Assembly: GCA_963169915.1 (NCBI GenBank)
Contig: CAUJEM010000091.1
Span: 62,001-126,000, forward strand
Source: Myxococcota bacterium
GTDB lineage: Bacteria; Myxococcota_A; Polyangia; Polyangiales; Polyangiaceae
Reading direction: 5' to 3'
DNA: 64,000 bases
Positions within the stretch are counted from its first letter, which is position 1; each line of letters opens with the position of its first letter. Position numbers and translations under genes: made by a program. Below are positions 1-64,000 of the stretch, in pieces. The notes beneath the pieces were generated by a model. That model was not told the DNA's origin and did not search any database. It saw nothing but the letters and a program-made list of their open reading frames with translations.

Positions 1-1488
1 GACGCCATGGAATTTCCTGGTTACGGCACGCGCGCGCTCGGGCGTGGCGGCGCGTGGGTGGCGAGCGCGGACGATCCGAGCGCCATCGGCGTGAATCCGG
101 CTGGGCTGGTGTTCCAGCCGAGCGCCGCGCTGGTGGGCTCCCACCTCGTGTTCACCAACATCTGTTACGAGCGGACGGGGCAGTTCGCCACGTACCCGAC
201 CACGGGGGGGGACGAGCAGTACCGCAATGTCTGCAACGAGAACACGCCCACGCCGCTGCCCAACGTGGCCGTCAATTTCCGCTTGGGAGACCGCTTCGCG
301 CTCGGCGTGGGCGTGGCGCCGCCCATGGTCTACGGCTCGCTCGAGTTCGCCCGGACGGTCCGCGCGCGCCCGGACGCGCCCAGCTCGCGCACGGTGCAGG
401 CGACGCCCGTGCGCTACCAGCTCCTCAACCAGGACGGCTTGCTGCTCAACCCGGCGGTGTCCTTCGCGGCGAAGCTCAGCTCCACCATCAGCGTCGGTGC
501 CAGCTTCATCTGGGGCCTGGGCACCATCAACGTCAGCAACGCCGCCATGGGCTTGCCCACCTGCACCATCACCGGCAGCCCAAGCAACCCCGTGTACGGC
601 CCGGACTGCCGGGACGATCACGCCGCGGATCTGCTGGCGGAGCTGCAGGTTCACGACTACTTCATCCCCGGCTTCATCGTCGGAGCGAAGGCGGCCGTGC
701 TCCCGTCGCTCGATCTCGGGCTCGCGGTGCGCGCGCAGCAGGCCTTCGACGGGCGAGGGGATGTCACGATCCGCGCCGGCTACTGGAGCGACCGCGGCAC
801 CGTCGGCAGCGCGCCGGTGACGCGCAGCGCGGACATCGGGGAAGATCTGGCGAGCTTTCGCCTCGAGCGGCCGCTGGAGGTCAACGTGGGGACGCGCTTT
901 CATTGGCTCCGAGGCGCAGGGCCCGTCGGCCCGGAGCCGGACACCCTGAACGACGACGTCTTCGACGTGGAGCTCGGCGTCAGCTACTCCAGAAACTCCG
1001 CCCATCGCGCCATCGAGGTGCGCTTCGACAACCAGCGCCGCATCCCCATCCAGGGCGCGGCGGGGGAGGTGCCGCCCATCGCGGACGTACCGCTCGAGCT
1101 GTCCGACAGCGTCGGGGTGCGCCTCGGCGGACACTACGTGATCCTCCCCGGGCAGATCCTAGTGCGCGCCGGCGGGTGGTTCGAGCCTGAGGTGCAGGCG
1201 CCGGAGTACCTCAACGTCGCGCTCTTCGGCACGCAGCGCCTCGGGCTCAGCGCCGGCGTGCAGGGGCGCTTCGGTGACTTCAACGTCGACCTCGGCTTCA
1301 TGCACGTCTTCGTGGCAGAGGCGGACAACGGCGGTAAAGGCAAGGCCAGGACCATCACCGGCAAGGTGCCGGACTTCAACAACCCAGATCCTTACACGCC
1401 GCCGTACCGCTCACCTTATCCTATCAACGGCGGCAAGCTGACGGGCGGCGCGGACATCGTCTCGCTCAGCGTCGGTTACGAGTTCTGA
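1..1488 (+). CDS. FadL/OmpP1-type outer-membrane transport protein (5' end outside window)
   Basis: The frame is open to the left edge; the first in-window ATG is at 7. The text just after it (ATRAL-like region, GRGGAWVASADDPSAI, NPAGL) is what FadL/OMPP1/TodX family proteins show right after their signal peptide, so the true start and signal peptide probably lie upstream of the window. About 495 residues are visible, with alternating hydrophobic beta-strand segments and a C-terminal aromatic residue (SVGYEF end), typical of a 14-strand barrel for hydrophobic compounds. Family assignment is by pattern; the substrate cannot be read from the sequence. Confidence 0.8.
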   Translation, partial: DAMEFPGYGTRALGRGGAWVASADDPSAIGVNPAGLVFQPSAALVGSHLVFTNICYERTGQFATYPTTGGDEQYRNVCNENTPTPLPNVAVNFRLGDRFALGVGVAPPMVYGSLEFARTVRARPDAPSSRTVQATPVRYQLLNQDGLLLNPAVSFAAKLSSTISVGASFIWGLGTINVSNAAMGLPTCTITGSPSNPVYGPDCRDDHAADLLAELQVHDYFIPGFIVGAKAAVLPSLDLGLAVRAQQAFDGRGDVTIRAGYWSDRGTVGSAPVTRSADIGEDLASFRLERPLEVNVGTRFHWLRGAGPVGPEPDTLNDDVFDVELGVSYSRNSAHRAIEVRFDNQRRIPIQGAAGEVPPIADVPLELSDSVGVRLGGHYVILPGQILVRAGGWFEPEVQAPEYLNVALFGTQRLGLSAGVQGRFGDFNVDLGFMHVFVAEADNGGKGKARTITGKVPDFNNPDPYTPPYRSPYPINGGKLTGGADIVSLSVGYEF

Positions 1489-1501
1489 GCCTGGCCGGCG
1501 A

Positions 1502-1529
1502 TTGCGGTGGCGTGGGCAGTGGCTAACAT
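1502..1529 (+). promoter_or_regulatory. Candidate trxB promoter, nearly leaderless
   Basis: TTGCGG at 1502-1507, 16-nt spacer and TAACAT at 1524-1529. The hexamer ends 9 nt before the trxB ATG, so the predicted transcript would have about 3 nt of leader. No Shine-Dalgarno sequence is seen. Confidence 0.45.
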
Positions 1530-1538
1530 CCTGCGACC

Positions 1539-2507
1539 ATGACCCAGCCCCGCCTCCACGACGTGCTCATCATCGGCTCCGGCCCCGCCGGGCTCACGGC
1601 CGCCATCTATGCGGCGCGAGCCAACCTCCGGCCTTACGTGGTGGAGGGCTTCAACGCCGGTGGGCTCATCGCGGGGGGGCAGCTCATGTTCACCACGGAG
1701 GTGGAGAACTACCCGGGCTTCCCAGAGGGGGTCACGGGCCAAGAGATGATGGCCAAGTTCCGGGAGCAGGCCGCGCGCCAGGGGGCGGAGCTGGAGACGG
1801 CGGACGTCCAGCGGGTGGACCTCAGCGAGCGGCCCTTCAAGGTCTGGGTGGGGGAGGACGAGGACGTGCTGCACCTCGCCAAGACGCTCATCATCGCCAC
1901 CGGCGCGCGCGCCAACTACGTCGGGCTGCCCAGCGAGGAGCAGCTCAAGAACAAGGGCGTGAGCGCCTGCGCGGTGTGCGACGGCGCGCTCTTCCGCAAC
2001 GAGGCGGTGGTGGTGGTGGGGGGCGGTGACACCGCGATGGAGGAGGCCATGTACTTGAGCGGGCTCTGTAGCTCCGTCACCCTCATCCATCGCCGCGCGG
2101 AGTTCCGCGCGAGCAAGGCGATGCAGGAGCGGGTCTTGGCGAACCCGAAGATCACGCTGCTGCGCGAGCACGTGGTCGCGGAGGTGCTGGATCCGGCACA
2201 GGACAAGGTCACGGCCGTGCGCGTACGACACGTGGACACCGGGGAGGAGCGGGTGCTGCCCTGCGCCGCGATGTTCGTGGCCATCGGGCACACCCCGATG
2301 ACGGAGCTGTTCAAGGGCCAGCTGGAGACGCACGACAACGGCTACCTGAAGGTGCGGCCCGGGAGCACGGCCACCAGCGTGCCCGGCGTGTTCGCCGCGG
2401 GAGACGTCGCGGACTTCACGTATCGCCAAGCCGTCACCGCCGCCGGCACGGGCTGCATGGCGGCGCTGGACGCCGAGCGCTGGCTCGCCGCGAACGGCGC
2501 GCACTGA
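1539..2507 (+). CDS. trxB: Thioredoxin reductase (NADPH)
   Basis: Flavoprotein that reduces thioredoxin with NADPH in the cytoplasm. At 322 aa it is the usual size. The N-terminal FAD-binding motif IIGSGPAGL is at about residues 8-16, the redox-active disulfide is C144-A-V-C147 followed by DG, the NADPH-binding GGGDTA is near residue 161, and the C-terminal FAD motif GVFAAGDVAD is near 285. The ATG at 1539 is chosen because a -10-like hexamer sits 9 nt upstream. The DNA-repair glycosylase gene follows after 22 nt on the same strand. Confidence 0.96.
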   Translation: MTQPRLHDVLIIGSGPAGLTAAIYAARANLRPYVVEGFNAGGLIAGGQLMFTTEVENYPGFPEGVTGQEMMAKFREQAARQGAELETADVQRVDLSERPFKVWVGEDEDVLHLAKTLIIATGARANYVGLPSEEQLKNKGVSACAVCDGALFRNEAVVVVGGGDTAMEEAMYLSGLCSSVTLIHRRAEFRASKAMQERVLANPKITLLREHVVAEVLDPAQDKVTAVRVRHVDTGEERVLPCAAMFVAIGHTPMTELFKGQLETHDNGYLKVRPGSTATSVPGVFAAGDVADFTYRQAVTAAGTGCMAALDAERWLAANGAH

Positions 2508-2529
2508 GCCCGCTGGGCGAGCCAGCAGC

Positions 2530-3405
2530 ATGAGCCACGCGGACGAGGCCCACCACGAGCTCTTGACGCTCTGCTCGGCGCTCGGCGCCCTGCTCGAGCT
2601 GCACCGCGCCACGGGCGCCAGCGGGCTCCCCAAGGCGACGGCCGAGCTGGCTCGTGAGCGAGGCTGGAGCGCGGAGCCGGTGGTGGTGCCCACCCAGCAG
2701 CGGGAGGAGGCCGCGGGCGGCCGTGGGGTCCAGGTGCCCGCGGCGCCGCTCCCCGCTGCGCCCGCTCGAGCGCCCTCGTCGCGCGTCCTGCTGGAGCCCA
2801 GCCTGCCCGTCGCAGTCCCGGCGACGCTCGAGGAGCGCTGGGCGCGGCTGAAGGCGCTGGAGGCCGCCGTGGCGGACTGTACCCGCTGCGCCCTCAGCCA
2901 GACGCGCACCCACACCGCCTTCAGCCGCGGCGACGGCAGCTCCGGGGTGTGCTTCGTCGGGGAGGGGCCGGGCGCGGAGGAGGACCGCCAAGGCGTCCCC
3001 TTCGTGGGTCCGGCGGGGCAGCTGCTCGACAAGATGATCGTCGCCATGGGCTTGAAGCCGAGCGAGGTGTACGTCTGCAACGTCGTCAAGTGCCGCCCAC
3101 CGGACAACCGCAAGCCTAGCCCCGCGGAGATCTCGGCCTGCCGAGGCTACCTGGAGGAGCAGCTCGCGCTCATGCAGCCGAAGGTCATCGTCGTGCTTGG
3201 GGCCACGGCGCTGGAGGGGCTGTTTGGGCGGTCCGAGAGCATCACGCGCGCCCGCGGCAATTGGCGGCTCTACCAGGGCATTCCGGTGATGCCGACCTTC
3301 CATCCGGCGTACCTGCTGAGGGTCCCGGCCGCCAAGCGTGACGCCTGGCAAGATCTGCAGGCCGTGGTGCAGCAGCTCGGGCGGACGCTCCCAGGGCGCG
3401 GATGA
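2530..3405 (+). CDS. Family 4 uracil-DNA glycosylase (Fe-S type)
   Basis: Base-excision repair enzyme that removes uracil from DNA. The C-terminal about 190 residues carry the family 4 signature: GEGPGAEED near 144, FVGPAGQLLD near 157, PTFHPAYLLR near 255, and four cysteines that would hold the [4Fe-4S] cluster (C117, C120, C188 and about C204). The first about 100 residues are an extra Ala/Pro-rich region not needed for catalysis; similar N-terminal extensions occur in homologues formerly named phage SPO1 DNA polymerase-related. It overlaps the next gene by 4 nt (ATGA). Confidence 0.92.
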   Translation: MSHADEAHHELLTLCSALGALLELHRATGASGLPKATAELARERGWSAEPVVVPTQQREEAAGGRGVQVPAAPLPAAPARAPSSRVLLEPSLPVAVPATLEERWARLKALEAAVADCTRCALSQTRTHTAFSRGDGSSGVCFVGEGPGAEEDRQGVPFVGPAGQLLDKMIVAMGLKPSEVYVCNVVKCRPPDNRKPSPAEISACRGYLEEQLALMQPKVIVVLGATALEGLFGRSESITRARGNWRLYQGIPVMPTFHPAYLLRVPAAKRDAWQDLQAVVQQLGRTLPGRG

Positions 3406-3842
3406 GCCGCGCGCGGCGCCTGCTGACGTGGACCCTGCGGCTCACGCTCGTGCTCGTGGGCAGCGGGCCGCTCTTGGTGTGGGCGCTGCGCGACGTGCCG
3501 CTCGTGGGGGGCGCTACGGCGCTGCTCGACGGCTGGTTTCAATATCAGTGTCACCGTGATCCGTCGCGGAGCGAGCGCTGGTTCGGCAGCTTCCTCCCCG
3601 TGTGCGATCGTTGCCTCGGCATCTACCTCGGCATGGGACTCGGCGCTCTGCTCGACCGACCGCGCCTCGAGGTGCGCTGGCTTCAGCTCTGGATGGGCGC
3701 GGCCGCGCTGGCCATGGTGCTGGACGTAGCCAGCGAGGCGGTGGGCCTACGCCCGCCCTGGGCCCCGCTGCGCCTCGTGACGGGGCTCGCGCTGGCGTTC
3801 CCCGTCGGCCCCGCGTTGCTGCGCCTCGTACGCGGGGACTGA
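3402..3842 (+). CDS. DUF2085 family small membrane protein
   Basis: 146 aa with three or four hydrophobic segments. The central motif CHRDPSRSERWFG, followed by LPVCDRCLGIYLG, is the hallmark of DUF2085 proteins (a C-H and C-x2-C set that may bind metal or heme). Function of the family is unknown. Translationally coupled to the uracil-DNA glycosylase gene by an ATGA overlap. Confidence 0.8.
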   Translation: MSRARRLLTWTLRLTLVLVGSGPLLVWALRDVPLVGGATALLDGWFQYQCHRDPSRSERWFGSFLPVCDRCLGIYLGMGLGALLDRPRLEVRWLQLWMGAAALAMVLDVASEAVGLRPPWAPLRLVTGLALAFPVGPALLRLVRGD

Positions 3843-3850
3843 GCGCCCAC

Positions 3851-3868
3851 CGCGGCGGCTGCGCCGCG
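3851..3868. terminator. GC hairpin between convergent genes
   Basis: A 7-bp inverted repeat (CGCGGCG / CGCCGCG, 4-nt loop) lies between the convergent ends of the DUF2085 gene and the minus-strand gene ending at 3878. There is no T-tract, so terminator function is only a candidate. Confidence 0.3.
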
Positions 3869-3877
3869 CAGGCGAGC

Positions 3878-5587
3878 TCAGAAGCTGTAGAGCCCGCCGA
3901 TGGAGGGCTGCACCACCAAGCCCGTGGTGGGCAGCATGTACATGAGGTTGAGGTTGAGCTGCGCGCCCATGTTGGGGCTGACCATGTACTGCGCGCCGCC
4001 GCCCGCCGTCAGGAAGCCTTGGCCAAGCTTGCGGTAAGCGTCGAGGGTCACGGCGCGCCCCAGGCGCGTCTCCTTGGAGCTCTGACAGTCTTGGACGGTC
4101 CCGCTCGTGGGGTTGGTGCAGTCGATCGCCCTCACCTCCAGCATGGCGTCCACCTGCGCGAGGCCGCCGCCGAGGTGCACGTAGGGGCGGAAGGGCGCGC
4201 TCGTGCCGAGCGGGAAGTAGGTGGCGCGTGGCTCGAAATGGAGCGGGAGGAAGGAGGTGCCGCCGGAGGCCGGGCCGCCGTTGAAGGCGAAGCCGACGCG
4301 CACGCCTGCGCCGAGCTTCCCGTCGAGCAGCAGGCGATCGTAGCTGAGCATGAGGCGCATCGTCCCGGGGGCGGCGCCCCCGGCGATGGACCCGCCGTTC
4401 CCCTTCTGGACCCGCCCGCTGTACTGCTTCTCCGTGCCGGAGGCGAAGCAGGCGTAGCCGTCGGCCTGGCTCGCCTTGGAGCAGACGTCCTCGCCGCTGA
4501 GGAAGGCGACGTCCAAGCCGAAGTGCAGGCCGATGAGGTTCTTTCCGGCCGCGTTCTTCGACTCACACACGCCGCTCACGCAGGCCTGGCCCGAGGCGCA
4601 GTCCGAGTCGGCCTCGCAGGAGGTGGCCTCCTCGCACTGTCCGTTCGTGCACTGCAGCCCACTCGAGCATTCCTGCGTGCTGGAGCAGCTATCGCCCCAC
4701 TTCTTGTCGCCACGGGTGCCGCAGCCCGGCAGATCCGGCGGGCACTCCTCCGGGGCGGCGCAGCGCTCCTCCGGATCTCGGTCTGGGAACGAGGGAGCCT
4801 CCTCCTGCTCCTCCGGGACGATCTTGAAGCTGATGGGGCGGCTCTTCGTGCCGAGGGAGTCCACCACCTCACCGGCCTTGTCCTTGCCTCGGACGTAGAC
4901 CTTCACCTCGCCGGCGATGGCGGTGTCCGCGCACGGGATGAGGGCCTGGAAGCTCTCCCCGCGCTTCTTCATCTTCAGCGTCTTCCACTCCGTCTCGCCG
5001 AAGGGCTTGTAGCGGAGCTCCGCGCTCGCGACGTCCTCGTCGGAGGTGCACGCCACCGGGATGGGGTACCCGGTCTGGATGGTGCGGCTCTCCGGGGTGC
5101 ACGTCATGCTGCCCGGCGCGCCGTCCTCTCCGCTCTCCGTGCCGTTGGAGGGCGGGGAGGAGGGCTTGTCCGTGCTACCACCGCCCCCCGACGAGGAGCC
5201 GCTGCTGCTGCCGCCGCCTCCCGCGGCCTCGAAGGCGCTCTTCGCTTCGGCGGAGGCGAGATCGGCGTCCAGCTTGACGTTGGGATCCGTGGCGACGGCG
5301 GTGGCGAAGGCGTCCTGCGCGCCCTTCATGTCACCCTTGCCGCTGCGCACGAGCCCCACGTACATCCACGCCCTCCCCAGCACCTCCGGGCTGCACTTGT
5401 CCTCACAAGCCTTGATGGTCCCGAGCAGCACGTCCTCCGCCTTCTTGAAGTCCGTGGCGAGGTAGTGCGTGTTGATGGCCTCGTCGATCTTCTTGGAGGC
5501 GGCGTTGTCTCGAGGTGCCGCGAGCGCGACGGAGGCGACCAGAGAGACCGAACAGAGGACGGGGAGCTTGAGGAAACGGCGGGACAC
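3878..5587 (-). CDS. Secreted Cys-rich protein with C-terminal outer-membrane beta-barrel
   Basis: 569 aa, not a named family. Order seen: signal peptide (residues 1-24, VASVALAAPRD), a helical TPR-like segment to about 110, a Gly/Ser linker, an Ig-like stretch at about 155-265 (ASAELRYKPFGETEWKTL), a Cys-rich patch at about 290-345 with CSSTQECSSGLQC-type spacing as in myxobacterial Dickkopf-like repeats, then amphipathic strands ending in GGLYSF, the C-terminal aromatic expected of an outer-membrane barrel. The GTG start has GGAGG 8 nt upstream. I infer an outer-membrane protein with a periplasmic or surface head; function unknown. Confidence 0.75.
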   Translation of the reverse strand: MSRRFLKLPVLCSVSLVASVALAAPRDNAASKKIDEAINTHYLATDFKKAEDVLLGTIKACEDKCSPEVLGRAWMYVGLVRSGKGDMKGAQDAFATAVATDPNVKLDADLASAEAKSAFEAAGGGGSSSGSSSGGGGSTDKPSSPPSNGTESGEDGAPGSMTCTPESRTIQTGYPIPVACTSDEDVASAELRYKPFGETEWKTLKMKKRGESFQALIPCADTAIAGEVKVYVRGKDKAGEVVDSLGTKSRPISFKIVPEEQEEAPSFPDRDPEERCAAPEECPPDLPGCGTRGDKKWGDSCSSTQECSSGLQCTNGQCEEATSCEADSDCASGQACVSGVCESKNAAGKNLIGLHFGLDVAFLSGEDVCSKASQADGYACFASGTEKQYSGRVQKGNGGSIAGGAAPGTMRLMLSYDRLLLDGKLGAGVRVGFAFNGGPASGGTSFLPLHFEPRATYFPLGTSAPFRPYVHLGGGLAQVDAMLEVRAIDCTNPTSGTVQDCQSSKETRLGRAVTLDAYRKLGQGFLTAGGGAQYMVSPNMGAQLNLNLMYMLPTTGLVVQPSIGGLYSF

Positions 5588-5695
5588 GGATCGAGCCTCC
5601 AGCGATGAGGTAGCGGGCGCGGTAGTACTGAGCGGGGCGACGGACCACCTCGGCAGGGGGTGGCGTAAACAAGGGCTCGGGCCGTGGGCCCTGGA

Positions 5696-6846
<1,151 letters not shown>

Positions 6847-6850
<4 letters not shown>

Positions 6851-7188
6851 CGGCCCGCTCCGCGGTGGGCGTCACGCGCGATGCGGATGGCCTTCTCCGA
6901 GAATTCGGCGCTGGTGGAGGCGAGATCGATCGCGTCCCCGTAGTCCGCCTCGGCGGCCTCCGTCCGCGCCTTCTCGAGGTGTTGCTTCGCGGAGTAGTAC
7001 TCGTACGGCGCATACTGCTCCGCCCCGAGTGACTCCGCCTCCTCGAACTTGTTGGCCGCCGAGCTGACCTCCACCGCGTAGATGGTGTTGCCACAGCCCG
7101 TCAAACCAGCGAAGGCCAGGCACAAAGCCAGGCTCCGCCAAGCTGCGTGGATGGATTGTGCTTCTGGCCGTATGCGAATTCGCGCCAT
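6847..7188 (-). CDS. DUF4398-type lipoprotein
   Basis: About 113 aa from the ATG at 7188. A signal peptide ends in the lipobox LTGC, followed by a helical domain with the YAPYEYYSAKQHLEKARTEA pattern of DUF4398 proteins. A GTG at 7206 is in frame, but it overlaps the predicted -10 element, so the ATG is preferred. It forms a two-gene operon with the OmpA/TSP3 gene; such pairs are common in Myxococcota and suggest a joint role at the outer membrane or peptidoglycan. Exact function unknown. Confidence 0.82.
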
Positions 7189-7204
7189 GAGACCGACGGG
7201 CGAC

Positions 7205-7234
7205 ACCGTAACAAGCGCATCACGAGCGCGTCAA
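7205..7234 (-). promoter_or_regulatory. Promoter of the DUF4398-OmpA operon
   Basis: On the minus strand: TTGACG (7229-7234), 18-nt spacer, TACGGT (7205-7210). The same -10 and spacing occur at the nuo promoter. The ATG lies 16 nt beyond the -10 hexamer. Confidence 0.55.
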
Positions 7235-7363
7235 CAACGACGGGCACGCCAGCCCTACCGAAGCTCCTGGGCCCGCGTAGAAAATTCTTGTGGTGCCGTC
7301 TCGAGGCGAGTCATCCCCCCACCGGCGCCTGCCCGGGAACGGGTAGGGCGAGAGCGAGGGCGG

Positions 7364-8014
7364 CTAGAGGCGCCGGAACAGACCCACCACCTTGCCGAGC
7401 AGCATAGTGGGCTTGAAGTCGGAGGCGCGCACCAGGATGGGCGCCATCTGGGCGTTGGCCGGCTGAAAGCGGATGTAGTCCTTCTCCGGGAAGTAGTACT
7501 TCACGGTCGCCTCATCCCCAATCAACGCGACGACGATCTCGCCGCGCTCGGCGCTGGCTTGGCTCCGCACGAAGATGTAGTCCCCGCTGAGGATCCCGGC
7601 CTCGATCATGGAGTCCCCGGTGACGCGCAGGCCGAAGACGTCCCGCCCTCCTCGGACGAGCATCTTGTCGACCCGCACGGTGTCCACCACGTTCTGCTCC
7701 GCCAACAGCGGCAGCCCCGCCGCCACCCGTCCAAGTACTGGAATTTCTATGAGATCTGCGTCGTTCTCCGGGCTGGGGGAGGGCACCTCGGGGGGCTGGG
7801 CCTGACCCACGAGCTTGAGCGCACGGCTCTTCATGTCCTCTCGGGTGAGGTAGCCCTTGCGCTCGAGCGCGCGGAGGTGGTCATTGACCCCGTTGGTGGA
7901 GCGAATGCCCATGTACTCGCCAATTTCTCGGAGGGTCGGGGGATAGCCGCGCTCTTCGATGGACTGGCGGATGAAATCTAGCGTCTGCTCTTGGCGCTTG
8001 GTGAGCCCTTGCAT
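7364..8014 (-). CDS. lexA: LexA SOS repressor
   Basis: 216 aa. A winged helix-turn-helix DNA-binding domain at 1-65 ([35 protein letters not shown]) and a C-terminal autoprotease of the S24 family. The self-cleavage site is A99-G100; the catalytic dyad is S135 (GDSM) and K172, 37 residues apart as in E. coli LexA (S119/K156). It represses DNA-damage genes until RecA filaments trigger cleavage. It probably represses itself, since a LexA-like box lies inside its promoter. Confidence 0.97.
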
Positions 8015-8023
8015 GATGTGAAA

Positions 8024-8052
8024 AGGCTACTGAACGGGTGTCAGGCCGTCAA
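8024..8052 (-). promoter_or_regulatory. lexA promoter
   Basis: Minus strand: TTGACG (8047-8052), 17-nt spacer, TAGCCT (8024-8029), then 9 nt to the ATG at 8014. The predicted leader is about 3 nt and no Shine-Dalgarno is present. Confidence 0.65.
8030..8044. promoter_or_regulatory. Candidate LexA operator
   Basis: CTGACACCCGTTCAG on the minus strand (CTGA-N7-TCAG) fills the spacer between -35 and -10. The CACCCGTTCAG part agrees with the right half of the Myxococcus xanthus LexA box as I recall it (CTRHAMRYBYGTTCAGS); the left half fits poorly. Autoregulation is inferred from position. Confidence 0.6.
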
Positions 8053-8105
8053 ATTATCGGCGAGCAATTGAGTTGACAGGCAGCAAAACCCCTGAATTTC
8101 CCGGC

Positions 8106-8570
8106 TCAGAACTTTCCGCTGATCGACAGGAAGGTCAGCTTGTCGTTCGTCTCCCGCAGCCGCTGGGTGAGCATCTGCACCACGGCCCAGAGCACCTCGT
8201 AGGCCAGCGCTTTGTGCATGAACAGCAGATCGTCGAAGGCGTCCTTGGTCAGCGCCAGCAGCCGACAGCGCTCGTGGACCCTGGCGTCCGCCGAGCGCGG
8301 GGACTCGTCGAGGAGGGCCATTTCTCCAAAGACCTGCCCAGGGCCGAGGACCGCCAGCGCCTCCTCACCCATCCCAGGGACCTCTCGGCTGATGCGCACC
8401 TTGCCTTCGAGGATGAGGTAGAGTTTGTCCCCCACGTCCCCGTGCTTGAAGATGGTGGTGCCCAGGCCGTGGCTCTCCTCGGTGGTCACCTTCGCGATGA
8501 GCTCCAGCGCCTCCGGGCGGAGGCCGGAGAACAGCTGGATGCCGCTGAGCCGTTCGGCGCGATCCATCAT
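8106..8570 (-). CDS. Stand-alone cyclic-nucleotide-binding domain protein
   Basis: 154 aa, almost entirely one Crp-type cNMP-binding beta-roll (LFSGLRPEALELIA, GDVGDKLYLILEGKVRIS, GQVFGEMALLDESPRSADAR) followed by one C-terminal helix. There is no helix-turn-helix, so it is not a Crp/Fnr regulator by itself. FGEMALLDESPRSA matches the phosphate-binding cassette. Function beyond ligand sensing is unknown. The ATG pair at 8570/8567 lies just after a TAGGCT hexamer. Confidence 0.85.
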   Translation of the reverse strand: MMDRAERLSGIQLFSGLRPEALELIAKVTTEESHGLGTTIFKHGDVGDKLYLILEGKVRISREVPGMGEEALAVLGPGQVFGEMALLDESPRSADARVHERCRLLALTKDAFDDLLFMHKALAYEVLWAVVQMLTQRLRETNDKLTFLSISGKF

Positions 8571-8579
8571 GCCACCAGC

Positions 8580-8585
8580 AGCCTA
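8580..8585 (-). promoter_or_regulatory. -10-like hexamer of the cNMP-binding gene
   Basis: TAGGCT on the minus strand ends 9 nt before the ATG at 8570. No convincing -35 or Shine-Dalgarno is seen; the inference rests on spacing shared with other genes in the window. Confidence 0.4.
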
Positions 8586-8672
8586 ACACCGCCCCTCCAC
8601 GGGGGCGAAGTAGTGCGCGAGGCGGCGCGCGGGCCGAGTCGCGTCACGGGCGGTGCTCCCGCGCGGGGGAGG

Positions 8673-9569
8673 TCAGCGGTTGAAGCGCACGGTGAACGGC
8701 GGCGTCGTCTTGGCGACGGGCTGCCCGGAGGCGTCCAAGCCCGGCTGGTATTTCATCCGTAGCGCGCACTGTCGAGCGAGCGCACCAAAGCCGTGCCCGG
8801 CGGGATCGCTGAGGATGGTCACCTTGCTGGGGCGTCCGTCGGGGCCGACCGTGACCGCCAGCCGCACGACGGCGTGATCGATCTGGGCCATGTCCGCTTC
8901 GGCCGGGAACCCACAGTTCCAGTTCGTGGAGGCGGGGCGGGCGGTCCGGCTCAGATCCCGCGTGGGCGTGGGGGGGGGCTTGGCGGGCGGGGCCACCACG
9001 GGGCTGCCGCTGGCGCGCGCCGCCGGTGAGCTCACTGCGGTCTTCGAGGTCCCCGCGGCGGCGGTGGTGCCCCCGGCGAAGCGCTCTCCGGTGCCGCTCA
9101 GGAACCCGTCGCCGCTGAGATCCACGGGCTCGCTCGGATCGGGCTCACTCGTGAGCACCTTGCCGGCCTCCGCCGCGGCGGGGACGCCCGCCGGAGGTGG
9201 TGTGGGGCCCGCTTTGGGAGGTGCGGCAGGCGGCGGCGCGGCGGGAGGGGGTGTGGGCTCGGCGGGAGGGGTGGGGGGCGCCGGCTCCGGCTCGGGGGGC
9301 GGTGGAGGAGGGGGAGCCTCGGGCTCCGTGGAGACGTCGATGGTCTGCGTGAGCTCTCCGACGATGAGGGTGCGCGCCCGCTCGGCGAAGAGCCGAAGCT
9401 CCGAGACCTGCGTCGCTGCGCCCAGGCCCAAGGCGAGGTGGAGCGCGAGCCCTCCTGCGGCCCCGACGAGCAGCCGGCGGCCCGACTCCGCGCCGCCGAG
9501 CGCCTGAACGGCGTCGAGCGGCATCCGGCCCGGGGGGGCCGTCCAAGCAGGCGACGAGGAGCTGCTCAC
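8673..9569 (-). CDS. TonB-family energy transducer
   Basis: 298 aa: one membrane segment at about 30-55, a long Pro/Glu/Ala-rich periplasmic linker at about 80-200, and a C-terminal TonB-type domain (VVRLAVTVGPDGRPSKVTIL, CALRMKYQPGLDASGQPVAKTTPPFTVRF). Such proteins carry proton-motive energy from an ExbB/ExbD complex to the outer membrane. The GTG start at 9569 lies 12 nt after exbD in the exbB-exbD-tonB operon. Which receptor it serves is not visible here. Confidence 0.88.
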   Translation of the reverse strand: MSSSSSPAWTAPPGRMPLDAVQALGGAESGRRLLVGAAGGLALHLALGLGAATQVSELRLFAERARTLIVGELTQTIDVSTEPEAPPPPPPPEPEPAPPTPPAEPTPPPAAPPPAAPPKAGPTPPPAGVPAAAEAGKVLTSEPDPSEPVDLSGDGFLSGTGERFAGGTTAAAGTSKTAVSSPAARASGSPVVAPPAKPPPTPTRDLSRTARPASTNWNCGFPAEADMAQIDHAVVRLAVTVGPDGRPSKVTILSDPAGHGFGALARQCALRMKYQPGLDASGQPVAKTTPPFTVRFNR

Positions 9570-9581
9570 GCGGTCCAGGGC

Positions 9582-10016
9582 TCAGGGCTGGTCCGGCGCG
9601 GCGACGTCCGCTCCCGGAGACACGGCGAAGGCGATCTTCGCGACGCCCGCGCGCTTCAGCAGGTCTAGCACGTGGATGACGCGCCCGTGCTCCACCTTCT
9701 TGTCCGCGCGGATGACGGCGCGCAGCTCTTGGTTCTTGGCCTTGGCGTCCCTCGCGAGCTGGCTGATGGCTTCGTCGCTGGGCACGCTCTTGGAGTCCAC
9801 CATCGTCTTGCCATCGGCGCTCAGCTCCACGCTGAAGACGGTCTGGACGTCCTCCCCGCTGGCCGCCTTGGGCAGATCCATGGGCATGCCTTGGTTGACG
9901 ATGATGCGCGCGGTCACGATGAAGATGATGAGCAGCACGAGCGTGACGTCGACCAGCGGCGTCACGTTGATGCCGCTGATCATCCCGTCGTCGTCGTGTT
10001 GGGATCCGCCAGCCAT
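9582..10016 (-). CDS. exbD: ExbD/TolR biopolymer transport protein
   Basis: 144 aa: short cytoplasmic N-terminus, one membrane helix at about 14-40 (INVTPLVDVTLVLLIIFIVTA, containing the functional Asp), then a periplasmic domain (LSADGKTMVDSK, VIRADKKVEHGRVIHVLDLLKRAGV). With ExbB it forms the proton-driven stator for the TonB-like partner downstream. It starts 4 nt after the exbB stop. Confidence 0.93.
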   Translation of the reverse strand: MAGGSQHDDDGMISGINVTPLVDVTLVLLIIFIVTARIIVNQGMPMDLPKAASGEDVQTVFSVELSADGKTMVDSKSVPSDEAISQLARDAKAKNQELRAVIRADKKVEHGRVIHVLDLLKRAGVAKIAFAVSPGADVAAPDQP

Positions 10017-10020
10017 CGGC

Positions 10021-10716
10021 TCAGTCTCTGCTCTGCGGCGAGGTGGAGCCGCCCGCGGGCCGCTCGGCCGCGAGGTGCGCGAGCAAGACGCGGCTCAGCG
10101 CGTCCGTGTTGGCCAGGATGGAGCGCGCGTGGCGCTGGAACAGGTTGAACATGGCCACGGCGGGGATGGCCACGCCGATCCCGACGGCGGTGGCGACGAG
10201 CGCCTCGGCGATGGCCGCCATCACGGCGGTGGGGGCGCCGGCGCCGGAGGCCGCAGCGGCGCCGGCGGTGGCGCTCGTCTTGGCGAGCTCATCGAAGGCG
10301 CCCACGATGCCGATGACGGTGCCGAGCAGCCCGATGAAGGGAGCGTTGTTGCCCAAGGTGCCGAGGAAGGCCAGCCGCCGCTCGAGCTTGATGCGCTGGA
10401 GGGCAGAGGCGCCGGCCATGGCCTCCTCCGCCGCCTTCATGCCGTGGTCGGCCTCGAGCAGCCCCGCCAGGACGACCGCGGCCTCCGCGCTGGGTGAGGC
10501 CTCGAGCAGCTGACGCGCGCCCGCCTCGTCACCGGCGCGCAGCTTGTCGCGCAGCCCGGCGGCGAGGCGCGCCAGATCGTCGCGGAGCGCCCAGTAAAAC
10601 CACCCGCGCTCCAGCATGATGGCGACGGAGATGATGCTCAGCGCGATGAGGAGGTACATCACCCACGCTGCGCCGAAATTCGTCATCAGCTTCTGGAGCC
10701 ACTCGACCAAATTCAT
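10021..10716 (-). CDS. exbB: ExbB/TolQ/MotA proton channel protein
   Basis: 231 aa with three membrane helices: about 15-37, and two in the C-terminal half (LGNNAPFIGLLGTVIGIVGAF and AEALVATAVGIGVAIPAVAMFN), which are the MotA/TolQ/ExbB signature segments. It is the first gene of the exbB-exbD-tonB operon. It could also be called TolQ-like, but no TolA, TolB or Pal gene is adjacent. Confidence 0.93.
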   Translation of the reverse strand: MNLVEWLQKLMTNFGAAWVMYLLIALSIISVAIMLERGWFYWALRDDLARLAAGLRDKLRAGDEAGARQLLEASPSAEAAVVLAGLLEADHGMKAAEEAMAGASALQRIKLERRLAFLGTLGNNAPFIGLLGTVIGIVGAFDELAKTSATAGAAAASGAGAPTAVMAAIAEALVATAVGIGVAIPAVAMFNLFQRHARSILANTDALSRVLLAHLAAERPAGGSTSPQSRD

Positions 10717-10858
10717 GCTTGCTGCGTCCTGTTTGGCGTTGCCGAGGAGCCGCCCGGCACGGGACCGGCTCAGGGGTAAGCTGCGGAGCTAGCACGAAAC
10801 ATCGTGCCTGCGTGCTCGTCGGGAGAAGATCTTGGCGTTCCGGGTGCTGCTCGGGGGC

Positions 10859-11719
10859 TCAGGGCTTGGGAGGAGCGGGTCGGCGCGCCCGCTGGGCTGG
10901 CCGCTCGGCCCCGGACCGTGGCGCCTTCCCCACGCGCTGGGGAGGGGCCTTGGGCGGGCGCAGCCGCTGGTGCTGCTCCGCGCAGCACCGAAACCCGATG
11001 GAGTAGTCCCGATAGTTCGGCGAGTGGGCGCGGGTGACGTACTGGCAGCCGTCCCCATTGAGGTGGGTGTCGAGGTAGTAGCCACCCCGGAAGGTGCCGG
11101 ACGGGTCCGCGGTCCACTCGTGGAGGTTACCGACGAGGTCCGCGACGCCGTTGGGGTTCTTGCAGCGGCGGAAGCGCCCCGTCTTGGCGAGGGACCCCGG
11201 CACTTGGTTGAGCCGAGGATCGTTCATCAGCTCGAACGTGAAGAGCTCCGTCGCGGGCTTGCCGTGGAGGCGTAGGAGCGGAGACACCCCGTGGTCGTTG
11301 CAGCGCCCCGCCTTCTCCTTCGGGCCATAGGGGTACGCGCGCTGCTGCTGCCCGCGGCAGGCGAGCAGCCACTCCTCGTCCGTACAGAGCCGCTTGCCGG
11401 CCTCCGCGCACGCGGAGGCCGCCTCGCGCTGGGTGATGTAGGCCTGAGGGCTCACCCCGGCCCGTGAGCGCGCCTTGACCCGCGCGCCGCCCACTGGAAA
11501 AAACGGGGAGTGGGCGCCGCGCTCGCGGCCACGCTCATCGAGCCGCACCAGGCTGCCCTCGTAACGATCGATGCAGGCGCGACCCACGCGCGCCATGTCC
11601 GAGGGGCACGCGGGGCGGGCCGCCACGGCGCTGGGTGCCTGCGCCAGCGCTGCCCCGAGCAGGACCAGGGCGGCCCCCACCGGCGAGCGAGTGATGTCGG
11701 CGGCGCTGACGAGCCTCAT
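10859..11719 (-). CDS. Sulfatase-modifying-factor (SUMF1/EgtB/PvdO)-fold secreted protein
   Basis: 286 aa. Cleavable signal-like N-terminus (ALVLLGAALAQAPSAVAARPA), then an FGE-sulfatase-like fold: CIDRYEGSLV, RLCTDEEWLLACRG, DLVGNLHEWTAD, FRGGYYLDT, DYSIGFRCC. The fold is clear, but the catalytic surroundings differ from true formylglycine-generating enzymes: the RGGSW box reads RGGYY. It may be a structural or other member of the superfamily, as is common in Myxococcota. No sulfatase gene is adjacent. Confidence 0.8.
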   Translation of the reverse strand: MRLVSAADITRSPVGAALVLLGAALAQAPSAVAARPACPSDMARVGRACIDRYEGSLVRLDERGRERGAHSPFFPVGGARVKARSRAGVSPQAYITQREAASACAEAGKRLCTDEEWLLACRGQQQRAYPYGPKEKAGRCNDHGVSPLLRLHGKPATELFTFELMNDPRLNQVPGSLAKTGRFRRCKNPNGVADLVGNLHEWTADPSGTFRGGYYLDTHLNGDGCQYVTRAHSPNYRDYSIGFRCCAEQHQRLRPPKAPPQRVGKAPRSGAERPAQRARRPAPPKP

Positions 11720-11776
11720 GTCTGGCCAACCTTGGCGACGCCCGAGCTGGTGGTCAAGTGGCGCTCCCGGGCCGGC

Positions 11777-13255
11777 TCAGAGCTCGTGCGGCATGAGATC
11801 TTGCGGGGAGCGAAACGACTGCTGCGGAGAGTAGCCGAGCAGGCAGGAGACGCGCCGCGTGTAGACGTCCGCGTAGGTGTCCACCTGGAGCCCGAAGCTG
11901 GAGCGCTCGTTGTGATCTTTCAGTAGGGAGCCCCACCAGGGATGAAAGCGCCGGTCGACCTCCTGCTTGAGCTCGCTCTCTTCGCGAGCGTTGGCGCGCA
12001 GGCGCCCGCGCACCTGCTCGAGCAGCTTCTTGATGCGGAGCTGCTCGGCCTTGCCGCTCGCGTCCGGCTGCCGCCCGTACTCCTTGAAGCGCGCCTGGAG
12101 AAACCGCAGCTCGTCCTCGAAGCGCTCGCGCAGCTCCTCGAGCTGCCGTAGTCGGGAGAGCTGCGGCTGGCAGGCGTGGTGTGCTGCGAGCTCCTGTCCC
12201 AGCTCCGGGATGATCATCGCCGTGCGCCACGACGACTCCTTCTTGGAGCGGAGCATGTCGCCGTAGACGTGGTCTCCGACGTACAGCACGTTGCTCCCGG
12301 TGAGCGCGAGCAAGCGCTCGAAGTCCGTGAGCGACCCGCCCTCGTAGATCTTGCCACGCTCGAGCCGGCCCCGCAGGTGCCGCAGGACCTCGCCGTCGTG
12401 CTCGAGCAGCGGGCTGCCCTCCTGAAACCAGTGGGGCTTGCTCGCCCCAACGACGATGGCATCGAAGTAGTGGCGCCAAGACGGGTACTCCGGCAGCGCG
12501 CGATCCAGCACGCTGCCCAGCGCCCCGTCCGTGAAGGAGTAGGGGGAATTGGTGAGGAGGAAGAGCCGTTTGCCGGCGGACCGCAGCTTGTGCAGCGTGA
12601 CCGCCAGCAGCGGGTCTCGCTCGATGTAGCGCGCGGGCTCGGCGAGGATGGCCTCGTGGATGGAGCCGTCACGGTGAGCGTCGTCGATGCTGGTGCGGAT
12701 GTCCCGCCACAGCCGCTCGAAGTCCACGCTCTCCCCGCGCGCCTCGAGCGCGTCGATGACGCCCACGTAGGTGCTCACCTCCGAGAGCGCGAACAGCGTG
12801 TCCAGCCAGTGGTAGCGCGACGTGTGGGGACGGATGCGCCGAGAGTGGTAGAGCTCCTCCAGCTCGCCCTGGCTGAGGCGCCGCGTGCCGTGGTAGCCCA
12901 CGGTCACCACCTTGTAGCGGTTCATCTTCAAGACGTGGCCGTGGCGCTTGTCCACCAGCAGCCCGCGGATACCAAAGCCGACGTCGAAGCTGAGCGTCCG
13001 CAGCAGCGGGGGCCAACCTCGCGCGACGAGGCGCTCGACCGTGTGCTGGATCTGGAGCGCGTCGAGCGTGCCCTGGCGATAAATGACCAGGGTGTAGTCC
13101 ATGTCGAAGCCGACCCAGTCGATCCCCGTCAGCTGGAGGTTGCGGTTGACGAACACGCGATCGGCCCGGGCGATACGCGGGGACTCTTCCAGCTCATCGA
13201 GCCCGGGCAAGGGGAGGGCGAGCTGTCCGGGCTCCGGCGGGCGCTTGATGAGCAT
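11777..13255 (-). CDS. HAD-IG family 5'-nucleotidase
   Basis: 492 aa, similar in size and text to the cytosolic purine 5'-nucleotidase (cN-II) group of the HAD superfamily. Motif I is D51-M-D53-Y-T55 (GFDMDYTLV), with D51 the predicted nucleophile. Later motifs are LFLLTNSPYSFTDGAL and NVLYVGDHVYGDML (acidic motif IV). Expected reaction: dephosphorylation of IMP/GMP-type nucleotides. It lies 9 nt downstream of the dipeptide epimerase gene's stop and is probably co-transcribed with it. Confidence 0.88.
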   Translation of the reverse strand: MLIKRPPEPGQLALPLPGLDELEESPRIARADRVFVNRNLQLTGIDWVGFDMDYTLVIYRQGTLDALQIQHTVERLVARGWPPLLRTLSFDVGFGIRGLLVDKRHGHVLKMNRYKVVTVGYHGTRRLSQGELEELYHSRRIRPHTSRYHWLDTLFALSEVSTYVGVIDALEARGESVDFERLWRDIRTSIDDAHRDGSIHEAILAEPARYIERDPLLAVTLHKLRSAGKRLFLLTNSPYSFTDGALGSVLDRALPEYPSWRHYFDAIVVGASKPHWFQEGSPLLEHDGEVLRHLRGRLERGKIYEGGSLTDFERLLALTGSNVLYVGDHVYGDMLRSKKESSWRTAMIIPELGQELAAHHACQPQLSRLRQLEELRERFEDELRFLQARFKEYGRQPDASGKAEQLRIKKLLEQVRGRLRANAREESELKQEVDRRFHPWWGSLLKDHNERSSFGLQVDTYADVYTRRVSCLLGYSPQQSFRSPQDLMPHEL

Positions 13256-13264
13256 GGCGCGCCC

Positions 13265-14332
13265 TCAGCGTATCACGTCTACCCCGTGCCCATGCTCCAC
13301 GTCCTCGAGGCTCAACGTGGCGCCGTCTTGGAGCCACCCGCCGCGCGTCGGCTCCTCCGCGAGGAACATCGGCGTGTCCAGGTCCACGTAACGGAAGCCC
13401 CCGAGCCCGCACGCCAAGCTGGCGGAGACGCCCATCGCGAGCTTGGACTCCACCATCCCACCGATCATCAGCTCGAGGCCATGGGCGCGCGCCGCGAGCG
13501 CCATGTCGAGCGCCTCGGCGACGCCGCACTTGGTGATCTTGAGGTTGATCACGTCCACCGCCCGCGCTCGAGCCAGGGCGGCGACGTCGCGGGCGCTCTG
13601 GGCGCTCTCGTCGGCGGCGACCTGGAGCCCGCCCTCGCGCACCCGGCGGAGGCCGTCCCAATCGTCCTTGGGCGTGGGCTGCTCGAAGAGCACCAGGCGG
13701 TGACGCTCGCGGCCGAGGCTCGCCGCGAGCTCCAGCGCCTCTGCCGCGCTCAGGCTCGCGTTGGCGTCGAGCAGGAGCTCGGCCTCGGGCGCCACCGCCA
13801 GGGTCGCGCGGAGCCGCGCGACGTCGTGCTCGAGCGGGGCCCCGCCCACCTTCACCTTCAGGCGAGTGAAGCCCGCCGCCACCGCGCGCCGCGCCCCCTC
13901 CGTGGTCGCCGCGACGCTGCCCGTCGGGAGCGTGATGTCCGTGACGAGGCGGGCCTCGTGGCCGCCGAAGAACGCTCGCAGCGACAGCCGTGCGCGTCGG
14001 CACCAGGCGTCGAGCAGCGCGCTCTCCACCGCGCAGCGGGCGCTCGGCGCGAGCTCGGCCTCAGTGAGCTCGCGCGCCCGGCGCCGCCAGTCGAGCGCCG
14101 AGCGCCCCACCATGAGCCCGCGGGCGCGCGAGAGATCTTCGAGCGCCTGGCGCTGGGTCTCGCCGTTGACGGCGGGGAAGGGCGCGGCCTCACCGAGGCC
14201 GAAGGTGCCGTCGTCCAGCTCGAGCCGGCACCAGGCGTTGGCGGCGAGGTGCTGCGCCCCCCCGGCGATGCCGAAGGGCTCCCGGAGCTTCAAGTCCCAC
14301 GCCGCGGCCTCCAGCCCGATGATGGTGCTCAT
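13265..14332 (-). CDS. Dipeptide (L-Ala-D/L-Glu type) epimerase, enolase superfamily
   Basis: 355 aa from the ATG at 14332. Capping domain at 1-120, then a TIM barrel with the catalytic K159-V-K161, metal ligands D189, E217 and D241 (LLLDA, FEQP, ADES) and the second lysine pair in NLKITKCG (265-268). The D317-L-D319 motif near the C-terminus is typical of dipeptide epimerases rather than o-succinylbenzoate synthases. Likely role: recycling of murein-derived peptides. The frame stays open upstream to 14824, but family alignment and a TACCCT hexamer 8 nt upstream support 14332. Confidence 0.88.
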   Translation of the reverse strand: MSTIIGLEAAAWDLKLREPFGIAGGAQHLAANAWCRLELDDGTFGLGEAAPFPAVNGETQRQALEDLSRARGLMVGRSALDWRRRARELTEAELAPSARCAVESALLDAWCRRARLSLRAFFGGHEARLVTDITLPTGSVAATTEGARRAVAAGFTRLKVKVGGAPLEHDVARLRATLAVAPEAELLLDANASLSAAEALELAASLGRERHRLVLFEQPTPKDDWDGLRRVREGGLQVAADESAQSARDVAALARARAVDVINLKITKCGVAEALDMALAARAHGLELMIGGMVESKLAMGVSASLACGLGGFRYVDLDTPMFLAEEPTRGGWLQDGATLSLEDVEHGHGVDVIR

Positions 14333-14340
14333 GCTGAGGG

Positions 14341-14346
14341 AGGGTA
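14341..14346 (-). promoter_or_regulatory. -10-like hexamer of the epimerase gene
   Basis: TACCCT on the minus strand, 8 nt upstream of the ATG at 14332. The divergent gene at 14393 has its own hexamer 30 nt away. Confidence 0.4.
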
Positions 14347-14376
14347 GCCGCCGTCGCCAGCGGGGGCGAGCGGGGC

Positions 14377-14382
14377 TAGGGT
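14377..14382 (+). promoter_or_regulatory. -10-like hexamer of the glutamine amidotransferase gene
   Basis: TAGGGT ends 10 nt before the ATG at 14393. The in-frame GTG at 14381 overlaps the hexamer, so it is not favoured as the start. Confidence 0.4.
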
Positions 14383-14392
14383 GGGCGGCGTC

Positions 14393-15097
14393 ATGCAGCC
14401 CATCGTCGTGCTCGTCACGGGGGAGCCCATCGCCGCCGTCGAGCGGCAGCGCGGGAGCTTCTCCGCGCTGTTTCGCGGGGTCCCTGGCACGCCGCCCGTC
14501 GAGTGGCGCGACGTGGACGTCCGCAGCGCCGATCCCCCGCCGCTCGCGCAGGTGGGGGCGGCGCTCATCACCGGCTCGCCGGCGAGCGTGATGGAGCGCG
14601 CGCCGTGGATGCTGCGCGCGGAGGCTTGGCTCCGCGGCGCGGTGGCCGCGAAGGTGCCCGTGCTGGGCGTGTGCTTCGGGCACCAGCTCCTCGGCAGCGC
14701 GCTCGGTGGCCGCGTGGAGCGCAACCCCAGAGGCCGTGAGCTCGGGACGGTGGAGCTGCGCCTGCACGAGACGGACGAGGTCGTCCGTGCGCGCGGCGCG
14801 ACGCTCTCGGTGAACATGAGCCACGGCGACGCCGTGACGCGGCTACCGGAGGGGGCGCGCTCGCTCGCGTCGACGGCGCTCACGGAGCACGCGGCGGTGC
14901 GCTTCGGCCCCCGCGTGTGGGGGCTGCAGTTTCACCCGGAGTTCGACGCCGCGGTCGTGCGGGCCTACGTCGAGGCGCGGCGTGAGGCGATGCAAGCAGA
15001 GGGCTTGGACGCCGAGGCCGCCTGGGCCAGCGCGCGAGACTGCCCCGAGGGCGCGGCGATCTTGGTCAACTTCTTGGGGCTGGCCTCGGCGGGCTAG
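14393..15097 (+). CDS. Class I glutamine amidotransferase (GMP synthase-like)
   Basis: 234 aa, a stand-alone GATase1 domain. The nucleophile elbow GVCFGHQLLGSALGG gives the catalytic Cys, and LQFHPEFD carries the His/Glu of the triad. There is no synthetase domain, so it resembles the GuaA-like free-standing amidotransferases whose substrate is often unknown. It ends convergently with an acyl-CoA dehydrogenase gene; both stop codons share the CTAG at 15094-15097. Confidence 0.9.
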   Translation: MQPIVVLVTGEPIAAVERQRGSFSALFRGVPGTPPVEWRDVDVRSADPPPLAQVGAALITGSPASVMERAPWMLRAEAWLRGAVAAKVPVLGVCFGHQLLGSALGGRVERNPRGRELGTVELRLHETDEVVRARGATLSVNMSHGDAVTRLPEGARSLASTALTEHAAVRFGPRVWGLQFHPEFDAAVVRAYVEARREAMQAEGLDAEAAWASARDCPEGAAILVNFLGLASAG

Positions 15098-16248
15098 TCG
15101 AGCGGCGCGAAGCCGGGGAGCCGCGCGAAGCGCTCCACGTGGTACTGCTCGTCACCGCACAGCGTGCTCAGCGTGTGGTGACGCTTGAAGTACAAGCCGA
15201 CGTCGTGCTCGTCCGTCACGCCGATGCCGCCATGGAGCTGGATGGCTTGGCGGACCACGAAGCCGCCGCTGGTGGCGAGCGTCACCTTGGCCGCGCTGAG
15301 GGCGCGCTGCCGCTCCCCCACGTCGGCCGCGGAGGCCTTGATCATGGCGAGGATGGCCGTGCTCTTGGCGAGCTCCACCTCGACGAACATGTCGACGCAG
15401 CGGTGCTGCAGCGCCTGGAAGCTGCCGATGGGGGCGCCGAATTGCTTGCGCTCCGTCAGGTAGTGGCGCGTCATCTCCAGGACCGCGCGCAGCAGCCCCG
15501 CGCCCTCCGCGCACGTGCCCGCGGCGCCATGGTCCAAGGCCAGCTCCAGGCTCTTCCAGCCCTGGCCGGCCTCTCCCAGCAGCGCGTCGGGCGGCACGAT
15601 CACGTCGCGCAAGCGGAGGGTGGCGCCCTTGTGGCCGTCCATGAACTCCAAGCGCTGCCGCTCGAGCCCGGTGGCGGAGGGCTCCACGACGAAGAGCGAG
15701 ATACCGTCCAGATCCCGCTGCGCGCCGTTGGTGCGAGCGCTGACGATCAGCGCGTCCGCGGCGTGTCCGACCGGCACGAGCGTCTTTTCCCCCGTCAGGA
15801 GCCAGGAGCCGTCCGCCCGCCGCTCGGCGCGCGTGCTGACGTCGAAGGCGTCGAAGCGCGCTTGGCGCTCGGTGTGGGCCAGGGTCAGCACCGTCTCCCC
15901 CGCCACCATGGGGGCGAGCCACCGCTGCTGCTGCGCGTCGCTGCCAGCGTGGAGCAGCGCCGTACCCGCCAGCAGCACGCTCTCGAGGTAAGGCTCGGGC
16001 ACCAGCGTCGCCCCGAGCTGCTCGAGCACGAGCGTCGCCTCTTGCACGCCCAGGCCCGCGCCGCCCACCGCCTCTGGGAACATGACGCCCAGCCAGCCGA
16101 GCTCCCCCATCTGCCTCCACACGCCGCGATCGAAGCCCTCCTCGGTGGCGCGGAGCTCGCGAAATCGCGTGGTGGGGGAGTCCTTGCGGGCGAAGCTCTG
16201 GACGGTGTCCACCAATAGCTTCTGATCGTCGGAAAGCTCGAAGTTCAT
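15094..16248 (-). CDS. Acyl-CoA dehydrogenase
   Basis: 384 aa, full length. Helical N-terminal domain (DQKLLVDTVQSFARKD), middle beta domain and C-terminal helical domain with HGGIGVTDEHDVGLYFKR, the usual FAD/ETF region signature. Oxidises an acyl-CoA to the enoyl-CoA with electrons passed to ETF. It lies 27 nt downstream of a second acyl-CoA dehydrogenase gene, and the two may form an alpha2beta2-type heteromer as seen in actinobacterial and proteobacterial steroid or branched-chain degradation pairs; this is inference from pairing. Confidence 0.9.
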   Translation of the reverse strand: MNFELSDDQKLLVDTVQSFARKDSPTTRFRELRATEEGFDRGVWRQMGELGWLGVMFPEAVGGAGLGVQEATLVLEQLGATLVPEPYLESVLLAGTALLHAGSDAQQQRWLAPMVAGETVLTLAHTERQARFDAFDVSTRAERRADGSWLLTGEKTLVPVGHAADALIVSARTNGAQRDLDGISLFVVEPSATGLERQRLEFMDGHKGATLRLRDVIVPPDALLGEAGQGWKSLELALDHGAAGTCAEGAGLLRAVLEMTRHYLTERKQFGAPIGSFQALQHRCVDMFVEVELAKSTAILAMIKASAADVGERQRALSAAKVTLATSGGFVVRQAIQLHGGIGVTDEHDVGLYFKRHHTLSTLCGDEQYHVERFARLPGFAPLD

Positions 16249-16275
16249 CGGTTGGTGACTCCGGTGGCGAGGGGC

Positions 16276-17457
16276 TCAGGCGGGCAGGCCAAGGATGAAC
16301 TTGGCGATGATGTTCTTCTGGATCTCGTTCGAGCCCGCGTAGATGGTGGCTGCCCGGATGTAGTTGAACTGCGGCGCGATGGACTGCTCGCGCGCCGGGA
16401 TGGTCCCCTCCGGGTTGTTCCAAGAGAGGGAGTCGTGGCCCATGATCTCCATGGCGAGGTCGAAGCAGGCCTGCTGGATCTCGGTGCCGCGCAGCTTCAG
16501 AATGCTCGACTCCGGCCCGGGCGCGTGCCCCAGCTGAGCGGCAGCAACGGTGCGATAGTTAGCCATTTTCAGCGCCTCCAGCTGGATCTCCAGGCGCGCT
16601 ATCTTCGCGCGGTAGCCGGCGTCCTCCAGCAGCGGGCGACCACCGAGCCAGGTGTCCTTGGCGATGAGCTTGATCCGGCGGATCATCCTGGAGCTGATCC
16701 CGACGCCGGCCACCAGCGTGCGCTCGTGACCGAGCAAGGCCTTGGCGTAGGTCCAGCCCTGGTTCAGCTCTCCCACGAGGTTCTCCTTCGGCACCTTCAC
16801 GCCCTCGAACCACGTCTCGCAGAACGCGGGGGTCCCGCCGGTGGTGAGGAAGGGCTTGACCGTGATCCCGGGCGTCTTCATGTCGCAGAGGATGAAGCTG
16901 ATGCCCGCCTGCGGCTTGCCCTCGGGCTGAGTGCGCGCCAGGACGAAGATGTGATCGGCGTACTGGGCGTAGGTGGTCCAGGTCTTCTGGCCGTCCAAGA
17001 TGAAGTGGCCTGCGCCGTCGTCGACGGCGCGGAGCTGGAGCGACGCCAGGTCGCTGCCGCTGTTGGGCTCGGAGTAGCCCTGGCACCACACCTCTTCACC
17101 GCTCAAGATTTTGGGCAAGTAGCGCGCCTTTTGCTGCTCGTTTCCAAACTGGATGAGCAGCGGCCCCACCATGGACACGCCGAACGGGCTCAGCACGGGC
17201 GCCCCCATCGCCTCCAGCTCCTCCGCGAAGATGAAGCGGCGCGTGGAGTCCCAGCCGGGGCCCCCGTAGGCCGCTGGCCAGTGCGGCGCGACCCAGCCCT
17301 TGGACGCGAGCACTCGGTGCCACTGCATGATCTCGTCGTGCTCGAAGTGCGCGTCCACCTCGGCCTTCGCGCGAAGCGCCGCCGGCATGGCCGCGCGGAG
17401 GCCTGCGCGCACCTCGCGGCGGAAGGCCTCGTGTTCGGGCGAGTACGTCATATCCAT
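16276..17457 (-). CDS. Acyl-CoA dehydrogenase
   Basis: 393 aa. N-terminal TYSPEHEAFRREVRAGL, central GYSEPNSGSDLASLQLRAV (the FAD/substrate motif, catalytic-type GSD), and YAGSNEIQKNIIAKFILGLP at the end, which matches the FadE-type acyl-CoA dehydrogenase C-terminus. A strong Shine-Dalgarno (GAGGAG) precedes the ATG at 17457, in contrast to many neighbours. First gene of a two-gene dehydrogenase operon. Confidence 0.92.
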   Translation of the reverse strand: MDMTYSPEHEAFRREVRAGLRAAMPAALRAKAEVDAHFEHDEIMQWHRVLASKGWVAPHWPAAYGGPGWDSTRRFIFAEELEAMGAPVLSPFGVSMVGPLLIQFGNEQQKARYLPKILSGEEVWCQGYSEPNSGSDLASLQLRAVDDGAGHFILDGQKTWTTYAQYADHIFVLARTQPEGKPQAGISFILCDMKTPGITVKPFLTTGGTPAFCETWFEGVKVPKENLVGELNQGWTYAKALLGHERTLVAGVGISSRMIRRIKLIAKDTWLGGRPLLEDAGYRAKIARLEIQLEALKMANYRTVAAAQLGHAPGPESSILKLRGTEIQQACFDLAMEIMGHDSLSWNNPEGTIPAREQSIAPQFNYIRAATIYAGSNEIQKNIIAKFILGLPA

Positions 17458-17532
17458 ATGAGTTGACTCCTCGGGGTGGCGCGAGCTGGGCGCGCCGCGC
17501 GAGACGTTACCACGACCTCGGGAGCCGCTCGA

Positions 17533-19041
17533 CTACCGGCGCCGCGGCGGCACGTGCGCTTGGACGTGGACGGCGCGCCGCTGGGCTCCGGGGTCGTCCA
17601 GGCTGGCGCGCTGGTGCTTGGCCTGTTGCCAGAGCGTCTTCTCTGCGGCGAGCAGGGCCTCCACGAGCTCATCGACGGGAGCGTCGGCGCTCGCGCTCGC
17701 CAGCTCGGGCTCCAGCAGATCGAGCAAGGCGAGCATCGCCGTGCGCAGGTGAGACTCATTGTCGAAGGCCGCGCGGGCGCACTGAGCGCGCGCGGCCTTG
17801 CCGCGCTGCTCGGGCAAGTCCGTGTACATCCGCACGATCCCACGCAAGATGGCCGTGCCGAGGTACTCGAAGTTCCGGGGGATGCGGTTGAGCTTCTCCA
17901 GCTCGGCGACGATGAGCGCGCGTCGCTCTTGCTCACGCTCACGCGCGTCCGCCGCGGGATCGTTCGGGGGCGCTGGCTCGGCGGCGCTGGGCTCGAGCGA
18001 ACGCGGGCGCCTCCCCGGGGACGTCGCTTCGGCGAGCTCGAAGTCCTCTTCGGAGATCTCCACCTCGCGGGACGCCTCGCGCGCGTGTGGCGGCGCCGCC
18101 ACCGCGGCGGCGGGCGACCTCGGGCCGAGGGGGCGCGGCGCAGTGACGGGGCGGCGCGCGACCAGCGGCGGACCGGCGGCGGCCGCGCGGGGGATGGGCG
18201 CTGGCGCGGGCGGAGCGGGGGCCGGCTCCGCGCTGACCTTGACGGGCGGCGCGAGGCTCGGCTCGCTGGGGGTGGGGACGTTCCCTGTGGCCGGTGGGTT
18301 CTGGCGAGGCCGCTCGACGGGCGGGCTGGTGGTGGCGCCGAGGCTCAGGGCGGGCAGCAGCTTCGGCACGACGAGCCGCTGCCACGCCATGGCCGGGTCC
18401 AGATCCGTGGTGGCCTCCGACAAGTCTGCCGCGTCGGCGAGCTCGTCGAAGCTCACCGGGAGCTGCTGCTCGGCGCTACGCCAGGCGAGCGCGAAGACCT
18501 TGCGGAGCTGCCCCGCCTCGAGGCGCAGCGCGAGCTGGACGGGCGAGAGGCTGGCGAGCAACGCCTGGCGCTCGAGGAGCCCCTCGGCGAGGGCGAGCCG
18601 GAGGATGGCCGAGAGCCGCGCGCTGGCGCGCTCCGTCGCCGCGGCGCTCTGGCGGTAGCGCCCCAGCCAGTCTCCCCCGGTGAGGAGGCCCCAGAGCAGC
18701 TCCGGGGCCACCAGCTCTGCGATGAGGCGGGGGCCGAGGAGCGTGACGATGTGGTCGGCCGTCGCGACGCGCTCTTCGAAGGCCAAGCTGAGATCTTCGC
18801 GGGCCGCCGCGGCAGACCGGCGGCTGGCGATGCGCTCTGGGATCCCGGCGGCCTCGACCAGGAGCTTGGTCCGGATCTCGGGGTGGTCTCCCAGGAGATC
18901 GATGAGCGTGCTTGGCGGAAACGCTCCCAGGATGGCCTCGGCGCTGCACCAGCCCGCCTGGAGGGAGGCCTCGAGCAGGGCGCCGAGGAACCGAGTCCGC
19001 GCCAGGCCGGCGTGCACGCCATCGGTGGTCGGAGAAGGCAT
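17533..19041 (-). CDS. Unknown 502-aa protein with two helical domains joined by a Pro/Ala linker
   Basis: I do not recognise a family. Residues 1-260 are predicted mostly helical and repetitive (LLEASLQAGWCSAEAILGAF, LIDLLGDHPEIRTKLL, APELLWGLLTG). Residues 260-385 are a Pro/Ala-rich disordered linker with an acidic patch VEISEEDFELAEA, and 385-480 form a second helical domain (ALIVAELEKLNRIPRNFEYLG, ESHLRTAMLALLDLLEPEL). No signal peptide or membrane helix, so it is probably cytoplasmic. It is transcribed divergently from ychF with 71 nt between the start codons. Confidence 0.7.
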   Translation of the reverse strand: MPSPTTDGVHAGLARTRFLGALLEASLQAGWCSAEAILGAFPPSTLIDLLGDHPEIRTKLLVEAAGIPERIASRRSAAAAREDLSLAFEERVATADHIVTLLGPRLIAELVAPELLWGLLTGGDWLGRYRQSAAATERASARLSAILRLALAEGLLERQALLASLSPVQLALRLEAGQLRKVFALAWRSAEQQLPVSFDELADAADLSEATTDLDPAMAWQRLVVPKLLPALSLGATTSPPVERPRQNPPATGNVPTPSEPSLAPPVKVSAEPAPAPPAPAPIPRAAAAGPPLVARRPVTAPRPLGPRSPAAAVAAPPHAREASREVEISEEDFELAEATSPGRRPRSLEPSAAEPAPPNDPAADAREREQERRALIVAELEKLNRIPRNFEYLGTAILRGIVRMYTDLPEQRGKAARAQCARAAFDNESHLRTAMLALLDLLEPELASASADAPVDELVEALLAAEKTLWQQAKHQRASLDDPGAQRRAVHVQAHVPPRRR

Positions 19042-19050
19042 GGGGGGGCG

Positions 19051-19056
19051 AAGATA
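19051..19056 (-). promoter_or_regulatory. -10-like hexamer of the 502-aa protein gene
   Basis: TATCTT on the minus strand ends 9 nt before the ATG at 19041; no Shine-Dalgarno. Confidence 0.4.
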
Positions 19057-19074
19057 TAGCTCGACGCGCGGCGT

Positions 19075-19103
19075 TTGACAGCCCCAAGCTCAGGCCCTAG
19101 AGC
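19075..19103 (+). promoter_or_regulatory. ychF promoter
   Basis: TTGACA (19075-19080), 17-nt spacer, TAGAGC (19098-19103), then 9 nt to the ATG at 19113. It matches the polyprenyl synthase promoter at 23 of 29 positions, with identical -35, -10 and spacing to the start codon. Confidence 0.6.
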
Positions 19104-19112
19104 CCGCTCCCC

Positions 19113-20227
<1,115 letters not shown>

Positions 20228-20232
<5 letters not shown>

Positions 20233-20653
20233 TGGCGACGGGGCCGCCCAAGGCCCCGAACCAGCGCGCCACCCAGAGGGCGAGCATGGCCGCGGTGGTG
20301 AGCAGCAGCAGGCCGACGAGGGCTCGATCGAGCCTCCGCTCGACGTCGGTGACGCGCGAGACGCCGAGCACGTAGCGCACGAGCGGCAAGCCGAGCAGGA
20401 CGGCGAAGAGCGGTGAGGCGACGAAGGCGAGGGGGTGCAGGTGCCAGGCCTCATGAAAGTCCCCACGGAGCGCGGCCAGCGTGGCACGGGTCAGCCCACA
20501 GCCAGGGCACGGGAAATGAAACGCGGCGGCCGTGGGACAGCGCCACCAGCCGCTGGCGAGGACGTAGCCCAAGGCGCCGAGGCCGAGCGCCGCGCCGAGC
20601 GCTCGCTTGAGCACCCCTTCTCGGTACCAGCCGGTGATGCCAGGTGAGCCCAT
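20228..20653 (-). CDS. DUF2752 membrane protein
   Basis: 141 aa with three or four membrane helices. FPCPGCGLTRATLAALRGDFHEAWHLHPLAF matches DUF2752, a family with the CPxCGxTRA motif and unknown function. The ATG at 20653 is supported by a TAGCGT hexamer 9 nt upstream. Confidence 0.85.
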
Positions 20654-20662
20654 GAGGGCGGA

Positions 20663-20668
20663 ACGCTA
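20663..20668 (-). promoter_or_regulatory. -10-like hexamer of the DUF2752 gene
   Basis: TAGCGT on the minus strand, 9 nt upstream of the ATG. Its -35 region would overlap the stem of the terminator of the preceding gene. Confidence 0.4.
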
Positions 20669-20679
20669 ACCCAAGGCAC

Positions 20680-20723
20680 AAAAAAGGACAGAGCCGCACC
20701 CCTGAGGGGTCGACCCTGTCCTT
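20680..20723 (-). terminator. Rho-independent terminator of the zinc-ribbon gene
   Basis: On the minus strand an 8-bp outer stem (AAGGACAG / CTGTCCTT) encloses a perfect inner hairpin (ACCCC-TGA-GGGGT at 20698-20710) and runs into six T residues (A-run at 20680-20685 on the plus strand). It lies 32 nt beyond the stop at 20755. The best intrinsic terminator in the window. Confidence 0.75.
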
Positions 20724-20754
20724 GCCGGGCGGCTCCGCGCCGCGGCGCCGAGGC

Positions 20755-21765
20755 TCAGCCGCCGCGCTGGCGGACCGCTGCCCACACCTGGTTCATCTCC
20801 GACGGCCAGAACCACCAGCCGAGCAGGATGTACAGGATGCCGCTGGTCTTGGTGGGGTTGGGGAGGCCCGCCAGCACCTTGGCCTCGTAGACCTTGTCCG
20901 CCACCTTCATCATCTCCAGCCACCCAAGGATGGGGATGAAGAACATGATGGGGCTGATGTCCTGCTTCTGACGGAAGGCACAGAGCTCCTTCGACATGGA
21001 GAAGAGGGCGATGATGTAATAGAGCCCGCAGGTGATCCAGCTCAGCAGGAGCAGCACGATGGGGTTACGGTCTTTGCCGATGGGCCCGTACTGGCCGGCG
21101 GGGGCGCCCATGGCCATGGCGCCCATGGGGGCGATGGCTTGACCCGCGCCTGGGGGCGGGCCGTAAGCGGGTGGCGGAGCGCCGAAGCCGCCGGGCGCGG
21201 CGGGGGGCGGACCGCCTGGAGCGCCGAAGCCGCCGGGCGCGGCGGGCGGCGGAGCGCCGAAGCCGCCGGGCGCCGCGGGGGGCGGGCCACCTGGAGCGCC
21301 GAAGCCGCCGGGGGGGGCACCTCCGGGAGGTGAACCCGCGGGAGGTGGAAAGCCTGCCGGCGTACCGGCGCCGGGGGCGCCGCCCAACGCAGCGCCGAAG
21401 CCTGCCATCATGGCGGCGTCGGCCGTCATGGTGGCACCCAGAGGGTTCATGGGCTCAGCCGGCGCCGCAGGAGGCGGTGCTGCCGGAGCGGCGGGGGCGG
21501 CGGGCGCGGGGGGGACGACGCCTCCCGCCGAGGGGGGCGCCACGCCGAGCATGGTGCCCTTGAGCGCGGGCCGCGCTGCAGGGGCAGGCGCAGGCGCTGG
21601 GCCTCCCGCTGGCGCCGCCTCGGGTGGCTTGGGAGCCGGGGGCGCGTTCATCATCAGCATCGTGCCCTTGAACTTCGGGGCGGCCGAGCCTTTCAGGTTG
21701 AACCCGCACTTCGTGCAGGTCGTTGCGGTATCAGGATTCTGCGTGCCGCAGTTCGGGCAAAACAC
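20755..21765 (-). CDS. Zinc-ribbon, Gly/Pro-repeat, DUF4234-like membrane protein
   Basis: 336 aa. N-terminal zinc ribbon (CPNCGTQ, CTKCGF at residues 3-24), two short copies of a KGTML motif (KFKGTMLMMN, ALKGTMLGVA), a long Ala/Pro region and a Gly/Pro-rich repeat (PPAAPGGFGAP units, about 145-215), then a DUF4234-like membrane domain (NPIVLLLLSWITCGLYYIIALF, about 235-320). The GTG start has GGGAGGT 5-6 nt upstream. Function unknown; the ribbon and motifs suggest a scaffold at the inner membrane. Confidence 0.8.
   Translation of the reverse strand: MFCPNCGTQNPDTATTCTKCGFNLKGSAAPKFKGTMLMMNAPPAPKPPEAAPAGGPAPAPAPAARPALKGTMLGVAPPSAGGVVPPAPAAPAAPAAPPPAAPAEPMNPLGATMTADAAMMAGFGAALGGAPGAGTPAGFPPPAGSPPGGAPPGGFGAPGGPPPAAPGGFGAPPPAAPGGFGAPGGPPPAAPGGFGAPPPAYGPPPGAGQAIAPMGAMAMGAPAGQYGPIGKDRNPIVLLLLSWITCGLYYIIALFSMSKELCAFRQKQDISPIMFFIPILGWLEMMKVADKVYEAKVLAGLPNPTKTSGILYILLGWWFWPSEMNQVWAAVRQRGG
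21179..21328. repeat. 75-bp tandem repeat coding for Gly/Pro segments
   Basis: The 17-mer GCGCCGAAGCCGCCGGG occurs at 21179, 21221, 21254 and 21296. Spacings of 42, 33 and 42 nt show a higher-order 75-bp unit present twice, inside the zinc-ribbon gene and in frame. The first 42-nt subunits differ at only a few bases, which indicates recent duplication or gene-conversion-like upkeep. Confidence 0.8.
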
Positions 21766-21809
21766 TAGTCACCTCCCGGTTGCGCACCGTGCGCTCGTAG
21801 CTCCGGCGC

Positions 21810-21839
21810 AGCCTACACGCGGGGGCTTGGGAGACTCAA
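21810..21839 (-). promoter_or_regulatory. Candidate promoter of the zinc-ribbon gene
   Basis: Minus strand: TTGAGT (21834-21839), 18-nt spacer, TAGGCT (21810-21815). It is followed by a leader of about 38 nt with a Shine-Dalgarno before the GTG. Confidence 0.45.
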
Positions 21840-21943
21840 GGGAAAGTCACGGAAATTCGCGTGGGGTCACGCTCGGAAGGTGGGGCTCCAGGGTGAGGTC
21901 CCGGGGCCTTGCCTCGGGCAGCGCCGATTGTCCTTCGCACGGC

Positions 21944-21973
21944 TTGACACCCCCTTCCGCGCCTCACTACGGT
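21944..21973 (+). promoter_or_regulatory. Promoter of the nuo operon
   Basis: TTGACA (21944-21949), 18-nt spacer, TACGGT (21968-21973), giving a leader of about 100 nt before nuoE. The 316-bp region 21766-22081 holds only this promoter, the divergent zinc-ribbon promoter and a 7-bp inverted repeat at 22020-22040 (AGTGAGG / CCTCACT) in the leader; I see no gene in it. Confidence 0.6.
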
Positions 21974-22081
21974 TCGCTCGCCCGGGGCCCCCCCTGGCAC
22001 CGGATCCGTCCACGCGCGGAGTGAGGAATGTCCCCTCACTAGCTCGGGACGAGCGCCGACAGGACCGACGGACGACGAGCC

Positions 22082-22567
22082 ATGGCATTTGTCCTGAGTG
22101 AGGATCGAGAGCGAGAAGTCTCCGACATCCTCTCGAGATACCCGAACAAAATGGCAGCGTGCATCCCGCTGCTCCATCTTTGCCAAGACGCGAACGAGGG
22201 CTGGGTGTCGGAAGAGGTCATCCTCTTCGTCGCCGAGCGTCTGCAGATCTCCGCGGCGCAGGTCAAGGGTGTGGTCACCTTTTACACCCTGTTCAATCAG
22301 GAGAAGCCCGGCAAGCACCAGGTCTGGGTCTGCCACACCCTGCCTTGCGCGTTGCGCGGTGGGGAGCACATCCTGCACCACTGCGAGAAGAAGCTCGGTA
22401 TCCACGCGGGGGAGACCACGCCGGACGGCAGGGTGACGCTGCGCTCGGCGGAGTGCCTCGCTGCCTGCGGCCAGGCCCCCATGATGCAAGTGGACAAGGA
22501 GTACCACGAGAACCTCACCACCGAGCAGGTGGACCGCATCCTCGAGGGCCTGCTCAAGGACGGCTGA
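22082..22567 (+). CDS. nuoE: NADH-quinone oxidoreductase subunit E
   Basis: 161 aa, the 24-kDa-type subunit of complex I carrying the [2Fe-2S] cluster N1a. The thioredoxin-like ferredoxin ligands are C84 and C89 (CHTLPC) and C125 and C129 (ECLAAC). First gene of the local nuoEFJKLMN run; nuoF starts 15 nt after its stop. It acts in the cytoplasmic NADH-input module. Confidence 0.97.
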   Translation: MAFVLSEDREREVSDILSRYPNKMAACIPLLHLCQDANEGWVSEEVILFVAERLQISAAQVKGVVTFYTLFNQEKPGKHQVWVCHTLPCALRGGEHILHHCEKKLGIHAGETTPDGRVTLRSAECLAACGQAPMMQVDKEYHENLTTEQVDRILEGLLKDG

Positions 22568-22582
22568 GTCCGGGATCACGCG

Positions 22583-23929
22583 ATGCTCAAGCTCACCCAC
22601 TACCTCACGAAGAACTACGCCGATCCGCTGGGCCACACGCTCGCGGTCTATGAGAAGGCCGGCGGCTATCAGAGCGCGAAGAAGGCGCTCGGGATGGGGC
22701 GCGAGGCGGTCATCGAGGAGATGAAGAAGGCGCACATCCGCGGGCGCGGCGGCGCAGGCTTCGACGCTGGCACGAAGTGGAGCTTCATGCCGAAGGAGTC
22801 GAAGAAGCCGCACTACCTCGTCATCAACGCGGACGAGGGCGAGCCCGGGACGTTCAAGGACCGCACCATCATGGAGCGCAACCCGCACGCGGTGGTGGAG
22901 GGCTGCATCATCGGCTGCGTGGGCATCGGCGCGCACGTGGCCTACATCTACGTCCGGGACGAGCTGCACCTCTCCAAGGCGCGCCTGTGGCAAGCCATCG
23001 AGGAGGCGCGGGCCAAGGGCTACCTCGGCAAGAACGCCTGCGGCAAGGGCTACGAGGTCGAGGTGTACGTCCACACCGGCGCCGGCGCGTACATCTGCGG
23101 GGAGGAGACGGCGCTGCTCAACTCCATCGAGGGCAAGCGCGGTGAGCCCCGCTTCAAGCCGCCGTTCCCGGCGCAGTTCGGGGTGTTCGGCTGCCCGACC
23201 ACCGTCAACAACCTCGAGACCATCGCCATCGCTCCCACGGTGTTCGAGGTGGGGGGCGACGCCTTCAGCAGGGTGTCGTCGCTGCACGACTTCAAAGACG
23301 GCGGCGCTCGCCTCTTCGGGGTGAGCGGTCACGTCAAGCGCCCCGGTATCTTCGAGGCGGCGGTGGGGCTCACCCTGCGGGAGCTCATCTATGACCTCGC
23401 GGGCGGCGTCACGGACGACCGCGCCATCCTGGGCGTCATCCCCGGTGGCTCCTCCTCGCCGGTGCACCTGGTGGACGAGCTCGTGAACGTCCCCGGAGAC
23501 CCGCGCTTCGAGCCCTACAACGGCAAGAGCATCCTGGATTTGCCCCTGGGCGTGGACACCTACCGTGGCATCGGCAGCATGCTCGGGACGTGCTGCGCCA
23601 TCGTGCTGTCGGACGCGGCGGACCCCGTCCTGGCGCTGCAGAACCTGATGCGGTTTTACCGGCACGAGACCTGCGGTCAGTGCACGCCGTGCCGGGAGGG
23701 CTGCGGCTGGGCGGAGCGGCTGCTCGACAAGATCGTCGCCGGCACCGCGACGCTGGAAGAGCTCAATCGGGTGACGGAAGTCGCCTACAACATCACCGGC
23801 AACACCATCTGCGCCTTCGGTGACGGCGCGGCCACCCCCATGATGAACTTCACTCGCAAGTACCGGAAGCACTTCGAGGACTACATCCTGAACCAGGCGT
23901 CCCACCAGACGCGGACGCTCGTGGTATGA
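22583..23929 (+). CDS. nuoF: NADH-quinone oxidoreductase subunit F
   Basis: 448 aa, FMN- and NADH-binding subunit. GRGGAGFDAGTKWSFM (about residues 54-69) is the NADH/FMN site, ADEGEPGTFKDR and CGEETALLNSIEG follow, and the C-terminal HETCGQCTPCREGCGW plus NTICAFGDGAATP supply the four cysteines of the N3 [4Fe-4S] cluster. Overlaps nuoJ by 4 nt (ATGA). NuoG, which normally follows, is absent. Confidence 0.97.
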   Translation: MLKLTHYLTKNYADPLGHTLAVYEKAGGYQSAKKALGMGREAVIEEMKKAHIRGRGGAGFDAGTKWSFMPKESKKPHYLVINADEGEPGTFKDRTIMERNPHAVVEGCIIGCVGIGAHVAYIYVRDELHLSKARLWQAIEEARAKGYLGKNACGKGYEVEVYVHTGAGAYICGEETALLNSIEGKRGEPRFKPPFPAQFGVFGCPTTVNNLETIAIAPTVFEVGGDAFSRVSSLHDFKDGGARLFGVSGHVKRPGIFEAAVGLTLRELIYDLAGGVTDDRAILGVIPGGSSSPVHLVDELVNVPGDPRFEPYNGKSILDLPLGVDTYRGIGSMLGTCCAIVLSDAADPVLALQNLMRFYRHETCGQCTPCREGCGWAERLLDKIVAGTATLEELNRVTEVAYNITGNTICAFGDGAATPMMNFTRKYRKHFEDYILNQASHQTRTLVV

Positions 23930-24543
23930 CCGCTGGCAACCTCTTCTTCATGGTCTGCACCGTCGCCTGCGTGGTCGGGGCGCTCGCGACGGTCATCGCC
24001 TCCAACCCCATCCGGGGCGCCATGGGGCTCCTGCTGACCATCCTCGGGATCGCGGGGATGTTCCTCCAGCTCTCGGCGCAGTTTCTCGCCGCCATTCAGC
24101 TCATCGTCTACGCCGGCGCCGTGGTGGTGCTGTTCGTCTTCATCATGATGCTGCTGGGGGCGGAGGCCACGGGCAAGGAGCTCGGGGCGCCCAAGGCCCG
24201 CGTGGCGCGGCTGGTCGGCGCGGGGCTCATGGCGGTGCTCGGGAGCGTCGGGCTGGCGCTCACCGCGCTGCGGCCCACGCTCACGCGCTTCACGGCCGCC
24301 CGCCCGGAGCACGGGAGCATCGAGGCGGTCGGTGGGGACGTCTTCGGGCCGGCGCTCGTCCCCTTCGAGCTGACCACGGCGCTGCTGCTCGTCGCCGCCA
24401 TCGGCGCCATCGCCGTCGTGCGCGCTCGCCCCACGGCGCGGCCGCCGCGCTCCCCGGAGCTTGGAGAGACCAAGCGCCTGTTCGTCGGTCCGCTCCACCC
24501 CCGCGACGCGGGGCGGCCCCTCTCGAAGGAGTCCAGGTCGTGA
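23926..24543 (+). CDS. nuoJ: NADH-quinone oxidoreductase subunit J
   Basis: 205 aa membrane subunit. Five membrane helices; the strand AAIQLIVYAGAVVVLFVFIMMLL is the conserved TM3 region with the pi-bulge of NuoJ. A polar C-terminal tail of about 40 residues is longer than usual. Its stop overlaps the region of the nuoK start. Confidence 0.95.
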   Translation: MTAGNLFFMVCTVACVVGALATVIASNPIRGAMGLLLTILGIAGMFLQLSAQFLAAIQLIVYAGAVVVLFVFIMMLLGAEATGKELGAPKARVARLVGAGLMAVLGSVGLALTALRPTLTRFTAARPEHGSIEAVGGDVFGPALVPFELTTALLLVAAIGAIAVVRARPTARPPRSPELGETKRLFVGPLHPRDAGRPLSKESRS

Positions 24544-24545
24544 AT

Positions 24546-24857
24546 ATGCTTGGCAAAGTGCTCGAGCACTACCAGCTCGTCGCCTCGGTCATCTTCGTGA
24601 TCGGGGTGGTCGGCTTTCTCGCGCGGCGCAACGTGCTCGTCCAGCTCATGAGCATCGAGCTCATGCTCAACGCCGTGAACTTGGCGCTCGTGGCCTTCAA
24701 CCGTGCTCACGGCGAGGACATGAACGGCCAGGTCTTCGCGTTCTTCATCATCGCCGTGGCGGCCGCCGAGGTCGCGGTCGGACTCGCCATCATCCTCAAC
24801 TTCTTCCGGCTGCGCTCCACCGTGGACGCGGACGCGGCGGATAGCTTGAAGCACTGA
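24546..24857 (+). CDS. nuoK: NADH-quinone oxidoreductase subunit K
   Basis: 103 aa, three membrane helices. Conserved glutamates of the proton path are visible in MSIELMLNAVNLA (helix 2) and in AAAEVAVGLAIIL (helix 3). A GTG at 24540 overlapping the nuoJ stop (GTGA) is an alternative start that would add two residues. Confidence 0.95.
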   Translation: MLGKVLEHYQLVASVIFVIGVVGFLARRNVLVQLMSIELMLNAVNLALVAFNRAHGEDMNGQVFAFFIIAVAAAEVAVGLAIILNFFRLRSTVDADAADSLKH

Positions 24858-24877
24858 GTACCTGCGCAGAGCTCGTC

Positions 24878-27445
24878 ATGAACCCGATCTTCCCCGCTGG
24901 TGACTTCACGCTGCTGGCCATCATCATCGCGCTGCCGCTGGTCGGCGCGTTCGTGAACGGCGTCTTCGGTAAGCGCTTGGGTAAGGAGGCCGTCACCCTG
25001 ATGGCGCTCTCCTCGGTAGGCGCCTCCTTCCTGGCCTCCGTCTACACCTTCTTCGCGCTGCGCGCCGCGCAAACCGCGGAGCAGGCGGCGCGCTTTCACT
25101 GGCACGGCTGGGAGTGGATGCGCCTGTCCTCGCGGACGGACGCCATGGGTGCAGGCTCGAACGTCCCCATCGAGCTGGCGTTCTCGGTGGACGCGCTCAG
25201 CGGCACGATGATCTTGGTCATCACCGGCGTGGGCCTGCTCATCCACCTGTACTCCACCCAGTACATGCGGCAAGACGAGGGCTACCACCGGTTTTTCGCG
25301 TACCTGAACCTGTTCGTCTTCTCCATGCTGGTGCTGGTGCTCGGCGACAGCCTGCCCGTGCTGTTCGTCGGCTGGGAGGGGGTCGGCGTCTGCAGCTACC
25401 TGCTCATCGGCTTCTGGTTCCACGAGGACGCCAACGCCGCGGCCGGCAAGAAGGCGTTCATCGCCAACCGCATCGGGGACTTCGGCCTGCTCGTCGCCAT
25501 GGGGCTGCTCGTCTACTACTGCGGGGCGCTCGACTGGAAGGGCATCGAGGCCGCCTCCAGCAGCTTGGCCCAGCCGGTCAAGTACTGGCCCATCGGGACG
25601 CACGTGCCCCTCGCGGCGGCGCTGCCGGAGAGCGCCGCCAACTGGCTCAACGCGCCGCGCTACGCGTCGGCGGCCACGCTCGTCTCGCTCGCGCTCTTTC
25701 TGGGTGCGGCCGGCAAGAGCGCGCAGCTCCCGCTGTACGTGTGGCTGCCGGACGCCATGGCCGGCCCCACGCCCGTCAGCGCGCTCATCCACGCCGCCAC
25801 CATGGTCACGGCGGGCATCTACCTCTGCGCGCGGCTCGCGGGCGTCTTCGTGCTCAGCCCGGCGGCCATGTTCACCGTCGCGCTCATCGGCGCGGCCACG
25901 GCGCTGTTCGCCGCTACCATCGCGCTCGTCCAGAACGACATCAAGAAGGTACTGGCCTACTCCACGGTCAGCCAGCTCGGGTACATGTTCCTGGGCGTCG
26001 GGGTGGGCGCGTTCAGCGCGGGCTTCTTCCACGTCCTCACCCACGCCTTCTTCAAGGCCTGCCTCTTCCTCGGCGCGGGCTCGGTCATCTACGCGATGCA
26101 CGCGCGCATCCACGACACCGAGCGGTCGCAGGACATGCGACACATGGGCGGGATGCGCGCGTTCATGCCCATCACCTTCGCCACCTTCGTGGCGGCCTGG
26201 GGTGCCATCGTCGGCTTCCCCCTGCTGAGCGGGTTCTTCAGCAAGGACGAGATCCTCTTCAAGGCCTACACGTCCAGCGTCGTGGCGCCCGGCGACGGCA
26301 AGCTGCACACCGCGCGCGGCGTCATCGACGCCTTCGTGTGGCCGAGCTGGGGCCCCACCGTGCTCTACGGCATGGGCGTGGTCGCGGCGGCGCTCACCGC
26401 CTTCTACATGACCCGGCTCGTCATCGGCATCTTCTTCGGCAGCTTCAAGGGGTGGACCGTCGTGCCCCACTGGAAGGAGCCGGAGGGAGACCCTCACGCT
26501 CACGAGCACGCTCACCACGCGGTCGAGGAGGCCCTGGAGGGGCCGGCGCCGAAGGAGTCTCCGTGGCAGATGACGCTGCCGCTGGTGGTCCTGGGTCTGC
26601 TGAGCGTGTTCGCCGGCGCGCTCAACGCGCACGCGCTGTTCCACAGTCACGTCCTCGACACCTGGCTGGAGCCGGTGTTCGCGCACGCGCAGTCGGGCAT
26701 CAAGCTCGTGGAGAACGAGGAGGCGCTCGCCATCCCGCTGCTCATCCCCAGCGTGGTCGTGTTCTTGCTGGGCGCAGGCGTCGCCTACTGGATGTACCTG
26801 ATGGCCGGCGGGGAGCCCGCCCGGAAGCTCGCCAGCGCGGCGCCGAGGCTCTACCAGCTCCTCTACGACAAATGGCGCGTGGACGAGCTGTACGAGGAGA
26901 CCATCATCGGCGCGGTGGACTCCCTGGCGGACTTCGCGGCCGCCTTCGACCGCATCGTGGTCGACGGCGTCCTCGCGCGGCTCACGGCGCTGCTCGTGCG
27001 CGCCAGCGGCGGGCTGCTGCGGCTGCTGCAGACCGGGCGCGTGCACGTCTACGCGCTGTCCATGGTCGTCGGGCTCGGCGGCCTCGGCTGGTTCTTCGTC
27101 GCACCCCACGCCACGGCCTCGCTCGAGCGCAACGACGGCGCGGGCGCCTACGTGCTGACCGCCGCCCCCGGCCTGGGCTATCAGTACCGCTGGTACGCCG
27201 AGGGAGAGCAGCCCCAGGACTTCGGACAGCAGCACACCTATGAGCTGACGATCGACAAGGCGGGGGACACCCGCAAGGTCAAGCTCGAGGTCAAGAACGC
27301 CTTCGGGCGGGTGGATGCCAAGGAGTACGTGGTCAACCGCGCCAAGCCCGACCTCTCCGGCTTGCCGCTCACCATCGACGTCGGCCAGGGCGCCGACGGC
27401 CAACTTCGCGGGGACGTTCGCCCGCAGCCAGGAGCCCCGCAGTGA
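24878..27445 (+). CDS. nuoL: NADH-quinone oxidoreductase subunit L with C-terminal PKD-like extension
   Basis: 855 aa, about 200 longer than typical NuoL (600-660). The antiporter-like core has DAMAGPTPVSALIHAATMVTAG and KKVLAYSTVSQLGYMF, with the lysines and glutamates of the proton path. A His-rich loop (HAHEHAHHAVEE, about 543-555) is common in NuoL. After the last membrane helix (about 725-745) comes a soluble stretch of about 100 residues: YQYRWYAEG, QQHTYELTIDKAGDTRKVKLEVKNAFG, which reads like a PKD/Ig-like beta-sandwich. By NuoL topology this domain should be periplasmic. Overlaps nuoM by 4 nt (GTGA). Confidence 0.95.
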   Translation: MNPIFPAGDFTLLAIIIALPLVGAFVNGVFGKRLGKEAVTLMALSSVGASFLASVYTFFALRAAQTAEQAARFHWHGWEWMRLSSRTDAMGAGSNVPIELAFSVDALSGTMILVITGVGLLIHLYSTQYMRQDEGYHRFFAYLNLFVFSMLVLVLGDSLPVLFVGWEGVGVCSYLLIGFWFHEDANAAAGKKAFIANRIGDFGLLVAMGLLVYYCGALDWKGIEAASSSLAQPVKYWPIGTHVPLAAALPESAANWLNAPRYASAATLVSLALFLGAAGKSAQLPLYVWLPDAMAGPTPVSALIHAATMVTAGIYLCARLAGVFVLSPAAMFTVALIGAATALFAATIALVQNDIKKVLAYSTVSQLGYMFLGVGVGAFSAGFFHVLTHAFFKACLFLGAGSVIYAMHARIHDTERSQDMRHMGGMRAFMPITFATFVAAWGAIVGFPLLSGFFSKDEILFKAYTSSVVAPGDGKLHTARGVIDAFVWPSWGPTVLYGMGVVAAALTAFYMTRLVIGIFFGSFKGWTVVPHWKEPEGDPHAHEHAHHAVEEALEGPAPKESPWQMTLPLVVLGLLSVFAGALNAHALFHSHVLDTWLEPVFAHAQSGIKLVENEEALAIPLLIPSVVVFLLGAGVAYWMYLMAGGEPARKLASAAPRLYQLLYDKWRVDELYEETIIGAVDSLADFAAAFDRIVVDGVLARLTALLVRASGGLLRLLQTGRVHVYALSMVVGLGGLGWFFVAPHATASLERNDGAGAYVLTAAPGLGYQYRWYAEGEQPQDFGQQHTYELTIDKAGDTRKVKLEVKNAFGRVDAKEYVVNRAKPDLSGLPLTIDVGQGADGQLRGDVRPQPGAPQ

Positions 27446-29289
27446 GCCCCGCAGCCAAGGTGTTGCTCGATCTACTCCCGTACCTCGCCGCGCTCGGGGT
27501 AGGGGTCATCGTCCCCAAGCGCAAGAGCCTGTTCGAGCGCGCGGCCGTCGGCATCGTCGCCATGCTGGCGCTGGTGCTGGTCCGCGGCCTCTGGCCCGCC
27601 ACGCCCTCCGGTGGCGCGGAGGAGGCCATGCCTCGAGAGTGGCCGCACCTCCTCAACGTGGTGGTGTTTCTGCCCATCGTGGGGGCGCTCACCATCCTGT
27701 TTACGCCCCGGCAGTCCCCCGCGCTGCTCAAGCGCCTGACGCTCGGCTTCCTCGCGCTGGATTTGGGCGCCTCGCTGCTGCTGCTGCGCGTGCCCATGAC
27801 CAAGGGCTGGCATTTCCAGTACATCGTCGACTGGCTGCCGAGCTTGGGGATCCGCTACCACGTCGCCGTCGACGGCATCAGCCTGTGGCTCATCGTCCTG
27901 ACCACCTTCACCACGCCCATCGCCGCCTACGCCTCGTTCGGGTCGCTCAAGGGTCGGGTGAAAGACCTGTGCTTTGCCTACCTCTTGCTCCAGGGCGCCA
28001 TGTTGGGCGCCTTCGTGGCGCTGGATCTGTTCCTGTTCTACGTGTTCTGGGAGCTGATGCTGGTGCCCATGATGGTGCTCATCGGCGTCTGGGGCGGGGT
28101 AGAGAAGATCAAGGCGGCGTATAAGTTCTTCATCTACACCATGGCCGGCAGCGTCTTGATGCTCGCCGCCATCTTGTACCTGGCGTGGGCGCACCATCAG
28201 GCGGCGGGCTACTGGAGCTTCGACTACCTGGCGCTCAGCCGGCTCAGCTTGCCACGCGTGGCGGCCTGGCTCTGCTTCCTGGCGTTCTCCTTGAGCTTCT
28301 TCATCAAGGTGCCCATGTTCCCCTTTCACACCTGGTTGCCGGACGCGCACGTCCAGGCTCCCACGGGGGGCTCGGTCATCTTGGCGGCCATCTTGCTCAA
28401 GTGCGGCGCCTACGGGTACCTGAGGTTCTGCATGGGCCTGTTTCCCGGCCCCGCGTGGGCCGCGGGGGCCAACCTGGCGGGCATCGCCGTGGGAGGAGGC
28501 ATCCTCTACGGCGCGCTGTGCGCCTGGAAGCAGGACGACATCAAGCGCATCGTGGCGTACTCGTCCGTGGCGCACCTCGGCTTCGTGATGCTGGGCTTGT
28601 TCGCGGCGTCGCAGGCGGGCATCGAGGGTGCCGTCTTGCAGATGGTCAACCATGGCATCGCCACGGGGGCGCTCTTCATCTTGGTGGGCGTCATCTATGA
28701 CCGCCGTCACACGCGGCTCATCCGTGAGATGGGCGGCTTGGCCAAGGTGATGCCGGTCTACGCGGCGCTGTTCGTCATCGTCACCTTCGCCAGCATCGGG
28801 GTGCCGGGCACCAACGGCTTCGTTGGCGAGTTCATGATCATCATGGGCACGTTCGTGTCGGTGCCGCTCGGGAGCAACGGCACCATGCAAGGCGTCCTGG
28901 CCGCGGCGGGCGTCATCCTAGCCGCCATCTACATGCTCAGCATGGTGCGCAAGATGTTCTTCGGACCGCTCAGCAACCCCAAGAATCGAGGGCTGCCAGA
29001 CGTGAACTCACGCGAGATCGTCGCGCTGTCCCCGCTCATCGTCCTCATCTTCGTCATCGGGCTGTTCCCCGGGCTGTTCACCAGCCGGATGACCGAGACG
29101 GTGGGCAGCGTGGTGGAGCGCTACGTGGACGGGCGGAAGGCCTTCCAGGAGGTCGCCCCGGAGGTCACGCAGCCTGGCCTGAGAGAGCGTCGAGGGGGGC
29201 CGCTCGAGCGGGGCTACCCGCTCAGCCCGAGCGAGCGCCAAGCGCGTGAGCAGGGCGCACAAGCACTCAACGAAGGGGAAGCGCCATGA
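27442..29289 (+). CDS. nuoM: NADH-quinone oxidoreductase subunit M
   Basis: 615 aa, proton-translocating antiporter-like subunit with about 14 membrane helices. FYVFWELMLVPMMVLIGVWGG, PMFPFHTWLPDAHVQAPTGGSVILA and KRIVAYSSVAHLGFVMLGLF are the NuoM hallmarks. The polar C-terminal tail (about 575-615) is longer than usual. Start GTG overlaps nuoL; end overlaps nuoN (ATGA). Confidence 0.97.
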   Translation: MSPAAKVLLDLLPYLAALGVGVIVPKRKSLFERAAVGIVAMLALVLVRGLWPATPSGGAEEAMPREWPHLLNVVVFLPIVGALTILFTPRQSPALLKRLTLGFLALDLGASLLLLRVPMTKGWHFQYIVDWLPSLGIRYHVAVDGISLWLIVLTTFTTPIAAYASFGSLKGRVKDLCFAYLLLQGAMLGAFVALDLFLFYVFWELMLVPMMVLIGVWGGVEKIKAAYKFFIYTMAGSVLMLAAILYLAWAHHQAAGYWSFDYLALSRLSLPRVAAWLCFLAFSLSFFIKVPMFPFHTWLPDAHVQAPTGGSVILAAILLKCGAYGYLRFCMGLFPGPAWAAGANLAGIAVGGGILYGALCAWKQDDIKRIVAYSSVAHLGFVMLGLFAASQAGIEGAVLQMVNHGIATGALFILVGVIYDRRHTRLIREMGGLAKVMPVYAALFVIVTFASIGVPGTNGFVGEFMIIMGTFVSVPLGSNGTMQGVLAAAGVILAAIYMLSMVRKMFFGPLSNPKNRGLPDVNSREIVALSPLIVLIFVIGLFPGLFTSRMTETVGSVVERYVDGRKAFQEVAPEVTQPGLRERRGGPLERGYPLSPSERQAREQGAQALNEGEAP

Positions 29290-30818
29290 GCGCGGAACTC
29301 ATCATGGCGCTGTCGCCCTTCCTCGCGGTGGGCGGCGGGGCGCTCCTGTTGATGTTGGCGGAGGCCTTCGGCGCGCCCGCGCCGGCGGCCGGCAAGGCCC
29401 CTGACGCCGGCTCCGGCCGCAGCGGGGAGCTAGCGCTCGGCGCGGCGGTCATCCTCATCGGCGGGGCGCTGCTCAGCGCCGCGTCGTGGGCTGCCGGTCC
29501 CAGCACCACGGGCGAGGCCGCCAAGGTGGCGCCGCACCTGCTGCTCGACAACTACACGCTCTTTTTCTGCTTCACCCTGTGCATCGGGGGCGCCATCACC
29601 GCGCTGCTGGCCGGGGGCTACCAGCCGGAGCACCGGATCGACCGCGGGGAGTTCTTCCCGCTGCTGTTGCTGTCCACGCTGGGCGCCATGGCGCTCGCCG
29701 CCGCGGGGGATCTGCTCACGCTGTTCGTCGCGCTGGAGACCATGTCGCTCGGCGTCTACGCCATGTGCGGGCTGCGGCGTGGCAGCGTTCGCGCGGCGGA
29801 GGCGGCGCTCAAGTACTTCTTGCTCGGGAGCTTCGCCGCCGCGCTCATGCTGTTCGGCTTCGCGCTGCTCTATGGCGCCACCGGGCACATGGATCTCGCG
29901 GGGATCGGCGAGGCCGTGAAGTCCATCGGGGCGGCGGAGAGCACCGTCAGCGCTCCGATGGTCATCGTCGGCTTGGTGCTCACGCTCGTGGGGCTGGCCT
30001 TCAAGGTCAGCGCGGTCCCCTTCCACATGTGGACCCCGGACGCCTACGAGGGCGCTCCCACCCCCACCAGCACGTACATGGCCATCGCGGTCAAGAGCGC
30101 GGCCTTCGCGGTCATGCTGCGCGTGCTGCTCACGGGCTTCGGGGACGAGCGGCTCATGAGCTGGGGGACGGGCTGGCCACCAGCCGTCGCCTTGATGGCG
30201 GTGCTCACCATGTTCGTCGGGAACGTGGTGGCGGGGCGACAAGAGTCGGTCAAGCGCATGCTGGCGTACTCGTCCATCGCGCACGCGGGCTACGCCATGG
30301 TCGGCATCGTCGCGGCCATGCGCTCGGAGGCGGCGGAGAGCAGCGTGCTCTTTTACCTCCTGGTCTACACGGTGAGCACGGCGGGCGCCTTCGGGGCGCT
30401 CATCCTCTGCGGCAGCCGCGGCGCGGAGGCCGTCAGCTATGACGACCTCGCGGGGCTCGGTAAGCGGCACCCCGCGGCGGCGCTCGCGTTCTCGCTGTTC
30501 ATCCTCTCGCTGCTCGGCATGCCCCCCACGGGCGGCTTCTTCGCGAAGTTCTACGTGTTCCAGTCGGCCATGGACGCGGGGCTCTACCCGCTCGTCGTCA
30601 TCGGCGTGCTCAACAGCGCGCTGGGCGCGTACTACTACCTGAAGGTCCTGGTCTACATGTACTTCCGGGAGCCGCTGCCGGGCGCGCCCGTGGCGGTCCC
30701 CATGCGCTCTGGGATGGTGGGGGCGGCGCTCGTCCTCTCGGCCATCATGGTGCTCGTGCTCGGGATCAGCCCCGGCTTCTCCTTCGAGATGGCGCTCAGC
30801 GCCGCGCTGCCGCGCTGA
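29286..30818 (+). CDS. nuoN: NADH-quinone oxidoreductase subunit N
   Basis: 510 aa, third antiporter-like subunit. ALETMSLGVYAMCGL, AVPFHMWTPDAYEGAPTPTSTYMA and KRMLAYSSIAHAGYAMVG are typical NuoN segments. Last gene of the operon; a GC-rich palindrome begins 9 nt after the stop. Confidence 0.97.
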   Translation: MSAELIMALSPFLAVGGGALLLMLAEAFGAPAPAAGKAPDAGSGRSGELALGAAVILIGGALLSAASWAAGPSTTGEAAKVAPHLLLDNYTLFFCFTLCIGGAITALLAGGYQPEHRIDRGEFFPLLLLSTLGAMALAAAGDLLTLFVALETMSLGVYAMCGLRRGSVRAAEAALKYFLLGSFAAALMLFGFALLYGATGHMDLAGIGEAVKSIGAAESTVSAPMVIVGLVLTLVGLAFKVSAVPFHMWTPDAYEGAPTPTSTYMAIAVKSAAFAVMLRVLLTGFGDERLMSWGTGWPPAVALMAVLTMFVGNVVAGRQESVKRMLAYSSIAHAGYAMVGIVAAMRSEAAESSVLFYLLVYTVSTAGAFGALILCGSRGAEAVSYDDLAGLGKRHPAAALAFSLFILSLLGMPPTGGFFAKFYVFQSAMDAGLYPLVVIGVLNSALGAYYYLKVLVYMYFREPLPGAPVAVPMRSGMVGAALVLSAIMVLVLGISPGFSFEMALSAALPR

Positions 30819-30823
30819 GCCCG

Positions 30824-31426
30824 TCAGGGGCCGCCCGCGGGCGGCCCCCGCAGAGCGCCGAGGTGCAGCTCGAAGCCGAGCTCGTCCGGCGGCGTGCCGA
30901 GCCGGTGGACCTCGTAGCGGAGCTGGGCGCGCTCGGCCTCGAGCGGCACTTCGAAGTTGACGTAGCCGCGCGCTCGCTCTCCCAGCCGGACGGTGCCGGC
31001 CCGTAGATCGGGCGTGCACCCGGTGAACGTAGGCTCGATGGTCCGGTCACCGAGGACGAGACGGGCGTCGAGGGAGTTGATCCGGACAGCGTGAGGGGTC
31101 TTGCCGGAGAAGTCGACGAGTAGGCCGAGGATGAAGTGCCCGGGCTGCGGAGGCGCCCAGGTCGGTGGGGTGCAGCGTGAGGCGCTGACGAGGGTGAGCT
31201 CCACGTCCCGCGCCGACGCCGTCTCTCCAACGCCAGGCAGCGGCGCGGCAGGGCCGAGCAGCGTGGGCGCACGGACCCCCTCGGCGCGCTGGAGGATGGG
31301 AGCGCGCTCCTCCGCGCTCCCGTCGGGGGTGGGGGTTGGGCTAGGAGCGCCCGCGGTGCGGCAGCCCGTCAGGGGCACGCCGACGAGGAGCGCCGACGCC
31401 CAGCGTCTAGCGTGGCGCAGGCTCAA
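30824..31426 (-). CDS. Small lipoprotein with DUF4352-like Ig fold
   Basis: 200 aa. Lipobox LTGC at about residues 19-22, a Pro/Thr-rich linker, then a beta-sandwich-like domain (DVELTLVSASRC, GHFILGLLVDFSGKTPHAVRINSLDARLVLGD) resembling DUF4352. The start is a TTG at 31426; no ATG or GTG lies before the lipobox, so this is the best choice but unsure. A truncated relative lies immediately upstream. Confidence 0.65.
   Translation of the reverse strand: MSLRHARRWASALLVGVPLTGCRTAGAPSPTPTPDGSAEERAPILQRAEGVRAPTLLGPAAPLPGVGETASARDVELTLVSASRCTPPTWAPPQPGHFILGLLVDFSGKTPHAVRINSLDARLVLGDRTIEPTFTGCTPDLRAGTVRLGERARGYVNFEVPLEAERAQLRYEVHRLGTPPDELGFELHLGALRGPPAGGP
30827..30848. terminator. 22-bp perfect palindrome after nuoN
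   Basis: A perfect GC-only palindrome starting GGGGCCGCCC, 9 nt past the nuoN stop and inside the last codons of the convergent lipoprotein gene (Arg-Gly-Pro-Pro-Ala-Gly-Gly-Pro). No U-tract. Probably a hairpin that ends nuo transcription. Confidence 0.4.
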
Positions 31427-31435
31427 GCGCTCCGT

Positions 31436-31738
31436 CTAGAGTCCAAGGGGAAAGATCTTCTGGTCTCCCGTGGCGGCAACGGTCACCTCGACGCCGAGCC
31501 ACACGCTCCCCTGGGTTGGCTTGATGTAGGGGTGTGGCTTGCATTCCTGCACGCGCTCCGCCGTCAGGGTGTAGGTGCCGGCGTCGGCGGTGTCGCCCAG
31601 GGCGTGCAGCGTGTCGCTGAGCGGGTGGGCGGTCGGCGCCGTGGGCGTGGGCAACGCGGGGAGGCCCGCCGCGGGTGAGCCTGGCTCCGCGCTCGTGATG
31701 GTGGGCGCCTTTTCACAATTTTGTCCCCTCGCGCTGTG
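31436..31738 (-). pseudogene. Decayed paralogue of the adjacent DUF4352-like lipoprotein
   Basis: An open frame of about 100 codons whose end aligns with the first half of the neighbouring lipoprotein's domain: YTLTAERVQECKPHPYIKPTQGSVWLGVEV against VELTLVSASRCTPPTWAPPQPGHFILGLLV. It stops where the neighbour continues for another about 95 residues, and upstream it has a Cys followed by a Pro/Ala linker but no start codon or signal peptide. A TTG at 31654 could still start a 72-aa protein. Likely a remnant of a tandem duplication. Confidence 0.5.
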
Positions 31739-31817
31739 TCATGATCGGCGCGCTTAGGCTACCTGAAGGCCGATGGTCTTGACCAGGCGTAGGCGGCGGG
31801 CCGAGGAGGTTTGTTTC

Positions 31818-32732
31818 GTGGCTCGGGTCCCCATGAAGGCGGTGGGTTGGTGCGGCATCGCCTGCGCCCTCGCGCTGGCCGGGTGCAGCAAGGAGCAGGC
31901 GGAGGCGCCGGAGGGGCCGGCGCTGCAGGTGGTGGCTCCCTCCGCGCTGCCGGCGCCGCGGACGCTCTCCTCCGCGGAGGTCGCTGCGGTGGTCAACCCT
32001 AGGCGCTTGCCGCCGTATCGGGGTTCGCTCGGGAGCGTGCGCGGGGTCGTGCGGCTCGAGGGACCCCCGGCGCCGGAGGCGCCTCCGGTGCTGCTCTCGA
32101 AGATCCCGGCGGAGTGTGCGGGGGCGCGCCAGGTCCTCGGTCGGCAATTTCGCGAGGGGCCGGAGCGGCAGGCGGCCGACGTGCTCGTGGCGGTCACGGG
32201 GTACGAGGTCTACGTCGAGCCGGCGAGCGACGTCGTCGAGGTGACCATGCGCGACTGCGCCTATCAGGCGCGGACGGTGGCGATGATGCTCGGGCAGCGG
32301 CTGCTCGTACAAGGTCGCGGGACGCACTCGCACATGCCGTTCCTCGTGGGGCCGGAGGCGACGGCCCTGATGGTCGCCATCCCCAACGGGGCGCCGGTGG
32401 ACCTGTTCCCTCCCTCGGTCGGCCGCTTCATCCTGAGCGATCAGCTCCACCTCTTCGCGCTCGCGGAGCTGTTCGTCCTGCGCTACCCCACCTTCTCGGT
32501 GACGGGCCTCGACGGGCGGTACGAGATCAAGCGCGTCCCACCAGGCAAGCTGAAGCTCTCGGCGCTGCTCCCCTCCGTCGGAGCCGTGGTCGAGCACGAG
32601 CTCGACATGCCCCCAGGGGGCACGCTCGAGGTCGACCTGAGCTTGCAGTACCGCCCCGCGGAGCCGGCGGGCTCGGCGGTCGCGCCCGCGGCTTCGGCGA
32701 GCAACGCGGCGCCGCCGGCGAGCGGGCCCTAG
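31818..32732 (+). CDS. Lipoprotein with C-terminal carboxypeptidase-regulatory-like domain
   Basis: 304 aa from GTG 31818, which has GAGGAGGT 7-8 nt upstream; ATG 31833 is an alternative. Signal peptide with lipobox LAGC (VGWCGIACALALAGCSKE). The body has a GSVRGVVRLEGPPAPEAPPVL strand and, at about 230-290, VTGLDGRYEIKRVPPGKLKLSAL, the pattern of carboxypeptidase D regulatory-like or plastocyanin-associated repeats common in Myxococcota lipoproteins. An Ala/Pro tail ends the protein. Function unknown. Its stop shares the CTAG at 32729-32732 with the convergent gene. Confidence 0.75.
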   Translation: MARVPMKAVGWCGIACALALAGCSKEQAEAPEGPALQVVAPSALPAPRTLSSAEVAAVVNPRRLPPYRGSLGSVRGVVRLEGPPAPEAPPVLLSKIPAECAGARQVLGRQFREGPERQAADVLVAVTGYEVYVEPASDVVEVTMRDCAYQARTVAMMLGQRLLVQGRGTHSHMPFLVGPEATALMVAIPNGAPVDLFPPSVGRFILSDQLHLFALAELFVLRYPTFSVTGLDGRYEIKRVPPGKLKLSALLPSVGAVVEHELDMPPGGTLEVDLSLQYRPAEPAGSAVAPAASASNAAPPASGP

Positions 32733-33670
32733 TGGCGGGCGCGTAGCGCCGCGCGCTCCAGCAAGGCGCCCAGCAAGCGCTCGCTCGGCTTGGACGCCGA
32801 GCCCTGGAGCGGCGGCAGGGCAGCGCGCTCTGGTCCCTCGGCGCAGAGCGCCGTGACGATCCAGGCGTCGGCGTCCGAGGGATCTGCCGCGAGCACGAGC
32901 GCCGCTTGGGTGCGCGCCAGCTCCTGGAGGCCCAGCTCCCACGCCAGGGCGGCGAGCTCGCTCGGGCTGGTGCCTTGGGTCAACGCGAGCTGGCGCGCCT
33001 CGTCGAGCGCGCCTCGGAGCAAGGCCGCCTCGATCAGGCTGGGCTCCCCGAGGCCCCAGCGCCCGAGGAGCCGAGCGGCGCGAGCCGCGCGGGCTGCGTC
33101 CCCCGAGCGCCGGGCTCTCTCGAGGGACCGCTGCCCCGCGCGGCGCGACGCGTGGCCCCAGAGCAGCCAGGCGTCCAGCAGGCGAGTGGCTTGCAGCTCT
33201 TCGCCGCCGAGATCGAGCGCGGCCACCAACGTGAGCGTGTGGTCCTCATTCAAGGGCTCGAGCGCGAGGGCGCGTCGTGCAGCGGCGATGGCCGTGGCGG
33301 CCTGCTTCTGGTCGAGCGCGCAGCGCGCGCGCGCGGCGGCCACCTCCGCGACCCTGGGGGCGAGCTCGGCCGCACGCTGGAAATAGCGCTCCGCGGCGCT
33401 GGGCCGCTGCTCGCAGGTGAGCGCGCCGAGCCGCGCCCAGGCTTCGGCGGCGTCGGGGTCGCGCTCGAGCACGCGCTGGTAGAGGGAGAGCGCGTGCTGG
33501 CGCTGTCCCTCGCGCTCCGCCAGGGCGCCCTCGAGGTAGAGCGCGTAGGCCTCCGGGGAGATCCAGCGCCCCGTGACGTCGCGGCCATCGACGTCACGCC
33601 GCACCACTCCCGCCGATCCGAAGCAGCCGCCGAGCAGCAGGGCCGCGAGCGTGGCGACCAGCCGCCTCAT
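32729..33670 (-). CDS. TPR-repeat lipoprotein
   Basis: 313 aa. Lipobox LLGGC at residues 12-16. From about 40 to 150 there are TPR units (ALYLEGALAEREGQRQHALSLYQRVLERDPDAAEAWARLG, AERYFQRAAELAPRVAEVAAARARC), followed by more degenerate helical repeats. Probably a periplasmic protein-interaction scaffold. It overlaps hisC by 4 nt, so it may be translated from the same mRNA, but a link to histidine synthesis is not implied. Confidence 0.8.
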   Translation of the reverse strand: MRRLVATLAALLLGGCFGSAGVVRRDVDGRDVTGRWISPEAYALYLEGALAEREGQRQHALSLYQRVLERDPDAAEAWARLGALTCEQRPSAAERYFQRAAELAPRVAEVAAARARCALDQKQAATAIAAARRALALEPLNEDHTLTLVAALDLGGEELQATRLLDAWLLWGHASRRAGQRSLERARRSGDAARAARAARLLGRWGLGEPSLIEAALLRGALDEARQLALTQGTSPSELAALAWELGLQELARTQAALVLAADPSDADAWIVTALCAEGPERAALPPLQGSASKPSERLLGALLERAALRARH

Positions 33671-34749
33671 GCCAGCGCTCGTAGGCCGACCAGCAGGGCG
33701 TCGTTCTGCTCCGGCGTGCCGACGGTGACGCGGAGCTGGTGGGCGAGGCGGCCCCCGCGCAGGTGGAAGCTGCGGACGAGCACGCCGCGCCGCGCGAGCC
33801 CTTCGAACAGCTCCACGGCGGGGCGCTCGGTGCGGATCCAGAGGAAATTGGCCTGGCTGGGCGTCACCGACAGCCCGGGCACCTCGGCGAGCGCGCCCTG
33901 GAGCCGCGCTCGCTCGGCCTTCACCTCCTGCACCATGGCGTCGACCTCCCCTTGGAGCTCCGTCAGCACCAGCTGCGCCACCTGCTGGGAGTGCGTCGGC
34001 AGGTTGTAGGGGAGGCGCACCTTCTCGAGCTCACGAGCGAGCTCCGGCCGCGCGATGAGCCAACCCACGCGCAGGCTGGCGAAGCCCACCTTGGACAAGG
34101 TGCGCAGCAGGGCCACGTTGGGGAGCTCCCGATACAGCCGCAGCCAGTCGTCCTGCGCGTAGGCCAGGTAGGCCTCGTCGATGACCAGGACGGCGTCGGG
34201 GGCGAGCGCGCTGAGCCGGCGCAGAGCCTGCTCCGAGGCGACGGTGCCCGTGGGGTTGTTCGGCGTGGCGACGAAGATGAGGTTCGGGCGCGTCATCCCC
34301 AGCGCGCGCTCCATGGAGTCGACGGACAGCGCCCAGTCACGATCCAGCGGCACCTCCAGGACCCTCCAGCCGCGCGCTCGCGCGCTCGCCTTGTACATCA
34401 CGAAGGTGGGGGTGGTGGTCAGCACCGTGGGCACGTCGTCCGAGGGGCGCGGCCGGGCCAGCGCCGTCAGCAGCAGCGCGATGAGCTCGTCGCTGCCACA
34501 GCCGAAGACCAGCTCCTCCGGGGTGAGCCCGAGCTGCTGCGCGAGGAGCGCTCGCAAGGCAGCGTGCCGCGCGTCCGGATAACGCTCCCAGGCGAGCTCC
34601 CCACCGACCGCCGCGAGCCGCTCGCGCGCCGCCGCGCTCAGCCGCGGGGGCGCCTCGTTGGCGTCGAGGCGGATGGGGAAGTCCCCCGGGTGCGGCGCGT
34701 AGGCCTGGAGCTCGCCGAGCTCGGGCCGGAGGAGGTGATCGAAGGGCAT
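33667..34749 (-). CDS. hisC: Histidinol-phosphate aminotransferase
   Basis: 360 aa from ATG 34749 (34773 is an alternative adding eight Pro-rich residues). PLP-dependent fold I aminotransferase: LDANEAPP near the start, FGCGSDELI, TPNNPTGTVAS, VIDEAYLAYA, and the PLP lysine in RTLSKVGFASLRVGW. Converts imidazole-acetol phosphate to histidinol phosphate. Isolated from other his genes here, so a related aminotransferase role is possible. Confidence 0.88.
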   Translation of the reverse strand: MPFDHLLRPELGELQAYAPHPGDFPIRLDANEAPPRLSAAARERLAAVGGELAWERYPDARHAALRALLAQQLGLTPEELVFGCGSDELIALLLTALARPRPSDDVPTVLTTTPTFVMYKASARARGWRVLEVPLDRDWALSVDSMERALGMTRPNLIFVATPNNPTGTVASEQALRRLSALAPDAVLVIDEAYLAYAQDDWLRLYRELPNVALLRTLSKVGFASLRVGWLIARPELARELEKVRLPYNLPTHSQQVAQLVLTELQGEVDAMVQEVKAERARLQGALAEVPGLSVTPSQANFLWIRTERPAVELFEGLARRGVLVRSFHLRGGRLAHQLRVTVGTPEQNDALLVGLRALA

Positions 34750-34842
34750 GGGCGGGCAGGGGGAGCTGGGCATATCGGCGGCTGGTGGAGCTTGCGCTAG
34801 GGTGGGGGGGCCCGACCCACTTGGCTCGGCGTGGAGGATGAG

Positions 34843-35133
34843 ATGACGGTTCGAACGACGCTGTGGACCGCCGCCCTGCTCGGGGTAGCGCTACTGACGG
34901 GGTGCCAGCAAGGCAAAGAGAAGGAAAGCGCCCTCAAGGAGATGGACAAGATAGATCTGGCCTGCAAAGAGGGCGATCAAGACGAGGCCCGCAAGCTGCT
35001 CCTGGACGCCGCGGTGGCCAACCCGCAGGTGAAGGCGGCGCTCGACGCCGCGACCAAGGGCGTGGAGGACAAGAGCCGCGTGAACCCCTGTGGGCTCGCC
35101 CTCGTGGAGATGAAGTCCCGCCTGGAGCGCTGA
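34843..35133 (+). CDS. Small lipoprotein
   Basis: 96 aa: signal peptide with lipobox LTGC (LLGVALLTGCQQGKE), then a short helical domain (ALKEMDKIDLACKEGDQDEARKLLLDAAVANPQVKAALDAATK) with two cysteines that may pair. No known family. The ATG at 34843 is preferred over GTG 34831 because GGAGG lies 6 nt upstream. TTGCGCTAGGGT at 34792-34803 may hold its -10. Confidence 0.7.
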   Translation: MTVRTTLWTAALLGVALLTGCQQGKEKESALKEMDKIDLACKEGDQDEARKLLLDAAVANPQVKAALDAATKGVEDKSRVNPCGLALVEMKSRLER

Positions 35134-35148
35134 GGCGCACTAGCGCTC
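35125..35148. terminator. Inverted repeat across convergent stop codons
   Basis: 7-bp arms GAGCGCT / AGCGCTC with a 10-nt loop, overlapping the stop codons of the small lipoprotein (TGA 35131-35133) and of the minus-strand HMG-CoA reductase gene (35140-35142). Candidate bidirectional hairpin. Confidence 0.3.
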
Positions 35149-36420
35149 GCGGAGCAGGGTGAGCTGGCGGCGCGCCTCCTCCAAGGTCACGGTCCCGGTC
35201 TCTCGGAGCGCCGCCGCCACCGCCTCCACCTCCGCCCCTTGCGCGCCGGCGGCGGTCGCCACCGAGCGCGCGTGCAGCCCCATGTGACCGCGCTGGATGC
35301 CCTCGGTCGCGAGCGCGCGCAGCGCGGCGAGGTTGGAGGCGAGCCCGACCGCGGCGGCGAGCATCGCGAGATCCGAGGCAGAGCCGACCTCGCCGAGCTC
35401 CAGCGCGAGCTGCGCGAGCGGATGGACGCGGAGCGTGCCGCCGACCACGCCGAGCGCCAGCGGCAATTCTAGGACCCCCACGAGCGCGTCGCCGTCACGG
35501 CGCCACACGGCGAGCGGGGCGTAGTGCCCGCTGCGCGCGGCGTAGGCGTGCGCCCCCGCCTCCACGGCACGAAAATCATTGCCCGTGGCGAGCACCACGG
35601 CGTCCACGCCGTTCATGATCCCCTTGTTGTGGGTGGCGGCGCGGTACGGATCCAGCTCCGCGAAGCGCGACGCTTGGGCGATGGCGTCGATGACGTCGAG
35701 TCCGCTCGGGCTTTGCCCGCTGCCACGCGTGAGCTCCTCGGCGCGCACGCGGCAGCTCACGTGGACCCGGCGACGATCGGCCAAGTTGCTCAAGATACGC
35801 AGGCCGAGCTTGCCGCCGGCGAGCTCCGCCGCACGCGGCCCGATCGCCTCCGCGACGCCGTTGACCAGGTTGGCGCCCATGGCGTCTCGGCAGTCGACCA
35901 AGACGTGAACGACCAGGTAGCCCTCGCCCAGCACCCTGATCTCGAGCTCCCGCGGGCCTCCGCCGCGCTCGCAGAGCCCGGGGACGGCGCTGGCCGCGAG
36001 CGCGAGCAGCTCCGCCTGCGCGGCCTCCAGCCGAGCGACGGCGCCCGCCGGCTCAGGCACGTCGAAGAGCTGCACCTGGCTGACCATCAGCTCGTCCAGC
36101 ATGCGCGCGTGAAAGCCCCCGGCGGCGCGCACCATCTTCGCGGCGTTGGACGCGGCGGCGATGACGCTGGGCTCTTCGACGACCATCGGAGCCAGGCGGT
36201 CACGGCCGTTGAGGCGCAGGTTGAGCACGAGCCCGAAGGGTAGACCATAGACCCCGAGCACGTTCTCGACGACCTTGTCCGCCGCCTCCGCGCTGAGGCC
36301 GCCGCTCGTCAGGGCGCCGGTGAGGCGCTCGAGGCGGATGCCGGTGCGGGCAGCGACGAGCTGGCGTCGCTGCTCGAGGTCGAGCCGATGAAACCCGGGG
36401 AAGCGAGAACCTTCACTCAT
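35140..36420 (-). CDS. mvaA: Class II hydroxymethylglutaryl-CoA reductase
   Basis: 426 aa, matching class II (bacterial) HMG-CoA reductases in length and text: VVENVLGVYGLPFG (catalytic Glu), DCRDAMGANLVNGVAE, HNKGIMNGVDAV (catalytic Lys), GNDFRAVEAGAHAYA (catalytic Asp) and GHMGLHARSVA (catalytic His). In a pathway context it makes mevalonate from HMG-CoA, although class II enzymes can run the reverse, catabolic direction. It follows the three GHMP kinase-fold genes on the same strand, which argues for biosynthesis. No HMG-CoA synthase gene is in the window. Confidence 0.95.
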   Translation of the reverse strand: MSEGSRFPGFHRLDLEQRRQLVAARTGIRLERLTGALTSGGLSAEAADKVVENVLGVYGLPFGLVLNLRLNGRDRLAPMVVEEPSVIAAASNAAKMVRAAGGFHARMLDELMVSQVQLFDVPEPAGAVARLEAAQAELLALAASAVPGLCERGGGPRELEIRVLGEGYLVVHVLVDCRDAMGANLVNGVAEAIGPRAAELAGGKLGLRILSNLADRRRVHVSCRVRAEELTRGSGQSPSGLDVIDAIAQASRFAELDPYRAATHNKGIMNGVDAVVLATGNDFRAVEAGAHAYAARSGHYAPLAVWRRDGDALVGVLELPLALGVVGGTLRVHPLAQLALELGEVGSASDLAMLAAAVGLASNLAALRALATEGIQRGHMGLHARSVATAAGAQGAEVEAVAAALRETGTVTLEEARRQLTLLRER

Positions 36421-36456
36421 GAGCTGGAGTCCCCCGGTCGAAGCGGGGGCGGGCCG

Positions 36457-36485
36457 TCTTTACTGCAGCCTCGGGTGTCTACCAA
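36457..36485 (-). promoter_or_regulatory. Possible internal promoter for mvaA
   Basis: Minus strand: TTGGTA (36480-36485), 17-nt spacer, TAAAGA (36457-36462), in the 90-bp gap after the upstream kinase gene. Leader of about 36 nt with a 5-bp C/G hairpin (36431-36449). Confidence 0.35.
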
Positions 36486-36510
36486 GCTTCTGCGCGCCAT
36501 GCCGAGGGCC

Positions 36511-37428
36511 TCAGGCACCCGGCGCGTGGGCGTGGACGCCCCGCGCGCCGAGCCCCAGCTCGAGCCGCTGCCAGCCGAGCCGCCGCCGCGCCGCCTCCAG
36601 CGCTGGGGAGGGCGCGCTGAGGCCGACGTAGAGCACGACATCTCCACCGCCCGCTCCCGAGGGGAGGACGCAGGCGTGCTCCGCGAGCGGGCTCAGCGCC
36701 TGCAGCTCGGCGGTGACGATGGGGGCGCCGGCCGCCGCCCCGAGCGCCGTCAGCGCGAGGCGCTGCTCCTCGAGCGCCTCCACGAGCTCACGCCCGCACC
36801 GCGCGCGCTCGGCCTGTCCGGCGGCCTCGCGCTGCCGCGCGAGGAGCGCCTGGAAGCGCTGGGGCTGCGCGCGCTCGAGCTGCCGCACCCGTCCCAGCAG
36901 CGCCGGGGTGGAGGCGGGGTGGCCCGAGGACCAGACCTCGATGGCGAGCTCCCCGGGCAGCTCGTACGGGCTGACGTCCAGGCGCTCCCCGTCGAGGCGG
37001 CAGCGCAGGCTGCCGCCGAAGCAGCTCGCCGCGACGTCCACCCCGCTGCCGCCGCCCTGCGCCCGGCGGTGCGCGGCGAGCGCGGGCGGGAACACGGACT
37101 GCGCGGGCGGGAACACGGACTGCGCCAGCGCCTCGTCCGGTAGCTCCCCGCGAAGGTCGAGCTCGAGCGCCGCGAGGGAGGCGACCAAGATGGCGGCGCT
37201 CGAGCCGAGCCCGAGCTTGACGTCGTGCTGGCGGAGCTGGCTGGCGTCGAACCACGGCACGCGGGCCAGGGGTCCCGCGGCCCGGACCTCGGGCGTGAGC
37301 AGCGGCGCGTCCCGTGCGCTGTCCGCGCTCACGTACCGGTCGACGGCGGTGACGATGGCCACGCCGCCCCAGAGCACCGAGTACGCGCCCGAGAGCAGCA
37401 GCTTGCCGGGGGCGCGCGCCCAGCTCAC
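36511..37428 (-). CDS. GHMP kinase, probable phosphomevalonate kinase
   Basis: 305 aa. APGKLLLSGAYSVLWGG (motif 1), KLGLGSSAAILVASLAAL (P-loop-like motif 2), GGGSGVDVAASCFGGSL and PSGAGGGDVVLYVG (motif 3). It sits between diphosphomevalonate decarboxylase and HMG-CoA reductase, which makes phosphomevalonate kinase the best reading. It carries an in-frame tandem duplication (QSVFPPA twice, about residues 103-116) just before the GGGSGVD motif. GTG/ATG overlap of 4 nt with the decarboxylase gene. Confidence 0.87.
   Translation of the reverse strand: MSWARAPGKLLLSGAYSVLWGGVAIVTAVDRYVSADSARDAPLLTPEVRAAGPLARVPWFDASQLRQHDVKLGLGSSAAILVASLAALELDLRGELPDEALAQSVFPPAQSVFPPALAAHRRAQGGGSGVDVAASCFGGSLRCRLDGERLDVSPYELPGELAIEVWSSGHPASTPALLGRVRQLERAQPQRFQALLARQREAAGQAERARCGRELVEALEEQRLALTALGAAAGAPIVTAELQALSPLAEHACVLPSGAGGGDVVLYVGLSAPSPALEAARRRLGWQRLELGLGARGVHAHAPGA
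37081..37122. repeat. 21-bp perfect tandem duplication in the phosphomevalonate kinase gene
   Basis: Two exact head-to-tail copies of a 21-nt unit (37081-37101 and 37102-37122), in frame, coding QSVFPPA twice. Identity at every base suggests a recent event. Confidence 0.9.
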
Positions 37429-38396
37429 GGCGTCACCAGCTCCGCCGCGGCGCCCGGCGCAGCGCCGTGCACCCGCTGGACCCCAGGTACGCTAGAGAGC
37501 GCGGCGTGCACCTCCTGGGCGGTCGCCGCGCTGGTCAGCACCTTGACGTGCGGCCCGGCGTCCATGGTGGCGTAGGCGGCGACGCCAGCGGCTCGGAGCT
37601 CACGCACGGCGGCGAGGACGGCGAGCGTGGTCGGGTTCATGTAAATGATGGCCGGCGCCGCTGCGAGCATGGTGGCGTGCATGCAGAGCGTGCTCTCTTC
37701 CATCGCCTCGCCCACCTCGGTGAGATCGCGCTCGAGGACACCGCGGCGCAGGCGCTGGTAGATCCCGGGCGCCGCGTCCACCCAGGCGCGGTAGAGGGGG
37801 CTGGTGCGCGCGGTGTGGAGCATGCCGTCCGTAGAGCCCGTCGCCTTGGGCCCGCGGGCCGTCAGCGCGACCAGCATGCGCACGTCCCAGTGCTCGGGCG
37901 CGGCGAGCGGCGCGGCGTGCTCCGCGCCCGTGGCGAGCTCCACCCACCCGCCGAACAAGGAGCGCGCGGCGGACGCGCTGGCGCGCCGCGCGACCGCGCT
38001 GAGGGCGGCCGGGTCGAGCTCGAGCCCCAGCGCGGCGCTGGCGGCGAGGGCGAGCGCGGCGAAGCCCGAGGCGCTGCTGGCGAGGCCAGCTGCCGTAGGG
38101 AACGCGTTGGTGGAGTCGACGCGCGCGAAGAGCGAGCTCCCCGCCAGCGCGCGAAATTCGGACAGCATGGCGCTCACGCGCGCCAGCTCCTTGCCGACGA
38201 GCGCGCGTCCGTCGAGGCTGCCCTCGTCCGCGCCGAGCGCCGCCGAGAAGCTCACCGTCGTGCGCGTGGTCAGGCCGTCGAGCGTGAGCGACAGGCTCGG
38301 GGTGGCGGGGTAGTTGCCGGGGCGCGCGAGCTTGCCCCAGTACTTGGCGAGCGCGATGTTCGAGCGCGCGATGGCGGTGGCCGTGCGCTGGCTCAT
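37425..38396 (-). CDS. mvaD: Diphosphomevalonate decarboxylase
   Basis: 323 aa. NIALAKYWGK near residue 13, PSLSLTLDGL, the phosphate-binding PTAAGLASSASGFAAL near 102-117, ASASAARSLFGG near 138, and TMDAGPHVKVL near 285 with the catalytic Asp. Converts mevalonate 5-diphosphate to IPP with ATP. Middle gene of the mvk-mvaD-kinase operon with 4-nt overlaps on both sides. Confidence 0.96.
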   Translation of the reverse strand: MSQRTATAIARSNIALAKYWGKLARPGNYPATPSLSLTLDGLTTRTTVSFSAALGADEGSLDGRALVGKELARVSAMLSEFRALAGSSLFARVDSTNAFPTAAGLASSASGFAALALAASAALGLELDPAALSAVARRASASAARSLFGGWVELATGAEHAAPLAAPEHWDVRMLVALTARGPKATGSTDGMLHTARTSPLYRAWVDAAPGIYQRLRRGVLERDLTEVGEAMEESTLCMHATMLAAAPAIIYMNPTTLAVLAAVRELRAAGVAAYATMDAGPHVKVLTSAATAQEVHAALSSVPGVQRVHGAAPGAAAELVTP

Positions 38397-39301
38397 GCGA
38401 GCCTCTCCGGTGCGGCGACGTGGCTCTCGAAGCAGGTGAGCCCCGCCTCACGCCAGGCCTCGAGGACGTCCTCGCCGCGCTCGGGCAGCAGCGCCAGCAC
38501 GCAGCCGCCGCCTCCAGAGCCGGTGAGCTTGGCGCCGAGCGCGCCCGCCTCTCGGGCGAGCGCACAGGCAAGATCGAGCGCCTCGCTGCTGAGCGCCAGA
38601 AGGGTGAGCAGCTCGTGGTTGCGGTCGAGCAGGCGCCCGACGGCCGGTAGCTCCCCACGCTCGAGCAGGGGCTGCGCCTCCTCGGTGAGCTGCCCGATGG
38701 ACTCGAGCAGGGCGCCGACGCGCGCCGGCTCGCGTCGGCGCTCGCTGGCGAGGGCCTCGACCATCTGCTTGGTGCTCGCGGGGGGACCGGCCAGCGCCAC
38801 CCCGAGGCGCAGCGGTCGCGCCAGGGTCAGCGCTGAGGCCGCCTGACCGCGCACGAAGCGGAGGCAGCCGCCGTAGAGCGCCGCGGCGGTGTCCACGCCG
38901 GAGGGGTTGCCGTGAAAGACGCGCTCCCAGGCGAGCGCCGCCGCCTCCAGGCGCTCGCTGGCGAGCGGCTGCCCCTCGTGCTCCAGCGCCGCGCGCGCCG
39001 CGGCGACGGCGATGGCGGCGGAGACGCCGAGCCCCGCGCCGGGGGGCAGCTCGAGCGTGATCTCCAGCCGAAGCCCGCCCACGCCCAAGGCGCCGAGGAG
39101 CGCCTCGAGCGCGCGCCCGAGCTCGCTCCCATCGCCGGCGTGGACGCGCTCGTCGCCGAGCACCAGCTCAGAGCCGGGCGCGGAGGGGCTGCGCGTGGCG
39201 CGTGCCCGCGCCCCGCGCGTCAAGCCGACGGCGATCGCGGGGTAGCCGTAGACGACCGCGTGCTCGCCAAACAAGATGAGCTTACCGTTGGCCTGCGCCA
39301 C
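38393..39301 (-). CDS. mvk: Mevalonate kinase
   Basis: 302 aa from GTG 39301. ANGKLILFGEHAVVYGYPAIAVGL (motif 1), PPGAGLGVSAAIAVA (motif 2; usual GLGSS reads GLGVS), GNPSGVDTAAALYGG with the catalytic Asp, and KLTGSGGGGCVLAL (motif 3). A GTG at 39307 is in frame but touches the predicted -10 hexamer TAGCGT (39308-39313), so 39301 is preferred and would give a leaderless mRNA. First gene of the mevalonate operon. Confidence 0.94.
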   Translation of the reverse strand: MAQANGKLILFGEHAVVYGYPAIAVGLTRGARARATRSPSAPGSELVLGDERVHAGDGSELGRALEALLGALGVGGLRLEITLELPPGAGLGVSAAIAVAAARAALEHEGQPLASERLEAAALAWERVFHGNPSGVDTAAALYGGCLRFVRGQAASALTLARPLRLGVALAGPPASTKQMVEALASERRREPARVGALLESIGQLTEEAQPLLERGELPAVGRLLDRNHELLTLLALSSEALDLACALAREAGALGAKLTGSGGGGCVLALLPERGEDVLEAWREAGLTCFESHVAAPERLA

Positions 39302-39307
39302 GGGCAC

Positions 39308-39313
39308 ACGCTA
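39308..39313 (-). promoter_or_regulatory. -10-like hexamer of the mevalonate operon
   Basis: TAGCGT on the minus strand, 6 nt before GTG 39301, the spacing expected when transcription begins at the start codon. The 116-bp gap 39302-39417 holds no gene. Confidence 0.45.
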
Positions 39314-39417
39314 GTCGAAGCGAGCCCCGCGGGCGACGGGGAGCCGACGACGCGGAGCCCGGACGCGCGCCCGGCGCTCGCTCGGGCGCGCGGGGTGCGA
39401 GAGCCTGGCCGCTCCGG

Positions 39418-40530
39418 TCAGGCGTGGCGCTGGGTGAGCGCACGGCAAGCGCTGCCGAGGAGGGCGGCGCCGCTCGGGTGGAGCTTGGCGCGCGTCAGCT
39501 CCGCCGAGGCCTCCGCCGCGAGCGCGTCGATGCGCTCCTCCACCGCCCGCCGCGCCCCGCACTCGTCGAGGACTTGGAGGGCGGCCTGCAGCTCCGCGGC
39601 GGCCACGCCGGGGGCGCCGAGCACCCGCGTGAGCGCGCGCTTGGCGTCGCCGCGGGCGCGACGCTGCGCCTCGGTGACCAAGAGCGTGCGCTTGCCGGCC
39701 GTGAGATCGCTCCCGCGCGGCTTGCCCGTGACGCTCGGCTCGCCGAAGGCGTTGAGGAGATCGTCCCGGAGCTGGAACGCCACGCCGATGGGCCTCGCGA
39801 TCCGGTGGAGCGCCTGCAGCACCGGCTCCTTGGCGTCGGCGAGCAGCGCCCCGAGCTCCAGCGGCCCCGCGACCGAGTAGGAGCTCGTCTTCAGCGCGTA
39901 GACGAGCTCTGGGTCGGCCTTGCGCGCGGTGAGGTCGAGCTGTTGGCCCGCGATGGCGTGGAGCTGCATCCTCGCGAAGCACGCCAAGACGCGGCCGCAC
40001 GTCACCGGCCCCAGCCGCAGCTCCGACAGGGCGAGCTGCGCGAGGGCGTTGGCGTAGTCGCCGGCGAGAACGCCCGCGGCGTCGCCGAGCCGCTGAGAGC
40101 GGAACCGCCGCCGGAGCGCGGCGTGGACCGCGGGCCCTCCGCGGCGTGTGTCATCACCATCCATCCAGTCGTCATGGATGAGGAGGTAGGCCTGGAGCAG
40201 CTCCAGGGCGGCGCCGACGAGCACCGCTGGCTCGAGCTTGGAGCCTCCGCCAGCGGCGCGCAGGCCGGTGACCACCAGGGCGGGGCGCAGCCGCTTGCCG
40301 CCCCGCAGGCACAGCGAGCGGACGGCCTCGAGCAGGGCCGTCACCTCCGGGCCCCACCCCTTCGCGAGGTCGAGCTGCTCGGAGAACAGCCGCGTCAGCT
40401 CCGCGTCCAGATCCCGCTTGAGCCCGCGCGCGAGCGCGAGGAAGGGCTCCTCCACGAGCGGCTTGGCGTGCGCCTTGGTGCGGCGCGTCCCTCCTCCGCC
40501 TCGGCCAGCAGTAAGGTGCCCGGCTGCCAT
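39418..40530 (-). CDS. Polyprenyl (farnesyl/geranylgeranyl-type) diphosphate synthase
   Basis: 370 aa with an N-terminal extension of about 35 residues. First aspartate-rich motif LIHDDWMDGDDTRRGGP (DDxxD plus extra acidic residues), GGKRLRPAL upstream, and second motif QLRDDLLNAFG, where the last Asp of DDxxD is replaced by Asn. Condenses IPP with allylic diphosphates. Chain length cannot be read safely from the residues before the first motif (EL-LQAYLLIHDD). Its own promoter separates it from the divergent plus-strand genes. Confidence 0.92.
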   Translation of the reverse strand: MAAGHLTAGRGGGGTRRTKAHAKPLVEEPFLALARGLKRDLDAELTRLFSEQLDLAKGWGPEVTALLEAVRSLCLRGGKRLRPALVVTGLRAAGGGSKLEPAVLVGAALELLQAYLLIHDDWMDGDDTRRGGPAVHAALRRRFRSQRLGDAAGVLAGDYANALAQLALSELRLGPVTCGRVLACFARMQLHAIAGQQLDLTARKADPELVYALKTSSYSVAGPLELGALLADAKEPVLQALHRIARPIGVAFQLRDDLLNAFGEPSVTGKPRGSDLTAGKRTLLVTEAQRRARGDAKRALTRVLGAPGVAAAELQAALQVLDECGARRAVEERIDALAAEASAELTRAKLHPSGAALLGSACRALTQRHA

Positions 40531-40539
40531 TGCCGCGCA

Positions 40540-40568
40540 GCTCTAGGGGGAGGGCCTCGGGCTGTCAA
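40540..40568 (-). promoter_or_regulatory. Polyprenyl synthase promoter
   Basis: Minus strand: TTGACA (40563-40568), 17-nt spacer, TAGAGC (40540-40545), then 9 nt to the ATG at 40530. Same elements and same geometry as the ychF promoter. Confidence 0.6.
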
Positions 40569-40625
40569 CGCTCCCGAGCGGCCGTCGCCGCGCTTCGAGG
40601 GGAGCGGCGGCTCGAAAAGCCATGA

Positions 40626-40631
40626 TACTAA
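40626..40631 (+). promoter_or_regulatory. -10-like hexamer of the first spermidine-synthase-like gene
   Basis: TACTAA ends 9 nt before GTG 40641 (GATACT two bases earlier is an alternative). No -35 is evident. Confidence 0.3.
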
Positions 40632-40640
40632 GCCGAGCGC

Positions 40641-43082
40641 GTGCCCTCGACCTCGTCTCGTCAGCTCCCGGCGCCGTCGCTGCTCGGCGTCGCGCTCGCC
40701 AGCGGCCTCGTGCTCGGCCTCGAGGTGCTGCTCACTCGCGTGCTGTCGTTCACGGTGCAGACGGCGTTCATCCACCTGGTGCTCGCGGTCGCCATGGCGG
40801 GCTTCGGGATCGCGGGGACGGTCGTCGCCCTGCGCGGCGTGCCCGCTTCGGCCGAGGTGAGGGATCTGGCGCTCGGGCGCGCGTCGCTGGCCTTCGCGGT
40901 CAGCACGGTCGTCTGCTTCGCCGCCGTCGCGCGCCTGGCGCCCCTCGTCGCAGGCTCGTTCTGGTGGGCGTTTGGCGTCAGCGCGCTCTTGCTTGGCCCC
41001 TTCGTCTCTGGAGGCCTCGTCGTCACCTTGGCGCTCGCGACGGCCGGCGAGCGAGTGGGGCGGGTCTACGCTGCCGATCTCTTCGGCTCTGCGCTCGGCT
41101 GCCTCGTCCCGATGGCGGTGCTGCACCCGCTGGGAGGGGAGCGCCTGGTGGCGCTGCTCGCCCTCGGCGCCCTGGTGCCCGCCGCGGTGTTCTTCCGCGA
41201 GCGGCGGCGCCTCGTCAGCGCGCCCTTCTTGGGCGCGCTCGCCCTCACGGGCGCCGCCGTCGCGCTGCCGCAGGCGGCGTTCCCGTTCCGCGGGGAGGCC
41301 TGGAGTCAGGTGTCGGTGCTGCGTCAGGTGTCGGCGCGCGAGGGCTACCGCATGACGAGCGCCTTCACGCGCTGGAACGCGGTAGGTCGGGTGGAGGTCT
41401 TCGATTTTGCCGACGTGCCGGGCGGCCCAGCGCCCTACCCGTATCGGTTCTACGCTCAAGACGACACCGCCGGCGCGCTGGTGGTGCGCTGGGACGGCCG
41501 TGACAAGAATTCTGGCGAGCCAGCCAGCGCGGGCAGCCCGATCCCAGCGCTGTGCACCGACTCGGTCTGGGCCCAAGGCTACTATCGCCCTCGCCAGCGG
41601 GTCCTGATCATCGGGGTCGGGGGCGGGCTGGACGTGCAGTGCGCCCTCTACAACGCCGCGGCGGAGGTGGACGCCGTGGAGATCAACCCCGGCGTCTTCG
41701 AGAACCTCCGGGGCCCCTCCTTCGAGTACACCGGCCGGCTCGCGGACATCGCCAAGCTCCGGCTCCACCTGCGTGACGGCCGCAGCTTCGCGCACGGCGC
41801 GCCGGGCGGCAGCTATGATCTGGTGCAGCTCAGCGGCGTGGACACCAAGCACCTGCTGGCGAGCGGCTCGCTCGCGCTCGCCGAGAACCTCCTCTACACG
41901 GAGGAGGCGCTCGGGGATTACCTGCGACTGCTGTCGCCGGAGGGCACGCTCAGCATGATCTACTTCCACGAGCCGCTCGCGCTGCGCCTGCTCAGCACCG
42001 TGCTCGTCGCGCTCGAGCGGCACGGCGCGGCCGAGCCCTTGAAGCACGTGGTGATGCACCGCAACGGCTCCATGTACGGGTTGCTCGTCAAGCGCCACCC
42101 CTTCGACGCGGCGGAGCTCGCGGACTACCGCCGCGGGACGCTGGCGCAGGGGAGGCGCTTCGCGGGCGCGCGGGTCGCCATCTTCGAGCCCTTCGAGCTC
42201 CTGGTGGATCGTCCCTACGCCCCGCTCTGGGCCCCAGACGCGCCCGCGGCGCCGGAGCTGCGGGCCTTCACCACCGCCGTCACCGCCGGGAGGTGGCGGG
42301 ACTTCGCGGCGCGCTACCCGGCCGACATCCACCCGGTGAGCGACGATCGCCCGTTCTTCTTCGACATCTTTCGCTACTCCGGGGTGGGAGTGCTCGGCTT
42401 GCCCCACCTGCGGGCGGGGCTCGGCGCGCTCCTCGGCGTCCTCGGCGCGAGCTTCCTCCTGTCGCTGGCGCCGCTCTGGCGCTTGCGGCGCCAGCTCCGC
42501 TCGGCGGAGCTCTCCGCGGTCTCCGGCTACTTCTCGCTGGTCGGCCTCGCGTTCCTGGCGGTGGAGATCTGGCTCATCCACCGGCTCGCCATGTGGATGG
42601 GGCATCAGACGGCCGCGTTCGCCGTGGTGCTCGCCAGCCTGCTCGTCGCCACGGGCCTCGGCGCCGCCTTCGGGCCGCGCCTCATCGCGCCGCTGCTCGC
42701 GCGCACGCGGTGGGCCATGCTGCTCTTGCTCGTCGCGCTGCTGGCGCTGGGGCTCGGCCTCGGACCGCTGGTGGAGGCGACCTGGCAAGCGCCCGCGGCC
42801 GTGAAGCTCGCGCTGGCGGGGCTCGTGAGCTTCACGCCCGGGGTCTTGATGGGCGTGCCCTTCCCGGCCGGGCTCGAGTGGCTGGGTCGGCGCGCACCCG
42901 AGGCGCTGCCTTGGGCCATCGCGCTCAATTTCTTCGCCTCGGTCGTCGGCAGCCTGCTCGTCATCCCGCTCACGATGCTCTGGGGATATTCGGCGCTCTT
43001 GGTGGTGGCGGCGGTCCTCTATGGCGTCGTCGCGGTGCTCGGCATGCGGCTGCTCGCGGTGGGCTCGGAGGGCGCTCCGTGA
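40641..43082 (+). CDS. Fused membrane/spermidine-synthase-like protein 1
   Basis: 813 aa. About six N-terminal membrane helices to residue 215, a Rossmann domain of the spermidine synthase/methyltransferase fold at about 300-500 (LIIGVGGGLDVQCALYN, DAVEINPGVF, YDLVQLSGVDT, LYTEEALGDYLRLLSPEG), the box PVSDDRPFFFDIFR near 567, then six or more membrane helices. Fused MFS/spermidine synthase proteins have this architecture. The canonical polyamine-site DSSDP is LSGVDT here, so polyamine synthesis is doubtful. GTG start. Its stop overlaps the GTG of paralogue 2 (GTGA). Confidence 0.85.
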   Translation: MPSTSSRQLPAPSLLGVALASGLVLGLEVLLTRVLSFTVQTAFIHLVLAVAMAGFGIAGTVVALRGVPASAEVRDLALGRASLAFAVSTVVCFAAVARLAPLVAGSFWWAFGVSALLLGPFVSGGLVVTLALATAGERVGRVYAADLFGSALGCLVPMAVLHPLGGERLVALLALGALVPAAVFFRERRRLVSAPFLGALALTGAAVALPQAAFPFRGEAWSQVSVLRQVSAREGYRMTSAFTRWNAVGRVEVFDFADVPGGPAPYPYRFYAQDDTAGALVVRWDGRDKNSGEPASAGSPIPALCTDSVWAQGYYRPRQRVLIIGVGGGLDVQCALYNAAAEVDAVEINPGVFENLRGPSFEYTGRLADIAKLRLHLRDGRSFAHGAPGGSYDLVQLSGVDTKHLLASGSLALAENLLYTEEALGDYLRLLSPEGTLSMIYFHEPLALRLLSTVLVALERHGAAEPLKHVVMHRNGSMYGLLVKRHPFDAAELADYRRGTLAQGRRFAGARVAIFEPFELLVDRPYAPLWAPDAPAAPELRAFTTAVTAGRWRDFAARYPADIHPVSDDRPFFFDIFRYSGVGVLGLPHLRAGLGALLGVLGASFLLSLAPLWRLRRQLRSAELSAVSGYFSLVGLAFLAVEIWLIHRLAMWMGHQTAAFAVVLASLLVATGLGAAFGPRLIAPLLARTRWAMLLLLVALLALGLGLGPLVEATWQAPAAVKLALAGLVSFTPGVLMGVPFPAGLEWLGRRAPEALPWAIALNFFASVVGSLLVIPLTMLWGYSALLVVAAVLYGVVAVLGMRLLAVGSEGAP

Positions 43083-45529
43083 GCCCCGCCCAGCCCGAGC
43101 GGAGCTGGCCGCTGGCAGCCGGGCTGGGCGTCGGGAGCCTGAGCGCCGCGTGCATGCTGACCGAGGTGCTGCTCACGCGGCTGCTGTCGGTCGTCATCTG
43201 GTACCACTTCGCGTTCTTCGCCATCTCCGTCGCCTTGCTCGGCTTGGGGGTCGGCGCGCTCGTGGTCCACCTGCTCGGCGTGCGCGCGCGCGGTGAGCGC
43301 GGGATGACGCTGCTGATCGCGAGCTGCGTCGCGCTGCCCCTCGTCTTGTTGGGACTCGACGTGGCGATGCTGCGCTGGGTCCCCACGCTCGTGGACTCTG
43401 GGAGCATGTTCACGCGCTTCGGCGCTTGGCTGCTCGTCGTGTTCTTGGCCGCGGCGGCGCCGTTCTTTCTCGGGGGGCTGGGGCTCGGCTTGGCGCTCCA
43501 GCGCTGGAGCCATCGCGCCGAGCGGCTCTACGCTTGGGACCTGCTCGGCGCAGGGCTCGGCTGCGCGCTCGTGGTGCCCTTGATCGGCCTGCTCGGAGCG
43601 CCGCTGGCGGTGATGGCGGCGGCGGCGCTCGCCGTGCTCGCGGCCGGCGCCTTCCTGGCCGCCGACGGCCGGCTGACGGGCTGGCGCGCCGGTGGGGTGG
43701 TGCTCGAACTCGCGCTCGTCGTCGTGGCGGGGTGGGCGGGGCAGCGCGCCGAGCTGTTCACGCTCACGGTCGCCAAGGGGGTGGATCTGCAAGCGATGCA
43801 CTCGGAGTTCCAGCGCTGGAACTCGTTCTCCCTCGTCACCGTGCTGCGCTACGACGGTCGGACGGCGTGGGGCGCCTCGCCCAACTACCACGGCCCGAAG
43901 CCGGAGCAGCGCGCGCTGCTCATCGACATGAACGCGCTGACGATGGTGACGCGCCCCGCGGAGGACGGCGCGGATCTCGGCTACCTGACCGAGGACCTGA
44001 GCGCCTTCGCGTTCAAGCTCAAGCCGCAGGCCGGTGACATCGCCGTGATCGGCGCGGGCGGCGGGAAGGACGTGCTCGCCGGCCTCAGCGCCGGCGCGAA
44101 GCGGGCGACGGCGGTGGAGATCAACTCGCTCATCGTCGACGACGTGATGCGAGGCACCTTGCGCGAGTTCACGCGCGGGCTCTACGACCGCCCGGACGTC
44201 CGAGTGGTGGTGGAGGACGGCCGCAGCTTCATCCGGCGGGACGACCGGCGCTACGACGTCATCTTGCTCAGCATGGTGGACACCTCCGCCGCCACGGCCG
44301 CCGGCGCCTATGCGCTCACTGAGAACAGCCTCTACACCGTCGAGGCCTTCACGGACTTCATGGCACGACTCGCGCCCGGGGGGCTGCTCACGGTCGCCTC
44401 GGGGAGCATGCCGGGCATCGCGGTCGGGGCGCGCCTCACGAGCATCGCCAGGGAGGCGCTGCGCCGCCTCGGGAAGGACCCGGCGCGGGGGATCGCCGTG
44501 CTCAGCACCCCGCTGGTGGGCTCCCCCCACTTCACCATGTACGACCTCATCGTCGCGCCGGACGGGCTCGACGCGGCAGCGTCCCGACTCATCGATGAGC
44601 GCGCCGCGCAGCTCGCGTTCCAGCGCGTCGTCATCCCCGGGGTCCAGCTACAGCCGCGCACCTGGGAAGATCGGCTCATCCAGGACATCGCCGGCGCCAG
44701 CAGTGAGGGCGCGTTGAGGGCGCAGCTCGGCGCGCTGCCTCTCGACGTCAGTCCCACGACCGATGATCGTCCATTTTTCTTCTACCAAGATCGCCTACGG
44801 AACCTGCCCGCGGCGCTGGCCTCCGCGGAGCCGATGCACCTGTTCGGCAACGGGCTGGTCTTCATCGCGAAGCTCGCCCTGGTCGCCCTGCTCGCGGTCA
44901 CGGCCTTCTTCTTCCTCCCGCTCCTGTGGAGTCGCCGGAGCCTGGCGGCGGGCGGCGGCTCGCTCGCGGCGGATCTGGGCTACGTCAGCTGCCTGGGGGT
45001 AGGGTTCATGCTCCTCGAGCTCCCCACCATCCAGCGCTTCTCGCTCTACCTCGGCAACCCAGCCGCCACGCTCGCGGTGGTGCTGCTGGTGTTGCTGCTC
45101 TCGGGGAGCCTCGGCAGTCGGCTGCTCGGTGGAAGCTCGGCGGGAGCGCCATGGCGCGCTCGCGGGGCCTTCGTGGGCGTGCTGTTCTGGGGGGTGGCCT
45201 CGGTCGTTCTCACGCCGGCGCTCTTCGAGGGGACTCGGAGCGCCGCGCTCTGGACGCGGATCCTGGTGGCCGCCGCGCTCTTGGCGCCGCTCGGGGTCGC
45301 GCTCGGGGTGCCGCTGCCGGCAGCGCTCCGCCACGTGGCCGCGCGCGCGCCGGAGCGGATCCCCTGGCTCTGGGGCCTCAATGGGGCGGCCAGCGTGCTC
45401 GGGAGCGTGCTGGCGACCCTGCTCGGGCTGCACGCCGGGATCACGCTGACCCTGGCCGTCGGCCTCGGCGCCTACCTCCTGGCGCTGGCCCTCTCGTTCG
45501 CCGTGCTGCGCGCGCCGGGTGCTGGCTGA
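43079..45529 (+). CDS. Fused membrane/spermidine-synthase-like protein 2
   Basis: 816 aa from GTG 43079. Same layout as paralogue 1: N-terminal helices (LTRLLSVVIWYHFAFFAISVALLGLG), SAM-type fold near 315-450 (IAVIGAGGGKDVLAGL, ATAVEINSLI, YDVILLSMVDTSAATAAGAYALTENSLYTVEAF), PTTDDRPFFFYQ near 560, then C-terminal helices including FMLLELPTIQRFSLYLGNPAATLAVVLLVLLL. The frame stays open upstream inside paralogue 1, but the GTGA overlap and the start of homology fix the start. Substrate unknown. Confidence 0.85.
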   Translation: MSPAQPERSWPLAAGLGVGSLSAACMLTEVLLTRLLSVVIWYHFAFFAISVALLGLGVGALVVHLLGVRARGERGMTLLIASCVALPLVLLGLDVAMLRWVPTLVDSGSMFTRFGAWLLVVFLAAAAPFFLGGLGLGLALQRWSHRAERLYAWDLLGAGLGCALVVPLIGLLGAPLAVMAAAALAVLAAGAFLAADGRLTGWRAGGVVLELALVVVAGWAGQRAELFTLTVAKGVDLQAMHSEFQRWNSFSLVTVLRYDGRTAWGASPNYHGPKPEQRALLIDMNALTMVTRPAEDGADLGYLTEDLSAFAFKLKPQAGDIAVIGAGGGKDVLAGLSAGAKRATAVEINSLIVDDVMRGTLREFTRGLYDRPDVRVVVEDGRSFIRRDDRRYDVILLSMVDTSAATAAGAYALTENSLYTVEAFTDFMARLAPGGLLTVASGSMPGIAVGARLTSIAREALRRLGKDPARGIAVLSTPLVGSPHFTMYDLIVAPDGLDAAASRLIDERAAQLAFQRVVIPGVQLQPRTWEDRLIQDIAGASSEGALRAQLGALPLDVSPTTDDRPFFFYQDRLRNLPAALASAEPMHLFGNGLVFIAKLALVALLAVTAFFFLPLLWSRRSLAAGGGSLAADLGYVSCLGVGFMLLELPTIQRFSLYLGNPAATLAVVLLVLLLSGSLGSRLLGGSSAGAPWRARGAFVGVLFWGVASVVLTPALFEGTRSAALWTRILVAAALLAPLGVALGVPLPAALRHVAARAPERIPWLWGLNGAASVLGSVLATLLGLHAGITLTLAVGLGAYLLALALSFAVLRAPGAG

Positions 45530-45553
45530 GGCGTCCGGCGCGCGAGGTCGTGC

Positions 45554-45559
45554 TAGCGT
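45554..45559 (+). promoter_or_regulatory. -10-like hexamer of the IPP isomerase gene
   Basis: TAGCGT ends 9 nt before the ATG at 45569, the same hexamer as upstream of mvk and the DUF2752 gene. Confidence 0.45.
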
Positions 45560-45568
45560 CCCGCGGGC

Positions 45569-46630
45569 ATGACACGCATCGGCGAGCGCAAGGCCGACCA
45601 CATCGAGCTGGCCGCTCGAGGAGACGTCGGGTTCAAGCAGACCACCACCTTGCTGGAGTGCGTGCGCCTCGTGCACGACGCGCTCCCCGAGCTGAGCGTG
45701 GCGGAGCTGGACACCAGCCAGGTCGTGCTGGGCAAGCGGCTGCGCGTCCCGCTCCTCATCGCGGGCATGACGGGGGGCACGGGGCGTGCGCGAGACGTCA
45801 ATCAGCAGCTCGCCGCCGTGGCGGAGCAGCTCGGCTGCGCCTTTGGGCTCGGTAGCCAGCGCGCCATGCACCGCGCCGAAGAGAGCGCGGACACCTACGC
45901 CGTGCGGGGGGTCGCTCCCAACGTGCTGCTGCTGGGCAACCTCGGCGCGGTGCAGGCCGCGCAGCTGAAGACGGCGGAGGTGGCGCGGCTGGTCGAGCGC
46001 GTGCAGGCCGACGCGCTGTGCGTCCACCTCAACCCCGCCATGGAGCTCATCCAAGCGGAGGGCGATCGGGACTTTCGCGGGTGCCTGGCGGCCATCGAGC
46101 GCCTCGTCCGGGAGCTGCCCGTGCCCGTCATCGCGAAGGAGACGGGCTGCGGGCTCTCCGCGGCCGTCGGGCGCCGGCTGCAGGCCATCGGCGTGCGGCA
46201 CGTGGACGTCTCCGGCGCGGGGGGGACGTCGTGGGTGGGCGTGGAGACACGGCGAGCGGCGGGCGCGCACCGCGCGCTCGGGGAGCAATTCTGGGAGTGG
46301 GGGATCCCCACCGGCGCCAGCGTCGCGCAGCTCGCGCCGCTCGGCTTCGAGACGCTGTTCGCCACGGGCGGCATCAAGTCCGGCCTCGACGTCGCCCGCG
46401 CGATCGTCCTCGGGGCCTCAGCGGGCGGCATCGCCCGGCCCGTGCTTCAGGCCTTCGAGGCGGGTGGCGCCGAGGGCGCGCGGCAGCTGCTCGACGGCGT
46501 CGTGACGGAGCTGCGCACGGCCATGCTGCTCGTCGGCGCCCGAGACCTCGCGGCGCTGCGGCGAGCACCCCATTTCGTGACGGGAGAGCTGCGCGAGTGG
46601 CAACGGCAGGCAGACTCCGCCGAGCGCTGA
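45569..46630 (+). CDS. fni: Type 2 isopentenyl-diphosphate delta-isomerase
   Basis: 353 aa, FMN-dependent TIM barrel. RKADHIELAARGDVGF-type start (IGERKADHIEL), PLLIAGMTGGTGRARDVNQQLA, GLGSQRAM, PVIAKETGCGLS, VDVSGAGGTSWVGVE and FATGGIKSGLDVARAIVLGA are the family blocks. Interconverts IPP and DMAPP, joining the mevalonate genes on the other strand to polyprenyl synthesis. The downstream lipoprotein gene starts 34 nt inside its end. Confidence 0.96.
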   Translation: MTRIGERKADHIELAARGDVGFKQTTTLLECVRLVHDALPELSVAELDTSQVVLGKRLRVPLLIAGMTGGTGRARDVNQQLAAVAEQLGCAFGLGSQRAMHRAEESADTYAVRGVAPNVLLLGNLGAVQAAQLKTAEVARLVERVQADALCVHLNPAMELIQAEGDRDFRGCLAAIERLVRELPVPVIAKETGCGLSAAVGRRLQAIGVRHVDVSGAGGTSWVGVETRRAAGAHRALGEQFWEWGIPTGASVAQLAPLGFETLFATGGIKSGLDVARAIVLGASAGGIARPVLQAFEAGGAEGARQLLDGVVTELRTAMLLVGARDLAALRRAPHFVTGELREWQRQADSAER

Positions 46631-47667
46631 GCTGCATCGGCTGGCTGCTGCTCCCCGCTGGGTGCAGCTACGCTTGTGAGGATGACGAGCCACCGGCTGC
46701 GCCCGTCGTGGCGCGTGAGACGGTGGGTCTCGGCGAAGATCTCTTGGAGGTCCAGGACACCGGGCAGGGCGACAAGATCAGCTTGTCGCTCCAGCGCTGG
46801 CGCGGCCTACGCTACCGCGTCCACGCGAGCAGCCAGGGGAGCTTCGGGATGGAAGGCCGCCGCCCCATCACGGCGCCTCCGCTGCGCAGCGTCTCGCTGT
46901 TCGAGGTGCTGCGCGGCTCGGCGGAGCCCGCGGAGCGGAAGCTCGACGGCGGCACGGTGCGCTGCGTCGAGGAGCTGATGACGCTCGAAGAGGTCAGCGT
47001 GGACGCCCTGAGCTTCAAGGTGAGCGACGCCGGAAGCAGCGGCGCGCAGCGCGTCCCCTGGCTCGACGGCACCACCTTTCGAGCGTGCACGGACGAGCGT
47101 GCCACCATGCTGGCGCTGGAGGTGGAGACGGTGGGCCACGAGCCGCCCACGGAGGAGGTCCGGCGTCAGCTCGACGACGTGCTCGACGTCTACCGCCGGC
47201 TCCCCCTGGTGCTCCCGGAGCAGGCCGTCGGGGTCGGCGCGCGCTGGCGCCTCGAGCAGCCGCTGGCGATCCGGGGCGCCAAGGCCCACCAGTCGACGGA
47301 GCTGACGCTGCAGAGCTTCGACGACCAGCGTGCGCGCCTGCGCTTCAAGGGGCGGATCACCGCGCCGCGCCAGGAGGTGCCGCACCCCGAGCGCCCCTGG
47401 GAGACGGCGACGCTCGAGCGGTTTCGTGGCGACTCTCAGGGCGAGGTGGTGCTCGACCGACTGACGGGGGTCTTCCTGAGCGCGCACTACACGACGACCG
47501 GGGCGCTCAGCATCACGTCGGAGGCGGGCAACCGCGTCACCTACGTCGCCACCATGACCTCGACCGCCAGGAGCGAGATCTTGGCCGCGGAGCCTGCACC
47601 GCCGGCGCCCTCGGCGCTCCCCGCGCCGAGCGCCGGGGCCGCGCCTGCCCCTTCGGAGCAGCCATGA
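46597..47667 (+). CDS. Lipoprotein of unknown function in the isomerase operon
   Basis: 356 aa from GTG 46597, which gives a signal peptide with lipobox LPAGC (ALSCIGWLLLPAGCSYACEDDE). The frame is open far upstream inside the isomerase gene, but only this start yields a lipoprotein. The mature part is beta-rich (ISLSLQRWRGLRYRVHASSQGS, LTLQSFDDQRARLRFKGRI, GEVVLDRLTGVFLSAHYTTTG), resembling the periplasmic LolA/DUF-type carriers only vaguely. An Ala/Pro tail ends it. It overlaps the next gene by 4 nt (ATGA). Confidence 0.75.
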   Translation: MATAGRLRRALSCIGWLLLPAGCSYACEDDEPPAAPVVARETVGLGEDLLEVQDTGQGDKISLSLQRWRGLRYRVHASSQGSFGMEGRRPITAPPLRSVSLFEVLRGSAEPAERKLDGGTVRCVEELMTLEEVSVDALSFKVSDAGSSGAQRVPWLDGTTFRACTDERATMLALEVETVGHEPPTEEVRRQLDDVLDVYRRLPLVLPEQAVGVGARWRLEQPLAIRGAKAHQSTELTLQSFDDQRARLRFKGRITAPRQEVPHPERPWETATLERFRGDSQGEVVLDRLTGVFLSAHYTTTGALSITSEAGNRVTYVATMTSTARSEILAAEPAPPAPSALPAPSAGAAPAPSEQP

Positions 47668-49547
47668 CGGAGCGGCTGCTCGCGTGGCTACGTCGGCATG
47701 GGCTGTCGCTCGGCGTCTGGGCGCTGCACCTCAGCCTGCTCGGGCAGCTGCTCCCGCTGTCCCTGTTCATCCACGACGTTCCGGTCTCTGGCTTCGATTT
47801 TGCGCTGCACCTCTATCAATTCCAACGAGCGGCCCAGTCGTTCTCGGAGGTGGGCCAGCTCTGGAGCTACGATCCCCTGTTTTTGGCTGGGCAGCCTGCG
47901 GGCGTCCTCGAAGATCTGACGAGCAAGGGCTCGGAGCTCTGGATCATCGCGGGCGCTCGGGTCGGGCTCAGCCTCGCGCGGTCGCTCTACCTGCTCCTGC
48001 TCGTCACGCACCTGCTCGTGCCCGTGCTGGGCTGGGCCTCGGCGCGGCTCTTCGGGCTGTCGCCACCGCAAGCGCGGCTCGCGATGGCGCTCTGGGTGCT
48101 CCTCTGGTGGTTCGACTCGGCGCTCCACATCGCCTGGTGGATCGGCATGTTCAGCTGGGCGGGCGCCGCGCTGCTGGTGGTGTTCGTGGTCGCGCTCGTC
48201 CATCACGGGGTGGAGAGCGGGCGCCGCTGGCCCTGGTGGCTGCTGATCCTCGTGGCGCCCACGCTGGCCTTGCACCACCCCTTCGGTGCGATCACGGCGG
48301 CGCCCGCCTGCGCCGTCCTCCTGGCGCGCCGCTGGCGGCGGCTGCGCGCCGTCGACGCGCTCCTGCTGGCGGTGGCGGGGCTCGCGGCGGCGAGCACGGC
48401 GCTGGTGTGGCTGCGGCCGTACCTCGCGTACCGCCACCTCATGCTCGACATCCCGGCGATCGGCTCGCCGAGTCTCGTGTACGTGGTCTACGACTCGCTC
48501 GACACCTTCAAGGACTATCTGCGGACCGGCTTCCCGGTGCGCACCGTCTATCGCACGGTGGGCTGGGTCGCGGCGGCCATCCTGCTGCGTCGGTGGTGGC
48601 GCGTGAGGGACCCGCGCGTGGCTCCCTTGGCGCTGCTCATCGGCGTCGGCGTGGGCTTCGCCTATCTGGGCGGCTACTCGCACGCCCTTCAGCAGACGCA
48701 GCCGTACCGCCAGATCATGCCGGCGATGCTCGCTGCCGCGCTGCCGACGGCCGTGCTCCTCCAGGAGATCGCCAGCCCCGCGGCGCTGCGGGCGCTCCCC
48801 GGCAACGCGAAGGTGCTCTTGTCCCTCGCGGCGGTCGCCGTCGTCCCCCGGCTCTACTTCACCGCAGCCACGTACCTGCCGCAGCTGAGCCCCACCCCCG
48901 TGGTCAGTCACGCGCAAGACATCATGACCCCGATGATCGGGCCGATGACCCACCTCACCCCGTCACCGGACTGGTACCGCGTCCGGGAGCTGCTGCAGCG
49001 CCTTCACGGTGAGCAGGCGCGGGGGCGTGTCCTCGTCGCGGAGTGGCCGCTGATGGAGTGGCTGGCGTCGTCCACGGCGCTGCCGCTCCTCGGGGGCCAC
49101 ATCGACCGGCCGGTCCCACAGATCGACGCCAACCTCTTCTCCATCGACCGACGCGATCAGCTGCCGCCGGAGCAGCTCGAGCACTACGTCGAGCGCTTCG
49201 CGATCGGCTGGTTCGTGGCGAGCGGGCGCCGCAGCGCCCTCGAGCGCACCGCCTTGGTCGAGCCCGTCCAGAGCATCGGCGCGTACCGGGTGTACCGGCT
49301 CCGGCCGGAGCCTAGCTACTTCGCCCGCGGGAGCGGCGTCATCGTCGAGCAGCGGATGAACCTCCTGCGGGTGGAGGGCGTGGAGGGCCCGGAGGTCGTG
49401 CTGAGGTATCACTGGCTGGACTCCTTGCGCTGCCGGCCCGGTTGCCAAGTCGAGCGGGCAGAGCAAGCGGGAGCTCGCGCGGGCTTTCTGCGGATCCGGC
49501 AGCCACCGGCGAGCTTCGAGATCTTCAACTCCTACGAGCTGCCATGA
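47664..49547 (+). CDS. Polytopic GT-C-like membrane protein
   Basis: 627 aa with about 11 membrane helices to residue 420 and a soluble C-terminal part. After helix 1 the loop VPVSGFDFALHLYQFQRAAQS, then LWSYDPLFLAGQPAGVLEDL, fits the first periplasmic loop of GT-C glycosyltransferases and YfhO-like proteins (acidic residue, His, then WxP/DP and GxP). I infer transfer of a sugar or other group from a polyprenyl-linked donor, which suits its place between isoprenoid genes; the acceptor is unknown. Overlaps both neighbours by 4 nt. Confidence 0.75.
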   Translation: MTERLLAWLRRHGLSLGVWALHLSLLGQLLPLSLFIHDVPVSGFDFALHLYQFQRAAQSFSEVGQLWSYDPLFLAGQPAGVLEDLTSKGSELWIIAGARVGLSLARSLYLLLLVTHLLVPVLGWASARLFGLSPPQARLAMALWVLLWWFDSALHIAWWIGMFSWAGAALLVVFVVALVHHGVESGRRWPWWLLILVAPTLALHHPFGAITAAPACAVLLARRWRRLRAVDALLLAVAGLAAASTALVWLRPYLAYRHLMLDIPAIGSPSLVYVVYDSLDTFKDYLRTGFPVRTVYRTVGWVAAAILLRRWWRVRDPRVAPLALLIGVGVGFAYLGGYSHALQQTQPYRQIMPAMLAAALPTAVLLQEIASPAALRALPGNAKVLLSLAAVAVVPRLYFTAATYLPQLSPTPVVSHAQDIMTPMIGPMTHLTPSPDWYRVRELLQRLHGEQARGRVLVAEWPLMEWLASSTALPLLGGHIDRPVPQIDANLFSIDRRDQLPPEQLEHYVERFAIGWFVASGRRSALERTALVEPVQSIGAYRVYRLRPEPSYFARGSGVIVEQRMNLLRVEGVEGPEVVLRYHWLDSLRCRPGCQVERAEQAGARAGFLRIRQPPASFEIFNSYELP

Positions 49548-50377
49548 GCGCTGCCCTGCGCATCGTCGTCGAGGTCGTCCGGTACCGCCTGGCGCGCTTG
49601 GAGATGGCCAACCTCGTGGCCAGCGTCGCCTTGGTGCTCGCGCTCAGGCTCTCGCCGCTGGACGCCGCCGTGCGGGTGCTGGCGGCGCTCGTGCTCAACG
49701 TCCTGGCGTACCTCAGCAACGACTACCACGACGTCGAGCAAGATCTCGTCACGGGGCGCGCGCCGGACAAGACACGCTTTCTGGCCGAGCACCTCGGCGC
49801 GGCGCTCTCGGCGCAGATCGTGATGTTCGGCGCGCTGGTGCTGCTGTCGGTGTGGCACGAGCCGAGCATGCTCGTGGGCGTCGTCGGGGGCGCGGGGGTG
49901 TGCTGGTTCTATTCCTGGAGGCTCAAGCGGCGACCGGGGTGGGACGTGGCGTCCATGGTCGCGTGGGGGGCGCTCATGCCGGCGGTGGCGGTCCCGCTGG
50001 CGCGGCCCGAGGCGCTCGGGCTGCTCGTGCTCTTGGGCCTCTTCTCCAGCGCCTTCGAGCTCGTGCAGGTGCTCCGGGACCGCGCCGAGGACGAGCAGCA
50101 TGGCGTGCGCACCACCGCCGTCGCCCTTGGGGAGAGGGGTGCCCTGCGGCTGCTCCGGCTCAGCATTCTGCTCGTGGTGGCGTGGACGGCGCTGGTGCTC
50201 CGGTCCTGGGGCGCGCTCGTGGTCGCGCTCGCGTGGCTTCTGCCCTACACGCCGAGTGAGAGCGCGCGCTACTGGACCAGGCTGCGGCTGGTGTTCGGCA
50301 TCGGCTGGCTCCTGGTCCTGGGGCGCGTGCTGCTCGCTGGGCCGCGTGGCGCCGGGGTGCTAGGTCAGTGGCTCTGA
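49544..50377 (+). CDS. UbiA-family prenyltransferase
   Basis: 277 aa, about eight membrane helices. First aspartate motif NDYHDVEQD (NDxxDxxxD) near residues 61-69, second motif DRAEDEQHG near 179-187 (DxxxDxxxG), both needed for Mg2+-prenyl diphosphate binding. Relatives attach prenyl chains to aromatic rings, protoheme or glycerol phosphate; the acceptor cannot be told. Last gene of the operon, translationally coupled (ATGA). Confidence 0.9.
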   Translation: MSAALRIVVEVVRYRLARLEMANLVASVALVLALRLSPLDAAVRVLAALVLNVLAYLSNDYHDVEQDLVTGRAPDKTRFLAEHLGAALSAQIVMFGALVLLSVWHEPSMLVGVVGGAGVCWFYSWRLKRRPGWDVASMVAWGALMPAVAVPLARPEALGLLVLLGLFSSAFELVQVLRDRAEDEQHGVRTTAVALGERGALRLLRLSILLVVAWTALVLRSWGALVVALAWLLPYTPSESARYWTRLRLVFGIGWLLVLGRVLLAGPRGAGVLGQWL

Positions 50378-50384
50378 CCGTAGC

Positions 50385-50414
50385 GCTCGTCATCCCGCGC
50401 GTCGCATGACGAGC
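50385..50414. terminator. Hairpin between convergent UbiA and paralogue 3 genes
   Basis: 9-bp perfect arms GCTCGTCAT / ATGACGAGC with a 12-nt loop, beginning 8 nt past the UbiA stop. No U-tract; candidate bidirectional terminator. Confidence 0.45.
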
Positions 50415-52753
50415 ACGCAGGGGATGAGCAGGAGGTAGAGCCCCGCCGCGATCAGCGTGAGGTTCGTCAGCCCGACGGTCAGCGCGAGCATCACCGCGAC
50501 GCTGCTGGCGAGCACACTGCCGACGCCGTTGATCCCCCACAGCCAAGGCGTCTCCTCGCCGTGCGCTCGGCGGATGACGCGCATCCCGACGGGGAAGGCC
50601 ATCCCCATGAGCAGCCCTGGCAGCGCGCACGCCGCGATGGCGGCGGAGAACCGGAGGCCCTCGCTGGCGGTCGTCAGGCTCGGGGCCAGCGCGTGCCAGC
50701 CGAAGCCCAGGCCGGTGAGCGCGCTGGCGATGACCAGCGGGACGGCCAAGCACCACGCGGTCCGCTCGACCGGGAGACGGTCGCTCAGCAGCGAGCCGAG
50801 CCCCGCGGAGGCGACGAGCGCGGGCAGCACCACGAGCAGGCTGTAGCTGGGGTGCCCGAGCACGAGCGTGGTGCGCTGCAAGAGAGCGATCTCTGCGAGC
50901 ATGAAGCCCACGCCGATGCAGCCGAAGTAGGCGAGCGCGGCCCAGAGCTTGGCGTCCACTCGGCCGCTGGGGCGCGCGCGCCGGGTGAGCGGCCAGATCA
51001 CCGCGGCGCTGACGAGGAGCAAGGAGACGAGGAAGCTGAGCCCCAAGGTGCGCGTCGCGATCAGGTTGCCGTCCACCGGTCCGTAGCTGACCGAGGGGAG
51101 CGGCCTCCAGAGGGCGGGCAGGCGAATGACGTTGAAGAAGAAGGGGCGATCGTCCGTCGGCGGGGAGAAGTCCAAGAGCTCCGTCCTGGAGCGCTGGGTC
51201 AGCTGCGCCAGATTGCGCGCGGCGAAGATGGCAGCGTCTCGCTCGGTGGGGACGGTGCGCCCCGGCATCACGAGCACGAAGAAGCCCTTGTCCACGGCGA
51301 GCTGCCAGAGGGTGTCGAGGTCCGCCTGGCTGAAGGGCTCGAGCGAGAGGAGCAGGGTGCTGACCTGTCCCCCCTGCATCAGCACCAGGTGCCGACTCGG
51401 CTCGGTGATGCCACGGTCGAGCAGCGCCGCCACCGCCAGCGACATCATGCGCAGGCTCTCCACGCTGGACCAGCGAGAGACCGTGAACACGCCGCCGGGC
51501 TGCAGGCGCGACAGAAAGACGCGCCAGCCCTCGAGGGTGTAGAGGCCGTTCTCCCCGAGCGCGTGGGCGCCCGCGCCGGTAGCGGCCCAGGTGTCGATGA
51601 GGGACATCTGGATGACGTCGAACCTCCGGTCCGTGCCCGCGAGCCAGCTCCGAGCCTCGGCGTGGACGAGCTCGACCTCGTCGCCCTCGACGATCCCGGT
51701 CCCCCGCCCGAGGGGGCCGCGCAGGATCTCTAGCAACCGTGCGTTCAGCTCCACGCCCACGATGGGGGCGTGCCCCGCCAAGAGCCCGGCCTGCAGATCG
51801 CGCGAGCCGCCCACGCCGATGACCGCGAGGCTACCCCGACGCCGGATGGCGTGCACCGCGTTGGTGATGTCGCAGTCGAGGAAGCGAAGCTCCTCGAGGC
51901 CGTGCTCTGGCAGGTAGAGGGGGGTCGCGGCGTGCCCGTCGATCTCCGCGCCGCGCTGCCGCACGGAGGGCACCTGGCACTTGGATCCTGGGCCCCAGAG
52001 CGCCGCGGGGAGCTTCGCCACGGGGCTGACCACGACCCGTGAGTGGTTGTTCCAGAGCTCGAGCTCGATGAAGGCGCGCTGCTCCGGCCGCCCCTTGACC
52101 CACAGGGGGACGAGCCCACGGTGGCTGACCCCGTCGACGAGCGTGAGCGCCGCGAGCGCGCCGGCGAGCAGCCAGGAGCGCTTCGCGGCCGCTGCGTCTC
52201 CCACGGAGCGCGCGAAGGCGACCGCGGCGAGAGCAGCAAGCACGCCGAGCGCGAGGATGGCGGTGCCGCCCCGGAGCCACTGCAGGAGCAGCGCGACCAG
52301 CGGCGCGCCGAGCGCGGCGCCCGCCAGATCCACGGCATAGACGCGCCCGACGGGGAACGGGCTGCGCGTCAGCGCGGCGGCGATGGCGGCGCCTGCCGGG
52401 TAGAACGGCAGGGCGATGGCCGACGCGAAGGCGAGGTAGAGCGGCAGCACCGTGAGCACCCCGTCCGACCGCAGCGGGAGGATGAGCAGGAGACAGTACG
52501 AGACGGGGATGCCGAGCGCGGTGGCGCGACAGTCGGCCGAGAGGGAGGCGCCGAGGCGGTCCGCGGCGTAGCGCTCCGGGGCCAGGTAGACGCGGACCGC
52601 GCCGGCCGTAAGCCCGAACAACCCCATGGCGATGACGAAGAAGGCCACGGAGTACCACGTCAGGAGCGACAGCAAGCGCGTGTCGAGCACCTCGAGGGCG
52701 AGGACGAGGCCCGTGATGAGGGCCAGGCCGACGTAAAAGGGGGACTTCTTCAT
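50390..52753 (-). CDS. Fused membrane/spermidine-synthase-like protein 3
   Basis: 787 aa, same three-part layout: N-terminal helices (LITGLVLALEVLDTRLLSLLTWYSVAFFVIAMGLFGL), SAM-type fold at about 305-450 (LAVIGVGGSRDLQAGLLAG, VGVELNARLLEIL, FDVIQMSLIDTWAATGAGAHALGENGLYTLEGW), PPTDDRPFFFNVIR near 530, and C-terminal helices. The glycine motif is GVGGSRD instead of GGGxD. Closest in text to paralogue 2. It is convergent with the UbiA gene, so it is not in the same operon. Confidence 0.85.
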   Translation of the reverse strand: MKKSPFYVGLALITGLVLALEVLDTRLLSLLTWYSVAFFVIAMGLFGLTAGAVRVYLAPERYAADRLGASLSADCRATALGIPVSYCLLLILPLRSDGVLTVLPLYLAFASAIALPFYPAGAAIAAALTRSPFPVGRVYAVDLAGAALGAPLVALLLQWLRGGTAILALGVLAALAAVAFARSVGDAAAAKRSWLLAGALAALTLVDGVSHRGLVPLWVKGRPEQRAFIELELWNNHSRVVVSPVAKLPAALWGPGSKCQVPSVRQRGAEIDGHAATPLYLPEHGLEELRFLDCDITNAVHAIRRRGSLAVIGVGGSRDLQAGLLAGHAPIVGVELNARLLEILRGPLGRGTGIVEGDEVELVHAEARSWLAGTDRRFDVIQMSLIDTWAATGAGAHALGENGLYTLEGWRVFLSRLQPGGVFTVSRWSSVESLRMMSLAVAALLDRGITEPSRHLVLMQGGQVSTLLLSLEPFSQADLDTLWQLAVDKGFFVLVMPGRTVPTERDAAIFAARNLAQLTQRSRTELLDFSPPTDDRPFFFNVIRLPALWRPLPSVSYGPVDGNLIATRTLGLSFLVSLLLVSAAVIWPLTRRARPSGRVDAKLWAALAYFGCIGVGFMLAEIALLQRTTLVLGHPSYSLLVVLPALVASAGLGSLLSDRLPVERTAWCLAVPLVIASALTGLGFGWHALAPSLTTASEGLRFSAAIAACALPGLLMGMAFPVGMRVIRRAHGEETPWLWGINGVGSVLASSVAVMLALTVGLTNLTLIAAGLYLLLIPCVLVMRRAG

Positions 52754-52801
52754 GGACGGACGTGGGGCGTCCCGTGCGGCGGCTCGCGCAGCGAGCGCGT
52801 C

Positions 52802-53125
52802 TCAGTCTCGCTCTGGCTTGATGGGGGGTGGGGGGTGCGAGTGCGCCGGAGACGAGTGACCATGGTCGAAGGACGCCTCCGAAGCCAGCGCATACAGGGC
52901 TCGCGCGCCCACCAACTCGGGGTGACTCCGCATGAGCTGCGTGAGTCGCTGCATGACGATGTCTGCGGGGAGCGTCCCCTCGCGCAGCGCCAGCTTGAGG
53001 CGCAGGACCGCGACGGCCGGGTCCGCTCCCGTCAGGGCGCCGAGTGCCGTGCGGGCGTCGGCGAAGCGCCCACCATCGATGAGAGCCTCGATTCGCTCGA
53101 TGTCCATGGGAGACGCTGCGGTCAT
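52802..53125 (-). CDS. Small protein of unknown function
   Basis: 107 aa, helical (IERIEALIDGGRFADARTALGALTGADPAVAVLRLKLAL) with a TPR-like feel and a His/Pro-rich tail (HGHSSPAHSHPPPPIK) that could bind metal. No signal peptide. The ATG at 53125 follows a TACCCT hexamer by 7 nt. Divergent from the GAF-domain gene. Confidence 0.6.
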   Translation of the reverse strand: MTAASPMDIERIEALIDGGRFADARTALGALTGADPAVAVLRLKLALREGTLPADIVMQRLTQLMRSHPELVGARALYALASEASFDHGHSSPAHSHPPPPIKPERD

Positions 53126-53132
53126 TGCGCCG

Positions 53133-53138
53133 AGGGTA
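53133..53138 (-). promoter_or_regulatory. -10-like hexamer of the 107-aa protein gene
   Basis: TACCCT on the minus strand, 7 nt before the ATG at 53125, predicting a leaderless start. Confidence 0.35.
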
Positions 53139-53211
53139 TCAGAGGGACGTGGGGCGTGATAAGACCGTGTGCCGTCGCCCCGCGACCGGGTGACGAGAGA
53201 GGTGCCTACTG

Positions 53212-54060
53212 ATGAGCCACTCAGGCCGTTCGAGCTCCCACAGCGACTCGCCCCCGCAAGACCTCAAGCGCGAGCGGGACGAGCTGCTGCAGAGCTTGGG
53301 TCGAGGGACGCGCCTCACCGAGGAGTTCCTCGCGGAGGTCGAGGAGCTGCGGCGCCGGATGGCGGTCTTGGAGAACGAGAACGCTCGGCTCCGCGCCACC
53401 ATCCAGGCGGATCACGCCATCCGAGATCTGCTCGACAAAATCGAGTCCCTAGAGGTAGAAAAGCGGGAGTTGCTGTCGAAGTTCAAGCAGGCGGAGGCGG
53501 ACTCCAGCGTGGTCAGCTCTCGGATCCATGAGATGGAGAGCGAGTTTGCCAACCTCGCCAACCTGTTCGTCGCCAGCAATCAGATGCACTCCAGCCTCTC
53601 GCCGCGGACGGTCACGCGGCGGATCAAGGAGGTGCTGGCGCAGCTCGTGGGCGCCGAGCGTTACGGCATCTACCTGGTGAGCCACGACGGCGCCGAGCTC
53701 GTGCCCATCGCCTCTGAGGGGCTCCCGGCGGCGGAGCTGGCCCCGCAGCCCTTGGCCAGCTCCGTGGCGCGTGAGGCCTTCGACTCCGGCGCGGCCCAGG
53801 TGGACGAGGAGCGCGACCCCAGCACGGGGACGGCGCAGCACCCGGCGGCGGTGATCCCCCTGGCCATCGATGACCGCACGGTGGGGGTGATCGTCATCGT
53901 GTCCACCTTGGAGCAGAAGCGCAGCTTCGAGACCATTGATTTTCAGCTCTTCAAGCTGCTCGGCCAGCACGCCGCCGCGGCGCTGGTGAGCGCTAGCTAT
54001 TACGTGCAAGCGGGGCGACAGTTGCCTGGCTTGGAAGCTTTCCTCGACCTCTCAGTGTGA
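53212..54060 (+). CDS. Coiled-coil GAF-domain protein
   Basis: 282 aa. Residues 15-110 form a coiled coil (DLKRERDELLQSLGRG, FLAEVEELRRRMAVLENENARLRATIQ, IESLEVEKRELLSKFKQAEA); 115-265 form a GAF domain (YGIYLVSHDGAELVPIASEGLP, PLAIDDRTVGVIVIVSTLEQKRSF). No kinase or output domain. The ATG has GAGAGAGG upstream. Its stop overlaps the start region of a CheY-like gene, so the two probably form one signalling unit. Confidence 0.85.
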   Translation: MSHSGRSSSHSDSPPQDLKRERDELLQSLGRGTRLTEEFLAEVEELRRRMAVLENENARLRATIQADHAIRDLLDKIESLEVEKRELLSKFKQAEADSSVVSSRIHEMESEFANLANLFVASNQMHSSLSPRTVTRRIKEVLAQLVGAERYGIYLVSHDGAELVPIASEGLPAAELAPQPLASSVAREAFDSGAAQVDEERDPSTGTAQHPAAVIPLAIDDRTVGVIVIVSTLEQKRSFETIDFQLFKLLGQHAAAALVSASYYVQAGRQLPGLEAFLDLSV

Positions 54061-54068
54061 TCCGGACC

Positions 54069-54446
54069 ATGGCTGAATACTCCTGTTTGATCGTCGAAGA
54101 CTCCCCGATGATGCGACAGCTGCTCGTGTTCGCGCTGTCGCGTGTCAAGAACCTGAGGGTCACCGAGGCGGATGACGGGGTGGACGGCCTGCGCAAGCTG
54201 GCCTCCGCTCGCTATGACATCATCGTCACGGACATCAACATGCCCATCATGGACGGCCTCAAGCTCGTCAAGCGGGTGCGGTCGGATCCCATGCACAAGG
54301 ACACGCCCATCGTCATCATCACGACGGAAGGCTCCCAGGAAGACCGCCAGCGGGCCTTGCAGCTCGGCGCGAACGCGTACATCACCAAGCCCATCCAGGC
54401 GCCGCAGGTCATCGCTACGGTGAAGGAGCTGCTGAAGATAGACTGA
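54069..54446 (+). CDS. Single-domain response regulator (CheY-like)
   Basis: 125 aa from ATG 54069 (GTG 54057 would add four residues and overlaps the GAF gene stop). Receiver domain with acidic pair E10-D11, phospho-acceptor D55 (IIVTDINMP), T85/T86 and K107 (AYITKPIQ). No output domain. Partner kinase not in the window. Confidence 0.95.
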   Translation: MAEYSCLIVEDSPMMRQLLVFALSRVKNLRVTEADDGVDGLRKLASARYDIIVTDINMPIMDGLKLVKRVRSDPMHKDTPIVIITTEGSQEDRQRALQLGANAYITKPIQAPQVIATVKELLKID

Positions 54447-54480
54447 GGCTGAGCGCGCCGCGCGGAGCCAGGCGCCTCAG
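54443..54480. terminator. Inverted repeat holding both stop codons
   Basis: 7-bp arms CTGAGGC / GCCTCAG; the left arm contains the response regulator TGA and the right arm the TGA of the convergent phosphoesterase gene. Candidate bidirectional hairpin. Confidence 0.3.
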
Positions 54481-55109
54481 AGCTCCACGTCGTACTGGGT
54501 GACCTCGAAGCCGAAGCGTGTCGTCTCCAGCAGCGTGGCGTGCGCGTAGCCTGGGGTGGGGTTCTCCCCGACGGAGCCGACGTTCACGATACGGAGCCCC
54601 TCCAGCGCGCGGTCGAAGGCGACGTGACTGCCGCCGCAGATGACGAGCTCACTCGGGTCCTCCGCCATGAGCTGCGTCAGCTCCTCGTCGGTGAGCTCGA
54701 AGCTGAAGGGCTCGGCGGGGTCCAGGGGTGAGCCGTGGACGAGCAGGAGCTGTGTGCCATCTTCCAGGGTGAGGTGGCTGGTGAGTGGGAGGCGCGCGAG
54801 CTGAGCGAGGTTGAGCTCGCCGAGCTCCTGCTGGGTGTGGAGCAAGCGGGTTCGCCGCTCGAGCTGCTCCGGGGTGCTCGGCCGCAGGCTCGCGGCGGCC
54901 AGGGAGGCGACGGCGCGATCCGCGAGACCCTGAGTGACGACGGCGTGGTGCTCCCGGAGTCGCTGCCAGACCCCCAGCGGTCGCGGTCCCGGAAAGCAGC
55001 TATCGCCGCAGACCAGGAGCTTGTCCCACCCCCTGAGGTCGGCGTGCGCGAGGACGGCGTCGAGCCGGTCGAGATGGCCGTGGATGTCTGACAGGCAGAG
55101 AAAGCGCAT
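54477..55109 (-). CDS. Metallophosphoesterase (YfcE/MJ0936-like)
   Basis: 210 aa. LCLSDIHGHLDRLDAVL (DxH), LLVCGDSCF (GD), LLLVHGSP (GHxx region) and ICGGSHVAFDR (GxH) outline the dinuclear metal site; the usual GD-x-VD and GNH boxes are weak (VTQGLADR where GNHD is expected). Likely phosphodiesterase on a small substrate. TAGGGT lies 9 nt upstream of the ATG; divergent from glnE. Confidence 0.87.
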   Translation of the reverse strand: MRFLCLSDIHGHLDRLDAVLAHADLRGWDKLLVCGDSCFPGPRPLGVWQRLREHHAVVTQGLADRAVASLAAASLRPSTPEQLERRTRLLHTQQELGELNLAQLARLPLTSHLTLEDGTQLLLVHGSPLDPAEPFSFELTDEELTQLMAEDPSELVICGGSHVAFDRALEGLRIVNVGSVGENPTPGYAHATLLETTRFGFEVTQYDVEL

Positions 55110-55118
55110 GGGCGCCTC

Positions 55119-55124
55119 ACCCTA
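55119..55124 (-). promoter_or_regulatory. -10-like hexamer of the phosphoesterase gene
   Basis: TAGGGT within TTGCGCTAGGGT on the minus strand, 9 nt before the ATG at 55109. The same 12-mer occurs at 34792-34803 upstream of the small lipoprotein gene. Confidence 0.4.
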
Positions 55125-55160
55125 GCGCAAGCCCTGGGGCGGTGAGGGGGCAAAGGGCGG

Positions 55161-55166
55161 TATGCT
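55161..55166 (+). promoter_or_regulatory. -10-like hexamer of glnE
   Basis: TATGCT overlaps the in-frame ATG at 55162 and ends 10 nt before GTG 55177, favouring the GTG as start. Confidence 0.35.
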
Positions 55167-55176
55167 ACGCGCCACC

Positions 55177-58161
55177 GTGGCAGGACCAGAGGATGAGGCG
55201 CTCCTGAAGCTGGCGCGGGAAGTCGACCCGGAGCGCGCGGAGCTGCTGCTGGGTGGGCTGCCCGCCGGCGTCGGGCAGGCGCTTGGGGTGCTGCTCGGCA
55301 GCGCCTATCCGGCGCTCACGCCTCGCTTGGACTGGCAGCTCGAGGCGCTCGAGCGCTTGGCGCAGCGAGGCAGCGAGAGCGAGGCGGGCCGGGAGGAGCT
55401 GCGGCGGCAGCTCTTTCGGGCCGCAGGGCCGCTGGGTCAACCCGAGGCTGCGCGGCGAGGCTTGCGGCGGGCCGTCTGGGCGGAGAAGGCGCGCATCGCG
55501 CTGCGCGAGCTGCTCCCGGCCACCCTGGGCGGCGCCAGCGTCGTCGTCACGGCGCGTGAGCTCAGCCACCTCGCCGACGCGGCCTTCGACGTGGCGCTGG
55601 AGGAGGCCGCGGCGCAGGTGGAGGCGCGCTTCGGCCCGCCGCTGCGACGAGACTCCACCCGCGCGAGCCTGTGCGTCGTCGGGCTCGGCAAGCTCGGTGG
55701 CCTAGAGCTGAACGCGGGCTCCGACGTGGACGTCCTCTACCTCTACGACACCGACGACGGCGGGCAGCAGCTCAGCTTGCATGAGCACTTCACGCGCGTC
55801 GCCCAGCGCGCCACGGCCACCCTGGACGAGCCCAGTGAAGACGGGCTGGCGTGGCGCGTGGACTTGCGGCTCCGCCCCGAGGGCTCCCGGGGGCCCATCG
55901 TCAACTCGCTGGCTGCGCTCGAGCGCTACTATGAGAGCTGGGGGCGCACCTGGGAGCGTGCCGCCTTGCTGCGGGCTCGTCCGATGGCCGGCGATCTAGG
56001 GCTGGGGGAGCAGCTGCTCTCACAGGTGGTGACGCCCTTCGTCTTTCGCCGCAACGTCGACCCGAGCCTCGCGACGGCGCTCGCGGAGCTGGTGCTCCAG
56101 TCGCGCGCGGAGCTGAGCTCGGATCCGGCGCGCGACCTGAAGCTTGGGCCGGGTGGGATCCGCGAGGCGGAGTTCTTCGTCCAGGCGCTGCAGCTCATCT
56201 GGGGCGGACGCGAGCCGTCGCTGCGCGTGAGCTCGTTTCGGCAGGCGCTCGCGCGGCTTCGGGCGCGAGGCTTCGTGAGCCACCGGGAGGCGGAGAGCGT
56301 CGGCGCGGCCTACTGGCTCTTGCGCCGCGTGGAGCACCGCATCCAGTGGGCGAGCGGGCTGCAGACGCACTCGATCCCCGAGGCGGGCGCGGAGCTCGAG
56401 CGGCTGGCCAGGAGCCTGGGACTGCGTCACGGCGCGGAGCTGCTCGAGGCGCTGGAGCGCGCCCGCCGGGACGTGGCCGAGCACTTCTTCGCGGCGCTGC
56501 CCTCGGCGCCGCGGCCGCAGAGCCCGTGGAGCCAGGCCTTGTCCCTGCTGCGCGCCGGTGAGCTCGCCGCGCTCGAGGTGATCTGCTCCGAGAAGTGGGG
56601 TGGAGGTGAGGGCGTCGAGCACCTCGCGGCGCTCGCGCGGCGCCCGGATGGGCCGCTCGGCGTGATGACCTTGGAGCGGCTCCCAGGCTTCGGAGAGCAG
56701 CTCCTGGAGGCGGTGGCTCAGTCGGCAGAGCCAGAGCAGGCGGTGCGCTACCTCCGCTCGTTCTTCGGGCGCTTCAGCGTCGCCACGCCGTACCTCAAGC
56801 TACTGTACGACGACGAGCAGGCGCTCCGGCGCCTGGTCGGCTTGCTCGGGGCAAGCGCGCTCGTGGGCGACGCGCTGGTGGCGCGCCCGGAGACGGTGGA
56901 CGTCGTGCTCTTCGGCGGCGGCACGGCCCCGGACGTCCACGCCTTGGTCGAGCAGGAGCTGCAGCAGTCCGCGCGCGATCCGGCCGAGGACGCCCAGGAG
57001 GCGACGGTGGGGGCGCTGCGCCGCGCCAAGCGCCGCGCCCTCGTCGAGGTCGCGGTCGCAGATCTCGCCGGTGGCTTGCCGACGCGCGAGGTGACGCGCA
57101 CGCTCTCTGCGCTCGCCGATGCCATCGTGCAGCAGACCCTGACGCTCCAAGTAGGACCGCTCGGGGCGACGGGCCTCGCCATCATCGCGATGGGCAAGCT
57201 CGGTGGCCAGGACATCGGCTACGGTTCGGACCTCGACATCCTCTTCATTCATGATGACGCGGGTGACGCAGAGCCAGGGGCCTCGGCGGAGCGCTACGCG
57301 CGGATCGCTCAGCGTGTCCTGCGGCGGCTCTCCGAAGCGCACCCGGCGGGCCCAGGGTATGAGCTCGACACCCGGCTGCGCCCCTCAGGGGCCCAAGGCC
57401 TGCTCGTGACCTCCCTCGCGAGCTTCGCGCGCTATCACGGCGTGGGCCCGGCGGCCGCCCGCGAGCGGATTGGGAGCACCGGGGCGGCCTGGGAGCGGCA
57501 AGCGCTCCTGCGAGCCCGCTTCTGCGCTGGGGACGCGGCGCTCGGGGCGCGGGTGTTGGAGGTCGCGGCGGTGGCCGCCTATGAGCGCGGCGCTCCGCCC
57601 GTGGAGGAGATGGCCCACCTTCGTCTGCGGCTGCAGCGTGAGCTAGGGAGGGAGCGCGAGGGGCGCTACGATCTGAAGACCGGGCAGGGAGGCTTGCTGG
57701 ACGTGGAGTTCGCGACCCAGTGGCTGCAGATGAAGCACGGCCTCGACCTGCGGGTCCGGACCCAGGACACCGTCACCGCGCTCGAGGCGCTCCACCGCTG
57801 TGGGTACCTGGAGCAGCGGGCCTACGAGGCGCTGAGAGACGGCTACTCCTTTCTTCGACGGCTCGAGCAGCGGATGCACGTCCACACGGGGAGGAGCGGC
57901 ACCACGCTCGAGGCCAGCAGTCAGGGCCTGGCGCTGCTGGCGCGGCGGATGGGCTTCTCGGAGTATGGCCCAGAGGGAGCCGCGGCCTCGCTCCTGGCGC
58001 ACTACCGGAGCCGCTGCCGCGCGGTGCGGCAGGCCTTCGAGGGGGTGCTGGGGGTGCGCTTGGCGGAGGCACCGGACACTCGACGGGAGGCGCCTCAGGG
58101 CGCCGTCGCCGCGGGAGAGGGTCCCTGCGAGGGCGACGCGGCCACGCGCCGGCTGCTATGA
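55177..58161 (+). CDS. glnE: Bifunctional glutamine synthetase adenylyltransferase/adenylyl-removing enzyme
   Basis: 994 aa from GTG 55177 (999 aa from ATG 55162). Two nucleotidyltransferase domains: the N-terminal adenylyl-removing domain with LNAGSDVDVLYLYD near residue 180 and the C-terminal adenylylating domain with IGYGSDLDILFIHD near 682, each with KLGGxxLxxGSDxD-type context (LGKLGGLELNAGSDVD, MGKLGGQDIGYGSDLD). It sets glutamine synthetase activity according to nitrogen status, normally under PII control. Its stop overlaps the amidase start (ATGA). Confidence 0.96.
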   Translation: MAGPEDEALLKLAREVDPERAELLLGGLPAGVGQALGVLLGSAYPALTPRLDWQLEALERLAQRGSESEAGREELRRQLFRAAGPLGQPEAARRGLRRAVWAEKARIALRELLPATLGGASVVVTARELSHLADAAFDVALEEAAAQVEARFGPPLRRDSTRASLCVVGLGKLGGLELNAGSDVDVLYLYDTDDGGQQLSLHEHFTRVAQRATATLDEPSEDGLAWRVDLRLRPEGSRGPIVNSLAALERYYESWGRTWERAALLRARPMAGDLGLGEQLLSQVVTPFVFRRNVDPSLATALAELVLQSRAELSSDPARDLKLGPGGIREAEFFVQALQLIWGGREPSLRVSSFRQALARLRARGFVSHREAESVGAAYWLLRRVEHRIQWASGLQTHSIPEAGAELERLARSLGLRHGAELLEALERARRDVAEHFFAALPSAPRPQSPWSQALSLLRAGELAALEVICSEKWGGGEGVEHLAALARRPDGPLGVMTLERLPGFGEQLLEAVAQSAEPEQAVRYLRSFFGRFSVATPYLKLLYDDEQALRRLVGLLGASALVGDALVARPETVDVVLFGGGTAPDVHALVEQELQQSARDPAEDAQEATVGALRRAKRRALVEVAVADLAGGLPTREVTRTLSALADAIVQQTLTLQVGPLGATGLAIIAMGKLGGQDIGYGSDLDILFIHDDAGDAEPGASAERYARIAQRVLRRLSEAHPAGPGYELDTRLRPSGAQGLLVTSLASFARYHGVGPAAARERIGSTGAAWERQALLRARFCAGDAALGARVLEVAAVAAYERGAPPVEEMAHLRLRLQRELGREREGRYDLKTGQGGLLDVEFATQWLQMKHGLDLRVRTQDTVTALEALHRCGYLEQRAYEALRDGYSFLRRLEQRMHVHTGRSGTTLEASSQGLALLARRMGFSEYGPEGAAASLLAHYRSRCRAVRQAFEGVLGVRLAEAPDTRREAPQGAVAAGEGPCEGDAATRRLL

Positions 58162-59633
58162 CCGTGAGCATGTCCGAGACTCGGCTGTCGGCGCGCCAAG
58201 TGGCCAGGAAGATCCGCGAAGGTCGGCTCTCCGCGGAGGAGGTCGTCGCGGAGCGGGTGCAGCACGCGCGCCGGGTCAACCCGCTCCTCAACGCGCTCGT
58301 GGCGGAGCGCTATGAGGCAGCGCTCGCCGAGGCGCGCGAGGTGGACGCTCGTCGAGCGCGCGGGGGCGCCGAGGACCTCCCCGAGTTTGCGGGGGTGCCC
58401 TGCACCATCAAGGAGAGCTTCGCGCTCACGGGCATGCCGCGCTGCGCGGGGCTGGTCGGGCGCCGTGAGCAGCGCTCGACGGAGGACGCCGTGACGGTCC
58501 AGCGGTGGCGGCGCGCGGGGCTCATCCCGCTGGGGGTCACGAACACGTCCGAGCTGTGCATGTGGATGGAGTCGGACAACGTGGTCTATGGGCGGACGAA
58601 CAACCCCTACGACCCCACGCGGATCGTGGGGGGCAGCTCGGGGGGAGAGGGCGCGAGCGTGGCGGGGGGCATCGCCTCCGTGGGGCTCGGCTCGGACATC
58701 GGCGGCTCCATCCGTGGTCCAGCCTTCTTCAACGGCGTCTTTGGGCACAAGCCGACGGGGACCCTCGTCCCCTCGTCCGGCCAGTACCCCATCGCGGAAG
58801 GGCGCGCGCGGCGGATGCTCTGCACCGGACCGCTGACGCAGCACGCCGAGGACCTGATGCCCCTGCTGCGCCTGCTCGCTGGACCGGACGGACGAGATCC
58901 CGTCTGTCGAGACGCCCCCCTGCTCGACCCCGAGGGCGTCGAGCTGGCCGGTAGGACGCTGCTGCAGGTGGATGACAACGGCCAGCTCCCCATCAGCGAG
59001 GAGCTGCGCATCGCGCAAGAGCAGGCCGCGCGGCACCTCGTCCGACGAGGGATGGTGCTGCGGCGGCTCAAGCCCAAGGCCCTGAAACACCAGTTCGAAA
59101 TCTGGAGCTCCGTGCTCGGTGTGGCCTCGGAGACGAGCTTCGCCGAGCTGCTCGGCGACGGCCGCGCGATCTCGCCGGCGCTCGAGCTGCTCCGGTGGAC
59201 GGCGGGCGCGTCCCCCCACACGCTCCCAGCGCTCCTGCTGGCGCTCACCGAGCACGTGCCCAAGCGCTTCCCTCGCCACGTCGCTCAGACCCTCACCCTG
59301 GCGGAGGAGCTACGACGGGAGATCGACGGGCTCTTGGGGGAAGGTGGGCTCTGGCTCTATCCGAGCTACGATGCGGTCGCGCCGCGCCACGGCGCCCCCG
59401 TCCGCGCGCTCCTCCGCCTGAAGATGCCGTTCGCGTACCTGGGCATCATGAACGTCTTGGAGCTGCCCGTGACCCAGGTGCCGCTCGGCCTGAACCGCCA
59501 TGGCCTGCCGCTGGGCGTTCAGGTGGCGGCCCCACGCTTCGCCGATCACTTGACCATCGCCGCCGCGCTCGAGCTCGAGCGCGCCTTCGGAGGCTACGTG
59601 CCGCCCGTGGAGCGGAGGCGCGCCGCGGGCTAG
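58158..59633 (+). CDS. Amidase-signature family hydrolase
   Basis: 491 aa. Catalytic triad K85 (TIKES), cis-Ser S160 (GGSSGGEG) and nucleophile S184 (DIGGSIR); the spacings 75 and 24 equal those of fatty acid amide hydrolase (K142, S217, S241). The GGSSGGEGA text is also FAAH-like. Substrate unknown: amide of a fatty acid or other small acid. Coupled to glnE by ATGA. Its stop shares CTAG (59630-59633) with the convergent flotillin gene. Confidence 0.92.
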   Translation: MTVSMSETRLSARQVARKIREGRLSAEEVVAERVQHARRVNPLLNALVAERYEAALAEAREVDARRARGGAEDLPEFAGVPCTIKESFALTGMPRCAGLVGRREQRSTEDAVTVQRWRRAGLIPLGVTNTSELCMWMESDNVVYGRTNNPYDPTRIVGGSSGGEGASVAGGIASVGLGSDIGGSIRGPAFFNGVFGHKPTGTLVPSSGQYPIAEGRARRMLCTGPLTQHAEDLMPLLRLLAGPDGRDPVCRDAPLLDPEGVELAGRTLLQVDDNGQLPISEELRIAQEQAARHLVRRGMVLRRLKPKALKHQFEIWSSVLGVASETSFAELLGDGRAISPALELLRWTAGASPHTLPALLLALTEHVPKRFPRHVAQTLTLAEELRREIDGLLGEGGLWLYPSYDAVAPRHGAPVRALLRLKMPFAYLGIMNVLELPVTQVPLGLNRHGLPLGVQVAAPRFADHLTIAAALELERAFGGYVPPVERRRAAG

Positions 59634-60862
59634 GCGCCGAATTTCTTGGCGAGGCGGGTGAGATCCACCCCCGTGGCCGCCTTGAGCTGCTCGCTCGCGC
59701 CGATGGCCGTCCGCGCGGCGTCACCGCCGGCGGAGCCGCTGGGCAGGACGGTGAGCTTCTTGACCGCGAGGGGGTGCTCCGCCCCGGAGATTTGCCCGAG
59801 CAGCGGGATGATGCTCTGCAGCGCTACCACCTCACGAGACGCCGCGCCGCCCGCCTTGTAGGCGACGACGAGCTGCTTGAGGCTCTCGGCCTCGGCGCGC
59901 CCACGCTCCACGACGACGGCGGCCTCGCCGCGCGCGCGCTCTTCGGCTGCCCGCTGATCCGCCAGCGCCGGGACCACCACGTCCGCCTCGAGCCGGCGCT
60001 TCTCTTGCAGGGCGCGCGCGCCCTGCCGCTCGATCTCCGCTCGCACTTGGGCGATCTGGGCGCTCACCGCGCCGCGCGCCTCGTTCACGAGGGCCTCACG
60101 CCGGCTCTTGGCGTCTGCGATGCGCTTCTGCGTCTCCTGCTCGGCGACCCGTAGATCGGTCTCGATCGTCGCCAGCTCGCTGCGGGCCCAGTTGTTGGCC
60201 TGCTGGACCGCGGCGTCCGCGCGCGCCGCCGCCTCCGCGATGGCCTGCTCTTTGTTGAGCGTGGCACCACGGATGCGCCCGATGGACGACAGGTAGTTGA
60301 CGTCGTCGGTCACGTTTTGGATCTTGAGCGTGTCCAGCACGAGCCCGATGCGGCTCATGTCGTGCTCGGCCTCTTCGAGGAGGGTGTGCACGAAGCGCTG
60401 CTTGTCTTCGTTGACCTCCTCGGGGGTGAGGCTGGCGAGCACGCCACGCAGGTTGCCCTCCAGCGTCTCTTTCGCGATGTAGTAGATCTCCTCGCGGCTA
60501 CGACCGAGGAAGCGTTCCACGGCGTTGGCGAGGAGCGGCTCCTCGCCCGGCAACTTCACGTTGGCCACCCCTTGGATCGTGAGCGGGATCCCCCCCTTGG
60601 AGAAGGCGCCGGTGACGTGCACGTTCACCGTGAACATGCTCAGATCCAAGCGATCGATCTGCTCGATCAGGGGGCGCCGAAGGGCGCTGCCGCCGCGGAC
60701 GAAGCGGTAGCCGACGTGGCGACCCCCCACTTGGCGACCCCCACCGCTGAAAATCAGCGCCTCGTTCGGGGTAGAGACGTAGAAGAGCTTCTTGAGGGCC
60801 GAATACAGCACCATCACCACCACGAAGGTGGTGAACGCCATGACCACGATGACGGCCATCAT
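59630..60862 (-). CDS. Flotillin-like SPFH protein B
   Basis: 410 aa. N-terminal membrane helix (VIVVMAFTTFVVVMVLYSAL), SPFH domain to about 200 (GGIPLTIQGVANVKL, EIYYIAKETLEGNLRGVLASLTPEEVNEDKQRF), then a long charged coiled coil with Ala/Glu repeats to about 340 and a flotillin tail. Forms oligomeric membrane microdomain scaffolds. Overlaps the upstream SPFH gene by 4 nt. Confidence 0.92.
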   Translation of the reverse strand: MMAVIVVMAFTTFVVVMVLYSALKKLFYVSTPNEALIFSGGGRQVGGRHVGYRFVRGGSALRRPLIEQIDRLDLSMFTVNVHVTGAFSKGGIPLTIQGVANVKLPGEEPLLANAVERFLGRSREEIYYIAKETLEGNLRGVLASLTPEEVNEDKQRFVHTLLEEAEHDMSRIGLVLDTLKIQNVTDDVNYLSSIGRIRGATLNKEQAIAEAAARADAAVQQANNWARSELATIETDLRVAEQETQKRIADAKSRREALVNEARGAVSAQIAQVRAEIERQGARALQEKRRLEADVVVPALADQRAAEERARGEAAVVVERGRAEAESLKQLVVAYKAGGAASREVVALQSIIPLLGQISGAEHPLAVKKLTVLPSGSAGGDAARTAIGASEQLKAATGVDLTRLAKKFGA

Positions 60863-62151
60863 CGGACGGACTCCTTCCCGCTCAGCAGCTTCGCGACGTC
60901 TACCCCGAGCGTCTCGCCCGTCTCCTGCATGACCTGCTTCACGGCGATGGGGAAGTTGCCGATGGCGATGCGGTAGCTGGCGCCGTCGGCGTCGTCCACC
61001 ACGTTGATCTCCTCCACCGTGGTCCCGCTGACTCGCGCGACCGAGACGTCCACCAGCTCCTTGAGGTGCTGCAGCACGTAGAGGTCCCGTCCGTCACGGC
61101 CCGCCTGCGTCCACTCCTGCGCCACCAGCCGCAGCGCCTCGGCGCTGGCGCGCCCGCTCTCGAGCAGCGGTGCAGCGCTGGCGCGCGCCGCGGCCTCGGC
61201 GGCGAGGCGCTCGGCCTCGGCGGGGAGGAAGACGTCGCACTCGAGGCGGAGCTTCTCCAGCTCCGCGCGCAAGGCCTGCAGCTCCTGCTCGGCCTGCGCG
61301 CGCGCCGTCTCCGCGTACACCGCGGCCTCGTTCTCTACCGCCTTGGCCTGTGCCTCCAGGTTGGCCAAGGCCGCTCGGAGCTCGTTGCGGTGCGTGACCA
61401 CCAGCGCCTCCGCTTGCTTCTGCGCCGTCTCCGCGCGCTGACGAGCGCTGGCCTGCGCCTCGGTGATCTCTTGGTTGGCTTGGTTCTCGGCGTTCTGGGC
61501 GTCGCGGATCATCCGCGCGATGCGGGCCCGTCCGAGGTTGTTGAGGTAGCCTTGCTCGTCGCTCACGCTCTGGACCTTCAGGACGTCCAGCTCGAGGCCC
61601 AGCTTGTCGAAGTCGTCCTTGGCCATGCGCACGAGCGTCTCGGCGAACTTCAGGCGGTCCTCGTTCACCTCTTCCGGCGTCAGCTCCGCCACCACCTCGC
61701 GCAGCACGCCCTCGAGGGTCTGCTGGGCGACGCCGCCAATCTGCCCTGGGCTCATGCTGAGCAGGCGCTCGATGGCGTTGCGCTGATACGCTGGATCGCC
61801 CGTCAGCTTGATGTTCGCGATGGCGTGCACGCTGAGCGGGATGCCGCCCTTCGAGTAGGCGTTCTGGACCTCCACTTGCACGGGGAGCAGGCGCATGTCC
61901 ATGCGGTTGACCTCCTCCAAGACCGGGATGCGCAGCCCTCGCCCGCCGTGGAGCACTTTGTAGCCCACCGTGGTCCCGTCGCTCAGCGTGTGCCGTCGGC
62001 CGCTGATGACGAGCAGCTCACTCGGCTTGCAGATGCAGAGGAAGGTGGACAGCACCCAGAACAGCGCGAGCAGGGCGACCACGACGCCCAGCGCGGCCAG
62101 CGGTCCGAGGACCATCGGCTCCCCCAAGAGAACGCCAAGATCGGCTTCCAT
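60859..62151 (-). CDS. Flotillin-like SPFH protein A
   Basis: 430 aa, paralogue of the downstream gene: membrane helix at about 15-40, SPFH domain (GGIPLSVHAIANIKLTGDPAYQ, LEGVLREVVAELTPEEVNEDRLKF, LELDVLKVQSVSDEQGYLNNLGR), coiled coil of about 150 residues. YqiK-like. The ATG at 62151 follows a TATCCT hexamer by 7 nt. Confidence 0.92.
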   Translation of the reverse strand: MEADLGVLLGEPMVLGPLAALGVVVALLALFWVLSTFLCICKPSELLVISGRRHTLSDGTTVGYKVLHGGRGLRIPVLEEVNRMDMRLLPVQVEVQNAYSKGGIPLSVHAIANIKLTGDPAYQRNAIERLLSMSPGQIGGVAQQTLEGVLREVVAELTPEEVNEDRLKFAETLVRMAKDDFDKLGLELDVLKVQSVSDEQGYLNNLGRARIARMIRDAQNAENQANQEITEAQASARQRAETAQKQAEALVVTHRNELRAALANLEAQAKAVENEAAVYAETARAQAEQELQALRAELEKLRLECDVFLPAEAERLAAEAAARASAAPLLESGRASAEALRLVAQEWTQAGRDGRDLYVLQHLKELVDVSVARVSGTTVEEINVVDDADGASYRIAIGNFPIAVKQVMQETGETLGVDVAKLLSGKESVR

Positions 62152-62158
62152 GCCGCGG

Positions 62159-62164
62159 AGGATA
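62159..62164 (-). promoter_or_regulatory. -10-like hexamer of the flotillin pair
   Basis: TATCCT on the minus strand, 7 nt before the ATG at 62151, predicting a leaderless or 1-nt-leader mRNA. Confidence 0.35.
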
Positions 62165-62235
62165 GGGGAGATGGGGAGCGGCGTCCAAGGGCAAGCGCGC
62201 CCGGCGTGCGGTCTGGGGCCGCCGCGGCGCCGCGC

Positions 62236-62829
62236 TCAGGGCTCCGGCTCCCCGTCGAGCAGGGTGGAGGCGCGCGCCACGTGCAGCTGCTCACCCCGGA
62301 CCTCGACGATGAAGGCCTCCTCGCCTTGGTCGAGACCCTCGTCGTCCGTGGTCGCGAGCAGGTCGACCGCCTGGCCCTTCACGAAGACCCGCACCTTGCC
62401 GATGCTGCCAGGCTTGACCCCGATGAGCACCCGGCCGCTGCGCCCGACGAGATCGGCGATGGTGCCGCCGGAGCTGACGGACTGCCGGAGCAGCACGCCG
62501 AGCACCCAGCTCGCGAGCGCACCGGCGAAGAGGCCCATGGCGACGGCGACGAGCGGCGTGACCACGGGGCCAGCGAGCTTCAGGTAGTGGAGCAGCGTGC
62601 CGGAGAGGCCGAAGGCGAGCGCGCCGTAGACCCAGAACCGCAGCGTGAGCAGCCATGAGAAGGCGTCGCCGTGGCTGCCGCTGGGCTCCGCCTCCGCCTC
62701 GACGTCGGCGAGCAGCTCACCGTGCCCGTGCTGGCAGTCCACCTCGCCGTCGTCGTGGCCAGCCATCAGCGTCTGCCCGAGCAGGACCCCGGCGCCGAAG
62801 ACGAGTGCGGAAACGTAAACGATCCCCAT
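62236..62829 (-). CDS. NfeD/YqiJ-like OB-fold membrane protein
   Basis: 197 aa. N-terminal helix (VYVSALVFGAGVLLGQTLMAG), a His/Asp-rich loop, three more membrane helices at about 65-120, and a C-terminal OB-type beta domain (IADLVGRSGRVLIGVKPGSIGKVRVFVKGQAVDLLATTD). NfeD-family proteins partner with flotillins, and the two SPFH genes lie just downstream on the same strand. ATG 62829 follows TAGGCT by 6 nt. Confidence 0.8.
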   Translation of the reverse strand: MGIVYVSALVFGAGVLLGQTLMAGHDDGEVDCQHGHGELLADVEAEAEPSGSHGDAFSWLLTLRFWVYGALAFGLSGTLLHYLKLAGPVVTPLVAVAMGLFAGALASWVLGVLLRQSVSSGGTIADLVGRSGRVLIGVKPGSIGKVRVFVKGQAVDLLATTDDEGLDQGEEAFIVEVRGEQLHVARASTLLDGEPEP

Positions 62830-62835
62830 GGGGCT

Positions 62836-62841
62836 AGCCTA
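62836..62841 (-). promoter_or_regulatory. -10-like hexamer of the NfeD-like gene
   Basis: TAGGCT on the minus strand, 6 nt before the ATG at 62829: exact leaderless spacing. Confidence 0.4.
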
Positions 62842-62871
62842 CACGCGATGGCAGCGTGAGCGAGCCTGCGC

Positions 62872-62877
62872 TAGCTT
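62872..62877 (+). promoter_or_regulatory. -10-like hexamer of the thioredoxin-like lipoprotein gene
   Basis: TAGCTT, 7 nt before GTG 62885; supports that start over an in-frame upstream codon at 62828. Confidence 0.4.
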
Positions 62878-62884
62878 CTCGCGC

Positions 62885-63424
62885 GTGAAGTACGGATTTG
62901 TGCTCGGTTCGACGCTGTCGCTGCTCGGTTGCGAGGCGGGCGGCCCGCAGCAGGACCCCGCCGGCGCGCGCCCTGCGGCGCCGGGCGCGCCCGCGGCCTC
63001 GCGCACGGCGCGGCGGGCCCCAGCGGGCGCCGCCGAGGTGAAGTGGCCGAGCAACATCCAGTGGCGAGGCTGGGAGGAGGGCCTCGCCGAGGCGCGCCGT
63101 GATGGCAAGGGGATCGTGCTCGTGGTGTACGCGGACTGGTGCCCACGCTGCCGAGAGCTGGCCCCCGTCTTCGAGGGCGCGCGGATCGGGGAGCTGAGCC
63201 AACGGCTGGTGATGATCCGCCAAAACGCGGACGAGGCGCCTGCGTGGCTGACGCAGCGCTTCGAGCAGCAGGGCAGCTACGTGCCTCGGGTGATGGTGCT
63301 CGACTCGACGGGCGCGCTCCGCCCGGAGATCTCCAGCGGCAACCCGCGCTTTCCCTATTTTTATACCCCCGCGGGGGTCAAGGCCTTGGAGCTGAGCCTG
63401 GAGCGCGCGGCCACGCGCTCCTGA
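62885..63424 (+). CDS. Thioredoxin-fold lipoprotein
   Basis: 179 aa from GTG 62885. Lipobox SLLGC (MKYGFVLGSTLSLLGCEAGG), Ala/Pro linker, then a thioredoxin-like domain with YADWCPRCRELAPVF (C-P-R-C redox motif, about residue 83-86) and YVPRVMVLDSTG (cis-Pro). Similar to periplasmic DsbD-gamma/DUF255-type thioredoxins. Probably acts in disulfide exchange in the periplasm; partner unknown. Confidence 0.85.
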   Translation: MKYGFVLGSTLSLLGCEAGGPQQDPAGARPAAPGAPAASRTARRAPAGAAEVKWPSNIQWRGWEEGLAEARRDGKGIVLVVYADWCPRCRELAPVFEGARIGELSQRLVMIRQNADEAPAWLTQRFEQQGSYVPRVMVLDSTGALRPEISSGNPRFPYFYTPAGVKALELSLERAATRS

Positions 63425-63436
63425 CGCAGATCCGGC

Positions 63437-64000
63437 TCAGCGCGCGTCACGGTAGCTCAAGGCGAGGACGCAGCGCTCGTCGCCGAGCGCGCGGCAGGCT
63501 CGCTCGGTCACCGTCACCAGGTGCTTCGGATCTGCCTCGAAGATCCCCTCGAGCCAGCCGAGCACGCTCAGGCAGTGCGCGCGGTGGGGGACGGCAAAAT
63601 CGCGGATCTCCAGCGTCAGCGCGCTAGGCCCCTCCTGGACGAGGTGTAAGACCCCCGAGTCGTAGTGGTGGTGCCAGAGCCCGGAGGCGATGGTCATGAA
63701 GGTGGGGATGTCCGCCCCGCTCTCGAAGATCTTGCGCCAGGTGCTCGCGTTGTGACGAGCCGCGAAGTGACCCATGGCGCGCACCACGGCGCCGTCGCCG
63801 CTGCCAACGAGCTCCTGGATGAGCTCGTTGAGGGCGAGAAAGTGCTCCAGCTCGGTGAAGCCGTCCCCGCTCGGCGGGGCCTCGAGCAGCCCCCTCAGCG
63901 CCGGGGTCGCGCGCGCCAGCAGCTGCGCCACGACCTCCGCGGAGTAGTGGCTCCGCACGTAGTCCAAGCGGACGTGGAGCGTCGACGTAGCGACGCCAGC
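63437..64000 (-). CDS. Unknown protein, start outside window (DUF2378/V4R-like)
   Basis: The frame is open to the right edge, with only a TTG (63967) as in-window start, so the gene very likely begins beyond 64000. The visible 187 residues are helical at first (ELEHFLALNELIQELVG, VVRAMGHFAARHNASTWRKIF) and end ERACRALGDERCVLALSYR. The layout and the Cys-containing C-terminal strand resemble the myxobacterial TIGR02265/DUF2378 or V4R-type small-molecule-binding proteins; I am not sure of either. Confidence 0.6.
   Translation of the reverse strand, partial: AGVATSTLHVRLDYVRSHYSAEVVAQLLARATPALRGLLEAPPSGDGFTELEHFLALNELIQELVGSGDGAVVRAMGHFAARHNASTWRKIFESGADIPTFMTIASGLWHHHYDSGVLHLVQEGPSALTLEIRDFAVPHRAHCLSVLGWLEGIFEADPKHLVTVTERACRALGDERCVLALSYRDAR

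Follow-up and report, generated by a model that had tools for sequence, protein, structure and literature searches.

We found that three membrane proteins related to spermidine synthases (the fusions F1, F2 and F3), a lipoprotein, a membrane glycosyltransferase of predicted GT-C fold and a UbiA-superfamily prenyltransferase are encoded by a real island inside a housekeeping mevalonate locus. The window (i.e., the whole stretch of 64,000 nucleotides that was analysed) is part of a 4.19 Mb draft genome. The UbiA and GT-C genes belong to a co-inherited set, often together with a geranylgeranyl-reductase-family (GGR) gene and F genes, and this set is a lead to an undescribed envelope molecule of Polyangia. 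Its F proteins represent a large group of spermidine-synthase-related membrane proteins that are probably not spermidine makers. No description of the UbiA/GT-C/F gene set was found in the literature searched, which covers few subscription papers; the sequence-only reading, which knew of no described pathway with this combination, thus holds within that literature.

The island and its host locus

The genes of the locus, with the match or evidence on which each assignment is based, are as follows.

35140..36420, minus strand: HMG-CoA reductase, class II (TIGR00532, 344.6 bits; cut-off 260)
36511..37428, minus strand: phosphomevalonate-kinase-like GHMP kinase (TIGR01220, 77 bits, below the cut-off of 165.7; position conserved in relatives)
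37425..38396, minus strand: diphosphomevalonate decarboxylase, MvaD (TIGR01240, 251.5 bits)
38393..39307, minus strand: mevalonate kinase (TIGR00549, 209 bits)
39418..40530, minus strand: short-chain trans-polyprenyl diphosphate synthase, IDS (PF00348, 167 bits)
40641..43082, plus strand: F1, membrane spermidine-synthase-like fusion, 813 aa (alignment with F2 and F3; own clade)
43079..45529 (start approximate), plus strand: F2, membrane spermidine-synthase-like fusion, 816 aa (AF2 model; Foldseek; PF01564, 27 bits)
45569..46630, plus strand: fni, type 2 IPP isomerase (TIGR02151, 366 bits)
about 46597-47667, plus strand: lipoprotein, weakly DUF6263-like (lipobox; PF19777, 20 bits, below cut-off)
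47664..49547, plus strand: membrane glycosyltransferase of predicted GT-C fold with C-terminal beta domain (AF2 model; Foldseek)
about 49544-50377, plus strand: UbiA-superfamily prenyltransferase (PF01040, 68 bits; both Asp-rich motifs)
50390..52753, minus strand: F3, membrane spermidine-synthase-like fusion, 787 aa (C-terminal PRK03612 match; orthologues; own clade)

All of the genes named in the sequence-only reading are therefore present, as confirmed by Pfam and NCBIfam matches, by alignment and the F2 model in the case of the fusions, and by fold in the case of the GT-C protein. The phosphomevalonate-kinase-like enzyme stands as a GHMP kinase and falls short of the model for the specific enzyme. 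On the plus strand the order is F1-F2-fni-lipoprotein-GT-C-UbiA, with fni 39 bases downstream of F2, and this unbroken run, together with overlaps of ∼4 bases at F1/F2, lipoprotein/GT-C and GT-C/UbiA, suggests a single operon. F3 is convergent with UbiA. A sigma-70-type scan found no promoter, and the terminator-like matches lay inside genes.

The mevalonate operon forms a housekeeping locus with the polyprenyl synthase and fni, because the same gene order is found in relatives that have no fusions: in those without F2 (G003, G005, G011, G012, G021, G026 and G027) the HMGR-PMK-MvaD-MvaK-IDS genes still adjoin fni, which is itself often adjoined by a GAF gene. fni was present in 20 of the 22 genomes tested. 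A search of 12 genomes for DXR found it in none, so mevalonate is probably the sole route to IPP. The sequence-only reading had made the mevalonate genes members of a special pathway, which we reject; island-free relatives keep the same locus, and the genes are tied to the island by location and by general precursor supply. The closest solved relatives of the polyprenyl synthase are GGPP and FPP synthases, and a Tyr at position −5 relative to its DDWMD motif suggests a product of about C15.

Recurrence of the island and co-inheritance of UbiA and GT-C

The island lies between the IDS and GAF genes. Island genes (F2 with the lipoprotein, UbiA, GT-C-type genes and/or F3) also adjoin IDS/fni in three other Polyangiales genomes (G008, G029 and G210), and pieces of the island occur elsewhere. 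Beside the mevalonate locus, G210 (L052/L100) and G029 carry the lipoprotein, F2, GT-C, a GGR gene that matches TIGR02032 above its cut-off, UbiA and F3; a search for a close GGR homologue was negative both in G008 and in the genome to which the window belongs. The mevalonate locus of G008 holds the lipoprotein, F2 and F3. A weak GT-C-like neighbour of F2 in that genome was rejected as the GT-C orthologue, the true orthologue being on another contig. Other arrangements include F2-UbiA-GT-C-GGR (G251 and G258), UbiA-F2 (G125), GT-C-F2-F1-F3 (G269), and F3-F2-UbiA in G001, where the lipoprotein and GT-C remain by fni on a separate contig. Among relatives, the lipoprotein adjoins F2 or fni. Because the grouping recurs in other genera and families, it exceeds chance, and the synteny of fusion genes with fni and ubiA that had been proposed for other Myxococcota was seen in several genomes.

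F2 orthologues occur in 18 of 290 genomes of the class, and the named records that carry them are mostly from Polyangiaceae and other Myxococcota. The UbiA group is more widespread (65 of 290) and was found in 15 of the 18 F2 genomes as opposed to 50 of the 272 others, a comparison that, like all of our co-occurrence tests, ignores shared ancestry; the p-values thus treat the genomes as more independent than they are, and linkage can go unseen where contigs are drafts. Within 8.5 kb of 50 UbiA-orthologue loci we found GT-C at 30, other GT-C-like genes at 14, the F family at 13 and GGR at 13. In a profile search of a 331-genome sample of the phylum, GT-C and UbiA occurred together in 19 genomes, UbiA alone in 3, and GT-C alone in none (Fisher 4e-28, a significance overstated because shared ancestry is ignored). 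In several genomes with both genes, they lie on different contigs. Because the two co-occur even where unlinked, the conclusion that UbiA and GT-C serve one pathway is well supported. Some genomes have both without nearby F genes, which argues that the F genes are inessential to the UbiA/GT-C core.

These data also bear on whether the neighbourhood could be coincidental, i.e., separate genes that collected between fni and the GAF gene because integration is frequent there. In favour of this, the IDS/fni-GAF interval varies among relatives, one version of the island (G014) has the lipoprotein, UbiA and other GT-C-like genes and no F genes, and F2 is sited elsewhere in more distant families. However, UbiA and GT-C co-occur without linkage, and in G056, G066 and G275 F genes are found close to UbiA at loci other than this one, so we consider coincidence quite improbable.

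Predicted activities of UbiA and the GT-C protein

The UbiA protein matches PF01040 above its cut-off, and its two Asp-rich motifs, NDxxDxxxD and RDxxxD, are both invariant in the alignment. Because it has both diphosphate motifs and its nearest solved structures are archaeal UbiA proteins (AfUbiA, 4tq3, and MjDGGGPS, 6m31), it most likely transfers a prenyl chain. This closeness, and the GGR-family gene often adjacent in relatives, recall the archaeal ether-lipid pathway (DGGGP synthase and GGR). Lipids of the archaeal ether type were rejected because GGGP synthase (PF01884) was found in none of seven genomes tested.

Sequence searches of Pfam, NCBIfam and PDB with the GT-C protein yielded nothing useful. 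Its AF2 model, of medium confidence (pLDDT 72.7, pTM 0.75), has a C-terminal beta domain, and its best 28 Foldseek matches are all GT-C enzymes, including AglB, STT3, DPY19, AftA/D, PglB and ArnT. The earlier description of this protein as GT-C-like thus holds at the level of the predicted fold. Of 8 alignment rows, 7 have an acid (Asp) in the first outer loop. Known enzymes of this fold use lipid-linked sugar donors at the outer face of the membrane. The lipoprotein encoded beside it has the lipobox-like sequence LLPAGC.

The pairing of a UbiA-superfamily enzyme with a GT-C enzyme that has a C-terminal beta domain has been published for three-component pentofuranose systems, and a comparable pairing occurs in the mycobacterial DPPR/Emb-Aft systems (PMC11127046, PMC10994848). 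The window's UbiA could by this comparison be a polyprenyl-phosphate phosphoribose synthase (PPPRS) that, with GT-C, forms a pentofuranose-adding system like those of Citrobacter and mycobacteria, the F proteins being flippases or modifiers. NDxxDxxxD is indeed common to PPPRS and the window's UbiA, and the window's GT-C protein shares the beta domain. However, the PPPRS model misses this UbiA and instead matches another gene of the same genome (at C147; 254.8 bits, above cut-off), the second UbiA motif is the prenyl-diphosphate RDxxxD rather than the PPPRS loop, and no MATE flippase or epimerase was found among the island proteins scanned. The F proteins are a further difference from the published systems. 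A PPPRS-type UbiA was rejected on family model and motif, and we regard the pentofuranose explanation as a whole as improbable.

The spermidine-synthase-like fusions and the proposed pathway

Pfam returned no match for F1 or F3 and only the 27-bit PF01564 match for F2. The F2 model (AF2; pLDDT 82.5, pTM 0.87) consists of seven TM helices, a domain of SpdSyn fold and seven further TM helices, and the best 50 Foldseek matches listed for it are all SpdSyn-type enzymes, the top one being 1uir (E 1e-9). In F1 orthologues, 7+7 hydrophobic segments flank the domain; in F3, whose orthologues are 54–62% identical, the C-terminal helices match the membrane domain of PRK03612 (27 bits). F1, F2 and F3 are three old clades, each paralogue group being spread across several families. 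No description of the 7 TM-domain-7 TM architecture was found in the literature searched. PRK03612/SpeE likewise combines a 7-TM block with a SpdSyn domain, but the F proteins differ in having a second 7-TM block, an ∼8-residue insertion ending in an ENxLYT-type sequence, and neither of two acids.

The first of these, the GxG(D/E)G acid of spermidine synthases, selects decarboxylated SAM (dcSAM) by binding its aminopropyl amine; it is replaced by Gly in all aligned F1–F3 rows, and the intact membrane SpeE also encoded in this genome reads GGGGDG. The second, the catalytic Asp (Asp201 of AtSPDS1; PMC6514230), is Ser or Thr in all aligned F rows. Because both are missing, aminopropyl transfer by F1–F3 appears unlikely from their residues, and this part of the sequence-only reading is disfavoured for all three fusions. 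One could still propose that they are true membrane aminopropyltransferases whose acceptor is a lipid or glycan amine, given their SpdSyn fold and homology, a second Asp that is invariant in all, and a ribose Glu kept in F2, F3 and most F1; with both acids gone from every aligned F sequence and an intact membrane SpeE in the same genome, we find this very improbable. The region of the adenine-binding Asp is altered in F3 (EARS instead of DGRS). The conserved F pocket comprises GAGGGKD, EIN, DGR and SMVDTSAATAAGAYALTENxLYT.

Plant PMT, a SpdSyn relative without the GxG(D/E)G acid, is a methyltransferase. The D103I change in a plant spermidine synthase abolished aminopropyl activity and conferred weak methyltransferase activity (PMC3725402), and the fungal NHMT, a 7-TM methyltransferase of the SpdSyn family, also has no GxG(D/E)G acid (PMC10349129). 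By analogy, we suggest with moderate confidence that F1–F3 are SAM methyltransferases acting on the UbiA/GT-C product.

Loop charges put the domain of F1, F2 and F3 outside the cytoplasm. Because the canonical membrane SpeE, used as a control, received the same placement, loop charges are weakened as proof of an outside domain. SAM is not expected outside the cytoplasm, where these charges put the F domain; were the placement real, one would have to ask how SAM chemistry takes place there. The F proteins could alternatively be dead or non-SAM, i.e., transporters or flippases of prenyl-linked glycans in which the SpdSyn-like domain is reused as a periplasmic binding domain. A single domain amid 14 helices, its predicted outside position and the loss of both aminopropyl-chemistry acids fit that description, but the strong conservation of the pocket suggests catalysis or ligand binding, and the charge rule puts canonical SpeE on the same side; we consider it unlikely, if far from negligible.

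Our own reading, which we hold tentatively and would place somewhat short of an even chance, is that an island for a UbiA/GT-C glycoconjugate pathway, in which F1–F3 act as SAM methyltransferases, has been inserted into a housekeeping mevalonate/IPP locus. Gene content, folds, motif losses, linkage and co-occurrence were established directly; substrate, step order and methylation we infer as follows. The neighbouring synthase would supply a prenyl chain that UbiA attaches to an acceptor in the membrane, and a GGR-type reductase would saturate the chain in those species having one. GT-C would then add a sugar on the periplasmic side, with a polyprenyl-phosphate-sugar as the donor, and the lipoprotein may assist in product handling. 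F1–F3, as diverged membrane spermidine synthases that have given up aminopropyl transfer, would use SAM to methylate the glycoconjugate or its lipid part. Several observations speak against this reading: the outside placement of the F domain by loop charges, the altered adenine-binding region of F3, the negative GGR search in this genome and G008, the genomes in which UbiA and GT-C have no F genes close by, and the medium confidence of the GT-C model. The product is probably a lipid- or polyprenyl-linked sugar molecule built and decorated at the membrane's outer face, and the working guess made from the sequence, namely a lipid, a quinone or something polyprenyl-linked that is modified within the membrane, is still reasonable. 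A more specific version, in which F1–F3 are methyltransferases with an extracytoplasmic catalytic domain and, with UbiA and GT-C, produce a prenyl-based, methylated glycoconjugate that only Polyangia have, strikes us as improbable; if true, SAM or a methyl group would need a route across the bacterial inner membrane.

Judged by likeness to known systems, the island set resembles a mix of the pentofuranose pathways and an NHMT-type methyltransferase. In its published description, NHMT (AN4663, a histidine methyltransferase) is a protein of the secretory pathway (ER) in which a 7-TM domain, reported only in fungi, precedes a SpdSyn domain that has no GxG(D/E)G acid (PMC10349129); the F proteins likewise have a 7-TM block before a SpdSyn-fold domain with this loss. 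In contrast to NHMT, the bacterial F proteins have a second 7-TM block, fall into three paralogue groups and have UbiA and GT-C as neighbours.

Sidedness of the spermidine-synthase-like domain

43079-45529, F2, membrane protein with a spermidine-synthase-like domain between two sets of seven transmembrane segments

Loop K+R counts of 20.1 versus 3.1 would place the spermidine-synthase-like domain of F2 outside the cytoplasm, and loop charges predict this side for F1 and F3 as well. For the canonical membrane SpeE of the same genome (L001) the counts are 16 versus 0.

F-family genes in other genomes

The full island of G029 contains a further F-family gene (L039, 5883-8465) on the opposite strand. 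In G007 (contig C8, L043-L045), several F-family genes lie amid glycosyltransferase, GDP-mannose dehydratase and methyltransferase genes, a setting that resembles a surface-glycan cluster. Records from Acidobacteria, Eisenbacteria, Bacillota, Chloroflexi, Planctomycetota and Bacteroidetes (L059-L071) also contain relatives of the F family; among the mapped loci of these phyla, none had UbiA or GT-C nearby.

Other genes

Another UbiA-family gene of the window's own genome (L212, G000:C147:14310-15161), distinct from the island UbiA, scores over the curated cut-off for polyprenyl-phosphate phosphoribose synthase.

36511-37428, phosphomevalonate-kinase-like protein

The translation of this gene contains a short tandem repeat, AQSVFPPAQSVFPP.
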